A DNA stretch of 64,000 nucleotides from Sipunculus nudus (Eukaryota; Annelida; Sipuncula; Golfingiida; Sipunculidae): contig CM049306.1 in assembly GCA_026874595.1 (NCBI GenBank), positions 64,548,019 through 64,612,018 of the forward strand, given 5' to 3'. Below the pieces are notes generated by a model that ran no database searches, was not told the origin of the DNA, and saw only the letters and a program-made list of their open reading frames with translations. The number at the start of each line of letters is the position of its first letter. Position 1 is the first letter of the stretch. The position numbers were made by a program, and so were the translations under genes. Shown here piece by piece: positions 1-64,000 of this stretch.

Positions 1-400
1 TTCCAGTTTTGTCATGTCAGGTTTGTCAAATATTACAAAATGCCGGAAACTAGATCCGTCTAGCTGTAAAAGTCGCCGAGTTATAAGCATTTCCGTGTAC
101 TCTAGTGTTTTCTCGTTTGACGAGATGGTGCAGGATTTGGCCAGTCTTGTAGATTTGTCATATCAAACTCTCTAAATGTTATGAAATGGCGAAAACTACA
201 TCTGTCTAGCTGTAAAAGTCGCCGAGTTATTAGCATTTCTGTGAAATCTCCTTTTTTATCGTTTGACGAGATATGGTGCGAGATTTGGCCAGTCTTGCAG
301 GTTTGTCATGTCAAACCGTCCAAATGTTAATGAATGCCAAAAACTAGACCTGTCTAGCCGTGAAAGTCGCCGACTTATATGCATTTCTGTGAAATCTCGT
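1..400. repeat. 146-148-bp tandem satellite, HL1 core (left part)
   Basis: Three tandem units are seen: the shared word AGTCGCCGAGTTATA (with changes) starts near 71, 217 and 365, giving 146- and 148-bp spacing. Each unit carries the small dyad TCTCGTTTGACGAGA or a decayed form. The same units return at 2811-3130 and 4440-5480. This block is the left part of the HL1 core that an HL2 insertion at 401 splits; the core resumes at 2811. Nothing coding is seen. Confidence 0.8.
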
Positions 401-2810
401 TTTTAGCTCAGCTGACTGAAAGTCATCTGAGCTATAGCGATCACTCTTTGTCCGTCGTCCGTCTGTCCGTCCGTCCGTCTGTCCGTCCGTTAACCAGGCA
501 CAAATCGTAACCGCTGGACCTAGAACCTTGTAACTTGGTATTCTGAGAGGTCCATAAAAATCTCCTTGGAAACCAGAAATTAGGTCTCTGTTACCCATAT
601 CCTTCGAGCTATGTGGCCCCAAAGTACCCCCCAGAAAAGTCAAAAATTTCATACAAAAACTTCAATATCTCATTAACTACTTGACTGTTGGTCATGATTT
701 TTGGCATACATATTGATCATGAGATGTCACATCACTTCCTGCAGACTGGTGGCGCCACCTGTATTTTTCGATTTTTTACGAATTTTTTTCTCTATTTTTG
801 AGACCTTTAAAAATGTGAACATCTGTTAACAAGGCACAAATCATAAAGACTGGACCTAGAATCTTCGTTCTTGACACACAGGGAGACCCATGATAAGTCT
901 CCATGGAAACCTGAAATTAGGTCTCTGTTACCCATATTCTTTAAGCTGTATGGGTCCAAAATACCCCCCCCCCCCAGAATAATGGAAAATTTGATACAAA
1001 AACTGCAGTATTTCAATAACTACAACACTGATGGTCATGATTTTCGGCATACATATTGATCATGAGCTGTTCCATCAGTTTCTGCAGACTGGGTGTGCCA
1101 CCTCTATTTTTTTTTCAAATTTTTACGAATTTTTTCTTTTTTTTGAGACCTTTAAAGATGTGGTTATCTGTCAACAGGGTACAAATCGCAACAACTGGAC
1201 CTAGAATCTTCATTCTTGTCATGCGAGGAGGCCCATGAAAGGTGCCTGTGGAAACTTGAAATTAGGTCTCTGTTACCCATATCCTTCAAGCTATAGGACT
1301 CCGAAGTATCCCTCAGAATAATGGACAATTTGATACAAAAACTGAAGTATCTGAACAACTAATGCAGTGATCACCATGATTTTTTGCATGGATATTGACC
1401 ATTAAGTGTTTTTATTAGTTTCTGCAGACTGGTGGAGCCACCTGTATTTTTGTATCCGCCAAAACGAAGTTTTGCGGATAATATGTTTTTGACCGAGTTC
1501 CTCCGCCGCGGCGGTGTTCGTTTCCAGAGAGCTCCTAGGAGACTAATGGAACGATTTTTCCCAAACTTACACCTATTATCGGGTCACATGTGAACTGGTG
1601 CCTAACCAATTTGCATTGACCTCTGACCTTTCCTCTCTATCCAGTGTCCATTTGTGGGTCTGTTTCCACTCATAAACCCTCATATCTCGGGAACCGTTTG
1701 ATCGATCAGGAAATAAAATTGATACAAATGTAGCCCTTGGATTGCTTTATAACATACACAAAAAATGGTGGCGCCACCTGTAACCATGTTTGCACAGTGT
1801 CCATCTGTTCATCTGCCTTGGGTTAAAATCACTCATATCTCTGCAGTGAATTGACTAATTCACCTGAAATTCGTCATGTGTATACATCCAGGATAGCTTT
1901 CTTGATTTTATGACAGGTGGCGCCACCTACGTTCACGTTCACGCTGATGACATCCAAGCTTATATCTCGGGAACCGTTTGACTGATCAGGAAATAAAATT
2001 TATACAAATGTAGCCCTTTGATAGCTCTGTAACATACACAAAAAATGGTGGCGTCACCTGTAACAATGTTTGCACAGCGTCTGTCTGTTAGTCTGCCGTG
2101 GCCTAAAATTACTCATTTCTCTGTAGTGGTTCGACATAACTGCCTAAAATTTTGCAGGTTTATACATCGTGGACAGCTTTCTTGATTTTATGACAGGTGG
2201 CGCCACCTACATTCTAGTTAACGCTGGACACATCCAAGCTCATATCTCAGGAACCATTTGACCGATTGGGCCAAAATTGTGCATGTGTTTAGATCTCACA
2301 TAGGTCTTTATCATACACAAAACTGGAGGGGTTACCTGCAAAGATTTTTGCACAGTGTTTGTCTGTTTTTTCTGCCATGGGCAAAAATCGCTCATATACA
2401 TGTAGTGGTTTGACTTTTCTGCCTAAAATTTTGCAGGTGTATACAACTTGGACAGCTTTCTGGATTTGTGGTAGGTGGCACAACCTACATACACATTTAG
2501 GCTGCAGACATCCATGCTAATATGCAACATACCTCACTCTATTTCCCCTTGCCACTCAATCCATGCCTCACTATCCGATTTTGGCAGATACATGTAGTCA
2601 CTTGTCGGTTACCCGACAACTTTTCTAGTTTTAAAAGTTTACACATTTTTCTCTATTTTTGAGATATATAAATACAGACTAAATCTTGGCCTGTTGGTTA
2701 ATCTGTTTGATGCTTCAGTTGAATGGGTATATACTACCATTCTGATGATAAAATTTCTTTTTGCGAATCTCTTCCCAGTCAGCTGAGCGTCATGACCCAT
2801 GGGTCACTTG
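401..2810 (+). mobile_element. HL2 Helentron-like element with nested HL4
   Basis: The left (5') end is T-rich followed by the hairpin at 405-433, whose arms are AGCTCAG and CTGAGCT. A CCGT/CTGT microsatellite follows at 452-490. The core has roughly 340-bp units, each with a GGTGGCGCCACC-type palindrome (about 749, 1096, 1434; the later two decayed). The right (3') end at 2793-2810 is the palindrome TGACCCATGGGTCA then CTTG then T. The sub-terminal inverted repeat is GCTCAGCTGACT. The target is a T-run: the related sequence at 5152-5180 reads straight from the left flank into the right flank, an empty-site match. An HL4 sits inside at 1451-2628. Positions 344-652 and 807-1358 contain only shadow reading frames. 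Confidence 0.8.
1451..2628 (+). mobile_element. HL4 element nested in HL2
   Basis: The 5' end is the hairpin at 1452-1480, with arms GTATCCGCCAAAAC and GTTTTGCGGATA. The 3' end is a hairpin (TTGTCGG/CCGACAA, about 2601-2618) then CTAG at 2625-2628 then T. The core carries three palindromic GGTGGCGCCACC-type units (about 1914, 2199 and decayed copies). The HL2 copy at 15260-15285 lacks the insertion: its complement runs from the T-run straight into AAAGTTTACGCA, matching the two flanks here. HL4 is therefore younger than its HL2 host. Confidence 0.75.
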
Positions 2811-4253
2811 TTCCACATTTGACCAGATATAGCGCGAGATTTCGCCAAGTATCGCAGTTTTACTATGTCAAGTTGGCCAAATGTTACCAAATGCCAAAAA
2901 CTAGACCTGAGTAGCTGTAAAAGTCGCCTAGTTATAAGCATTTCCATGATATCTCGTTTTTTTCTCGCTTGACGAGATATGGTGCGAGATTTGGCCTGAT
3001 TTCTTTTCTGGCGTGTCAAGCTGGTCATATGTTATGAAATGCCAAAAACTAGACCTGTGTAGCTGTAAAAGTCGCCGAGTTATAAGCATTTCTGTGAAAT
3101 CTCGTTTTTTCTCGTTTGACGGTAAACCGAGCGAAATTTGACGAGACTTGCAATTGAATGACTTAGAACCAAGGGGAAGCAGCCTTATGCAAAAAACTAG
3201 ACCCTTGAAACATAAATATTAACCGAGATAGAAGCCAAAAACTGCATATTTTCAGATTGTCAAGTTTAACCCACAAATTTGGTAACCATGGTAACGGCAG
3301 TACAAAGCTACATGTGCGGAGGAATAAGAAAATGTTCCTAGTTTCAGATACCACAAAAAAAATGGTGTAACGTTTAATATTTTTTGAGATATTGCAGAAA
3401 AATGATATGTTACAGTGTTTCATGTACCACGCCCCTGGTGGCTATTTCCAAAAAATGAAAAATTGATTTCGAGATATTTATAAATGACAGAAAATATATC
3501 AATTTCAAAGCCACTGTTAAAAAAATGCGACCTGTAGGTCATATTTAATGAAATCTCGGAAACTCTCGTTTGGCGAGAAATGGTGCGAGATTTGGCGAGA
3601 CTTTCAGTTTTATCATGACAAGCTGTCCATAAGGTACAAAATGACCAAAACCAGACGTCTGTAGCTTAAAAATTGACAAAGTTACAAAAAATGGTCGTGT
3701 TATTTCCAATTTCCATGATTTTTGCCCAAAAAATGTAACCATGGTAACGGCAAATTTAAGTAAGCTACATGTCAAAGGAAAGGCCAGGTGATGACGAAAA
3801 AAATGAGCTATTGCAGATGTAGATAAGCCTATTTATGGCGAAGTTATAGTGCAAAAACCGTTAACCATACCTGTCGTGACCTTGACCCTTGACCTTGGAG
3901 CAATGTTGACCAAAAACAATAGGGCACCTAGAAATCGGTTGGTCAATCAAGCCTGTAAGTTTCAAGTTGATTGATGCAAAAGTGTGACCTGGAGAGTCGT
4001 GACAAACAAACAAACAAACAAACAGACAAAGAGACAAACAGACATACGCAACTGACGAACATGCTTGCCGAAATCGAAGATTTCCGGCAAGCAACAAACA
4101 GACAGACAGACAAACAGACATACGCAACTGACCAATATGCTTGCGGAAATCGAAGATTTCCGGCAAGCAACAAACAGACAGACAAACAGACATACGCAAC
4201 TGACCAATATGCTTGCCGAAATCTTTGATTCCGGCAAGCAACAAACAAAAAAA
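2811..4253 (-). mobile_element. HL1 copy 1, right part
   Basis: This is the continuation of the HL1 core after the HL2 insertion. It holds two more 148-bp satellite units (2922, 3070), then a segment with the CTCF-like motif at 3426-3444, a TGACCTTGACC run near 3880-3895, a CAAACAGA microsatellite (4004-4040) and the hairpin array listed separately. The next HL1 copy starts within about 14 bp at 4254. The stretch 2811-3960 is near-duplicated at 5166-6310. Confidence 0.7.
4040..4245. repeat. Hairpin array 1 (three units), HL1 5' end
   Basis: Three perfect or near-perfect hairpins start at 4063, 4139 and 4211 (spacing 76 and 72). Each is about 30 bp, with arms GCTTGCCG(A)AATC and GATTTCCGGCAAGC. 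The linkers are variants of CAACAAACAGACA plus a conserved ACTGACCAATATGC-type stretch, so they are not unique spacers. The arm sequence is the HL1 sub-terminal repeat, so this is an amplified transposon end. Confidence 0.85.
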
Positions 4254-6436
4254 CTAGATGACCAGAGGTCACGCGCTTGCCGGAAATGGAAATGATACAG
4301 ACAGATAGACAGAGAGTGCATGTAGAAACAGTCATATGAATGAGCAACATTGTGGGGGCAGCAGAAACGGATAATATGTTTATTTATGCATGCTGACCTT
4401 TAACAGCTGCATATCTTTCTAGTGTAAAAGGGACCAAGTTCAAAATTTTTTCATGAAATCCCGTTAATCTCGTTTGACAAGAAGCAGTGAGACGTTTTCA
4501 GGTTTGTCATGTCAAGCTGGCCGAATGATATGAAATGCCGAAAATCAGACCTGTCTAGCTATAAAAGCCGCTGAGTTATAAGCATTTGCATGAAATCTCG
4601 TGTTTTCTCGTTTGACGGGAAATGGTGCGAGCTTTGGCGAGATTTCCAGTTTTGTCATGTCAGGTTTGTCAAATACTACAAAATGCCGGAAACTAGACCT
4701 GTCTAGCTGCAAAAGTCGCCGTGTTATCAGCATTTACGTGAAATCATGTTTTTTTCTTGCTTGACGAGATATAGTACGAGATTTGGCAAGACGAGCAGTT
4801 TTATTATGTCAAGACGGCCAAATGGCGAAAACTAGATCTGTCTAGCTGTAAAAGTCGCCGAGTTATAAACATTTCTGTGTACTCTCGTGTTTTCTCGTTT
4901 GATGAGATATGGTGCAGGATTTGGCCAGTCTTGTAGATTTGTCATATCAAACTCTCTAAATGTTATGAAATGGCGAAAACTACATCTGTCTAGCTGTAAA
5001 AGTCGCCGAGTTATTAGCATTTCTGTGAAATCTCCTTTTTTATCGTTTGACGAGATATGGTGCGAGATTTGGCCAGTCTTGCAGGTTTGTCATGTCAAGC
5101 CGTCCAAATGTTAATGAATGCCAAAAGTCGCCGACTTATATGCATTTCTGTGAAATCTCGTTTTTCCACATTTGACCAGATATAGTGCGAGATTTCGCCA
5201 AGTATCGCAGTTTTACTATGTCAAGTTGGCCAAATGTTACCAAATGCCAAAAACTAGACCTGAGTACCTGTAAAAGTCGCCTAGTTATAAGCATTTCCAT
5301 GATATCTCGTTTTTTTCTCGCTTGACGAGATATGGTGCGAGATTTGGCCTGATTTCTTTTCTGGCGTGTCAAGCTGGTCATATGTTATGAAATGCCGAAA
5401 ACTAGACCTGTGTAGCTGTAAAAGTCGCCGAGTTATAAGCATTTCCGTGAAATCTCGTTTTTTCTCGTTTGACGATAAACCGAGCGAAATTTGATGAGAC
5501 TTGCAATTGAATGACTTAGAACCAAGGGGAAGCAGCCTTATGCAAAAAACTAGACCCTTGAAACATAAATATTAACTGAGATAGAAGCCAAAAACTGCAT
5601 ATTTTCAGATCGTCAAGTTTAACCCACAAATTTGGTAACCATGGTAATGGCAGCACAAAGCTACATGTGCAGAGGAATAAGCCAATGTTCCTAGTTTAAG
5701 ATACAACGATAAAAATTGTGCCATGTTTAAAATTATTTTAGATATTGCAGAAAAATGATATGTTACAGTGTTTCAGGTACCACGCCCCCTGGTGGCTATT
5801 TCCAAAAAATGAAAAACTGATTTCGAGATATTTAAAAAAAACACAAAATATATCAATTTCAAAGCCATTGTTAAAAAAATGCAACCTGTAGGTCATATTT
5901 AATGAAATCTCGAAGACTCTCGTTTGACGAGAAATGGTGCGAGATTTGGCGAGACTTTCAGTTTTATCATGTCAAGCTGCCTATAAGGTACATAATGACC
6001 AAAACCAGACGTCTGTAGCTTAAAAATTGACAAAGTTACAAAAAATGGTCGTGTTATTTCCAATTTCCATGATTTTTGCCCAAAAAATGTAACCATGGTA
6101 ATGGCAAATTTAAGTAAGCTACATGTCAAAAGAAAGGCCAGGTGATGACGAAAAAAATGAGCTATTGCAGAAGTGGATAAGGCTTTTTATGGCAAAGTTA
6201 TAGTGCAAAAACCGTTAACCATACCTGTCATGACCTTGACCCTTGACCTTGGAGCAATGTTGACCAAAAACAATAGGGTTCCAGGGTGTTCGGTTGTCAA
6301 TCAACCCTGTAAGGGTCATGTCGATTGCTGCAAAGTTGTGGCCAGGAGAGTGCAGACAAACACACAAACAAACAGACAAATGGACATATGCAACTGACCA
6401 ACCAACTTGCCGAAATCGAAGATTTCCGGCAAGCAA
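4254..6436 (-). mobile_element. HL1 copy 2
   Basis: The left end is CTAG (4254-4257) beside the hairpin TGACC-AGA-GGTCA and the sub-terminal GCGCTTGCCGGAAAT. The interior holds a 148-bp satellite block (4440-5480), a CTCF-like site at 5779-5798, a TGACCTTGACC run (6229-6250) and an ACAAACAG tract (6355-6378). The right end is one hairpin (about 6407-6435). The adjoining CTAG at 6437-6440 begins copy 3 with no spacer, so copies 2 and 3 are exactly head-to-tail. Confidence 0.75.
4440..5480. repeat. 146-148-bp satellite block, HL1 core
   Basis: About seven successive units share the AGTCGCC(G/T)(A/T)GTTAT word (about 4563, 4706, 4851, 4998, 5126, 5274, 5420). The unit at 5126 is shortened. Every unit ends with variants of the TCTCGTTTGACGAGA dyad followed by GAGATTTGGC. 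The segment 4640-5160 resembles 1-400, and 5166-5480 resembles 2811-3130. Confidence 0.8.
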
Positions 6437-7869
6437 CTAGATGACCACAGGTCACACGCTTGCCGGAAATGACCTTGAAATTAAAAATGCATGAGCAATG
6501 AAGAAGAGTACGAAAAAAGGCTATAATTTATGTGATACAGATTAACAGTTTTCGAGATACAGCCAACATTTTACAGGATAAATTGTTTGACTGCAGCTCC
6601 CTCTGGTAGCCATATTGAGAAAATGAAAAACTCTTTATAGATATTAGTGCCAGGCATATTTCGTATCAGTTTCAAAATGATGTGTGTAAAACTGGGGATT
6701 GTAGATTGCTATATGTAAGATGCATGCACTGGCAAGTAGTTAAACTGAGGACAGCGGACAAACAGACGGCCATACTGACAAAGTGACAAATGATTCAGGC
6801 CAGATGACCCATAGATAACATCCAGAAGACTCAAGGCAAGAATATAAGCTATAATATATGTAATAACGACTAACATTTTTGGAGATATAGCCGAAAGACA
6901 ACATGTTCGAGCGGGGTTGACTGCAGCGCCCCCTAGCGGCCACAGCCAGAAAATGAAATACCTGTTTCTAGATATTAGTCTCAGATATAAGATGTACTAG
7001 TTTCAAAAAGATTCGTTAAAAACTATGGCTTGTACTTTGCCATATGTAACATGCTACACCAACCAGCGGGCGTGATTGTTGACAGCAGACAAACAGACAG
7101 ACACACTGACAAAGTGACACAAGATTGAGACCAGATGACCCAACCAGAATATAGGGAAGACTCAGGACAAGAAAATAAGCTATAATTTATGTAAGTAAGA
7201 TTAATTGTTTTGGAGATATGGTCAAAACAAGATATGTCACTGTGTATTCGCTGCAGCGCCCCCTGGCGGTCAAATTCAAAAAATGGAAAAATAATTTCGA
7301 GATATTGCTGTTGGATATAAAATATATCAGTTTCATAACAAATATTTCAAATTTGTGGCATCTAGGGTATCATTAATGATATCAGGAAATATCTCGTATG
7401 GCGAGATTTCATGCTAGAATTGGCGAGACTTGGTATTGGATCGTCGAGAACTCTTGACGGGCTACATTATGCAAAAAACCAGACCTCTCTAGCTATAAAA
7501 CTGACAAAGTTACAAAAATTAGCCCTTTTATTTTCGAAAATAATGAGTTTTCCCCAAAAATGTGTAACCATAGAAACAGCAGATTTCAGCAACATATATA
7601 TCAGAAGAAAGGCCTTGGAATGCCGATTAAAATGAGCCATGTTTGAAGTGGCTATGACAAATAGTAATGGAGATATGAAGAAAAGAGCACTTTAGGAACT
7701 TTTGATGACCTTGACCTTGACCTTTGACCTATATTGCCCAAAAACAATAGGCTTCTTGCATTTTTGATTTTACACAAACTGTGAAAGTTTGAAAGCGATG
7801 GGATCAAAATTGCGACCTGTAGAGACTGGACAGACAAACAAACAAACAGACAAACAGACATCTGCGACT

Positions 7870-8258
7870 GACCAACCAGCTTGCAAAAATCGAAGATTTC
7901 CGGCAAGCAACAAACAGACATCCGCGACTGACCAACCAGCTTGCGAAAATCGAAGATTTCCGGCAAGCAACAAACATATGAACAGATCAACATGCTTGCC
8001 GAATCTTTGATTCCGGCAAGCAACAAACAAACATACGCGGGTGATCAACATGCTTGCCGAATCTTTTATTCCGGCAAGCAACAAACATACGCGGGTGACC
8101 AACATGCTTGCGAAAATCAAAGATTTCTGGCAAGCAACAAACAGACATCCGCGACTGACCAACCTGCTTGCCGAAATCGAAGATTTCCGGCAAGCAACAA
8201 ACATACGGAACTGATCAACATACTTGTCGAAATCTCTGATTCCGGCAAGCAATAAAAC
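7870..8258. repeat. Hairpin array 2 (seven units)
   Basis: Hairpins start near 7879, 7939, 7994, 8052, 8106, 8166 and 8222, spacing 54-60 bp. The arms are GCTTGCCGAAATC-type and GATTTCCGGCAAGC-type, and several units carry matched or near-matched arm changes (for example the shorter AATC/GATT loop form at 7994 and 8052). Linkers alternate between AACAAACAGACATCCGCGAC and AACAAACATACGCGGGTGA types. The reading frames across it are low-complexity artefacts. Confidence 0.85.
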
Positions 8259-8515
8259 TATAACGCGACAGAAATGGCAAACCGGCCCGCAAAGAGTGTC
8301 TTTAGTTACTTATTTTATACGGCGAACGCTATAATTTTTGCAGTCACTGGAAAGCGTGTCTGTCTTTCATACTAAAACGCGCACATGCATGCGTCATGGC
8401 ATATGTATACGTGCATGCGGGTTTCCATTTTTTACAAAGTTGCTAAAATTTGTGGGGACCGTGTATGATTAAACCAAAGAGGCCATGGGCAGAAAGGCCA
8501 TGAAATGGCCATTCA
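8259..8515. other. Unassigned 255-bp stretch between hairpin arrays
   Basis: No match to the other repeat families was recognised. It contains alternating purine-pyrimidine stretches (GCACATGCATGCGTCATG and GTATACGTGCATGCGGG at 8382-8421) and is richer in CpG than its surroundings. No reading frame or RNA gene could be supported. Confidence 0.4.
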
Positions 8516-8639
8516 TATGGTGTACAGTTTATGTACCATAAATGTGTAGTTTTGGAGATATGGTTAAACAGTGATAGTAGGTACGGGGTTGCAGTGCGGC
8601 GCCCCCAAGCGGTTATTTTCCAAAAACTGAAAAACAAAC

Positions 8640-8900
8640 AGACAAACAGACATCCGCGACTGACAAACCTGCTTGCCAAAATCGGAGATTTATGGCAAGC
8701 AACAAACAAACAGACATACACGACTGACCAACCAACTTGCCAAAATCGAAGATTTACGGCAAGCAACTCACAGGCATACGCGACTGACCAACCAACTTGC
8801 CGAAATCGAAGATTTCTGGCAAGCAACAAACAGACAGACAGACATCCGCGACTGACCAACCTGCTTGCAGAAATCGAAGATTTCGGCAAGCAACAAACAG
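8640..8900. repeat. Hairpin array 3 (four units)
   Basis: Hairpins start near 8671, 8735, 8795 and 8863 (spacing 60-68 bp), with the same GCTTGCC...GGCAAGC arms as the other arrays and CAACAAACAGACA-type linkers. It ends directly before CTAG at 8902, the start of the next HL1 copy. Confidence 0.85.
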
Positions 8901-8901
8901 A

Positions 8902-11900
8902 CTAGACGACCAGAGGTTGAGCGCTTGCCGGAAGTTTGAATGACAGACAGATGGACAGACGATACAAAGTGTCTGTTTTCCATCAATTGTGTGACCTTCA
9001 GAGTGAATGCCGAGGAATAAATGGCCTGTAGAATGACATATATCACACAAAATAACATGAAAGCATACAAATCTGACAACATCTGACAAACAGAAAGACA
9101 TCCTGACACACTGACACAATTTAAGATAACATATGATCAGATAAACATACGGAGAAGATATATAGAAACAAAATGAGTTATAGTTTGTGCAGATAAAGTT
9201 CACAGTTTTGGAGGAAAGGCCAAGCACTTATATGTTGCAGTGGTTCGAGGGCAGCGCCCCTAGCAACCATATCCCGAAAATGAAAAAAACACTTTTGAGA
9301 TATTAGTGTATGGCATCAGCTGTACCAGTTTCAAAAGGATTCCTGCAGAAATAACCAGCAAGAAGGCGAATTTGAAGAAAACTGACAAACAGACAGACAC
9401 GCTGACAAAGTGACTCAAGATTGTGTCCAAATGACTATACCAGGTTATGGAGAAGACTTAGAGGAAAAACATAAGCTATAGTTTATGTAATTGAGGCTTT
9501 GAATTTTGGAGATACGGCCAATATTATGATATAAGTGGTAGGGTCGTGTATAGGGCCCTTTAGCGGCCATATTGGGAAAATGAAAAATATGTTTCAAGAT
9601 ATTAGTGTTGACATAAGACGTACCAGTTTAAAAAAATTCTTTCGAAACTGTGGCCTGTAGAATGCTATATGTGAGATGCAAGAACAAGCAAGCAGGCGAA
9701 TTTGAGGAAGACTAAAAAACAGACAGAAATACTGACAAGGTGACACAAGAATGAGACCAGATGACCTACTCAGGTTATGGAAAAGACCAAGAGGAGGAAA
9801 ATATGCCATAGTTTCTGTAATCGAGGTTTATAGTTATGGAGATATGGCCAAAGAATGATATGTTTGGTGTGTCTTGTGCAGCACCCCCTAGTGGCCATAT
9901 CTGGAAAATGAAAAATCGGTTTCGAGATATTACTGTAAGGCATAAGCTATGAAATAGTTTCAAAAGGGTTCTTTCAAAACTGTGGTTTATAGAATGCTTT
10001 ATGTGAGACACAAGAGGAAGCAGGCGAATTTGAGGACAACTGACTAACAAACAGACACACTAACAAAGTGACACAAGATTGTAACAAGATGACTAAACTA
10101 GATTATGGAGAAGACTAAGCGGAAGAAAATAAGCTATAGTTTTTGTAAACTACACATATGTCAGTAATGAAACCTTTATTGATCATACCATTTTTCAGTG
10201 TACCAAGAAGTGAATATGTAAATATATATACATGTATATACATATATCATATATCTACCGTGCCACCACTGTGCTATTCTATACAATAAAATATTATATT
10301 ACTTTGAATTGATTGTTATTCATTATAGTGTGCATCGCATAGAAACTGACGAACCATATGGGGAATGAATGTGTTAATTATCTTATATGGGTGAGTAAAG
10401 AGAATTAATCATGAAAAAAGTAGCGATAGAAACAACTCAGATGACAACAGGTGACTAATCCATGTTAAAGGGAATGGATAGATGACTAAAATGACTACAA
10501 TTCAATACGACCATTTGTGACTAAATTATGAGAAATATACAATTTTGAGATTTCATATAACCTTGACCTTTGACCGATTGTGACTGGAACTTTGTGTTCT
10601 GTCCACTGGATATCTTTAAATGCGACTGCTAAAATTTGGCTTTAGAATAAAAAAAACGCATGACCACGATAACAGCAGATTCATTATACAATTTTATAAA
10701 AAAAAAAAGACCACATAATGACGTGTAAAATGACCTACAGTTTATGCCTCTGTGGTGAATAATGACGAAGATATGAGAGAAAAAGTGTTTTAGATTACCT
10801 AGACCTTAAAATGTTACCCATAAATACTTGAACCCACTTACTAGATAACAATCAGAGTAACTGATCTAAACTTCTTGCCTCTAGAATTCCATATATTAGA
10901 CAAAGGATCAAGCACTGAGGCGAATGTTACGACAATGGACGAACAGACATATATACTGACACACTGACACATCTGAAAAAACATCAGGAGATCATGTTAT
11001 TGCAAACGTATAATGGAACAATATAAGCTATATTTTATGTAGGTAAGGTTTAGAGTTTTAGAGATATTGCCACAAAATGATATTTTGTAATGGTCAACAT
11101 GTAGCGCCCCCTAGTGGCTATTTCGCAAAAATAACAAAAAATTACTCTCTTGGTACTAGTGTATGGCATAAGATGTACCAGTTTCAAAAGGATTCCTCCA
11201 AAACTCTGGCCTGTAGAATGCTATATGTGAGATGCAAGTACCAGCAAGCAGGCAAATTTGAGGACAACTGACAGACAGACAGACACACTGACAAAGTGAC
11301 AGTAGATTGAGACCAGATGACTACACCAGCTTATGGAGAAATATCAGAGGAAGCAAACAAGCTATAGTGTATGTAATTGAGGCTTATAATTTTGGAGATA
11401 TGGCCAAAACATGATATGTTGGTGAGGTTTGCATACAGCGCCCCCTAGCGGCCATATTCAACAAATGAAAAAAACTATTTCGAGATACTAGTGTAGAACA
11501 TAGGAAATGTCAGTTTCAAAAAGATTCCTGCAACAATGTGGCCTCCAGGGCAAGATGAATGGAATCTCGAAATATCTCGTTTGACGAGACATTTTACGAG
11601 ATAATGCGAGACGTAATAAAATCTTGTAGTACTAATTGAATGCTACCTAATGCAAAAAAAAAAACCTCTCTAGCTTTAAAATTGACAAATTAGTCCATTA
11701 ATTTTCAAATATCATCACTTTTCCCCGAAAATGCGTTACCATGGAAACAGCAAATTTGAGTCAGGGACACACCAGAAGAAAGGCCATTTGATGACTATGA
11801 AAATGAGCTATAGATGAAGTATATACGACCAATAGTGAGAAAGATATGAAGACAAACCGTTTACAAATTTTTGATGACCTTGACCTTGGATCAATATTGA

Positions 11901-12006
11901 CCAAAAATGTTAGGCCACTAGAACTTTTGGATATCCATCAACCCTATAAGATTGAAAACGAATGGTGCAAAAACTGCAACCTGTCAAGTGCACAAAAGCA
12001 AACAAA
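8902..12006 (-). mobile_element. HL1 copy 4
   Basis: It starts with CTAG (8902-8905) and GACCAGAGGTTGAGCGCTTGCC. CTCF-like sites lie at 9251-9269, 9551-9569 (decayed), 9878-9897, 11101-11120 and 11435-11454. Each is followed by AAAATGAAAAA and a GAGATATT phrase and preceded by GGAGATAT. ACAGACAGACACACTGACAAAGTGAC runs recur between units. Between 10150 and 10440 lies AT-rich sequence with a weak resemblance to 40857-41400. The segment 11565-11990 repeats the TCTCGTTTGACGAGA and TGACCTTGACC blocks seen at 7380-7760. No terminal hairpin survives at its right end. Confidence 0.6.
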
Positions 12007-12420
12007 CTAGTCGACCAGAGGTCAAGCGCTTGCTGGAAGTTGAAATGATAGACAGACTGACAGACAGAACATATTGTCGGTTTTCTATCATTTGAATGAC
12101 CCTCAGAGCGTTTGCTGAGAAGTTGTGACCTGTAGAGTGACATATCAGACAAAACAACGAGCAAGCAGACATAGCTGAACACAAAAGACAAACAGACAGA
12201 CATACTGACACAGCTGTGATAACAGATTACCAGACAAATGTGCCGAAAGTAAAGAAGAGCAAAATGAGCAATAAATATATAATTGCATTAAATCTAGTTC
12301 CACATGCTGCAATCAAATGTGTGACACAGTTTATAGTTTTGGAGATATTTCACAATAATGATTACTGCAGCGCCATCTGGTGGGTATTTACCAAAATGAT
12401 AAAATAAGCTTCGAGATATT
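12007..12420 (-). mobile_element. HL1 copy 5, truncated
   Basis: The left end is CTAG (12007-12010) with TCGACCAGAGGTCAAGCGCTTG. A CTCF-like site at 12367-12386 reads, on the minus strand, CCACCAGATGGCGCTGC, the closest of all to the insect-type consensus. After 12420 the sequence passes into ATT, AC and AT microsatellites and is no longer HL1. Confidence 0.6.
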
Positions 12421-12478
12421 TTATTATTATTTTAGTATTATTTTGTTGGTATTATTATTAGTATTATTATTATTATGT

Positions 12479-12510
<32 letters not shown>

Positions 12511-12512
12511 GA
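12421..12512. repeat. ATT/AC/AT microsatellite cluster
   Basis: A run of TTATTATTATTTTAGTATTA-type repeats passes into (AC)n at about 12478-12488 and (AT)n at 12489-12511. It marks the edge of the truncated HL1 copy. Confidence 0.85.
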
Positions 12513-14030
12513 GATGTATAATTTATATTTAACCCCTGCCCCCGATTGCAAACTGGATATCCGTCCATGATAAACCCTTTACTGTTCAGATTAGCCTGTG
12601 GATTGTCACACTCCTACTGTTCAGATTTATTTTGCATTTTTTCCACATTTTGACATGAATCTATATAAGAGACATTAACTCAGTAACCGTTAAAGGTATC
12701 TTTGTGAAATTTTCAGCTTTTACTGTCAGGTATATGTCCATCATGTTATTCCATTTATTTTCTATATACCTGGTTTGATATGTATGTAACTAAGGTATAT
12801 ACAGGTAAAAACAGGTAAATCTGTACTAACTGTATTTCCACTCACTGGTATATCACCAAAATGACCCCTTTCATCCTGTTTAGGTAACCCATTAACCCTT
12901 TGATAAAAAAAGGGAAATGTAAGGATTTTTTTTCACTCTAAGGTAATTATTAATTAAAGGTAAGAAAAAGGTGAATGATTTGGTTTAATACTGGAAAGGG
13001 AACCACCAACGAACCAGAATGTGCAAGTAAATTGGATTTTTCTGTGGAAATCAAATATTTTTCACCTGAAAAGCTTGCTGACCCAAAGAGCACATTCTAT
13101 GATTATTAACATATAACACATATGTATACCTGTACAGGTAAGTAAAGGTAAATTATTTTTTTTTCTGAATATGTTAGCAAACACCTTGTTCATCAATATA
13201 GTTACTATAAATTAATACCTTCTCTATTTATGGACTGTATAATTCATTTTGATATAAGAACAGGTGCTTTTAATACAGTAATTAAGTTACCTGTGTGAAT
13301 AGTACCTTTGTTCTTCAACTGATCTAATTACCTGTGGCAGTGACAAAATCATGCTGAAAAGTGGTTGAGAAGAATATGGATAAACAAGTGTCAACTGTGT
13401 AAAACCATTATATTTTTGAAGGAGTTAAAACAATATGCAGAAACTATCTTTTAATTAACTGCACAGCCACAAGACTTGTGGATTTCAATTTTGCCAATTT
13501 CTACCTGTAAAAGTTTACTCACCTGCACAGGTAAGATCAGGTAAATAAAGGTAAATTCTCATTTTTTTAATTTAAATTATATATTATACTTGTTATAAGG
13601 GACATTGCAATAAAAACTATTTACTTTTGTCCAATGTGCAAAATATATAATTTATGGGTGTGAAATGCACTAATTATCTGGTTACCTGTAATATACCTTT
13701 TTATGTCAAATTAATATATTTTTACATGTGCAGGCAAAAACAAATCGCCGACTGATTTTAAAATAAAATCTGGAAAAATGTGTCTACCCTGTTTGTTAAC
13801 ATTTCATGCAATAATAAAATTGCTGTTTAGTTGGTCTGTCGCGTGTATCTGCACTGGTAAAAATCCAGGTGCGACAGGTAAACAGGTGTGCACTTGGTTT
13901 GATCAACGATTAGCCTAAGTAAACGTTGATATATCCAAATCTTTCCCATTCGAAACAGTGTGAATGTACTAAAATTTGAAATAAAAAATCAAAACAAATG
14001 TCTAACACTTGTGAAAACTCTTATTTTCTT
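12513..14030. other. AT-rich low-copy region with reiterated CAGGTAA
   Basis: No gene is recognised in this roughly 1.5-kb stretch. CAGGTAA words recur at about 12802, 12812, 13135, 13528, 13538 and 13875, often beside ACCTG, giving short dyads such as ACCTGTACAGGT. The copy at 13135-13143 is a perfect splice-donor string (CAGGTAAGT). The spacing of the clusters is about 330-400 bp, which suggests a decayed tandem element. Confidence 0.4.
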
Positions 14031-14826
14031 AATTGGTTTGTGTGGAAATAAATAAAAGCTGTATTATGAGTTGTTGGTGTATAGCTTATGTATGAATTTT
14101 AATAGTATCTTTGGAGACAGGGAAAAGGACTGATTTCATTATTTTATTGACAAATGGAGTGCTATTGTCACACAGATTTTGATTTGGCCATATAACTTAT
14201 AAGCAGCACATATAATATAAGAGTTTATCTATTTATTAAAATTAAATAACAAATATTTTGCCAAATACAAATTTGGGCAAAATTTAAGGCACCAATTTTT
14301 TATTTTTGCTAATATTTAAAAAAAAAAATTTAAAGATTTTGATCTAATTTTGGGTATACAATTTGATTTTGATTAATTAAAGTTATATTACTGGAAAAAA
14401 AGTCCTTAGATTTAACATGTTTTGTGTAAAGGGATCAAATATCTTTCCTGATTTTTTACAAAATGCATGTTTGGGCCCATAATAATTATATAATACAGAC
14501 CTAATTTCTGGCATGTACATAGGAAATATATAGAGGAATATTTATGGTAAATATTAGGAAAAACAGATGAGTGGTTTCGATACTAGGCAGTCCTGAAGTG
14601 CGAATATAGGTTTTTAATAAAAAATTGAGGTTCTCCCTTAATTTCTCAAATGTCGCAAAGACCCAGTTTTCGGCTTGGTAGGAGATCTTGGGGACATCTA
14701 ACATTATGCCAAATTTTGGATTCCTAGGTCTTACGGTTTCAAAACGTGCCAGTTTAACGGACAGACGGACAGTCAAAGGACAAAGGACCACGACTATAAC
14801 TCAGATGACTTATAGTCAACTAAGCT
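14031..14826 (-). mobile_element. HL2b fragment (right part only)
   Basis: It matches the HL2b elements at 26023-28651 and 34297-38935 (shared phrases GAGACAGGGAA near 14112 and TTTGGGCCCATAA near 14471). The right end is a decayed hairpin at 14799-14826 with ACAGACGGACAG microsatellite just before it. The CAAG-side end is missing, so it is an internally deleted or truncated copy. It abuts HL1 sequence at 14829. Confidence 0.65.
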
Positions 14827-14828
14827 AA

Positions 14829-15083
14829 AAAACTAGACCTCTGTAGTATAATTATTAACAGAGATAGAAGCAAACTTTTCTATATTTTCATATTGACAAG
14901 TTTTACCCCAAAATTACGTAACCATGGTAACCGCAGCACAAAGCTACATGTGCAGAGGAATAAGACAATGATTCTAGTTTTAGAAACGACAATAAAAATT
15001 GTGACATTTTTAATATTTTTTGAGACATTGCAGGTAAATGATATATTCCAGTGTTTCACATACAACACCCCCTGGTGGCTTTA
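14829..15083 (-). mobile_element. HL1 copy 6, left fragment
   Basis: This HL1 core segment corresponds to 5545-5800 and includes a CTCF-like site (15062-15081, CCCCCTGGTGGC) at which it is interrupted. The missing continuation is found at 20103, after HL2 and two HL3 insertions totalling about 5 kb. Confidence 0.7.
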
Positions 15084-15087
15084 TAAA

Positions 15088-16551
15088 CAAGTGACCCATG
15101 GGTCATGACGCTCAGCTGACTGGGAAGAGATTTGCAAAAGGAAATTTTATCATCTGAATGGTAGTATATACCCATTCAACTGAAGCATCAAACAGATTAA
15201 AGAATAAGCCAAGATTGTATCTGAATTTATATATCTCAAAATATGGGAAAAAATGCGTAAACTTTAAAAAAAATACAGGTGGTTCCACCAGTCTGCAGAA
15301 ACTAATAAAAACACTTAATGGTCGACATCCATGCAAAGAATCATAGTGATTTCTGCATTAATTGTTCAGATACTCCAGCTTTTGAATCAAATTTTCCATT
15401 ATTCTGAGGGATACTTCAGAGTCCTATAGCGTGAAGGATATGGGTAACAGAGACCTAATTTCAGATTTCCAAAGACACTCTCACGGGCCTCCTTGCATGA
15501 CAAGAATGAAGATTCTAGGTCCAGTTGTTACAATTTGTGCCATGTTAACAGATGACAGCATCCTTAAAGGTCTCAAAAATAGAGAAAAAAATTTAAAAAA
15601 ATTAAATAAAATATAGGTTGCACCATAAGTCTGAAGAAACTGATGAAACACTCCATAATCAATATGCATGTAAAGAATCATGGTGACCTCTGCATTAGTT
15701 GGTCAGATACTTCAGCTTTTGTATCAAATTGTCCATTATTCTGAGGGATACTTCGGAGTCCTATAGCTTGAAGGATATGGGAAACAGAGAACTAATTTAA
15801 GGTTTCCACAGACACTTTTCATGGGCCTCCTTGCATGACAAGAATGAAGATTCTAGGTCCAGTTGTTACAATTTGTACCATGTTGACACATAACAACATC
15901 CTTAAAGGTCTTAAAAATAGAGAAAAAAAATTGTAAAAATGTGTAACAGATATTGAAGTTTTTGTATGAAATTTTTCACTATTCTGGGGGGTACTTTGGG
16001 GCCCCATAGCTCAAAGGATTTGGGTAACAGAGACCTAATTTCTGGTTTCCATGGAGACTTTTCATAGGTCTCTCACTGTGTCAAAATGAAGATTCTAGGT
16101 CCAGTCTTTACGATATGTGCCCTGTTAACAGTTGTTCACATTTTTAAAGGTCTCAAAAATAGAGAAAAAAATTCGTAAAAAATCTAAAAATACAGGTGGC
16201 GCCACCAATCTGCAGGAACTGATGAAACATCTCATGATAAATATGTATGCCAAAAATCATGACCATCAGTGATGTAGTAAATGAGATATTAAAGTTTTTG
16301 TATGAAAATTTTGACTATTCTGGGGGGTACTTTGGGGCCCAATAGCTCGAAGGATATGGGTAACAGAGACCTAATTTCTGGTTTCCAAGGAGATTTTTCA
16401 TTGACCTCTCAGAATTTAAAGTTACAAGATTCTAAGTCCAGCGGTTACGATTTGTGCCAGGTTAACAGACAGACGGACAGACAAACGGACAGACGGACGA
16501 CGGACAAAGAGTGATCGCTATAGCTCAGCATGACTGAAAGTCAGCTGAGCT
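15088..16551 (-). mobile_element. HL2 element, about 1.46 kb
   Basis: The left end is CAAG (15088-15091, CTTG on the minus strand) followed by the perfect palindrome TGACCCATGGGTCA (15092-15105) and GCTCAGCTGACT. The core has three to four units of about 340 bp (phrases GGTAACAGAGACCTAATTTC and CTAGGTCCAG) with a GGTGGCGCCACC palindrome near 16196. The right end has an ACAGACGGACAG microsatellite (16467-16502) and a hairpin at 16522-16551 with arms AGCTCAG and CTGAGCT. The structure is complete and uninterrupted. Confidence 0.8.
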
Positions 16552-16557
16552 ATAAAA

Positions 16558-18735
16558 CAAGGCCTACAGGCCTAGTGCGAACCTGTGCATTGGGAAATAC
16601 ACCAGATATAATGCTTCAATGCTGGACCATTACTTCTCATGTATATGAACAATGCAAGTACTAAACATTTTGAATAAGAAAAAATTACACAAACATCACT
16701 GCTGAAATTCTGGCATGGGTGCACACAACACAAAAATGATTGTAGCTGGCACCACCAGTCGTGTATACATATATACATATGCCCAATTTCAGCTGATATA
16801 TCAAATTCCTCTGTAGAAATAAGCAGGCACATACACTGTGCAAAAGTCATTGTAGGTGGCGACACCTGTCTTGTGAACGAGAAAGCCATCAAAGACATAT
16901 AGACAGGTCAAAATATCAGGCCAATACATCAAAATTACCTTGAGTCTGATGCATGGGGCTTACCAGGCTAAGGTGAGAAAGGCAGTTGCCCCGAGTGAGC
17001 TGTGACAAATTTGCTAGCTGGCTCAGGCTACTGCACTAAGTGAACTCATGACCTGCACCTGGCTAGACTGAGTGAACTTTCGACCTGTACCTGGCTGCAC
17101 TCAGTGAACTCTTGACACAGTTGACACAGTTGGTAGTCCACATGCAGCCCTGAGGGGCATGACACCCATGAGGTGATCACATGGTGGCCATGAGGTGTTC
17201 ACATGTCACCCATGAGGTGATCACATGCCTTGTACTTGGCTGCACTGACTGAACTCTTGACACAGTTGACACAGTTGGTAGTCCACATGCAGCCCTGAGG
17301 GGCATGACACCCATGAGGTGATCACATGGTGGCCATGAGGTGTTCACATGTCACCCATGAGGTGATCACATGCCTTGTGCTTGGCTGCACTAACTGAACT
17401 CTTGACCTATATCTGGCTGCACTGACTGAACTCTTGACCTATATCTGGCTGCACTCTTGATCTGTTGCCAAATCTGAAACAGTTGGCAGTTTCTCAACCT
17501 ATTTAAAGATACAAACACAATCTTGGCCTGTTGGTAAATATATTTTACACATACTGAGAGACTTTTTTTTCAAGCTGACATATTCATAAACTTTTTATCA
17601 AAATATCTAAAATAACAAAAGATGCAGTTCTTTCATTGTTAAAGGTCCAATAATTCTGCCAAAAATCATTCAAGTAAAATAATTTTTGTGCAATGTTACA
17701 GAAGTTATAATAATAATTTTGTAGAAGAACAGTTTTGCAGTCCTCAGTTTGAAATAGACATAATAATGGCCATAAGACCAACTTAAGCTTATCTGATATG
17801 ATTGAAAGAGCCTTGTCCTAGGATAATTCTTTTGAAAAATTGAACGATTCAACTTGACAGTTTCATCATAAACATTTTAAGGTGAAAGAGGCTAAAATTA
17901 TTAGGTTTTTGCCCATAAAAAAACAGGTCAATTAATGTAGGTGGCACCACAAAATCTGCAAATTCAAATATGAGTCATGTGACCAACATTTGCACAATAC
18001 TTGGTAATAAATCAAATTGGTGTAAAACCACTAAAATTCATCAAATGCATACCATTTGAACAAACTTGAGAGGGCTTGCCTCTGGGATAATTTTTGTAAA
18101 ATATTGAACAATTTGGCTGGACCATTTACAAGAAGACTTTTTAAGGTTTTTCAGCTTTTTCCCTATAAAATCTAAGTAAATGCAGATAGCAAAAAAATAA
18201 GCTGAATCCCACAACATTTGATATGTGACAGATTATTGCATAAAATCTTGGGATGGTAGCTATTGCTATTCCTGAGAAATTATGGGTTAATGTACAGATG
18301 ACCAATGACCCCCATACAAAATAAGGTCAATGCAGGTGGCGCCACCAATACCTGAATTTCATATATGACTCATGTGACCAACACTGGCATAAAATTTGGT
18401 GATCATAGCTCCGGACATTTCTGAGATTCTAAGTTTACTGTAACTCGGCCAAAATTCACCGAACTTGAACCATTTGAACAATCTCGAGACAGACTGTATA
18501 AAAGATTATTTCTGTGAAACATTGAACAATTTGGCTTGACTGTTTTGGAGGAGAAGATTTTTAAAGGTTTTTTTGCTTTTTCTCTATAAAATCTAAGAAA
18601 ATGCAGAGTTTTCAGATGGCTAATTTTTTGCATTAAATTTCATGATACTAGCTCCAGTTGTTTTCAAAATAGTATGGGTTAACGACGACGACAGACGATG
18701 CCAAACCTTCGCATTAGCTCACAGGTTCACTAAAA
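16558..18735 (-). mobile_element. HL3 element, about 2.2 kb
   Basis: The left end is CAAG (16558-16561) plus the hairpin GGCCTACAGGCC and then GCGAACCTGTG. The right end carries the inverse, CACAGGTTC(A/G)C, then TAAAAA, defining the sub-terminal repeat GCGAACCTGTG. The interior has GGTGGCACCACC-type palindromes, a 145-bp tandem duplication (17111-17400) and sentences shared with 60078-62279. It is followed directly by a second HL3 fragment. Confidence 0.75.
17111..17470. repeat. 145-bp tandem duplication plus 31-bp minisatellite in HL3
   Basis: The word CTTGACACAGTTGACACAG starts at 17111 and again at 17256, 145 bp apart. The intervening block with CCCATGAGGTGATCACATG is almost unchanged in the two copies. 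It is followed by short repeats of CTGACTGAACTCTTGACCTA. Other HL3 copies have only one unit here. Confidence 0.8.
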
Positions 18736-20102
18736 ATTACTACAGATTCATATTGAATGCAAAATTATAATACAGATACATTTCACTGATGGCAAAATCT
18801 TGAATAAAGTTGAGTATGGATACCAATTATTTATAATCCATGTACAGCCGTCTTTATATACCCACAGAGAGCTGTATACCTGTGATTTTAAACATTGCCT
18901 GGCATGAGGAATATCTAAAATGATAAATCTAATTTTTTAAAAAGCTTTTAAAAAAAACATTCTTGTCAATATTAACCATAGATAACCTGAAATCTATATG
19001 TCTAGAGGCATGATGTAACAGATGCTGATAAACTGGTGCCAGGCTAGATGTATCTGCTTCACACAGCTAACATGTGGTAAAATGACTCAATTCAATCTTT
19101 ATAATTCAGCCAAATTTCATTCTTTTGAACCATAAAAGACAATTATTATCAGAATTATTCAGGGGATTATTCCTGTAAATATTAAACAAATTGGCCTCAG
19201 TAGCGTTAGTCAAAAAACTTTCTGCAGGTTTATAACTCATATGGGAAAATACAGCAAACTGGCTAAGTTCAGCTTCCCGTAACTCAACCAAAAAGCACTG
19301 AACCCAAATCATTTGAACAAACTTGAATTATCAACATCTGAGGATAATTAATGTGTGAGATTTAAGAATTTGGCCCAGTGGTTTTTGAGAAGAAGATCTT
19401 TGTAGCCACTGAGCTAAAAACTGGCTGTTATGGCATATGACTAAATTCAGCTTCCCATAACTTAGCCAAAAGTCACTGAAAAGAGACCATTTAAACAAAC
19501 TTCAGAAAGCACTACCCTAGGATCATTTCTGTGCGATATTAAATATTTTGGCCATATGTTTTAAGAGAAGAAGTTTTTTGTAGCCCTCAGTGTGATACAG
19601 GCACTAATGACCCCATACAAAAAAGGCCGATGCAGGTGGCGCCACCAATACCTCAATTTAAGATATGACATATGTTACCAACATTGGCATAAAATTTGGT
19701 GATGATAGCTCCAGCCGTTTCTGAGATTTAAATCTTAATATACTTTTTTGCACAGTTAACAAAGTTCAACCTCCTTTAACTCGGCCAAAAATCTCCAAAC
19801 TGGAACCGTTTGAACAAACTTGAGAAAGATTGTTCCAGGGATCATATCTGTGAAATATTGAACAATTTGGCTGGACAGTTTCGGAGAAGAAGATTTTTAA
19901 AGCTATTTTAGCTTTTTCCCTATAAAATCTAAGAAAATGCAGTTAGCCAAAAAATAAGCAAAATCTGATAGTTTTTTAGATGACTAATTTTTGGCATAAA
20001 ATTTCGTGATGCTAACTCTTGCCGTTTTCAATATAGTATAGGTTAACGTACAGATGACGGATGATGCCACACCATCGCATAAGCTCACAGGTTCGCTAAA
20101 AA
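18736..20102 (-). mobile_element. HL3 fragment with its own right end
   Basis: Internal HL3 sequence (homologous to 33225-34290) begins immediately after the previous HL3 end, and the block finishes with its own GCATAAGCTCACAGGTTCGC then TAAAAA. It includes one GGTGGCGCCACC palindrome at about 19636. The two right ends show a tandem or staggered HL3 insertion. A similar adjoining pair is at 56170-57643. Confidence 0.7.
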
Positions 20103-20756
20103 ATGATTTCGAGATATTTATAAAGAACACAAAGTATATCACTTTAAAAGCCATTGTTAAGAAATTGCGACCTCTAGGTCATATTTTATGATATCTCGAA
20201 AGATCTCGTTTTTTTTTATTGTGAGATTCCACGAGACTTTTATCTGTATAATAAATATCTCATTAAATACTACCTATTGCAAAAAAACAGACGTCTCTAC
20301 CTTGGAAAAATGAGAAATTTAAGGAGAAAATATCGAATTCCATGATTTTCCCCAAAAAATACATACCCATGGTAACGGCAAAATGAAACAATTTTGCATT
20401 GGCCCTAGTCGCCATCTTGTGGCAAATAGAATGAGCTATAGTTTGAGTGGCTGTGATTATTTTTGACGAAGATATGCAGAAAAAAACGTTTTAAGGCTTT
20501 TTGGTGACACTCCGAGGGTTATCCCTTTTACACCTTTTCCATAGTTTTCAGAGCAATTGCTTCAACATTGTGGCCTGTAGAGCAGCAAAAAACAAACAAA
20601 CAAACTAGAGACCATAGGTCAAACGCTTGCCGGAAATTGAAAATTAAATAGGTCAAGGTCAAATTATTCTTTTATTTTATGAAGAATGAACAGGATACTA
20701 AAATGAGAAACTGTTTATTTGGATGCGCATATTTATGAACAAAAGCTGGAAGAAAA
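20103..20756 (-). mobile_element. HL1 copy 6, right fragment, plus start of another HL1
   Basis: This continues the HL1 core broken at 15083 (GATTTCGAGATATTTATAAA). A second CTCF-like string (AGTCGCCATCTTGTGGCAAA, 20407-20426) is visible. CTAG at 20605-20608 with GACC-ATA-GGTC and ACGCTTGCCGGAAAT marks the start of another HL1, which is cut at 20756 by HL5. Confidence 0.65.
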
Positions 20757-20949
20757 CTAGACATTTCTTGGCACCACAGGTGCCAGAGTATCCCCAGACA
20801 TAGTAGGCCCCCACCCCCTTTATAAATAGACCCCCATTTTTAGCAGCATATACTGACACTTGGCATATTTATTGTTTATTCCATCTAACAAACCACAATC
20901 TTGTTGAAGATGTTGGTCCTGTGACCTTGATCTTTTTAAAGATGTGTCC

Positions 20950-22720
20950 TGTGACCTTGACCTTTGACCTCATGACCCCAAAATCAATTCTGGTCTTGCT
21001 TTTCCAATGGGACATATACAAGTCAAGTTTGAAATCCATACGTCAATAAAAGCAGGAATTATCATCCAGAAACTAATTTTTGGATAGATGGCTCCTGTGA
21101 CCTTCACATATGACCTTGTGACCTCAAAATTGATAGTGTTTCTCTCTCTCTTGGCAGGAGAACTATATGTGCAAGATGAAAGATCTGAGATGAAATGTTT
21201 GGCAGAAAATGCATCCACATCTTTTAAAGAGGTTTCCTGTGACCTTGACCTTTGACCTCATGACCCCAAAATCAATTCAGGTCTTGCTTTTCCAATGGGG
21301 CAAATTCAAGTCAAGTTTGAAATCCATACATCAATAAAAGCAGGAATTATCATCCAGAAACTAAATTTTGGACAGATGGCTCCTGTGACCTTCACCTTTG
21401 ACCTTGTGACCTCAAAATTGATAGGGGTCTTCCACTCTTGGCAGGTGAACTATATGTGCAAGATGAAAGATCTGAGATGAATTGTTTGGCTGAAAATGCA
21501 TCCACAATCTTTTTAAAGAGGTGTCCTGTGACCTTGACCTTTGACCTCATGACCCCAAAATCAATTCAGGTCTTGCTTTTCCAATGGGTCAAATACAAGT
21601 CGAGTTTGAAATCCATACATCAATAAAAGAAGGAATTATCATCCAGAAACTAATTTTTGGACAGATGGCTCCTGTGACCTTCACCTTTGACCTTGTGACC
21701 TCAAAATTGATAGGGTTCTTCCTCTCTTGGCAGGTGAACTATATGTGCAAGATGAAAGATCTGAGATGAAATGTTTGGCTGAAAATGCATCCACATCTTT
21801 TTAAAGGTGTGTCCTGTGACCTTGACCTTTGACCTCATAACCTCAAAATCAATTTGGGTCTTGCTTTCCCAATGGGACATATATAAGTCAAGTTTGAAAT
21901 CCATACATCAATAAAAGCAGGAATTATCTTCCAGAAACTAATTTTTGGACGGATGGCTCCTGTGACCTTCACCTTTGACCTTGTGACCTCAAAATTGATA
22001 GTGTTCTTCCACTCTTGGCAGGTGAACAATATGTGCAAGATGAAAGATCTGAGATGAATTGTATGGCTGAAAATGCATCCACAATCTTTTTTAAGAGGTG
22101 TCCTGTGACCTTGACCTTTGACCTCATGACCCCAAAATCAATTTGGGTCTTGCTTTTCCAATGGGACATATACAAGTCAAGTTTAAAATCCATACATAAA
22201 TAAAAGCAGGAATTATCATCCAGAAACTAATTTTTGGACAGATGGCTCCTGTGACCTTCACCTTTGACCATGTGACCTCAAAACTGATAGGGGTCTTCCT
22301 CTATTGGCAGATGACTTACATGTGCAAGATGAAAGGTCTGAGATGCAATGTTTGGCTTAAAATGCATCAACAGTATCTTTGAAAATGCCAGTCCTGTGAC
22401 CTTGACCTTTGACCTCATGACCCCAAAATCAATTGGAGTCTTGCTTTTTCAATGGGACATATATAAGTCAAGTTTGAAATCAATACATCAATAAAAGCAG
22501 GAATTATCATCCAGAAACTAATTTTTGGACAGATAGCTCCTGTGGCCTTGACCTTTGACCTTGTGACTCCAAAATTTATATGGATCATCCACTATTGGCA
22601 AGTGAGCTATATATTAAAGATGGAAGACCTAGGATGAAAGTTTGGCTTAAAATGCATCCAAATTACCTTTTAAAATGCCAGTCCAGTGACCTTGACCTTT
22701 GACCTCATGACCCTAGAACC
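20950..22720. repeat. 289-bp tandem array (seven units) with DR1/DR0 motifs
   Basis: The string TGACCTTGACCTTTGACCT starts at 20952, 21240, 21529, 21817, 22106, 22397 and 22687, spacing 288-291 bp. A diverged relative, TGACCTTCACCTTTGACCT, lies near the middle of each unit, so the 289-bp unit is an old dimer of about 145 bp. Read on the minus strand the string is AGGTCA-A-AGGTCA-AGGTCA, i.e. a DR1 fused to a DR0. No function is shown by sequence alone. Confidence 0.9.
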
Positions 22721-23304
22721 TATAGGGTTCTTACTTTAGTGGAGGGCCATACATAAGTCATGTTTGAAATCCATATGGCTATCAACACTGGAGATATCAT
22801 AAGAGGTGTGTGATTATCACCATATAGGGCAATATTCAAGGTCAAGGCCACTATCATAGGAAAGGTCATGACCCCAATTTAAAAAAACATCATCCCATAA
22901 CCCATACCTATGTATATGCATAATATAAAAGAAATCTGTCCATTAGTTTTGACTTACAATGCTCCCAGTACTGTAAGGTAGCAATTTTGGGGGTATTAAA
23001 CGGCACGAAAACAAGTAAAGAATAATAGGTGGCGCCACCAGTTTCTGGAACATGACAACCCTATCCATGATCTTCCATCAACTTGATTTTGGGATAAATC
23101 CATGCAAGATTTCTTGAGATATTAAAGAATTTGTGTGATTTTCCCCAAAATTGGACCTATTCAAGGTCAAGGACACTCTCTTAGTAAAGGTCATGACCTC
23201 ATTTTAAATAGGCGTCGTCCTCTCACCCATATCTATACATATACCAAGTTTGGTAAAGTTCTGGAAATATTTTTTGGGTTATCGCGCCAACAAGATTTAT
23301 ATAC

Positions 23305-23331
23305 GGTGGTGGCGGCGGCGGCGGCGGCGGG
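23305..23331. repeat. GGT/GGC trinucleotide tract
   Basis: Two GGT triplets are followed by seven GGC triplets, just inside the HL5 right end. It is the only strongly GC-rich microsatellite in the window and is G-quadruplex-prone on the plus strand. Confidence 0.85.
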
Positions 23332-23377
23332 ACCGGTATGAAAACATAGTATCCCCCGACTTTGTCTGGGGATACAA

Positions 23378-23776
23378 TAAGACATTTGGGCGAGACATTT
23401 GGTGCTTTACCGCGTGATGAAGATGAAACTCTCAAAAGGCTTGTGAAAGAAATGCAGACTCACAGCCACTCGAGTTATTGCAAGAAAAAAGGATCATGTA
23501 GATTTAGCTTTCCTTGACCACCTAGTCCTGTAACAGTGCTTGCAAAAGAACCAGATGATGAAATGGAAAAAAACTGTAAAAAAGATTGTGCATCCGGTGA
23601 ACACCAAAAAGTGAAGGATATAATATCTGACCATGATACACAGAGAGACACCAAACTGGAACAAATTCTAGACAAAGCCAACATCTCTCTACAGGAATAC
23701 CTTCAACAGTTATTGGTGTCACAAAGAGGGAAAACAATGGTATTAAAGAGATCACCTGCTGAATGTTGCATCCAGT
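23378..23776 (+). pseudogene. Helentron protein, segment following the Rep nuclease (broken)
   Basis: A reading frame with ALPRDEDETLKRLVKEMQ, then HSHSSYCKKKGSCRFSFP, is the Cys/His segment that follows the rolling-circle Rep nuclease in Helitron proteins (family usually Q-x-H-x-H-S-x-x-C ... CRF-x-FP-x-PP). The HUH motif that should lie upstream is absent, because HL5 occupies that place. A TGA stop at 23515-23517 falls right after the CRFSFP motif. The frame ends at 23776 and coding continues in another frame. The protein would nick and transfer single DNA strands in rolling-circle transposition; this copy is dead. Confidence 0.75.
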
Positions 23777-24545
23777 GATACTCAAAGCTTAGCAGGCAAA
23801 CACTGATTTACAGTACTATGCGTATGCATGTGTTATGTACATTGCTGCCTTTATGGCGAAAAATGAAAAAGGCATTGGAGAACTGCTGAGACAAGTATGC
23901 AAAGAATACAAGGATCGAGATATCAAGTGCATGCTTCGACATATAGGCTCAGTATTCCTGAATCATCGTGAAGTTAGTGCTCAAGAATCTGTTTACCGTA
24001 TATTATCCATACCCATGAAAAAGTTCAGCAGAGAGGTCTTGTTTGTCAATACAGATGCCAAAGATGTACGAGCAGCCGGTCTTAAACCAAAGAGGGAACT
24101 AGATGATTTAGAAAACGGGGATGAAGACATTTTTCAGACTAATATCATTGAACGATACTCTTTGAGACCAGACTGCATCGAAAATCTATGTCTAGCAGAC
24201 TTTTCATCCAACTTTAAAATTAGACATGCAAACACGAATGAAATCAAAAATGACAGCGTGCCAGTTGTATTGGATATTGAGAACGGGCAAGAGGATGGTG
24301 AAGCACAAATCCCAAAACAGATTAAACTGAAAAACAACGGCGGCATCATGTTCAAAAGAAGACGTCCAGCAGTAATTATATTTCACAAGTTTAGTATTGA
24401 GAAGAACCCAAGTGACTTCTATCAATCAAAGCTGATGCTGTATCTACCATGGAGGGATGAAGATGTTGATCTGTTAAGCGGTTTATCCAGATTCAGCGTC
24501 ACATTATTTTCACGCACAAGACTAATAATTGATAGCTGTAAATGA
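23777..24545 (+). pseudogene. Helentron protein, Rep-helicase linker (236-aa open segment)
   Basis: It follows from the previous fragment after a one-base shift near 23772, with an in-frame TAG at 23790-23792 where the family usually has Trp. The open part from 23835 contains QESVYRILSIPMKKFSREV, the conserved linker motif of Helitron proteins (family: QEAVYRxLxLPL), followed by a segment with PWRDEDVDL, typical of the region before the PIF1-like helicase. The open frame is 236 residues, the longest coding stretch of the element. Codon use looks normal for protein, unlike the surrounding repeats. Confidence 0.8.
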
Positions 24546-24908
24546 AAATAAATACACAGAAAACCTAGAACTCGTTGAAGAAGCATTACAAAACAATGCA
24601 CGGTTTGGTCCGCCTGAACAAGCATTGCACCTGGTACAGAACATAACAATTTGCAAGATGAAGGTGAAGGTGTAGAGGTAGAAAGAGAATTTGATCAGCA
24701 AGATCTTGACGCCAATGCAGAACTGATCGAAATTCCAAAGTCTGGTCATGCTTCAGAAATTATGGCACGCTTTGCAACAGCTGAAAACCAATTTTAACTG
24801 ATGATGAATATAGGAAGATGGTGCGCAGTTTAAATGAAAAACAAGCAGAGATTGTATGCTTTAATAGAAAATGGTGCAAGGAAGCTGTTCTAGCTTTGAA
24901 AGAAAGTT
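24546..24908 (+). pseudogene. Helentron protein, pre-helicase segment (multiply frameshifted)
   Basis: Three short frames are joined only by frameshifts: one with LVEEALQNNARFGPPEQAL, one with EFDQQDLDANAELIEIPK, and one with LNEKQAEIVCFNRKWCKEAV. The last is the conserved lead-in to the helicase (family: LNxKQ ... WCK). At least three indels are needed between 24545 and 24908, so the segment is decayed but still collinear with the family. Confidence 0.7.
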
Positions 24909-25172
24909 GTGAAACCTTTTCAAGTATTCATGAGTGGACCAGGCGGAGTTGGAAAATCACATGTTAACAAGCTCATACATTCTGATGTCAGAAAATTATT
25001 TCGATTGTCAGACAAAGCAAGTCCTTCTGACGTTACCGTTCATCTGACTGCACCCACTGGAGTCACTGCTTTTAATGTAGGGGGCATGACCGTACATTCC
25101 GCTTTATCGCTGCAAACTAAAAAATATGGTGGTGATCACATTTCTTTTGACAAATTGAACATATTGAGATAA
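24909..25172 (+). pseudogene. Helentron PIF1-like helicase, motifs I and Ia
   Basis: An 87-residue frame carries Walker A GPGGVGKSH (residues 10-18) and motif Ia APTGVTAFNVGG (about residues 49-60). These are the ATP-binding signatures of PIF1-family superfamily 1B DNA helicases, which in Helitrons unwind the donor strand during rolling-circle transfer. The frame stops at TAA 25170-25172, in the same frame as the next segment, so the break is a point stop rather than an indel. Confidence 0.85.
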
Positions 25173-26022
25173 AAACTGGAGAATCTGCAGGTGTTGATCA
25201 CTGACGAGATATCTATGGTTGGATCCGATATGCTGCTGGACATTCACAAGCATCTGCAGAAAATCAGAGGTATTTCAGACGATTCCATTTCGATTGGAAA
25301 TGTTTCCATTCTGGCAGTTGGAGATATATTTCACTCTTCCAGTATTACAATCACATATCTATCAGCTGGTGAAAGATCCTTTTGAAAGACTGCTAGGTAA
25401 TCTTTGGAAAGATAATTTCCATCTACATGAATTGGATGAGGTGATGAGTCAGAAAGACAACTGTGCTTTTGCTGAAATCCTTTGTTGTATCAGAACTGGA
25501 CAACATACCAAAGCTGATATCTCATTATTAGAATCACGGGAAATAAAGGAAAAAGATCCAAACTATCCCTATGATGCTTTACACGCTTTCGCACACAATT
25601 CTGGCGTTGATGAAAGAAATCGGAAGAAACTGAAGGAACTGGAGCCAAATGAAGAAAATTGGATAAACATTTGGGCTTCAGACGATAAGACTGACAGCAC
25701 TGGGCAGCTGAATTTAGACAAAATAAAGACGTCAGAAAAGCGATCTGAAACGGCTGGATTACACACGCTTCTTGTACTGACAGTTTGTGCCAGAGTTATG
25801 CTGACATACAACATAGATACTGCTGATTGCCTTGTCAATGGTATTATAGGAACAGTACAAAAGATAGTATCAGATGGCAACAGAAAAGTGCAAACAATTT
25901 TGGTGAATTTTTATGAGAACACTGTAGGAAGGAAGGCAATATGTGCTAGTCAGTGGAAACAAACACATCCGAATGCAGTGCTTATGAAGAGACCTGAAGG
26001 AAGGTATGAAAAAGGGAATAAA
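25173..26022 (+). pseudogene. Helentron PIF1-like helicase, motifs II to IV region
   Basis: Walker B is seen as ITDEISMVGSDM (from 25197) and motif III begins as ILAVGD (about 25312-25329). A frameshift near 25335 then moves the frame, which stays open to the insertion at 26023. The continuation has QLVKDPFERLLGNLWKDNF and ARVMLTYNIDTADCLVNG, both conserved in Helitron helicases. The coding frame is cut at 26023 by an HL2b element. Motif V, expected next, is not found on either side. Confidence 0.85.
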
Positions 26023-28651
26023 CAAGGGACCTATGGGTCACGGTGCTCAGCTGTTATATATGATAAAAAAATATGAATTTAAAATGAAGTACATGCTGGT
26101 TTTGTGTGGTAATAATTATAAGCTGTATTATGAGTTGTTGTTGTTTAGCTTATGTATGATTTTGATAGTACCTTTGGAGACAGGGAAGAGGATTGATTTC
26201 ATTTATTTTATTAACAAATGGAGTACTATTGTCACACAGATTTTGACTTGGCAATATAACTTATAAGCAGAACATATAATATAAGAGTTTAACTATTTAT
26301 TAAAAAAAATTACAAATATTGTCCCAAATATAATTTTTATTAAAAATAATAAGAAAATCGTATGATTTTTTAAAATGAAATATAACTGAAATGATTATTA
26401 AAATAATATTAAAGAATATATTCATGAAAGCATTCATGAATACATTTTGAAAGTATTTGCACTGGTATTTTTACTCTCATTTTTACCTGAATTCCCATTC
26501 TTTATGCAAAATATTTTATAATGTAGTACATATTCATATTCGTATTTAAATACAATTGTAAAGTATTCACACCATGTCTGGTATTTATTCAGTTTTCACC
26601 AAACAATGATGTTGAGAATCCAAAATATACCAAATTCACACATTTAAATAATGATCATAAGTATCTGGTTTTATGACTTTTATTTATATTAAAAAAAATT
26701 AATGTAATATATCCATTTTGGACTAATTTCACATCAATGTACACACTAGACACAGTAGAAATCTAGATTAATATTATCAACTGCATCTTTGTCTATCATT
26801 AATTTCATTATTATGATCCCTAATGATTAGTAATGAATAATATGATTTACTTTTTTATCATTAAAATTGAACTGAAAAATGCCATGGGTGACTGCATGGT
26901 GTTATTTGGAATATGTGACATTCTATCCTTCAATACAAGATTCTTATATCATCAGTAACTGCGAGTTAATTTCCTGTTATTATACACTAACACATTCCTT
27001 TTCTATTTTTCTTTAATTTGTTATTAAAAACCAATAAAAAATTTATTAATTTATTGTTTATTGTTATGTTGTTGGTCAAAACTACTAGATGAGTTGGGTT
27101 GGACACCTGGATCAACTGTGGCTGTCCATAAGCTGCCTGGCTGCCCCAGTGTATGTCTCGCCTCAAGCATGCATAATTTGCTGAAAGTTCAACAAGGTCA
27201 ACATACAGGTGACACAAGAGGGGCTGGAGAGAGCCAAGGTCTGAGATGGTATCATAAAAACATTAATAAAAGCTATAATTTTTGGCCAATTTCTGTCAGC
27301 TTTCTAAACTACAAAGCTGAAATCCTGTGTGCATGATATAAAAATTATATCAACAGTGCTCACAGGAAACAAACGTGCCATGGTCAAAGTTGGGCAAAAA
27401 TTTAAGGTACTAATTTTATATTTATACTAATAACTTATAAAATTTGAAAAATTCAGAACTAATTTTGGGTATTCAATTGAATCTTGATTAAATAATGTTA
27501 CATCCCTGACAAAAAATCTCTAGCTTCAGCAATCCCCTTGTTAAGGGAGTAAATATATTTCTTGATTTTTTACAAAGTGCATTATGTTTGGGCCCATAAC
27601 TTAAAACAAATACGCAATACTGACATCATTTTTGGCATGTGCATAGAGAATGTATAGAAAAATATGTATATTATATATGATTACAGTCAGATCAGTGGTT
27701 TTGATATTAGGCAGTCTTGAAGTGTAACAATGGGTTTTTAATGGAAAAATGAAGTTTTTCAATAATATCTCGAAGGTATTAATTCCTAGTGACCAAATTC
27801 TTGGCATAGTAGGGGATTTTGGAAACATCTAATTGTATACCAAATTTTAGGAACTGAGAGCTTAAGCTGGGGAGCTGATTTCTTGCAAGATGTAAACAAT
27901 ATAATACATGATGCTTGAAAACTTGAATAAAATCTACAGTTTTTGATCAACTGGTTTCAAATTTTTGGTGTTAACACACAAAATGCTAACAAAAACATGC
28001 TGTGAAAATTAAATCCACAGTACTTTCAGAAAAAAACGTGCCATGGTCAAATTTGGGCAAAATTTAAGGTACCAATTTTTTATTTTTGTTAATATTTTAA
28101 AAAATTTAAAAGATTTTGATCTAATTTTGGGTATACAATTTAATTTTGATTAATTAAAGTTATATTACTGGAAAAAAAGTCCATAGCTTTAACATGTTTT
28201 GTGTTAAGTGAACAAATATCTTTCCTGATTTTTTACAAAATGCATTATGTTTGGGCCCATAACTTTTTTAATTAAATAATACAGACATAATTTCTGGCAT
28301 TTACACAGGAAATAGATAGAGGAATATTTATGGTAAATATGAGGAAAAGCAGATGAGTGGTTTTGATAAGAGGCCGTCCTGAAGTGTGAAAATAGGTTTT
28401 TAATAAAAAATTGAGGTTTTTCCTTAATTTCTCAAAGGAACGAAGTCGCAAAGACCCAGTTTTCCGCTTAGTAGGAGATCTTGGGGACATCTAACATTAT
28501 GCTGAATTTTGGATTCCTAGGTCTTACGGTTTCAAAACGTGCCACATCTACGGACGGACGGACGGACAGACGGACGGCAAGACAGACGGACGGATGACGG
28601 ACAATGGACCAGACTATAGCTCAGATGACTTATAGTCAGCTGAGCTAAAAA
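26023..28651 (-). mobile_element. HL2b element inserted in the helicase
   Basis: The left end is CAAG (26023-26026) with GGGACCTATGGGTCACGG and GCTCAGCTG. The right end is an ACGG/ACAG microsatellite (28550-28600) and the hairpin 28618-28646 (AGCTCAG/CTGAGCT), then AAAAA. The ends are those of HL2 but the AT-rich core is different, with roughly 600-bp internal repeats (TTTGGGCCCATAACTT near 27589 and 28251). Coding sequence of the same helicase resumes at about 28652, proving insertion. A near-complete sister copy is at 34297-38935. Confidence 0.85.
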
Positions 28652-28765
28652 GGAGCTCAGATAAGCTTATGTTGCATTTAGTCGGGTCAAGAAGATGGAA
28701 GGTTTACATATAGTAGACTTTGATGCTACTGGAATAAAGACTGACCGCACAATTGAAGATTAGAT
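28652..28765 (+). pseudogene. Helentron PIF1-like helicase, motif VI remnant
   Basis: The frame AYVAFSRVKKMEGLHIVDFD (from about 28673) is motif VI and the helicase C-terminal end (family: QAYVALSRV...LEGLHI). It lies directly after the HL2b insertion and before the endonuclease segment. Roughly 40 residues including motif V, expected between this and the segment ending at 26022, are absent, so the insertion came with a deletion or a later loss. Confidence 0.8.
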
Positions 28766-29076
28766 GCAGGAAATGTGACAGAACACAATACCTTCTGAAA
28801 AATTGACACTGCTTGAACACCATACTCCTGATTCAATAGTAATCGGCCATTTGAACATAAAGTATTTTCTTTAAAAAATGCCTGATATATTGAGTGCAAA
28901 ACAAACTTGCATTTTCGATGGCACAGGTGTGATGTGTTTCACCGAAACCTATTTGACGGATGAACACAGCATTGATGTTTTTTTCAGAAAAGTACCAGTA
29001 TCAGCTATTTAGACAAAATGTTCCATCTGAGCAGAACCACAGTGGATTGCACGGTGTCATGATCTGTGTAAAGAAA
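28766..29076 (+). pseudogene. Helentron endonuclease (EEP) domain, N-terminal half
   Basis: The frame has HLNIKYF (catalytic Asn region, usually LNI/VR) and MCFTETYL (metal-binding Glu), the first two signatures of endonuclease/exonuclease/phosphatase-fold nucleases. Such a domain at the C-terminus distinguishes Helentrons from canonical Helitrons. A TAA at 28872-28874 and a later indel break it. It ends ...MICVKK at 29076 where an HL2 element is inserted; the second half is 11 kb away. Confidence 0.75.
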
Positions 29077-29893
29077 CAAGTGACCCGTGGGTCATGATGC
29101 TCAGCCAACTGACATGTTGACAACATGTCCTTGCACAGACAACAAATTAAGGGACATCATTGTTCATGCATCTCAGCTTAAGTTCATCAAGACCCATAAG
29201 CACAAAAAGTCTGATGACAAACCTACTAGCCTTTCATGATGAATCTTGCAATTTATGTGTATTCTGCATTATTTCTAGGGTGCTCAAACATACCCCAAAA
29301 CTCGTAGAATATAGTTCACTGTGACCCAATTTCAGGTTTCTGGGGAGAACTTTTGAGGAACTCTGAATGTCAAATTAGAAGATTCTGGGCCCAAAGGTTA
29401 TGATTTGTGCCCTACAACTGGTATCAAATTTTCAATTATTCTTAGGGGTGCTTATATTTATAAGCCCCATAGATCAGAAAATATGGGTAACAGAGACCTA
29501 AATACACGTTTCCAAGGAGATTTTCATAGAACTCCCTGGATTTTAGGTTAGAAGATTCCAGGTCCAATGTTTATGAATTGTGCCCTGCTTTGGTATCAAA
29601 TTTTTAATTATGATGTGGGTGCTTATAAGCCCAATAGCTCAGAGAATATGGGTAACAGAGACCTAATTCCAGTTTTCCAAAAAGACTTTTTAAAACCTCT
29701 CTGGATGTAAAGTGAGAAGATTCCAGGTCCAGCGGTTATGATTTGTGCCCTGTTAACAGATGACCACATCTTTTAAGGTCTCAAAAATAGAGAAAAAAAA
29801 TCATTAAAAAAAAATGAAAAAATACAGGTGGCACCACAAGTCTGAAGAAACTAATGAACAAGGCCTACAGGCCTAATGCGAACCTGTGCAAAG

Positions 29894-32389
29894 ATTGGGA
29901 GTATGAATGGAGGTTTATTTCAGAGTAGGACAGGTGAAGTGAGGCATAGATTAAGTGACAAGGGGAAAAGAGTGAGGTGTGTTGCATATTAGCATGGATG
30001 TCTGCAGCGTCAACCTGAATGTAGGTGGTGCAACCTGTCATAAAATCGAGAAAATTGTCCAGGATGTAAAAACCTGCAAAATTTCAGGTGGATAAGTCAA
30101 ACCACTGCTGAGATATGAGTGATTTTATCACAAGGCAGATGAACAGATGGATGCTGTGCATAAGTGGTTGCAGGTGGCGCCATAAACCCACATATCTCGG
30201 GAACCGTTTGACCGATCAGGCTGAAAATTTTGCACAAATGTAGCCCTTGGAAAGCTTTATAACATACACTAAAAATGGTGGCGCCACCTGCAGTCATTTT
30301 TGCACAGCATCCATCTGTTCATCTGCCTTGTGGTAAAATCACTCATATCTCAGCAGTGGTTTGACTTATCCACCTGAAATTTTGGGTAGTCGACAAGCGA
30401 CTTTGTGTATCCGCAGAAATCAGAGTGGGACAGGTGAAGTGAGGCATAGATTAAGTGACAAGGGGAAAAGAGTGAGGTGTGTTGCATATTAGCATGGATG
30501 TCTGCAGCGTCAACCTGAATGTAGGTGGTGCCACCTGTCATAAAATCGAGAAAATTGTCCAGAATGTAAAAACCTGCAAAATTTCAGGTGGATAAGTCAA
30601 ACCACTGCTGAGATATGAGTGATTTTATCACAAGGCAGATGAACAGATGGATGCTGTGCATAAGTGGTTGCAGGTGGCGCCACCAGTATTCCCTATGATG
30701 AAATGCTATGTGAGATCTATACACAAGCAGAATTTTGGCCCAATCAGTCAAATGGTTCCTGAGATATGAGTTTTGATGTCTGCAGAGAAATGTGAATGTA
30801 GGTGGCGCCACCTGTCATAAAATCGAGAAAATTGTCCAGAATGTAAAAACCTGCAAAATTTCAGGTTGAAAAGTCAAACCACTGCTGAGATATGAGTGAT
30901 TTTATCCCAAGGCAGATGAACATAGGGACGCTGTGCATAAATGGTTGCAGGTGGCACCACCAGTTTTGCCTATGATGAAGAGCTATGCGAGATCTATAGA
31001 CATGCAAAATTTTGGCTCAATCCGTCAAACGGTTCCAGAAATATGAGTTTGGATGTCTGCAGAGTAAAGTTGAATGCAGGTGGCGCCACCTGTCATAAAA
31101 TCGAGAAAGCTGTCCAGGATGTATAAACCTGCAAAATTTCAGGTTGAAAAGTCAAACCACTGCTGAGATATGAGTGATTTTATCCCAAGGCAGATGAACA
31201 TAGGGACGCTGTGCATAAATGGTTGCAGGTGGCGCCACCAGTTTTGCCTATGATGAAGAGCTATGCGAGATCTATAGACATGCAAAATTTTGGCTCAATC
31301 AGTCAAACGGTTCCAGAAATATGAGTTTGGATGTCTGCAGAGTAAAGTTGAATGCAGGTGGCGCCACCTGTCATAAAATCGAGAAAGCTGTCCAGGATGT
31401 AAAAACCTGCAAAATTTTAGGTGGAAAAGTCAAACCACTGCTGAGATATGAGTGATTTTATCCCAAAGCAGATGAACAGATGGACGCTGTGCAAAAAAGA
31501 TTTCAGGTGGCGCCACCAGTTTTGCCTACAATGAAGAGCCAGTGAGATCTATACACATGCAAAATTTTGGCTCAATCAGTCAAACGGTTTCTGAGATATG
31601 AGCTTGGATGTCTGCAGAGTAAACGTGAATGTAGGTGGGGCCACCTGTCATAAAATCGAGAAAGCTGTCCATGATGTATAAACCTGCAAAATTTCAAATG
31701 GAAAAGTCAAACCACTTCTGAGATATGAGTGATTTTATCCCAAAGCAGATGAACAGATGGACGCTGTGCAAAAATGGTTGCAGGTGGCGCCACCAGTTTT
31801 CCCTATGATGAAGAGCTATGTGAGATCTATACACATGCAAAATTTTGGCTCAATCGGTCAAACGGTTCCTGAGATATGAGCTTGGATGTCTGCAGAGTAA
31901 ACATGAATGTAGGTGGCGCCACCTGTCATAAAATCGAGAAAGCTGTCCAGGATGTATAAACCTGCAAATTTCTGGCGGAAAAGTCAAACCACTTCTGAGA
32001 TATGAGTGATTTTATCCCAAAGCAGATGAACAGATGAACGCTGTGCAAAAATGATTGCAGGTGGCGCCACCAGTTTTGCGTATGATTAAGAACTATGGGA
32101 GATCTATACACATGCAAAACTTTAGCCCAACTGGTCAAACAGTTCCCAAGATATGTGGGTTTATGTGTGAAAACAGACGCACAAATGGACGCTGGGCAGA
32201 GAGGAAAGGTCAGAGGTCAACCAAAAATGAGGGCCGGCAGTTCACATGTTTCTGATCATAATTCCGAATTTTAAAAAATTCTGCCCAGTGGTTATGGAGG
32301 AGTTCTCTGGAAACCTATGCAGCAATGGCTGCAGCATCAGCGTCCGACTGAAAACATAGTATCCGCAAAACTCTGTTTTGGCGGATACA
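29894..32389 (-). mobile_element. HL4 element with 277-bp palindrome satellite
   Basis: The core repeats a composite of about 277 bp (128 + 149), each half holding a GGTGGCGCCACC-type palindrome: about 30671, 30803, 30951 (CpG lost), 31079, 31227, 31356, 31506, 31787, 31913 and 32059. The right end is the hairpin 32359-32388 (arms GTATCCGC and GCGGATAC). The left end lacks CTAG and is rearranged: a 497-bp spaced duplication (29920 and 30417) flanks an inverted block at 30176-30386. HL3 sequence resumes at 32390 exactly as at 47558. Confidence 0.75.
30176..30386 (+). repeat. Inverted HL4 block
   Basis: About 210 bp of HL4 core lies in reverse orientation relative to the rest; it is the complement of the region near 47160-47350 (compare CATATCTCGGGAACCGTTTG here with the complement of 47313-47333). 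It makes an internal inverted repeat with 31900-32160. The old left end with hairpin AGTCG-ACAAG-CGACT follows at about 30388-30402. Confidence 0.65.
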
Positions 32390-34296
32390 ATGATTGTAGC
32401 TGGCACCACCAGTCTTATATACAACAAAGAGATATATAAATATGCCCAATGTCAGACTGATATGTCGCACCCCTCCTGTAAAATAAGCAGTGACATAAAC
32501 TGTGCAAAAATTATTGTAGGTGGCGCCACCAGTCTTGTACACTATGAAGCTACCCGATATGTATAAACATTCCCAACTTAAAGCTGATGTATCAAATTCC
32601 TCTGTAGACATAAGCAGGCGCATACACTGCAAAAGTCAATGTAGGTGGCACCACCTGTCTTGTAAATAAGAATACCATCAAAGACGCATAGACAGGTCAA
32701 AATATCAGTCCAATACATCAAACTTTCCCAGAGTTTGATGCACTTGGCTGACAAGGCTTAGGTGAGTAAGGCAGTTGCCCCCGAGTGACCTGTGACAAAT
32801 TGCTGCCTCAAGCTACTGCACTGAGTGAACTCTTGACCTATTGCATAATCTGACACAGTTGGCAGTCTGCCAAAGCTATAAATAGATTCAGGCTGAACTT
32901 TCGTGCCAAATATGATGCAGTGAGCAGTCTTCCAAAGCTATAAATAGAATGCAGCTATTGCACTGAGTGAACTCTTGACCTCTACCTGGCTGCACTTCTT
33001 CCAATCCTGGCACTGTGCCAAAACTATTTATAGAGCTGACATCATCTTGGCTAATGGCGAACATCAAGGTACTGGCAATCTGCAAATGGTAAACCCAGTG
33101 CTGCCATCTGTACACAAAAGTGGTCCCTACTTGAAATAACTTAGAAATTTATTTTCCCAATACAAAATGCTTTTCAGCTGACTTTTTATAAAAAAGAAAT
33201 CAGGAATATATGTAAAATTATTACAGATGCATACTGAATGCAAAATTAAAATAAAGATATATCTCATTGATGGCAAATTCTTGATTAAGTTGAGTAGGGA
33301 TACCAATAATTATAATCCACGTACACTTGTCTTTATATAGCCACAGAAAGCTGAATATCCATGATTGTAACATTGCCTGGTATGATGAATAACTTAAATC
33401 ATAAATCTAAATTTTTTAAAAGCTTTTAAAAAAAAATTTCTTGTCAATATTAACCAAAGATAACCTGAAATCTAAATGTCTAGTGGCATGTTGTAATAGA
33501 TCCTGATTAAATGGTGCCAGGCTAGATGTTACAGCATAACACAGCTAACATATATGGTAAAATGACTCAAATCAATTTCCATAATTCAGCCAAAAATCAT
33601 TCATGTGAAACCATTAATGACAATTATTATAAGAATTATTGTAGGGATTATTCTTGTAAAATATTTAACAAACTGGCTTCAGTGGCATCAGTCGAAAAAT
33701 GTTTTGCAGGTTTATAACTCATATAGGAAGATACAGCAGAAGATCTTTGAGCCACTGAGCTAAAATGGGCTGTTATGGCATATGACTAAATTCAGCTTCC
33801 CATAACTTGGCCAAAAGCCACTGAAAAGAGACTATTTGAACAAACTTCAGAAAGCACTACCCTAGGATCATTTCTGTGCGATATTAAACATTTTGGCCAT
33901 ATGGTTTCAGAGAAGAAGTTTTTTGTAGCCCTCAGTGTGTTACAGGCACTGATGACCCCATACAAGAAAGGCTGATGCAGGTGGCGCCACCAATACCTCA
34001 ATTTCAGATATGACCTATGTGACCAACATTGGCATAAAATTTGGTGATGATAGCTCCAGCCACTTCTGAGATTTAAATTTTAATATGCTTTTTTGCACAG
34101 TTAACAAAGTTCAACCATCTGTAACTCTGCCAAAAATCATCGAACTGGAACCATATGTACAAACTTGAGAAAGATTGTTCCAGGGATCATTTCTGTGAAA
34201 TATTGGACAATTTGGCAGGACAGTTTCGGAGAAGGAGATTTTTAAAGCTTTTTCAGCTTTTTTCCTATAAAATCTAAGAAAATGCAGTTAGAAAAA

Positions 34297-37200
34297 CAAG
34301 GGACCTATGGGTCACGACGCTCAGCTGTTACATATGATAAAAAAATATTATTTAGAAATAAGGCACATGCTGGTTTTGTGTGGAAATAAATATAAGCTGT
34401 ATTATGAGTTGTTGTTGTTTAGCTTATGTATGATTTTGATAGTACCTTTGGAGACAGGGAAGAGGATTGATTTCATTTATTTTATTAACAAATGGAGTAC
34501 TATTGTCACACAGATTTTGACTTGGCAATATAACTTATAAGCAGAACATATAATATAAGAGTTTAACTATTTATTAAAAAAAATTACAAATATTGTCCCA
34601 AATATAATTTTTATAAAAAATAATGAGAATCATGATTTTTTTAAATGAAATATAACTGATATGATTATTAAAATAATATTAAAGAATATATTCATGGATG
34701 CATTCATGAATACATTTTGAAAGTATTTGCACGAGTATTCATATACTTTCATTTTTACCTGAATTCCTATTCTTTATGCAAGAAATTTTATAATGGAGTA
34801 CATAATCATATACGTATTTAAATACAATTACAAAGTATTCGCACCATGTCTGGTATTTATTCAGTTTCACCAACCAATGATGTTGAGAATCCAGAATATA
34901 CAAAATTCACACATTTAAATAATGATCATAAGTACCTGGTTTTATGGCTTTTATTTATATTAAAAAATAACTGTAAAAAATTCATTTTGGACTAATTTCA
35001 CATCAATGTACACACTAGACACAGTAGGAATCTAGATTAATATTATCAACTGCATCTTTGTCTATCATTAATTTCCTTCATATGATCCCTAATGATTAGT
35101 AATGAATAATATGATTTACTTCTGGTAACACCTGCCATAGGTGACTGAATGGTGTTATTTGGAATATGTGACATTCTACCAGGGTTCGTACACTTATCAT
35201 GAGAAAAATTTCAAGCACTTTTCAAGGACCTGAAAAGTATTTTCAAGGACATCAAAATTTATGGACGGTCAGTGCACCTTCACCCATGCATGTTGCCGAC
35301 ACCGAAAGGCTTGTAACACAAAATGCAAAATAATATTTATAATGAGATGGACCATATAGTGTGATAAAAAAGGCTAGGAAATGTAAAATAAGTAATAGTT
35401 ATAAGGAAATGACTCAGAAAATAACAAATTTAGCCGAAATCTACATTAACAGCAATTGAAGCGCTTGTGAAATATCCTTTGGTATAGCCAGTCGCGGTTT
35501 AATACACAGCGGCCCATTGTTTTAACTTTACATTCAAAATGATCACTCATCTTTGGCATGACCTTGACAGATTTAACTAATCTGATAACGAGGGTCTAAA
35601 ACCTATCATATCTTGAATATGGATCTCTGATTTGCCGACTAGCTCAAACTTTAGCAAATTATATGCTCTAGAAAGGGTGCCGAAAAACTCAGACAGTTCG
35701 GCGATCGTGGGGGATAATCATTCACGTTTTCAACGCCTAAAAAAAAAATAAATAAATAAATAAAAGCCTGTAATATGTTACCCTTATACGATATTTTGGT
35801 ATAGTATTATCAAATTATTCAAAACAATACTAGTCAAACTTCGTATCAGCACGTTTGATATGACAACCTTGTCGTGCACGAGGTTTCTGCTGTTTACCGC
35901 CAAGTCACTGGCCGCACGTGTCAACAAATGGCCGGGCAACACCTGTGAAGGTCGTTATCTAACGATCACAGACGCAGCCAGATTTCTATTCAAACATGTC
36001 CAACATTTGATTAAAACTAAAAATGTGAAATCTTATTTAAAAAAAAAACTCTTGTTGGCGACCTTTATGCAATCGTTATGCAGGGCAGGGAGGGGGCCGA
36101 TGCTGGAAGTTGTATATGTCGCTGATCACTCTTTAAACTGCCAGCGTACTTCGCTTAGAAACGGCTATCACATCGCAACAAAAATGTGATTTCCCCCATG
36201 GATCCCAGCCTTTTACAAACTGATGCCAGAGTATGTGAATATACATCAGTACCTGCCAAACACCTTAACCTATTTCGGACAAACAGTATTTATCCTTAAT
36301 TGGATTGACCCCGCGTGTAAACTGTATTTCGCTGATCAGTGGTCTTATGGAGCTAACAAATGACGATCACAGCGCGTACACGTGAAATGCGGAGGTACGA
36401 AGATAAAAAAAAACACGCAACCCTTGGATAAACTGAAAAACCTTTAACCAAAACAAAGTCGGATTGGGTTCGTTGGGGAAATATGACCCCTCTGATATAA
36501 TTATTATCGCCGAATTACCAATGTAAAACGTAAAGTTTACTTGATTTAAACGACATATTCTACTGAGCGAATTAGTTTTATATTATTATTATCCCTCAGA
36601 TTCGAATTGTTCTCATCATGTATTTTTCACACATTTTATTCCCCTGGTTTGTTCCCAGATAATTATTTCCTTTGGACAGATCTTCTCAATAGCTATATTA
36701 ATAATCTCTGTAGTATTACTTTAAAATTTAAATTATAAATCTTGCGAAAATACTTACGTGAACTCGCCTGGCGTGGATTGAGTTTTCAATTAAAGAGCTT
36801 TCATACGTACCTCGGGGGAAATCTCCACGATCTTTCCAATAAAGCAGCTCACTTACTATTTGATAATAAACATGGTTATTACCCTCGTATGTTAACTTGT
36901 TACATCGTCACTTTCACTGCCCGGTCTCATTCATCCACGATTGGGTTAATCCTATTTCATACATTTGACTGACGTAGAGATGCCCGAAAGTCGATATTAA
37001 AATACCAGGTATGCAAAAAAAACTATGCATACACACAATATACACCAAACTCTTTCACAAAATTTTATTTTTCAAGCACTTTTCCAAACCACTCTCTCTT
37101 TTTAAGCACTTTTCAAGCCCTTGAAATTGAAATGACTATATTCAAGCACTTTTCAAGGTTTTCAAGGTGCGTACGAACCCTGTTCTACCCATCGATACAA

Positions 37201-38935
37201 GATTCTTATATCATCAGTAACTGCAAGTTAATTTCCTGTTATTATAAACTAACAAATTCCTTTTCTATTTCTCTTTAATTTGTTATTAAAAACCAATAAA
37301 AATTTATTAATTTATTGTTTATTGTTATGTTGTTGGTTAAAACTACTAGATGAGTTGGGTTGGACACCTGGATCAACTGTTGCTGGCCATAAGCTGCCTG
37401 GATTCCTGTATGCCTCGCCTCAAGCGTGCATAATTTGATGAAAGGTCAACAAGGTCAACATACAGGTGACTCAAGAGGGGCTGGAGAGAGCCAAAGTCTG
37501 ACAGGGTCTCATAAAAACATTAATAAAAGCTACAATTTTTGGCCAATTTCTTTCAGCTTTCTAAACTAAAAAGCTGAAATCCTAATGTGTGCATGATATG
37601 AAAATTATATCAACAGTGCTCACAGGACACAAACGTGCCATGGTCACAGTTGGGCAAAATTTAAGGTACTAATTTTACATTTATACTAATAACTTATAAA
37701 ATTTGAAAAATTCAGAACTAATTTTGGGTATTCAATTGAATCTTGATTAAATAATGTTACATCCCTGACAAAAAAAATCTCTAGCTTCAGCAATGCCCTT
37801 GTTAAGGGAGTAAATATATTTCTTGATTTTTTACAAAGTGCATTATGTTTGGGCCCATAACTTAAAACAATTACGCAATACTGACATCATTCTGGCATGT
37901 GCATAGAGAAAGAAAAATATGTATATTATTTATGATTAAAGTCAGATCAGTGGTTTTGATATAAGGCAGTCTTGAAGTGTAACAAGGGTTTTTTTTTAAT
38001 GGAAAAATGAAGTTTTTCATTAATATCTCGAAGGTATTAAGTCCTAGTGACCAAATTCTTGGCATGGTAGGGGATTTTGGAGACATCTAACTGTATGCCG
38101 AATTTAAGGAACTAAGAGCTTAAGCTGGGGAGCTGAGCTTTTGCAAACTGCATAACACTAGCTTGATGTAAACAATATGTTACATGGTGCTTGAAAACTT
38201 ATTAAAATCTACAGTTTTTGATCAACTGGTTTCAAATTTTTGGTGTTAACAGTTGAAATGCTAACAAAAACATGCTGTGAAAACTAAATCAACAGTACTT
38301 ACAGAAAAAAAACGTGCCATGGTCAAAGTTGGGCAAAATTTAAGGTACCAATTTTTTATTTTTATTAATATTTTAGAAAATTTAAAAGATTTTATCTAAT
38401 TTTGGGTATACAATTTAATTTTGATTAATTAAAGTTATATTACTGGAAAAAAGGTCGATAGCTTTAACATTTTTTGTGTTAAGTGATCAAATATCTTTCC
38501 TGATTTTTTACAAAATGCATTATGTTTGGGCCCATAACTTTTTTAAATTAAATAATACAGACATAATTTCTGGCATGTACATAGGAACTATATAGAGGAA
38601 TATTTATGGTAAATATGAGGAAAAACAGATGAGTGGTTATGATATTAGGCAGTCCTGAAGTGTGAAAATAGGTTTTTAATAAAAAATTGAGGTTTTTCCT
38701 TAATTTCTCAAAGGAACGAAGTTGCAAAGACCCAGTTTTCGGCTTGGTAGGAGATCTTGGGGACATCTAACATTATGCCGAATTTTGGATTCCTAGGTCT
38801 TACGGTTTCAAAACGTGCCACATCTACGGACGGACGGACGGACAGACAGACGGCACGACGGACGGACAGATGGACGGACGACGGACAATGGACCACGACT
38901 ATAGCTCAGATGACTTATAGTCAGCTGAGCTAAAA
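34297..38935 (-). mobile_element. HL2b element (second copy) nested in HL3
   Basis: The left end is CAAG (34297-34300), the right end the hairpin 38903-38931 with ACGG/ACAG microsatellite at 38828-38880. It is closely similar to 26023-28651 along its length but enlarged by a 2,003-bp insertion (35180-37182). The HL3 flanks GCAGTTAGAAAAA (left) and AATAAACAAAATCCGATA (right) join as in other HL3 copies. Confidence 0.85.
35180..37182. mobile_element. TIR DNA transposon, 2,003 bp, with unknown cargo
   Basis: Terminal inverted repeats CAGGGTTCGTAC (35180-35191) and GTACGAACCCTG (37171-37182), flanked by the direct repeat TTCTAC (35174-35179 and 37183-37188). The sister HL2b copy has the empty site TTCTAT at about 26930. 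Both ends also share CAAGCACTTTTCAAGG. The ends resemble hAT-type CAGGGTTCG termini, but hAT duplicates 8 bp and only 6 bp are seen here. The interior is not shared with other repeats in the window. Two short frames (35860-36189 and 36742-36972) show no known transposase motif. Confidence 0.8.
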
Positions 38936-40104
38936 ATAAACAAAATCCGATATAGTTTTTTGGATGACTAATCATTTGCAAAAAATTTGGTGATGCTAGC
39001 TCCTGCCGTTTTTGAGATAGCTATGGTTAACGTACAGACGACGCACGACACAACGCACGACGCCGCACCATCGCATAAGCTCACAGGTTCGCTAAAAACT
39101 CCATGATGAATATCCATGCAAAGAATCATGGTGATCAATGTATCAGTTGTTCAGATATTTGAGCTTTTTTATCAAATTTTTCATTATTCTGGGGGGGGGG
39201 GGTACTTCGGAGCCCAATAGCTAGAAGAATATGGGTAAGAGAGACCTAATTCCAGGTTTCCAAGAAGACTTTTCATGGATCTATCTGGATGTATAGTTAG
39301 AAGATTCCAGGTCCAGTGCTTACGATTTTTGTACTGTTAACAGATGACGGCATTTTTTAAGGTCTCAAAATAGGGGAAAAAATTGTTAAAAAATCGAAAA
39401 AAAACCAGGTGGCACCATCAATCTGCAGAAACTGATAAAACACTCCATGATCAATATCCATGCAGAGAATCATGGTGATCAATGCATTAGTTGTTCAGAT
39501 ACTTTTGTATCAAATTTTTCATTATTCTGGGGGGGGGGGGGGGGTAATTCGGAGCCCAATAGCTAGAAGAATATGGGTAACAGAGACCTAATTCCAGGTT
39601 TCCAAGAAGACTCATCATGGACCTCTCTGGATGTAGAGTGAGAAGATTCCAGGTCCAGCGGTTACAATTTGTGCCCTGTTTACAGATGACAGCATCTATT
39701 GAAGTCCCAAAAATAGAGAAAAAAAATCGTAAAAAATCGAAAAAATACAGGTGGCGCCACCAGTCTGCAGAAACTGATGAAACACTCCATGATCAATATC
39801 CATGCTAAAAATCATGGTGATCAATGCATTAGTTGTTCAGATACTTGAGCTTTTGTTTCAAATTTTTCATTATTCTGGGGGGTACTTCGGAGCCCCATAG
39901 CCTGAAAATATGGGTAACAGAGACCCAATTCCAGGTTTCCAAGGAGATTTTTCATGGACCTCTCTGGATGTAAAGTCAGAAGATTCCAGGTCCTGGGGTT
40001 AAGATTGTGCCTTGTTAACGGACAGACGGCCGGATGGCCGGACAGACGACGGACAAAGAATGATCGCTATAGCTCAGATGACTTACAGTCAGCTGAGCTA
40101 AAAA

Positions 40105-40540
40105 TTACAGCCAGAGGATTTGACTGTCGACAATGAAACACTGGAATGTAAAATTGTGAAATTTAAAGTACACAAATCGGATATCATTGATTGTTGCATA
40201 CAAGAAACCGTTACACCCACTTGAGCACTTTTGCACAAGATTTCATTCTCTTATTACATCTTTGCCATTGAATGCTTGTGTTTGTACTTGGAGACTTCAA
40301 TGATAACTTGAATGACAAACAAGAAAGCAAGTTATCTGAAATGATGATGCAATGTGGATTTGAACAATTTGTAAGAAAACCTACACAGAAAACCTAGATA
40401 GGGGTACCCTGATTGACCATATCTATCACAACAAGGTTGGTACATGAGATGTTACTGCAGAAGTTCATGATACATACTTCTCTGTTCATGACATCACATT
40501 TTGTTCTTTCAGGAATAAATGAATTATGTTACATTTTATT
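40105..40540 (+). pseudogene. Helentron endonuclease (EEP) domain, C-terminal half
   Basis: After the HL2 insertion the frame resumes with LQPEDLTVDNETLECKIV, joining directly to ...MICVKK at 29076. Then come YKKPLHPLEHF, GDFND (40290-40304, catalytic Asp and Asn), TLIDHIYHN (about 40406-40432) and SVHD (40481-40492, the usual S/T-D-H catalytic His with Val for Asp). At least two frameshifts and stops interrupt it. This is the C-terminus of the Helentron protein. No 3' terminal hairpin with CTRR was found just downstream. Confidence 0.8.
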
Positions 40541-42377
40541 TGTACTGTCATTTTTGTTACAGTCGCAATTATAGTTATGATTTTTAATGACATTTTTGTT
40601 ATCAATTAGATGTATGTATATATATATATAACTATATATATATATATAAATATTAGCTTATATTTGAATATATTGTCTATTGATACATTTGCAATTTACA
40701 ATAATGAATTTTAGAACAGTTACCGAATAGTGCCATGCAATGATTGTGAATTTATTTTCTCTTTAATGATATATTGTGTTTTTTTTAGAAAGAGACATCC
40801 TGAAAGAGAAGCAGATTTTATGTTAGTTTTAAAAATTGAATATATTACACATTTATGTTGCATAGAAACCGACGGACGGTTTAAATGTGTTCCATTAGTT
40901 AATCTCTAAAACAAAAATAAAGAAAAGTCGGAAAAAATATATACTGATCGATGAACTGCATATCATATATTATTACCTTATGTATACATTCATTTCAGTT
41001 TATAACAATCAATCGGGACATGGTTAGGTACGTCACTTTGGGTCAGGAGGTGACAGGCCGTATGATAAGCACGGTCGATCTCTCCTAGAAGAACCAGTAT
41101 GTTTAGAAGAATGCCTTGAAATCATTTGCAACTGTGATACATTCAAAAGCCAATCAGATAGGAACATATCAGGCTGTTAAATTTTGCAAGAGTGCTCGCA
41201 GGAGAACCACCTAGCCAAGGCCAAATAAGTTTGCATGAAAGAGTGGAAGTGATTAACTCTACCAAAACGTTGCTACATAAGAACCTAAACTAGACCAGTA
41301 TCAGTTATAAAACCTTTATTGTTCATAACATGTTGCAGTGTTACAAGAAGAACTGAATATGTTAACAAATATATCTATAAATTTATATATATATATATAC
41401 ATATGCATGTATATATGTTACAGTCAATGTGTAATATCAGCAAAATTGTAAATTGTCTGAAATTTTCAGTCAATTTACAAACTGCCTCATTCACTCAGGC
41501 ATTTTACAAAATGACTGAAATTTTCAGGCATTTAACAAATTGACTGAAAAATCAGTCCAATTATTTGACAGATTGACTGAAATTTTGAATTGGTGTAAGA
41601 CAAGTCATTTATTTAAAATAGATTATTATTATGACATATGTATTCTGATATGGTAAACCTTGCCTATTTTGAGTGAACTTTATGTTTTGTCATCTTCTTT
41701 CTTAAGCTACATATGTAATAATATAATGTGTAAAATTACATGTATTCTGATATGGTATATCTTGCGAAATTTGAGTAAACTTTATATTTTTTCTTCTTAA
41801 ACTACATGTGTAATAATATGATGTGAAATATTTGATCAATAATGATGAGGAGAATCAATGTTAAACTCAAAAATCACAATAATATTTCACATTATATTAA
41901 TACACGCATAGCTTAAAGAGAGAAACTGTATAAACTGAAGAGAAAAAGTATAAACTGTTCTCAAATATTTCATAACTTGCATCTTTTGAAAAAAGTTTAA
42001 ATTTATTTCTTTTTTTTAAGGTATGTGTTTAATAATTTGTGTGAAATATTTGATAGAGAATGATGAGGATAATCAAATTTAAACAGATGCTTATATCAAA
42101 TACCTAATCAAGATATACGTGGATGAGTTACAAAGGGTGGTTGTTTACCAGAATTGCAGTGTAGGTGCTACCTTTAATGAGGCTACCCTGTGCACTATTT
42201 AATTAGAGCCAAACATTAATGGCTGATAGAGATGAGTAGTTTCTTTAATGGGTCAACCATGTACCTGCTTGATAGAGGCAAATTGTGACTTGTGTTAGAC
42301 TGAGTACTAAATGAGCACATGAGTCGGTTTTGCACATGCTGTTATTAGAGCCAAACCATGAATGTTGCTAGAGTTGA
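40541..42377. other. AT-rich region without recognised gene
   Basis: It contains (AT)n tracts (40615-40650, 41381-41402), a short segment (41309-41400, AACCTTTATTG then AT-rich) resembling 10170-10250, a 30-40-bp minisatellite (41425-41600) and a roughly 110-bp tandem pair starting near 41635 and 41740 (TATTCTGATATGGTA). No coding frame or RNA could be supported. Part may be the decayed 3' flank of the Helentron. Confidence 0.4.
41425..41600. repeat. Minisatellite with GACTGAAATTTTCAG dyads
   Basis: Four to five imperfect units of about 30-45 bp centre on CTGAAATTTTCAG, itself palindromic (CTGAAA/TTTCAG), separated by AATTTACAAA-type linkers. It could fold into a row of small hairpins. Confidence 0.7.
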
Positions 42378-42536
42378 GAAGAAGAAGAGTCCATGTATGG
42401 TGAACAAGGGTATACCAAGTGTAACGGTGGACAGAGTGGCAAGCAATGCAAGTCAAACAAATGTAAATGTTTCAAGGCTGGACTGAAATATAACAGTAGG
42501 TGTCATGGAAGTTTGGCATGCCCTAATAAAAACTGA
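42378..42536 (+). pseudogene. Cys-rich transposon-protein C-terminus fragment
   Basis: A 52-codon frame ends at TGA 42534-42536 and contains KCNGG, QCKSNKCKCFKAGLKYNSRC and HGSLACPNKN. The C-x4-C-x-C ... CH ... C spacing resembles the zinc-binding tail of KRBA2-like integrase proteins of DNA transposons (family usually CxCKKxGxxCNSRCH), with Tyr in place of one expected Cys. A stop (TGA 42375-42377) lies just upstream and nothing clearly homologous precedes it. This assignment is from memory of the family and tentative. Confidence 0.4.
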
Positions 42537-42937
42537 AACTAGTATTGTGTAAGCTAATGAAAGGATCATATGTTTTCTTAATCAAGAAGAAGAAACCAAA
42601 TGTAGTTGTTAATGTCAAATGCATGTACACTATACATTCTTTGAGTATAGAGAAACACATTATGGCTGGTAGAGTTAATTAGTTAGCTTTTGTTGAGACA
42701 GTTTAGTATTTACAACAATGTTACTTTTTATTGAGACCGTTTAATATTTCACAACACATGATGAACAACTTCTGCAAAAATTGGAATCAATACACAAGAA
42801 CATTTTCGTTATCTGTATGTGAAACATTACACTTTACAACATGATGTATAATACATCACAATATATAACCATTTTGTAACAGTGAGATATATGAAACAAA
42901 TGGAATATTACTTGAATATTTGTCATTTTAATTTTAA
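42537..42937. other. AT-rich spacer
   Basis: About 400 bp of AT-rich sequence between the Cys-rich fragment and HL6. Nothing recognisable was seen. Confidence 0.4.
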
Positions 42938-43957
42938 CTAGATGTGTCGGAACGACACGAATGTCCCACCTGGGGCAAATTAGAAACATTTGTTAAATTT
43001 TGAAAAATTTTTTAAGTTAAGGAGGTGTTGTATGGTCAAAAGTAGGTCAACAAGGGCAAAATGCAAACTCGATCTGTAATGGGTGATTATCAAGCAACAC
43101 ACCAAAAATCAGGCCAGTATCTGCAGGCACTGTGAAAAAAAAATCCATACATGTGCATTTTCCATAAAAATTTCTGTCTACTTGAAATTTTCTATGTTTA
43201 GGAGCCGTAAAACAATCCAAAATAGGTCAATCGGGACAAAACTCAAACTCGCTCTGTAACTATCATTATCTGCCCACACATAAAAAATCAGGGTGGTATC
43301 TGCAGGCATTGAGGAAAAAAATCTGTACATGTGTATTTGTCATGAAAATTTATATTTTTCATGAAATTTTCCATGTTCAGGAGCCGTAAAACGGTCAAAA
43401 GTAGGTCAACCAGGACGAAATGAGAACTCAATCTGGAACTAGTCAATATCTGCCCACACACAAAAAATCAGGCTAATATCTGCAGGCATTGCGAAAAAAA
43501 GTCCGTACATGTGTATTTGACATGAAAATTTATATTTTTCATGAAATTTTCGAAGTTTAGGAGCTGTAAAACGGTCAAAAGTAAGTCAGCTGGGACGAAA
43601 CGTGAACTCAATCTGTAACTGGTCATTATCTGCCTACACACAAAAAATCAGGCCAATATCTGCAGGCATTGCGAAAAAAGTCCGTACATGTGTATTTGTC
43701 ATGAAAATTTCTATATTTCATGAAATGTTCTAAGTTTAGGAGCCATAAATGGTCAAAAGTAGGTCAACCGGGACGAAACACGAACTCGATCTGTAACTGG
43801 TCATTATCTGCCCACACACTGAAAATCAGGCCAATATCTGCAGGCATTTAAAAAAAAAAAGTCCGTACAACTGTTTGATTTCGGAATGACTGAAGGACGG
43901 AATGACGGACATGGGTAAAACTATATGCCCTGGCTACTTTGTGGCGGGGGCATAATA
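42938..43957 (-). mobile_element. HL6 element with 180-bp tandem core
   Basis: The left end is CTAG (42938-42941) with the perfect hairpin GTGTCG-GAA-CGACAC (42944-42958), two bases from CTAG. The core is five units of 179-180 bp, phased by GGAGCCGTAAA at about 43021 (decayed), 43201, 43380, 43560 and 43739. The right end is the imperfect hairpin 43925-43953 (ATGCCC ... GGGGGCAT) then AATAAAA. Read in the sense strand, the 3' hairpin-CTAG-T matches the Helitron rule. Confidence 0.8.
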
Positions 43958-44029
43958 AAATGACTGATTTTTTTCAGTTAAACTGTGATTATCCTCATCA
44001 TTCTTTATCAAATATTTCACAAATGATGT

Positions 44030-44176
44030 TTGTGTAATTGGTTCTTGAACATAATCTATAGTACTAGCATTGTTCATATACATGTTACAGATGTACTTGA
44101 AAAGTTATGGTCCAGCATTGAAACATGATACCTGGTTTAAATCTAGCACAGGTTCGCATTAGGCATCTAGGCCTTG
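44030..44176 (+). mobile_element. HL3 3' end fragment
   Basis: It is the reverse complement of the HL3 left end: TAGCATTGTTCATATACATG ... GCACAGGTTCGCATTAGGC then CTTG (44173-44176) then a T run. It is 5' truncated. It is one of the few plus-sense copies and lies about 230 bp beyond the stop codon of the minus-strand SDR exon. Confidence 0.7.
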
Positions 44177-44404
44177 TTTTTTTTATTAAAATTATACCTT
44201 AAAACTTGCTAAGTATAGTTACTGACCATATAGTGATGGAAAATGAATATTTAATTGTAGAATTAGCAAACCATGTAATTTGCTGCAGGTATATTTCTAG
44301 TTGGATTAATAAAGTTCAATAAGTTGTCAAAGAAATAATGCAAAGATACTATTAACTGGTCCAGTAAACTTTAACAAGATAAGGTGTTTTCCTTCCTTAA
44401 GACT
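44177..44404 (-). other. Probable 3' UTR of the SDR gene
   Basis: Non-repetitive sequence between the stop codon and the HL3 fragment. The only AATAAA on the minus strand lies at 44182-44187 (TTTATT on the plus strand), at the very edge of the HL3 T-run, so the transcript may use a signal created by the HL3 insertion boundary. Inferred from position only. Confidence 0.4.
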
Positions 44405-44581
44405 TCAGATCAAGCCCACAATCCTCTCTGTGACCTCCCACAGCTTTTTGGCGACTGCATCATCCATACCAGCCTGTGCCTCTTGTGCTATTTTACACTC
44501 TGCAAAATACTTCCCACTGACTCCATTTAACTCCTCAGAAACTGCCACATGCACAGTTGTCTGCGCCCCCTCTTCAGGTGT
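44405..44581 (-). CDS. Last coding exon of a retinol-dehydrogenase-like SDR
   Basis: On the minus strand an AG acceptor (complement of 44582-44583, in TTTTAACTGCAG) opens a 58-codon exon starting TPEEGAQTT, followed by HVAVSEELNGVSGKYF and AKKLWEVTERIVGLI, then TGA at 44407-44405. This is the C-terminal segment of the RDH11-14/WW-oxidoreductase-like short-chain dehydrogenases, which reduce retinal or other lipid aldehydes with NADPH at membranes; the family phrase is TPEEGAQT ... LEGVSGKYF ... KLWE. The fold core (TGxxxGxG, YxxxK) belongs to upstream exons, which should lie at higher coordinates but were not found to 64,000. The frame is intact, so it may be a live gene with a long repeat-filled intron, or a stranded exon. 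It is too short for standard ORF cut-offs. Confidence 0.8.
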   Translation of the reverse strand, partial: TPEEGAQTTVHVAVSEELNGVSGKYFAECKIAQEAQAGMDDAVAKKLWEVTERIVGLI

Positions 44582-44863
44582 CTGCAGTTAAAACAAGTTT
44601 ACATTAAACAAATCAGCAATATTATAGATCAACCTATAAACATATCAAATAGAGGAAAATACTGCAGATTCTGCATAAATGGCATATAAAGCTAACTGAA
44701 GAAACCCTTAGTATCTGAAAGCTTCCCCGTAAAAGTGCTTGCAAAATTGGGGACCACTATTCATGTCTCTAACTGTAAGGGGTGACCACATTTAAATGAA
44801 TTTTTTTTTGTCAGATAAAGTTGACGTCAGGTGATTTGAATGATATAACATATACATATATTT
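44582..44863 (-). other. Intron start region upstream of the SDR exon
   Basis: The acceptor CTGCAG is preceded (minus strand) by a modest pyrimidine run TTGTTTTAA. The following 280 bp are AT-rich and non-repetitive. No further exon is recognised. Confidence 0.5.
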
Positions 44864-45058
44864 CAGGGGCAGATCCAGGATTCAAGAAAAGGGTGGGTCG
44901 AAGCCTTGAGCACCAATTAATGAAAAACCCTAAAAAAAGTCCATAAGGTCACCAAAAGGGGGGGGGGGTCTCGGCCGCAAAAAGTGGTCTAAAACCATGA
45001 AAAAGGTTGCCACGGCAGGAAAGGGTCGGGTCTGGACCCCCTCCTGGATCTGCTTCTG
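44864..45058. mobile_element. 195-bp MITE with 17-bp inverted ends
   Basis: The ends are CAGGGGCAGATCCAGGA (44864-44880) and its complement with two mismatches, TCCTGGATCTGCTTCTG (45042-45058). The interior is GC-richer and non-coding with an 11-12-base G run near 44957. No clear target duplication beyond a possible short AT word. Short elements with these GGATCC-A ends are widespread in marine invertebrates. Confidence 0.8.
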
Positions 45059-45234
45059 TATCTAGTTAAAAATTATTTTGCTTGAAGTGTAAAAAAACGC
45101 TACATTTCATAAAAAATTGATGTCATGACGCTAAGACCGCTAAGACCAAATACAGATGTAAGACAGGTTATACGGGAAGTTTAGGTATGATAAAAAAGAA
45201 GGTGCATATGTAATTCATACATATATATGAACAA

Positions 45235-45910
45235 CTAGATGTGGTCGGACAATGGTCCTCAGAGGGCCCCGCCTTTCTGCAAGTGCTGGACTAGTTTACA
45301 TGTGGGTGAAAAATTAAGTTAAATTTGAAAAAATATGACAAACAGAAAAAGGGTTTTTATCCATATGCATGAGGGAAAAATCCTACTGGACCAAATGATA
45401 TTAAAGAAGATGTCTGAAATAATGTGTGCAATAGAAAATCAATGAATGTAATCTGTTAGCCATATTTGATTTTAAGCCAGTCTGTAATTCAATAGATCTG
45501 GAGCCCTTATATGTACCAATCAACCCTGTGAATTTGGGAAAGCTGCAGTATGTTGCTGTGGAGTTATCACGCACGAAAGAAAATCAGCGATTGGGCCGTG
45601 GCGGCCATATTGGAATTCCAATAACTCTGTAATTTGAAAGGTCTGGAGCCCTAATAGGTACCAATCAAACCTGTGAATTTGGAAAAGCTGCAGTATGTTT
45701 ATGTTGAGTTACAGCGCGCAAAAGAAAATCAGGGGTTGGGCTGTAGCAGCCATATTAGAATTCCAATAAGTCTGTTATTTCAATCAACCCTGTTAATTTG
45801 GGAAAGCTGCTGTATATTGTTGTTGAGTTATCGCGCTCGAAAGAAAGTGTCACCGACGGAAGGACTGACTGACACGGTAATCACTATAGGGCACCTGCTT
45901 GTCAAGCGGA
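45235..45910 (-). mobile_element. HL7 element with 145-bp tandem core
   Basis: The left end is CTAG (45235-45238) then ATGTGGTCGGACAATGGTCC (hairpin GGAC-AATG-GTCC). Three units begin at 45481, 45626 and 45771, exactly 145 bp apart, the third internally shortened; the palindrome ATTGGAATTCCAAT lies at 45609-45622 with a decayed copy near 45755. The right end has CGACGGAAGGACTGACTGAC and a GCTTG-T-CAAGC hairpin (45898-45908). It abuts HL4 satellite. Confidence 0.65.
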
Positions 45911-47557
45911 TCTATACACATGCAAAATTTCAGGGGGATATGTCAAAACAGTCCTGAGATACAAGTCTGAATGTCTGCAGCCTATACATAAATGTAGGTG
46001 GCACCACCTGCCACAAAATCCAGAAAGCTATCCAAGATGTCTAAACATGCAAAATTTTATGCAGATAAGTCACACCACTACTGAGATATGAGTGATTTTA
46101 GCTCACAGCAGACAAACAGATGTACGCTGTGCAAAAATGGTGGCAGGTGGCGACACCAATTTTGGGTAAGATTAAGATGTGAGATCTATACAAATGCAAA
46201 ATTTCAGGGGAATATGTCAAACCAGTCCTGAGATATAAGCCTGAATGTCTGCAGCTTATATACATAAATGTAGGCGGAGCCACCTGCCACAAATTCCAGA
46301 GAGCTATCCAAGATGTATAAACCTGAGAAATTTTAGGCAGATATGTCAAACCACTGCCGATATAAGTCATTTTATCCCAAAGCAAACAAACAGATGGACG
46401 CTGTGCAAAATTAGTTGCAGGTGGCGCCACCAGTTTTGCGTATGATAAAAAGTTATGTGAGATCTATAAACTTGCAAAATTTTTGCTCAATCGGTCAAAT
46501 GGTTCCCGAGATATGAGCTTGGATGTCTGCAGTGTAAATGTGAATGAAGGTGGCGCCACCTGTCATAAAATCAAGAAAGCTGTCAAGGATGTATAAACCT
46601 GCGTATAAACCTGCAAAATTTCAGGTGGATAAGTTAAACCACTGCCGAGATATGAGTGATTTTATCCCAAGGCAGTTGAACAAATGGACACAGTGCAAAA
46701 ATGGTTGCAGGTGGCGCCACCAGTTTTGCGTATGATAGAGCTATGTGAGATCTATAAACATGCAAAATTTTTTCCCAATCGGTCAAATGGTTCCTGAGAT
46801 ATGAGCTTGGATGTCTGCAGAGTAAATGTGAATGTAGGTGGCGCCACCTGTCATAAAATCAAGAAAGCTGTCAAGGATGTATAAACCTGCAAAATTGATT
46901 TTATAACAAGGCAGATGAACAAATGGACGCTGTGCAAAAATGGTTGCAGGTGGCGCCACCAGTTTTGCGTATGATAAAGAGCTATATGAGATCTATACAC
47001 ATGCAAAATTTTGGCCCAACTGGTCAAACGGTTCCCGAGATATGAGCTTGGATGTCTGTAGCTTAAACGTGATATAGGTGGCGCCACCTGTCATAAAATC
47101 AAGAAAGCTGTCAAGGATGTATACACATGCACAATGTCAGGTGTATAAGTCCAACCAATGCAGAGATATGAGTGTTTTTATCCCAAGGCAGATGAACAGA
47201 TGGACACTGTGCAAAAATGGTTGCAGGTGGCGCCACCATTTTTAGTGTATGTTATAAAGCTTTCAAAGGGCTACATTTGTGCAAAATCTTTAGCCTTACC
47301 GGTCAAATGGTTCATGAGATATGTGGGTTTATGTGTAAAAACAGACACACAAATGGACGCTGGGCAGAGAGGAAAGGTCAGAGGTCAACAAAAAGTGGGG
47401 GCACAGCAGTTCACATGTGACCGATCATAATTCCGAATTTTAAAAAATTCTGCCCAGTGGTTATTAGGGAGTTCTCTTGAAACCTATGGGGCGATGGCGG
47501 CAGCATCTGCGTCTGACTGAAAACATAGTGTCCGCAAAACTCTGTTTTGGCGGATAC
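45911..47557 (-). mobile_element. HL4 satellite and right end
   Basis: Tandem 277-bp composites with GGTGGCGCCACC at about 46419, 46549, 46709, 46839, 46949, 47079 and 47226; the copies before 46300 are decayed (GGTGGCACCACC and similar). The block at 46700-46950 has a unit shortened by about 20 bp. The right end is the hairpin 47528-47557 (GTGTCCGC/GCGGATAC), followed by the same HL3 junction seen at 32389-32390. The left end is lost against HL7. Confidence 0.75.
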
Positions 47558-48585
47558 AATGATTGTAGCTGGCACCACCAGTCTTATATACAACGAAGAG
47601 ATATATACATATGCCCAATGTCAGACTGATATGTCAAACCCCTCCTGTGAAATAAGCAGGGACATACACTGTGCAAAAATTATTGTAAGTGGTACCACCA
47701 GTCTTGTACACTATAAGGTTACCTGATATGTATAAACATGCCCAATTTTAGGCTGATGTATCAAATTCCTCTGCAGAAATAAGCAGGCGCTAACACTGCA
47801 AAAGTCAATGTAGGTGGCACCACCTGTCTTGTAAATGAGAAAACCATCAAAGACACATAGACAGGTCAAAATATCAGGCCAATACATCAAACTTCCCCAG
47901 AATTTGATGCACTGGGCTGACATGGCTTAGGTGAGTAAGGCAGTAGCCCACGAGTGAACTGTGACAATATGCTGCCTCAAGCTACTGCACTGAGTGAACT
48001 CTTGACCTGTACTTGGCTGCACTGAGAGAACTCTTGACCTGTTGCATAATCTGACACAGTTGGCAGTCTGCCAAAGCTATAAATAGATCCAGGCTGAACT
48101 TTTGTGCCAAATCTGATGCAGTGAGCAGCCTGCCAAAGCTATAAATAGAATGCAGCTACTGCACTGAGTGAACTCTTGACCTATACCTGGCTGCACTTTT
48201 TCCAATCCTGGCACTGTGCCAAAACTATTTATAGAGCTGACATAATCTTGGCTAATGGCCAACATCAAGGCACTGGCAATCTGCCAATGGTAAACCAAGT
48301 GCTGCCATCTGAACACAAAAGTGGTCCCTACTTGAAATAACTTTGAAATTTATTTTCCAAATACAAAATGCTTTTCAGCTGACTTTTTATAAAAAAGAAA
48401 TAAGGAATATATGTAAAATTATTGAGGGTGCATGCTGAATGCAAAATTAAAATACAGATATATCTCACTGAAGGCAAATTCTTGAATTAAGTTGAGTAGG
48501 GATACCAATAATTTATAACCCACGTACAGTTGTCTTTATATAGCCACAGAGAGCAGAATATCCATGATTGTAACATCTGGTCAAG
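47558..48585 (-). mobile_element. HL3 segment following HL4
   Basis: It starts TGATTGTAGCTGGCACCACC exactly as at 32390 and 16738, and runs parallel to 32390-33370. TATAAATAG words occur at 48078-48086 and 48140-48148, and the complement CTATTTATA at 48235-48243. Confidence 0.75.
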
Positions 48586-49192
48586 TTGTTTGATATTGCA
48601 CAGAAATGATCCTAGGGTAGTGCTTTCTGAAGTTTGTTCAAATATTCTCACTTCAGTGATATTTGGCTGAGTTACAGGAAGCTTAATTTAGTCATATGCC
48701 ATAACAGCCCATGTTAGCTCAGTGGCTACAAAGATCTTCTTCTCAAAAACCACTGGGCCAAATTCTTAAATCTCACACATTAATTATCCTTAGATGTTGA
48801 TAATTCAAGTTTGTTCAAATGGTTTTGGTTCAGTGATTTTGGCTGAGTTATGGGAAGCTTAACTTAGCCATTTTGCTGTATTTTCCCATATGTGTTATAA
48901 ACCTGCAAAACGTATTTTGACTGACGCCACTGAGGCCAATTTGTTTAACATTTTACAAGAATAATCCCCTGAATAATTTTTATAATAATTGTCTTTTGTG
49001 GTTCCAAAGAATGAATTTTGGCTGAACGATAAAGATTGAATTGAGTTATTTTACCATACATGTTAGCTGTGTGAAGCAGATAAATCTAGCCTGGCACAAG
49101 TTTATCAGCATCCATTACATCATGCCTCTAGACATTTAGATTTTAGGTTATCTATGTTTCATATTGACAAGAATGTTTTTTAAAAGCTTTTA
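48586..49192 (+). mobile_element. Inverted HL3 segment
   Basis: The sequence is the reverse complement of HL3 internal sequence (for example GCCATAACAGCCCATGTTAG here complements the phrase near 33759-33780). It sits head-to-head with the preceding HL3, giving a large inverted repeat with parts of 56900-57430 or 33400-33900. Confidence 0.7.
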
Positions 49193-49194
49193 AA

Positions 49195-50818
49195 CAAGGC
49201 GTACAGGCTTATGCAAACCTGTGCAATGAGATTACTCCAGGTATAATGCTTCAATGCTGGACCATTACTTTTCAAGAACATGTGTAACATGTATATGAAC
49301 AATGCAAGTACTAAAAACTTAGAACAAGAAACAATTAAACTAGATGACCAGAGGTCACGTGCTTGCCGGAAATGATGTAATGTTAGTCAGATGAATGAGC
49401 AATATCAAAGTGAAAGAAAATAAGCCATCATTTGTAAAGATTGGACCAATATTAACAAAGTTCTGAAGAATATAAGATTTTGATATGTTTTGGTCACCTT
49501 GACCTTGGACTTATTTGAATAATAAACATAGGCCTTCCAGATATCGTTACGAAAAATAACAAGAGTAAGTTACAAAGCAATTCCTGCAAAACGGTGGCCA
49601 GTAGAATTCTATATGTTAGACGCAAGAACCAGGAAGCAGGCGAAATGAAGAACAACTGAAAAACACACTAACATAGTGACAAACTAACCCAAGATTGAGA
49701 CCAGATGACTTAATTATGTTATGAAAAAACCTCAGAGGAAGATTATAAGCTATAGTTTATGTAATTGAGGTTTATAGTTTTGGAGATATGGGCAAAAAAT
49801 GATATGTTGTGGAAGTTTGGGTGCAATGCCCCCTAGCGGCCATATCTGGAAAATGAAAAATTTGTTTCATTATTTTAGTGTAAGACATAAGATGTAATAG
49901 TTTTAACAGGAATCTTTCAAAACTGTGGCCTGTAGAATGTTATATGTGAGACACAAGAAAGAGCAAGCAGGTGATTTGAGGACAACTGACAATCAGACAG
50001 ACATCCTGACAAAGGGACACAAGATTGAGACCAGATGACCAAACGAGTTCATGAAGAAAGACTTAGAGGAAAAAAATAAACTATAGTTTTTGTAATTGAG
50101 GCTTATAATTTTGGAGATATTGCCAAAACATGATATGTTGTAGAGGTTTGCACCCAGTGCCCCCTTGCGGCCGAATTCAAAAAATGAAAAAATTATTTCG
50201 AGATAATAGTGTAGGACTTATGAAAAGTCAGTTTCAAAAAGATTCCTGCAAAACTGTGGCCTCCAGGGCAAGATTACTGAAATCTCGAAATATCTCGTTT
50301 GACGAGATATTATACGAGATATTGTGAGACTCTTAATAGAATCTTGTAGTACTAGGTGAATGGTACCTGAAGCAAAAAACTAGACCTCTGTAGCTTTAAA
50401 ACTGACAAATTTAGAAAAATATCAGCACTTTTCCCCATGGTTACTGCAAATTGAGTCAGCTACACACCAGAAGACAGGCCTTGGAATGACGATTAAAATG
50501 AGCTACTGTTGAAGTAGATACGACCAATATTAACACAGATATGAACAAAAAACCGTTTTGTATACTTTTGATGACCTTGACCTTGACATTTGACCTATAA
50601 TGCCAAAAAACAATAGGCTTCCAGGACTTTGCTTGTCTACCAGCTGTGTAAGTTTGAAAGCAATTGCTGAAAAATTGTGGCCTGTAGAGAGTCCACAGAC
50701 AGACAGACAAACAAACAGACATCCATGACTGACCAACCTGCTTGCAGAAATCGAAGATATCCGGCAAGCAACAAACATCACTGCTGCAATTCTGGCATGG
50801 GTGCACACAACATAAAAA
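49195..50818 (-). mobile_element. HL3 left end, interrupted by HL1
   Basis: CAAG (49195-49198) with GGCGTACAGGCTTATGC is a decayed HL3 left end. HL3 sequence is 49195-49338 and 50772-50818; an HL1 element lies between. The join ACAATTAA / AAACATCACTGCTG matches the uninterrupted HL3 at 63473-63497. Confidence 0.75.
49340..50771 (-). mobile_element. Complete HL1 element, 1.43 kb, with empty site
   Basis: The left end is CTAG (49340-49343) and the hairpin TGACC-AGA-GGTCA plus GTGCTTGCCGGAAAT. CTCF-like sites lie at 49823-49842 and 50154-50173 (331 bp apart). The TCTCGTTTGACGAGA block is at 50282-50310, TGACCTTGACCTTGACATTTGACC near 50573-50594, an ACAGACAAACAAACAG tract at 50696-50720, and one terminal hairpin near 50739-50770. 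It is the shortest intact HL1, so it shows the unit plan of the longer copies. Confidence 0.8.
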
Positions 50819-53604
50819 CTAGAATATGGGTAGTCAATAAGCGACCACATAAATCCTCCAAAAACAGAGTGGGAAAGGTGAAGTGAGGCATGGATTGAGT
50901 GGCAAGGGGAAATAGAGTGAGGTGTGTTGCATAATAGCCTTGATGTCTGTAGCTGAAATGTGTATGTAGGTTGCACCACCTACCACAAAATCTAGTAAGC
51001 TGTCCAAGATGTATAAACATGCAAAATTTTAGGCAGATAAGTCAAACCACTACTGAGATATGAGTGATTTTAGCCCACGGCAGACAAAAAGATGGACACT
51101 GTGCAAAAATGGTGGCAGGTGGCACCACCAATTTTGTGTAAGATTAAGAGATATGTGAGATCTATACACATGCAAAATTTCAGGGTGTTATGTCAAACCA
51201 GTCCTGATATATAAGCCTGAATGTGTCCAGCGTATACATAAATATAGGTGGTGGCACCTGCCACAAAGTCAAGAAAGCTATCCAAGATGTATAAACATGA
51301 AAAATTTTAGGCAGACAAGTCACAACACTACTGAGATATGAGTAATTTACCCACGGCAGACAAACAGACGAATGCTGTGCAAAAATGGTGGCAGGAGGCA
51401 CCACCAATTTTGTGTATGATTAAAAGTGATGTGAGATCTATACACATGCAAAATTTCAAGGGGATATGTCAAACCAGTCCTGAGATATAAGCCTGAATGT
51501 GTGCAGCATATACAAAAATGTAGGTGGTGCCACCTGCCAAAAAATCCAGAAAGCTATCTAAGATGTATAAACATGCAAAATTTTAGGCAGATAAGTCAAA
51601 CCACTACTGAGATATGAGTGATTTTAGCCCACGGCAGACAAACAGATGGACGCTGTGCAAAAATGGTGGCAGGTGGCACCATCAATTTTGTGTATGATTA
51701 AGAGCTATATGAGATCTATACACATGCAAAATTTCAGGGGGATATGTCAAACCAGTCCTGAGATATAAGCCTGAATGTGTGCAGCGTATACATAAATGCA
51801 GGTGGCGCCACCTGCCACAAAATCCAGAAAGCTATCCAAGATGTATAAACCTGCAAAATTTTAGGCAGATATGGCAAACCACTGCCGAGATATAAGTGAT
51901 TTTATCCCACGGCAAACAAACAGACGGATGCTGTGCAAAAATGATTGCAGGTGGCGCGACCAGTTTTGTGTATGATAAAGAGATATGTGAGATCTAAAAA
52001 CATGTAAAATTTTTGCCCAATCGGTCAAATGGTTCCTGAGATATGAGCTTAGAGGTGTGCAGCGTAAATTTGAATGTAGGTGGCGCCACCTGTCATAAAA
52101 CAAGAAAGCTGTCAAGGATGTATAAACCTGCAAAATTTTAGGCAGATAAGTCAAACCACTACTGAGATATGAGTGATTTTAGCCCACGGCAGACAAAAAG
52201 ATGGACACTGTGCAAAAATGGTGGCAGGTGGCACCACCAATTTTGTGTAAGATTAAGAGATATGTGAGATCTATACACATGCAAAATTTCAGGGTGTTAT
52301 GTCAAACCAGTCCTGATATATAAGCCTGAATGTGTGCAGCGTATACATAAATATAGGTGGTGGCACCTGCCACAAAGTCAAGAAAGCTATCCAAGATGTA
52401 TAAACATGAAAAATTTTAGGCAGATAAGTCACACCACTACTGAGATATGAGTGATTTTACCCACGGCAGACAAACAGACGAACGCTGTGCAAAAATGGTG
52501 GCAGGAGGCACCACCAATTTTGTGTATGATTAAAAGTGATGTGAGATCTATACACATGCAAAATTTCAAGGGGATATGTCAAACCAGTCCTGAGATATAA
52601 GCCTGAATGTGTGCAGCATATACAAAAATGTAGGTGGTGCCACCTGCCAAAAAATCCAGAAAGCTATCTAAGATGTATAAACATGCAAAATTTTAGGCAG
52701 ATAAGTCAAACCACTACTGAGATATGAGTGATTTTAGCCCACGGCAGACAAACAGACGGAAGCTGTGCAAAAATGGTGGCAGGTGGCACCATCAATTTTG
52801 TGTATGATTAAGAGCTATATGAGATCTATACACATGCAAAATTTCAGGGGGATATGTCAAACCAGTCCTGAGATATAAGCCTGAATGTGTGCAGCGTATA
52901 CATAAATGCAGGTGGCGCCACCTGCCATAAAATCCAGAAAGCTATCCAAGATGTATAAACCTGCAAAATTTTAGGCAGATATGGCAAACCACTGCCGAGA
53001 TATAAGTGATTTTATCCCACGGCAAACAAACAGACGGATGCTGTGCAAAAATGATTGCAGGTGGCGCGACCAGTTTTGTGTATGATAAAGAGATATGTGA
53101 GATCTAAAAACATGTAAAATTTTTGCCCAATCGGTCAAATGGTTCCTGAGATATGAGCTTAGAGGTGTGCAGCGTAAATTTGAATGTAGGTGGCGCCACC
53201 TGTCATAAACCAAGAAAGCTGTCAAGGATGTATAAACCTGCAAAATTTCAGGTGGATAAGTCAAACCACTGCCGAGATATGAGTGATTTTATCCAAAGGC
53301 AGATGAACAGATGGACGCTGTGCAAGAATGGTTGTAGGTGGCACCACCAGTTTTGTGTATGATAAAGAGCTGTGGAAGATCTATACACATGCAAAATTTT
53401 GGCCCAACTGGTCAAACAGTTCCTGAGATATAAGCTTGGATGTCTGCAGCATAAACGTGATGTAGGTGGCACCACCTGTCATAAAATCAAGAAAGCTGTC
53501 AAAGATGTATACTCATGCAAAATTTCAGGTTGAAAAGTCCAACCAATGCAGAGATATGAGTGTTTTTATCCCAAGGCAGATGAACAGATGGACGCTGTGC
53601 AAAA
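50819..53604 (-). mobile_element. HL4 element with 1.11-kb higher-order repeat
   Basis: The left end is CTAG (50819-50822) with AATATGG and hairpin GTAGTC/GACCAC. The core has palindromic units every 128-149 bp, mostly CpG-decayed (GGTGGCACCACC, GGTGGTGCCACC). A four-composite block 51031-52139 is repeated almost unchanged as 52140-53249, including shared odd changes such as GGTGGCGCGACC near 51951 and 53060. The right end is truncated, passing directly into HL3 at 53605. Confidence 0.8.
51031..53249. repeat. Two-copy higher-order repeat of 1,109 bp
   Basis: AGGCAGATAAGTCAAACCAC begins at 51031 and at 52140. The copies differ at only scattered bases by eye. The length equals four 277-bp composites, so the duplication arose by unequal exchange in register. 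Confidence 0.85.
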
Positions 53605-53813
53605 ATCTAAGAGAATGCAGTTAGAAAAAAAATAAACAAATGATGACTGATGACTGATTATTTGCAAAAAATTTGCCAGTTTTTAGATAGGTATGGTTGA
53701 CTAGAGACGACACATGATGCACTGACGCACAATGGATGATGCAGCAACATTGCATAAGCTCACAGGTTCGCTAAAAATCCGATGATTTTTTAGATGACAA
53801 ATCTTTTGGAAAA
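53605..53813 (-). mobile_element. HL3 right-end fragments
   Basis: Two partial HL3 pieces: 53605-53776 ends with GCATAAGCTCACAGGTTCGC then TAAAAA; 53777-53813 is internal HL3 sequence that is broken by the HL2b at 53814 and resumes at 55710. Confidence 0.7.
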
Positions 53814-55709
53814 CAAGGGACCCATCGGTCACGGCGCTCAGCTGAAGTTTGAAATTTTTGCAAATGCAAAATATGCAAAATATTCTACTGTAATGTTTTT
53901 CATTTATATAAGCATATGAGAAGCTAAGAGGAAAGGGGCCCTCCTACTTGGTTATAGTAAAGTTCTTAATATATGATTGCAAACTAATACTCTGACAAGA
54001 CTGTCATGAAGAAAAACAGTGACAAATTTGAGATACTGTGATGCATATGAAAAATTTACAGATGGACAGCCAAATGGACAGAATGGACTAATACCTAAAT
54101 TTCACTTTCAAGGGAATAATGCATTTAAGCTTATATATAAGCCTATTTTTTTAGCATATCCACTTTTTCCATTAATAGTTTTTATCTGATTCATTTTTTT
54201 TTTATTTACAAGTTTTATAAATTTGTAATAAAAAAACTGAAAATATAAGTTAAAATATTAGAATTCAAAGTTGCAATTATTATATATCCAGAGTGTAGCT
54301 CATATTGGGTCATATTATGCATACACATATATTTTATTATTTTTAAATCACTAATGTTTAAACTGAATTTAAAAGAGAATAGTGCCACAACATGGCATCT
54401 AGAAGATTTTTCCTTGAATCACTTTTAAAAAGTTTTGCACATTGGAGTTTTCAGTACATGCTTAATTTTATTCACTGAAATGAAATAAAAGATTCAGTAA
54501 ATTTGATAAAATAAAAACATCTTTTCAAATAAAGTATACACACATGTTGGTTGAATGAGGGACAAACAATATCATTGTGCTAATTACTATCTCAGCTATA
54601 ATTTTTTATTACTGGAATTAATAGTCAATTTCACACCTGGTGAAGTTTTTACTCTTCTGAAGTAAGGAATTACTTATCTGATGAACATCCACACTTTCAT
54701 AGCAATACACCACTTTGTGGACACAATTAAATGTGCACTTTAATCATTGTAACCCTGGTGCTACAATACAAAATCTAAAATGTAGCATAGCCAAGAATAA
54801 AATAAAATACAGAAAATTATAACATTCACATAGTTAATGCACCATCTGGAAGGGGGGGGGGGAGTACAGGGCAGAGGGGAAGCCTGCTAGTAGTGGCCAA
54901 GCTGAGCCAAGGCAAGCTGCCTGGGGTCTGTTACAAAATGCAAGTGAAGGCTGTACTACCAGGTGGACTGGATGTAAACAACACTTGACATGGTGTATGG
55001 AAACTTGAATAAAACCTACTCTTTTCAATCAATTCCTTTGAAATTTCGGATTTTAAAAGATTAAATTCTTATCTATATATGTTGTGAAAATTAAATCAAC
55101 AGTGCTTACAGGAAAAAAACATGCTATTGCCAAAGTTGGACAAAATTTAAAGTATTGATTTTTTATTTATGCTAATAACTTGACAAATTTGTAAAATTCA
55201 GATCTAATTTTGGGTAAAAAATTGAACCTTGATTAAATAAAGTTATATTCCTGAAAAAAAAGTCTCCAGCTTCAGCAATTCTCATGTTAGGTGAGTAAAT
55301 ATATTTCCTGATTTTTTCAAAATCGCATTATATTTGGCCCATAACTCCCAAATAATACCCAATACTGACCTAATTTTTGGTATGTTCATAGAAAATGTAT
55401 GGAAGAATATGAATACTAAATATGATGAAAAACAGATTAGTGGTTTTGATATTAGGCAGCCTTGGAGTGTAACAATGGTTTTTTACGGAAAAACAGAGGT
55501 TTTTCCTTAATATCTTGAAGCAACAAAGTCCTAATGACCCAATTTTCGGTATTGTAGGAGATTTTGGGGACATCTAATTGTATGGAAAATTTTGGATTGG
55601 TAGGTCGTACGGTTTTAAAACGTGCCCTGTTAACGGCCGGCCGGCCGCAGGGACAATGGACAAAAGACCACTACTATAGCTCAGATGACTTATAGTCAGC
55701 TGAGCTAAA
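53814..55709 (-). mobile_element. HL2b element, 1.9-kb diverged copy
   Basis: The left end is CAAG (53814-53817) with GGACCCATCGGTCACGGCGC; the right end is the hairpin 55678-55706 (AGCTCAG/CTGAGCT) preceded by GGCCGGCCGGCCGC. HL2b phrases are seen at 54980-55600 (TTGAATAAAACCTAC, TTTGGCCCATAACTCCC). A 13-base G run lies at 54852-54864. HL3 flanks join (TTTTGGAAA / ATTGGTGATGCTAGC). Confidence 0.7.
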
Positions 55710-56165
55710 AATTGGTGATGCTAGCTCCTTCCCTTTTTGAGAAAGCTATGACACACGACGGACGACGGAAGACAGACAATCATTGCATAAGCTCACAGAT
55801 TTGCTAAAAATGCAAACCAAGTTTTTTTCAAACAGCTGAAAGATATAGTTCCAATAATCTGGGAATTCTGCATCTAGACATTGTGTCTAGACGTCTAGAC
55901 GCTGTGTCTAGATGTTTAGACACATTGTCTAGACACCCGCCAGAGCCAGGTCAGTTGCCATATTGATGTCTGGACCCCACCTGGTTGTACTGAGTGACCT
56001 CTTGAATTGGCTGCTGAATCTCAGCATGTTGTCAAATCTGTTTTCAAACACAGAAAGCCTTTTCAATTGGCTACAATGCTTTTTTAAAGCTGTATTTACC
56101 CAATCTTTTCTTATAAAACTGGCAGAACACTACGATAGAATAATTCTTGTAAAGTTTAAAGCTTA
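55710..56165. other. HL3 end and short palindrome cluster
   Basis: HL3 sequence ends at about 55810 (GCTCACAGATTTGCTAAAAA). Next comes an unassigned 130-bp stretch with clustered GTCTAGAC palindromes (55885-55934), then HL3-like sequence from about 55940 (CACCTGGTTGTACTGAGTGA). No coding frame is supported. Confidence 0.55.
55885..55934. repeat. Cluster of GTCTAGAC palindromes
   Basis: Perfect GTCTAGAC occurs at 55885-55892, immediately again at 55893-55900, and at 55927-55934, with partial copies near 55906 and 55915. GTCTAGAC is the palindromic Smad-binding element of animals; here it may just be a mini-repeat. Confidence 0.7.
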
Positions 56166-57643
56166 ACAGTTTCATCATAAATCAGTGTATAAGCTAGAAG
56201 AGTTTAAAATTACATTTTCGCTTGTAAAAAACAGATAATGTAGGTGGCACCACCAATACCTCTATTTCAGATATGACATATGTGACAAACATTGGTATAA
56301 AATTTGGTGATTATAGCTCTAGCCCTTTCTGAGATTTTAAATTTAGTGTGCTTTCTTGGACAGATGACTAAGTTCAACCTCCTGTAATTCGGCCAAAATT
56401 CTCCAAACATGAATCATTTGAACAAACTCGAGAGAGATTGCTCCAGGGTTCATTTCTGTGAAATATTGGACAATTTGGCTGGACAGTTTCGGAGAAGAAG
56501 GTTTTCAAGCTTTTTTAGCTTTTTCCCTATAAAATCTAAGAAAATGCAGTTAGAAAAAATAAACAAAATATGATAGAGTTTTTCAGATGACTGATTATTT
56601 GCAAAAAAATTGGTGATGCTAGCTCCTGCTGTTTTTGAGATAGCTATGGTTAACATACAGTTGACCACGACGTACAACGTATGACGCATGATACACGATG
56701 GACAACTCCGCACCATCGCATAAGCTCACAGGTTCGCTAAAAAAGAAATCAGGAATATATGTTAAATTAATACGGATGCATACTGAATGCAAAATTAAAA
56801 TACAGATATATCTCATTGACGGCAAATTCCTGAATTAAGTTGAGTAGGATACCAATAATTTATAATCCATGTACAGTTAGCCACAGAGTAGCTGAATATC
56901 CATGGTTGTAACATTGCCTGGTATGATGAATAACTAAAATCATAAATCTAAATTTTTTAAAAGCTTTTAAAAAAACTTTTTTGTCAATATTAACCAAAGA
57001 TAACCTGAAATTATTATAGGAATTATTGTAGGAATTATTCTTGTAAAATATTTAACAAACTCGCTTCAGTGGCATCAGTCGAAAACGTTTCGCAGGTTTA
57101 AAACTCATATAGTACAATACAGCAAACTGGCTAAAAAAAAGCACTGAACCAAAACCATTTGAACAAATCTCAATTATCAACAACAGAGGATAATTAATGT
57201 ATGAGATTTAAGAATTTGGCCCAGTGGTTTTTGAGAAGAAGACTTTGTAGCCACTGAGCTAAAATGGGCTGTTATGGCATATGACTAAATTCAGCTCCCC
57301 ATAACTTAGCCAAAAGTCACTGAAAAGACACCATTTGAACAAACTTCAGAAAGCACTACCCTAGGATCATTTCTGTGCGATATTAAACATTTTGGCCATA
57401 TGGTTTCAGAGAAGAAGTTTTTTCTAGTGTGATACAGGCACTGATGATCCTGTATAAAAAAAGCCAGTGCAGGTGGCGCCACCAATACCTCACTTTCAGA
57501 TATGACCTATGTGACCAACATTGGCACAAAATTTGGTGATGACAGCTACAGCCTTTTTTGAGATTTAAATTTTAACATGCTTTTTTACACAGTTAACAAA
57601 GTTCAACCTCCTGTAACTCGGCCAAAAATCTCTGAACTTCGAA
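56166..57643 (-). mobile_element. Two adjoining HL3 fragments
   Basis: The first ends at about 56743 with GCATAAGCTCACAGGTTCGC then TAAAAA; the second begins inside HL3 (AGAAATCAGGAATATATG, compare 33198) and runs to 57643, where HL2 sequence starts. One GGTGGCGCCACC lies near 57473. Confidence 0.7.
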
Positions 57644-58869
57644 CAAACTTATCAAGGAGACTTTTCATGGACCTATCTGGATGTAAAGTTAGAAGACTCC
57701 AGGTCCAGTGGTTATGATTTGTGCTCTGTTAACAGATGACAGCATCTTTTAAAGTCTCAAAATAGAGAAAAAAATAATTAAAAAATCGAAAAAATACAGG
57801 TGGCCCCACCAGTCTGCAAAAACTGATGAAATACTCCATGATCAATATCAATGCAAAGAATGGAGGTGATCAATGCATTAGTTGTTCAGATATTTGAGCT
57901 TTTGTATCAAATTTTTCATTATTCTGGGGGGTACCTCGGAGCCCCATAGCTTGAAGAATATGGGTAACAGAGACATTATTCCAAGTTTCCAAGGAGACTT
58001 TTCATGGACCTGTCTGGATGTGAAGAAGAGAAGATTCCAGGTCCAGTAGTTACTATTTGTGCCTTGTTAACGAACAGACGGCCAGATGGCCGGACGGACA
58101 ATGGACAAAGAGTAATTGCTTTAGCTCAGATGATTTACAGTCAGCTGAGCTAAAAATTATTAAAAAAATCGAAAAATACAGGTGGCGCCACCAGTCTGTA
58201 GTAACTGATGAAAAACTCCATGATCAATATCCATGCAAAGAATCATGGTGATAAATGCATTGGTTGTTCAGAAACTTGAGCTTTTGTATCAAGTTTTTCA
58301 TTATTCTGGGGGGTACTTCAGAGCCCTATAGCTTGAAGAATATGGGTAATAGGGACCTAATTCCAGGTTTCTGAAAAGACTTTTCATTGACCTCTCTGGA
58401 TGTAAAGTTAGAAGATTCCAGGTCCAGCAGTTACGATTTGTGCCATGTTAACAGATGACCACATCTTTTAAGGTCTCAAAAGTAGAGAAAAAAATTGTAA
58501 AAAATCGAAAAAATACAGGTGGCACCACCAGTCTGCAGAAACTGATGAAACACTCCATGATCAATATCCATGCTAAGAATCATGGTGATCAATGCATTAG
58601 TTGTTCAGATATTTGAGCTTTTTTATCAAATTTTTCATTATTTTGGGGGGTACTTCGGAGCCCCATAGCTTGAAGAATATGGGTAACAGAGACCTAATTC
58701 CAGGTCTCCAAGGAGATTTTTCATGGACCTCTCTTGATGTAAAATAAGAAGATTCCAGGTCCAGTGGTTACAATTTGTGCCTTATTAACGGACACTTAGC
58801 CGGATGGCCGGACGGAAGACGGACACAGAGTGATCGCTTTGGCTCAGATGACTTACAATCAGCTGAGCT
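57644..58869 (-). mobile_element. Two HL2 right-end copies in tandem
   Basis: Two successive HL2 segments each end with the AGCTCAG/CTGAGCT hairpin (58123-58151 and 58842-58869) preceded by a GGCCGGACGG-type microsatellite. Units carry GGTAACAGAGAC and GATTCCAGGTCCAG, with GGTGGCGCCACC at about 58183 and the decayed form near 58517. Both lack the CAAG-side end. Confidence 0.75.
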
Positions 58870-59036
58870 AAAAAACTGTAGATTTCATTCAAGTTTTCAA
58901 GCGCCATGTCTTGATTGTTGACATCAAGTTAGTGTAAATCCAGTGTGGTAGGCTGTTACATGATACCTTCACATCTGACCTACTGCCTCTGTTAGTGTCT
59001 GGGTCAGGCTGGGTCAGGCAGTAATTACCAGAGAGC

Positions 59037-59081
<45 letters not shown>

Positions 59082-59106
59082 GCTTTTTCTCTTTCTCTCT
59101 GTCTCT

Positions 59107-59150
<44 letters not shown>

Positions 59151-59347
59151 GTCTCTCACTGAAATGCCTCCCTTTCTCCCTCCATCCCATTCTATTGACG
59201 GGTACTATAAACCAGATTAATTAGCTACAAATATTGAAGCCATTTAGAAATGTTAAATAAACTGAAATATTCCAAATCACATATAGGTTATACTGAAAAT
59301 GTAAAGTAATTAACATTTTTAAACCTGGAAAAAAATGATGAATGGAA
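58870..59347. other. Inverted HL2b piece with CT microsatellite
   Basis: The segment 58870-58930 complements the HL2b phrase at about 38160-38215 (GTGCTTGAAAACTT). It is followed by the CT tract (59039-59157) and about 180 bp of AT-rich sequence with nothing recognised. Confidence 0.5.
59039..59157. repeat. CT dinucleotide microsatellite
   Basis: About 120 bp of nearly pure (CT)n with TTT interruptions, all pyrimidine except a few G and A positions; a candidate triplex-forming tract. Confidence 0.9.
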
Positions 59348-60077
59348 CAAGTGACCCATGGGTCATGACGCTCAGCCGACTGACATGTTGACAATATGTC
59401 CTTTCACAGGCAACAAATTATGATAATGTAGGTGGCATCATTGTTCATGTATATATTAGCTAAAGTTCACTAAGACCCATAGCACAACAAATTTGATGGC
59501 AATCCAACGAGCCTTTCCTGAGAAATCTAGCAATTTGTGTGTATTTTGCATTATTTCTGGGGTGCTCAAACTGACTCCAAAACCCTGAGAATATAGGTCA
59601 GGTTGGGGGGTGCTTATAAGCCCCATAGCTCTGAGAATATGGGTAACAGAGACCTAATTCTAGGTTTTCAAGGAGACTTTTCATGGACCTATCTGGATGC
59701 AAAGTTAGAAAATTTTAGGTCCAGCGTTTACAGATAGTGCCCTGTTAACAGATGACGGCATCTTTTAAGGTCTCAAAATAGAGAAAAAAAATGTGTTAAA
59801 ACTTTGGTTTTAACACTGGAGCTTTTGTATAAACTTTAAGTTATTCTGGGAGGTACCTCTAAGCCCCATAGCTCGGAGGATATGGGTAACAGAGACCAGA
59901 TTTTAGGTTTCCATGGGGATTTTCATGGACCTCCCAGGATGTCAAGTTAGAAGATTCTAGAACCAATATTTATGATTTGTGCCCTGTTATTAGATGACCA
60001 CATCTTTGAAGGTCTTAAAAGAAAGACAAGGGACCCATGGGTCACTGTGCTCAGCTGAAGTTGACCTTGAAGGTAAA
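59348..60077 (-). mobile_element. HL2 left-end copy plus a short HL2 end
   Basis: CAAG (59348-59351) with TGACCCATGGGTCATGACGC is a clean HL2 left end, parallel to 29077-29860 (shared GACATGTTGACAA). A second left end (CAAG 60027-60030, GGACCCATGGGTCACTG) follows, only about 45 bp long before HL3 begins. Confidence 0.7.
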
Positions 60078-62279
60078 CAAGGCCTACAGGCCTAATGCGA
60101 ACCTGTGCATTGGGAAATACACCAGGTATAATGCTTCAATGCTGGACCATAACTTCTCATGTATATGAACAATGCAAGCACTAAACATTTTGAATAAGAA
60201 ACAATTACACAAACATCACTGCTGAAATTCTGGCATAGGTGCACACAACACAAAAATGATTGTAGCTGGCACCACCAGTCTTGTATACAACAAAGCTATG
60301 AGAGATATATACATATTATACATATGCCTGATTTCAGACTGATATATCAAACCCCTCCTGAAAATAAGCAGGGAAACACACTGTGCAAGAATTATGGTAA
60401 GTGGCACCACCAGTCTTGTATAGGACAAAGCTATTCAATATGTATATATATGCCCAATTTCAGGCAGATATTTCAAATTCCTCTGTAGAAATAAGCAGGT
60501 ACATACACTGTGCAAAAGTCATTGTAGGTGGCGACACCTGTCTTGTGAACGAGAAAGCCATCTAAGACACATAGACAGGTAAAAAAATCAGGCCAATACA
60601 TCAAAATTACCTTGAGTCTGATGCATGGGGCTGTCCAGGCTTAGGTGAGAAAGGCAGTTGTCCCCGAGTGAACTGTGACAAATTTTGCTGGCTCAGGCTA
60701 CTGCAATGAGTGAACTCATGACCTGTTGCATAATCTGACACAGCTGGCAGTCTGCCAAAGCTATAAATAGATCAAGGCTGAACTTTGGTGCCACATCTGA
60801 TGGCAAGTCTGCTAACACTATAAATAGAATGCAGCTACTGCACTGACTGAACTCCTGACCCATACCTGGCTGCACTGAGTGAACTCTTGATCTGTTGCCA
60901 AATCTGAAACAGTTGGCAGTTTCTCAATCTATTTAAAAATACAGACACAATCTTGGAGTGTTGGTGAATCTGTTTGCATTTTTTTTCCAGCTGACATATT
61001 CATAAACTTTTTATCAAAATATCTAGAATAATTAAAGATGCAGTTCTTTCACTGTTAAAGGTCCAATGATTCTGCCAAAAATCATTCAAGTAAACTTGAA
61101 CAAAGGCCACCAAAGAATAATTTTTGTGCAATGTTACAGAAGTTATAATTGAAACAATAATTTTGTAGAAGAACAGTTTTGCAGTCCTCAGTTTGAAATA
61201 GACATAATAATGGCCATAAGACCAAAAAAAGCTTTTCTGATATGGTTGAAATAACCATGTCCAAGGATAATTCTTTTGAAAAATCGAACGATTCAACTTG
61301 ACAGTTTCATCATAAACATTTTAAGCTGAAAGAGGCTAAAATTATGAGGTTTTTGCCCATAAAAAAACGGTCAATAAAGGTTGCACCATAAAATCTGCAA
61401 CTTCAAATATGAGTCATGTGACCAACATTTGCACAATACTTGGTAATGCTAGCTTCTGTCATTTCTGAGATTACTATGTCAGTATGCTTACTTGGCCAAA
61501 TGACTGTTCAAATTCATGTAACTCCACTAAAATTCATCAAATGCAAACCATTTGAACAAACCTGAGAGGGCTTGTCTCTGGGATCATTTCTTTTAAATAT
61601 TGAACAATTTGGCTGGACCGTTTACCAGAAGAAGACTTTTAAAGGTTATTCAGCTTTTTCCCTATAAAATCTAAGTAAACGCAGATAGCAAAAAAATAAG
61701 CTGAATCCCACAAGATTTGATATGTGACAGATTATTGCATAAATCTGGGGATGGTAGCACTGCCATTCCTGAGAAATTATGGGTTTATGTACAGATGATC
61801 AATGACCCCCGTACAAAAAAGGTCAACCAAAAATGTGACCAACACTGGCATAAAATTTGGTGATGATAGCTCCGGCCATTTCTGAGACAGTCATTTTAGT
61901 ATGCTTTTTTGGACAGATGACTAAGTTCAACTTCCTGTAACTCGGCCAAAAATCACCGAACTTAAACCATTCAAACAAACTTGAGAAAGATTTTTCCAGG
62001 AATCATTTCTGTGAAATATTGGAAAATTTGGCTGAACAGTTTATGAGAAGAAGATTTTTAAAGCTTTTTCAGCTCTTTCACAATAAATCTAAGAAAATGC
62101 TGTTAGCCAAAAAATAAGCAAAATCCGATAGAGTTTTTTAGATGACTTATTTTTTGCATAAAATTTCATGATGCTTACTCTTGCCGTTTTCAAGATAGTA
62201 TGGGTCAACGTACAGACGCCAGACAACTGACACCTGACAACCCCACACCATCGCATAAGCTCACAGGTTCTCTAAAAAT
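60078..62279 (-). mobile_element. Complete HL3 element, 2.2 kb
   Basis: CAAG (60078-60081), GGCCTACAGGCC and GCGAACCTGTG at the left; GCTCACAGGTTC then TCTAAAAA at the right. It parallels 16558-18735 without the 145-bp duplication. TATAAATAG words lie at 60772-60780 and 60819-60827. No HL4 is inserted at 60255, so it is the empty form of the HL3-HL4 composite. Confidence 0.8.
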
Positions 62280-63336
62280 CTAAAATAATATCATTTGGAG
62301 ATAAAGTCTAGGAGGAAAAGGTAATATAGGCCATGGCTGGTTGACATGATTGGCTTACACTGATAAGTAAGAAGTTGTTTCAAATAATATTTTGTGACCA
62401 AACCATGCATTTCCTAATGTTAAAATTGAAGCATGTGAGCAGTTTGTGACCATAAGATGAATATTAATACCATGATCATTGGTTGGCTTTTTGATAAACT
62501 GTTAACATTTCAGTGGTTTACACATTTGTTAAATTGGATATATATATATATATATATCATTAAATATGTTTTTTTTTCTATTTTATAAAATGTATATAGT
62601 TGAAATATAACTAATATCCCTAGTCCACAGATGGAAGGACTTGGTTGTGGTGGTGGGGGGGGGGGGGGGATGGTTAGTGGAATGATGGGATTAAAGTTTA
62701 ACATATGCAATATTATTCAACTGAATATACAAGTTGCTTTCAAATTTCAGATTATCCAAAAACCATACACATAAAGCATATGAAAGTATAGGAAAATTTC
62801 ATAAATAATATATATTTAAGGATAACGGAGAGATGATGGATAGAAGAGCTGATCACTCCTGAGGAAAGAATGTTTCAATCAGATCTTAATTTTTTCTAAT
62901 CCAATAATTTTTTTCCAATAAATTTTTACACATTTTTCAATTAAAAACTAATGTCCCAGTACACAGGTGCAAAGGAACCAATGGCAGCTGTGTGTGTGTG
63001 TGGGGTTGGGGGTGGGTTATGGTTGGATTAACAACACTTCTGCATAAACATACAGGGAAAACAAAGCCTGATCTCCAATTCTGCTGAGGCAGGAAAATAA
63101 TGAACAAATGATTGTATTAGATCCTCGTTTTATTATCAAATCATTTTTTTCGTTTTAAGTTTATATTTTTATACATTTTCAATATAATCTATATATCTAT
63201 ATAAAAGTTTATTCATAATTCTAAATTACATCATCATAAATCTCAATCAGATAACACCACATCATGTATACAAATGTATATTAATTTTTACAACAAACAT
63301 ACATCTTTTAAATTTGCAAAACAATAAATATGTAAA
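62280..63336. other. AT-rich low-copy region
   Basis: No element or gene is recognised. It has a (TA)n tract at 62539-62558, a G run at 62656-62669 inside a GGTGGTGGG stretch and GTGTGTGTG/GGGTTGGGGGTGGG at 62990-63018. Confidence 0.5.
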
Positions 63337-63529
63337 CATGGCCTACAGGCCTAATGCGAACCTGTGCAATGAGATTACACCAGGTATAATGCTTCAATGC
63401 TGGACCATTACTTTTCAAGAACATTTGTAACATGAATATGAACAATGCAAGTACTAAACACTTAGAACAAGAAACAATTAAATAAACATCACTGCTGCAT
63501 TTCTTGCATGGGTGCACACAACACAAAAA
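63337..63529 (-). mobile_element. HL3 left end
   Basis: CATG (63337-63340, a changed CAAG) with GGCCTACAGGCC and GCGAACCTGTG. It gives the uninterrupted AACAATTAAATAAACATCAC that serves as empty site for the HL1 at 49340. It is broken at 63530 by HL4 at the same base as at 50819. Confidence 0.75.
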
Positions 63530-64000
63530 CTAGAATATGGGTAGTCAACAAGGGACTACGTGTATCCGCCAAAATCAGAGTGGGAAAGGTGAAGTGAGGC
63601 ATGGATTGAGTGGCAAGGGGAAATAGAGTGAGGTGTGTTACATAATAGCCTGGATGTCTGCAGCCTAAATGTGTATGTAGGTTGCGCCACCTTCCACAAA
63701 ATCCAGAAAGCTGTCCAAGATGTATAAACATGCAAAATTTTAGGCAGATAAGTCAAATCACTACCGAGATATGAGTGATTTTAGCCCACAGCAGACAAAC
63801 AGACAGATGCTGTGCAAAAAGGGTGGCAGGTGGTGCCACCAATTTTGTGTATGATTAAGAGATATGTGAGATCTGAACACTTGCAAAATTTCAGGTGGAT
63901 ATGTCAAACCAGTCCTGATATATAAGCCTGAATGTCTGCAGCGTATACATTAATATAGGTGGCGCCACCTGCCACAATAATCAAGAAAGCTATCAAAGAT
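63530..64000 (-). mobile_element. HL4 element, left part (runs off window)
   Basis: CTAG (63530-63533), AATATGG, hairpin GTAGTC-AACAAGG-GACTAC (63541-63559) and GTATCCGCCAAAA, the best-preserved HL4 CTAG end. Satellite begins near 63660, with GGTGGCGCCACC near 63958. It continues beyond 64,000. Confidence 0.8.

Follow-up and report, generated by a model that had tools for sequence, protein, structure and literature searches.

The repeat families HL1-HL6, analysed in a window of 64,000 nt (the whole stretch of DNA studied, in which all coordinates are positions), are very probably HINEs (non-autonomous Helentrons), i.e. apparently non-coding rolling-circle transposons that would be mobilised in trans by Rep-helicase-endonuclease proteins from the genome's own Helentrons. 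Their one common end plan is familiar from a known class of element; a short palindrome that recurs in four of their largely dissimilar cores was less expected. The 5' side carries T's and a sub-terminal repeat, plus a microsatellite; the middle is a core, tandem in most families; and the 3' side has the inverted sub-terminal repeat, then a hairpin, then CTAG or CTTG, the targets being T-rich. A first-pass annotation had also read these families, together with a seventh (HL7), as non-autonomous Helentrons. We support that reading for HL1-HL6 because of the abrupt 3' boundaries with T on both sides and no classical target duplication, the empty sites, the paired sub-terminal repeats with 5' mirror, microsatellite and tandem cores, and the Helentron-type Rep, PIF1 and endonuclease proteins present in the same genome. 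An Rfam search of the window gave no matches.

All six families have a palindrome near the 3' end, and the proposed grammar of hairpin, CTAG/CTTG and T was borne out for each of them. In the window, 3' ends were placed for HL1 at 4254, 6437 and 49340 (minus strand), for HL2 at 2810 (plus) and at 15088, 29077 and 59348 (minus), for HL4 at 2628 (plus) and 63541 (minus), and for HL5 and HL6 at 20757 and 42938, respectively (both minus). HL3 ends were found on the minus strand at 16558, at 29859-29873 and at 60078-60092, the last with an HL2-type 3' end some 30 bp away; a further HL3 copy (63337-63351, minus) has CATG, with the HL4 3' end at 63541 nested upstream within it. Exact 3'-end strings occur genome-wide 138 times for HL1, 5,862 for HL2, 3,809 for HL3, 2,908 for HL4, 50 for HL5 and 1,720 for HL6, and their reversed controls 0 times. 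Under loose criteria, a motif scan of the window found a hairpin at 16 of the 228 CTAGT/CTTGT sites and at 57 of the 1,641 sites of 13 other tails; under tight criteria the counts were 8/228 and 17/1,641. Taken alone, this is a modest excess of 2 to 3.4 times other tails. The end grammar is therefore taken as real on the genome-wide repetition of whole ends, and the bare window scan is not relied on.

Several copies could be mapped from end to end. An HL2 copy on the plus strand (403-2810; 5' TTAGCTCAGCTGACTG, 3' TGACCCATGGGTCACTTG) is broken at 1459-2628 by a nested HL4 copy on the same strand (mapped at 1452-2628), which opens with GTATCCGCCAAAACGAAGTTTTGCGGATA and closes with the hairpin TTGTCGGTTACCCGACAA followed by CTTTTCTAG, and for which an empty site was found. 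The remaining copies lie on the minus strand. HL2 at 15088-16553 directly adjoins the 3' end of an HL3 element, and HL3 itself was mapped at 16558-20101, with the 3' end GGCCTGTAGGCCTTG at 16558 and the 5' sub-terminal repeat GCGAACCTGTG at 20096. HL5 (20757-23380) has the 5' end TTATTGTATCCCC with mirror, a 289-bp tandem core and the 3' end GGCACCTGTGGTGCC, then AAGAAATGTCTAG. HL6 (42938-43954) has the 5' end TATGCCCCCGCC with mirror, a 180-bp tandem core and the 3' end GTGTCGTTCCGACACATCTAG, and HL1 (49340-50770) begins with TTGCTTGCCGGATAT plus mirror and ends in TGACCTCTGGTCATCTAG.

Paired sub-terminal inverted repeats were found at both ends of all six families (11 bp in HL3). The first pass had described a 10-13-bp repeat of HL1-HL5 as mirrored in a hairpin or near the T-rich opposite end. 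In HL1, HL2, HL4 and HL5 a mirror lies beside the 5' repeat; HL3 shows no clear mirror beside its 5' end. That end reads TTTTTAGCGAACCTGTG, and the repeat's G lies at 20096, 39092, 53771 and 56737 on the minus strand. HL6, whose match had been called merely approximate, also has a mirror, and its repeats match exactly in other copies (GGCGGGGGCAT vs ATGCCCCCGCC), the decay being confined to the window copy.

The suggestion that these elements keep their ends and swap their cores applies within the HL2 group. Two sets of its copies are alike over about 35-96 bp at the 5' terminus and about 31 bp at the 3' terminus only, with no detectable common core. Three HL2-variant copies on the minus strand (26023-28649, 34297-38934 and 53814-55709) have HL2-like ends and a different core. 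The suggestion does not extend across HL1-HL6, whose ends differ: sub-terminal repeat and hairpin are particular to each family, what unites the families is the plan alone, and a common box recurs in several of the cores. Likewise, the cores, described earlier as unrelated, are mostly different, but HL3 and HL4 are distantly similar (z 5.3, from 28 pairs compared in two orientations and uncorrected for the number of pairs) and HL2-HL5 have a 12-bp palindrome in common. One set of copies, 'HL2b' or 'HLx', was considered as a separate family and rejected, as at least 18335 and 19635 lie inside the HL3 copy at 16558-20101.

The palindrome, GGTGGCGCCACC, occurs in the cores of HL2, HL3, HL4 and HL5, and at up to 2 mismatches it is found at 79 places in the window against 0.5 expected. 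It is absent from HL1 and HL6 in the window and from the three HL2-variant copies, and a literature search returned no description of it. In the minus-strand HL4 stretch at 30024-32388 (5' end at 32388, 277-bp tandem core) the box recurs about every 129/149 bp, and an HL4-type tandem core at 50964-53606 (element ends not found) contains 19 boxes in register. The single box of the HL5 copy is at 23028-23039, about 340 bp from the 5' end. The string AGGTGGCGCCACCT has 41,719 matches in the genome; since all 14 window matches fall in stretches assigned to HL4, this count mainly reflects HL4 copy number and is by itself no sign of sharing between families.

The box is probably a relic of an old core once shared by HL2-HL5. 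Beyond a mere relic, the box (element sense ACTGGTGGCGCCACCT) could be kept in at least four Helentron-type families by binding of a protein, either a host zinc-finger protein such as CTCF, the core of which is AGGTGGCGC, or the transposon's own, thereby seeding tens of thousands of candidate binding sites; we put this forward tentatively and consider it rather unlikely. It is favoured by the occurrence of the box in four families with different ends and by its conservation, which exceeds that of all 98 other 12-bp windows in the HL4A, HL2 and HL3 sets; in HL4B and in the set HLx, however, 8 and 4 of 98 windows are equally well kept. In HL5, 4 of 4 copies have a single box, which lies 329-349 bp from the 5' end, and the core flanks of HL2 and HL4 are dissimilar (z 0.2-0.3, likewise uncorrected). 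Against protein binding, the copies were chosen by the box, which biases the comparison in its favour, with the exception of the HL4 array at 50969-53476, where no register place is missing. Nor is its CpG clearly protected, being kept in 12/21 and 11/20 monomers while six other CpG sites are kept in 5-11. A shared extension on one side only, ACTGGTGGCGCCACCT, which over six spans of known strand occurs 19 times in element sense and once in antisense, points to descent, and the families and variants that lack the box count against binding. A literature search for a CTCF link gave nothing usable. If binding did occur, HL4 arrays would offer one candidate site per about 130-150 bp, dispersed through the genome, and transposon-spread binding-site arrays would become testable.

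Boundaries were evaluated on 58 fetched copies, in which the base after the 3' end is T in 57 at +1 and in 55 at +2. The predicted sharp loss of similarity after CTAG/CTTG was seen in HL2-HL6, where identity at +11 to +40 is 0.26-0.32, i.e. background. HL1 departs from it in part: similarity continues past the end in 6/7 copies (identity 0.74 at +3 to +10) because another HL1-type microsatellite comes next, so that the boundary there is not clean. The 5' boundary was established for HL2 in 10 copies and for HL5 in 4 copies. Empty sites were recovered in 3 of 17 trials (HL2, HL5 and HL4), the remaining 14 being blank with a small amount of sequence compared; those for the HL2 copy at 403-2810 are at about 5125-5210 of the window and in a second locus, L027. 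A check for target-site duplications, which had been named as pointing to another transposon class, gave about two extra T-tract bases at each of the three sites and nothing longer, a TT duplication not being strictly excluded; at the HL4 site the pair consists of a T and an A, both within homopolymers. Head-to-tail junctions with TT make up 16/47 in HL2 and 15/72 in HL1. In the window, exactly TT separates an HL1 3' end (6437-6454, minus) from an HL1 5' end, and after the HL1 end at 4254-4271 (minus) come T's and the 5' module of an HL1. These junctions suggest that about two of the T-tract bases beside an insertion are part of the element.

It is very unlikely that these are instead canonical non-autonomous Helitrons, with 5' TC, 3' CTRR and insertion between A and T. 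CTAG is compatible with CTRR, the 3' end has a hairpin nearby, and assigning both T's to the 5' end would allow an A/T insertion point at the HL5 site and at one HL4 site; the CTTG termini of HL2 and HL3, however, are not CTRR, the 5' ends open with T's and not TC, and the sub-terminal repeats are paired, with T on both sides. Cut-and-paste elements (MITEs), or plain satellites dispersed by segmental duplication, would explain why both ends carry inverted repeats, why cores are tandem and why some copies are duplicated along with their neighbourhood (L003/L004), but are hardly credible given three empty sites without a MITE-type target duplication, a 3' hairpin and fixed tetranucleotide outside the inverted repeat, and flanks that are unrelated to each other among 51 HL2-HL6 copies.

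For the non-autonomous Helentron reading, a candidate source of protein exists: the genome has at least 143 Rep matches (none in the window among the 143 matches listed), and Helentron-type proteins were identified as OTU + Rep in L004 and PIF1 + Exo_endo_phos in L025. No autonomous element with HL ends was found within 9.5 kb on the downstream side of six Rep copies or in more sequence around three lineages. Two of the Rep copies, C7 and C11, match each other at 97.6-99.7% identity across about 18 kb, so that the search stopped short of their ends. HL2-type and HL6-type 3' ends downstream of some Rep copies were tried as partner ends and rejected (0 links in 5 pairs and 4 cross pairs); with no matching 5' end upstream, they are read as unrelated insertions. 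Mechanistically, the hairpin would stop copying of the single strand, CTAG/CTTG-T would be the site of nicking and joining, two of the flanking T's would be the element's own, and some head-to-tail copies would be products of read-through. Each set of ends may answer to its own autonomous lineage.

HINE anatomy like that of HL1-HL6 is known from mites, flies and oyster in the sections of PMC4067079 and PMC7492417 used here. According to the main text of PMC7492417, Cg_HINE of the Pacific oyster has a 5' sub-terminal repeat, a mirror, a GTCY/GTCC-type microsatellite, a tandem core, a 3' sub-terminal repeat and a palindrome, and TT targets without target duplication. It also comprises several families with unlike cores, one group with like ends on unlike cores, two short core segments common to otherwise unlike monomers, and a partner that was not found. 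As far as that main text shows, the sequences differ from those of the HL families, and it does not name a terminal CTAG/CTTG (0 occurrences of either), whereas the HL families have such termini. Proto-Helentron-Pi of Phytophthora infestans, as given in PMC4067079, resembles the HL elements in its 5' TT and 3' CTAG, but is autonomous, without endonuclease, and inserted between A and T. To these systems the present analysis adds six abundant HINE families with sharp 3' end-points, all from one large genome, and in the HL2 group a clean example of like ends on unlike cores. For HINE-Mo/DINE-1, the cited sections of PMC4067079 leave open which end owns the T's; TT at the HL head-to-tail junctions and the two extra bases at the empty sites bear on this, the junctions suggesting that two T's are borne by the element.

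The 3' ends of six repeat families of the window (HL1-HL6) were counted as exact strings of 30-39 bases in the source assembly (153 contigs, 1.43 Gb). The strings of HL1, HL2, HL3, HL5 and HL6 were found 138, 5,862, 3,809, 50 and 1,720 times, respectively, and that of HL4, which ends before CTAG, 2,908 times. The same patterns read backwards were used as controls and gave 0 genome matches every time. The described ends are present in the window for HL1, HL2, HL4, HL5 and HL6, and the 3' end of HL3 is GGCCTGTAGGCCTTG, where the C of CTTG doubles as the final C of the hairpin. The end grammar proposed in the first-pass annotation for seven families, hairpin followed by CTAG or CTTG and then T, is thus right for the six that were given with a sequence, HL1-HL6 (HL7 came with none). 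A blind window scan, taken alone, is suggestive only, with a hairpin at 16 of 228 CTAGT/CTTGT sites versus 57 of 1,641 sites with 13 other tails.

For the 3' boundary, 58 copies picked among the listed places, the majority from contig C1, were fetched and all used (HL1 7, HL2 18, HL3 10, HL4 10, HL5 7, HL6 6). T follows the 3' end at +1 in 57 of 58 copies and at +2 in 55. Over the 30 bases preceding the 3' string the identity is 0.73-0.75 for HL1, HL5 and HL6, 0.62 for HL3 and 0.41 for HL2 (three copies having those bases), and tight conservation in HL2 is therefore limited to the last 31 bases. At +11 to +40 the mean pairwise identity is 0.28, 0.26, 0.29, 0.27 and 0.32 for HL2 to HL6, respectively, and 0.36 for HL1. 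The expected loss of similarity right after CTAG/CTTG thus holds for HL2-HL6 but only in part for HL1, which has an identity of 0.74 at +3 to +10 because a TTTG/TCTG microsatellite resembling its own comes next in six of the seven copies.

The previously missing 5' end of HL3 is TTTTTAGCGAACCTGTG. The HL2 5'-end string occurs 1,350 times in the genome; of ten copies, every one has T at -2, -4, -5 and -6 and nine have it at -3, and beyond these positions the identity is at background (0.32). The left flanks of four HL5 copies are unrelated as far as TTATTG or TTGTTG. Full HL2 copies, with the 5' and 3' ends on the same strand, measure 1.2-2.3 kb in the eight cases located.

Some elements lie within or beside others. 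On the minus strand, HL4 apparently sits at one identical spot of HL3, between tacaatcatt and TTTTTGTGTTGTG, in three window copies (HL4 5' ends at 32388 and 47557, 3' end at 63541), and the composite was probably copied as a unit. An HL2 5' end immediately follows an HL3 3' end at 16553-16558, minus strand; HL2 seems to use the T-run beside other HINE ends as target. At 55873-55934 the 21-bp unit TCTAGACACTGTGTCTAGACG is repeated three times, each nearly palindromic.

Among the sequence compared, empty sites were obtained for three of 17 insertions tried: an HL2 copy at 403-2810 (a window duplicate and locus L027), an HL5 copy at locus L086 and an HL4 copy at 1452-2628. Counted from the first base outside the T-tract up to CTAG/CTTG, the filled site equals the empty site plus two bases in all three cases, namely TT in HL2, two within a T-rich stretch in HL5, and in HL4 a T plus an A, each lying in a homopolymer. 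A read-through junction requires no target, and head-to-tail junctions carry the T's as well: exactly TT before the A in 16 of 47 HL2 junctions (within 8 bases), and, counted by eye, exactly TT in 15 and TTTGTT in 55 of 72 HL1 junctions. Adjacent insertion could make some of the junctions. The TT in the junctions suggests that two of the flanking T's are the element's own; a TT duplication of the target is the less likely alternative. Seventeen of the 72 HL1 junctions lie on contigs C37 and C48, repeated 11 and 6 times at a spacing of mostly about 11.85 kb, and HL1 therefore belongs to a larger tandem unit there.

The cores had been called unrelated, which is wrong for HL2, HL3, HL4 and HL5, as all four share a 12-bp palindromic box, GGTGGCGCCACC. 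It occurs 79 times in the window within two mismatches, 35 of them exact, versus 0.5 in Markov copies. HL3 and HL4 cores also align beyond the box (z 5.3), whereas HL2 and HL4 cores do not (z 0.2-0.3). All 4 HL5 copies have a single box, 329-349 bp in from their 5' end, and the HL4 array at 50969-53476 has one at every register place. Within the window, the HL1 zones, HL6 and the three HL2 variants lack the box; of two fetched HL6 loci, one (L093) has two boxes, perhaps within inserted elements, and the other has none. In the core sets HL4A, HL2 and HL3 no other 12-bp window is as well kept as the box, but in HL4B 8/98 and in HLx 4/98 windows equal it, a measure biased in that most copies were selected by the box. 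Its one-sided extension runs 19 times in the element sense and once antisense in six spans of known strand. A CpG decay test gave no clear protection, the 126 kb surrounding Rep genes contained just one box at up to one mismatch, and a full-text search of one paper library for the string gave a single unrelated paper. We interpret the box as a remnant of shared ancestry that may have a function as well.

The claim that ends are kept and cores swapped stands inside the HL2 group only; across HL1-HL6 the ends themselves differ. Three variants with HL2-like ends (26023-28649, 34297-38934, 53814-55709) share about 35-96 bp of 5' end with two HL2 copies at 76-91% identity, and the last 31-32 bp of two of the three match both copies at 88-90%. 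The short 3' match of the 26023 variant to HL2 is beyond the E limit of 1e-4, yet the letters of its end resemble those of HL2. Comparison of the two copies with the three variants revealed no match between cores. Like ends on unlike cores are thus real in this group, as the oyster paper (PMC7492417) describes for its group 2.

At least 143 Rep matches were found in the genome, the longest open frame among the matches listed being 2,426 aa; locus L004 encodes OTU and Rep, and L025 PIF1 and endonuclease. No link between these proteins and HL ends was found around the Rep copies. The Rep copies at L025-L029 are 83-93% identical through the frame, and detectable similarity is gone some tens of bases past the Rep-helicase-endonuclease stop codon; two others are 97.6-99.7% identical across about 18 kb. 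Three Rep copies about 31 kb apart (C7:48525832, 48556035 and 48587672 of genome G000) are each accompanied, at a distance of about 9.2 kb and on the opposite strand, by a 3' end of HL1, a local triplication. The assignment to non-autonomous Helentrons was correct: HL1-HL6 are six HINE families, additions to an already known type, and their anatomy matches that of HINEs as given in PMC4067079 and PMC7492417.
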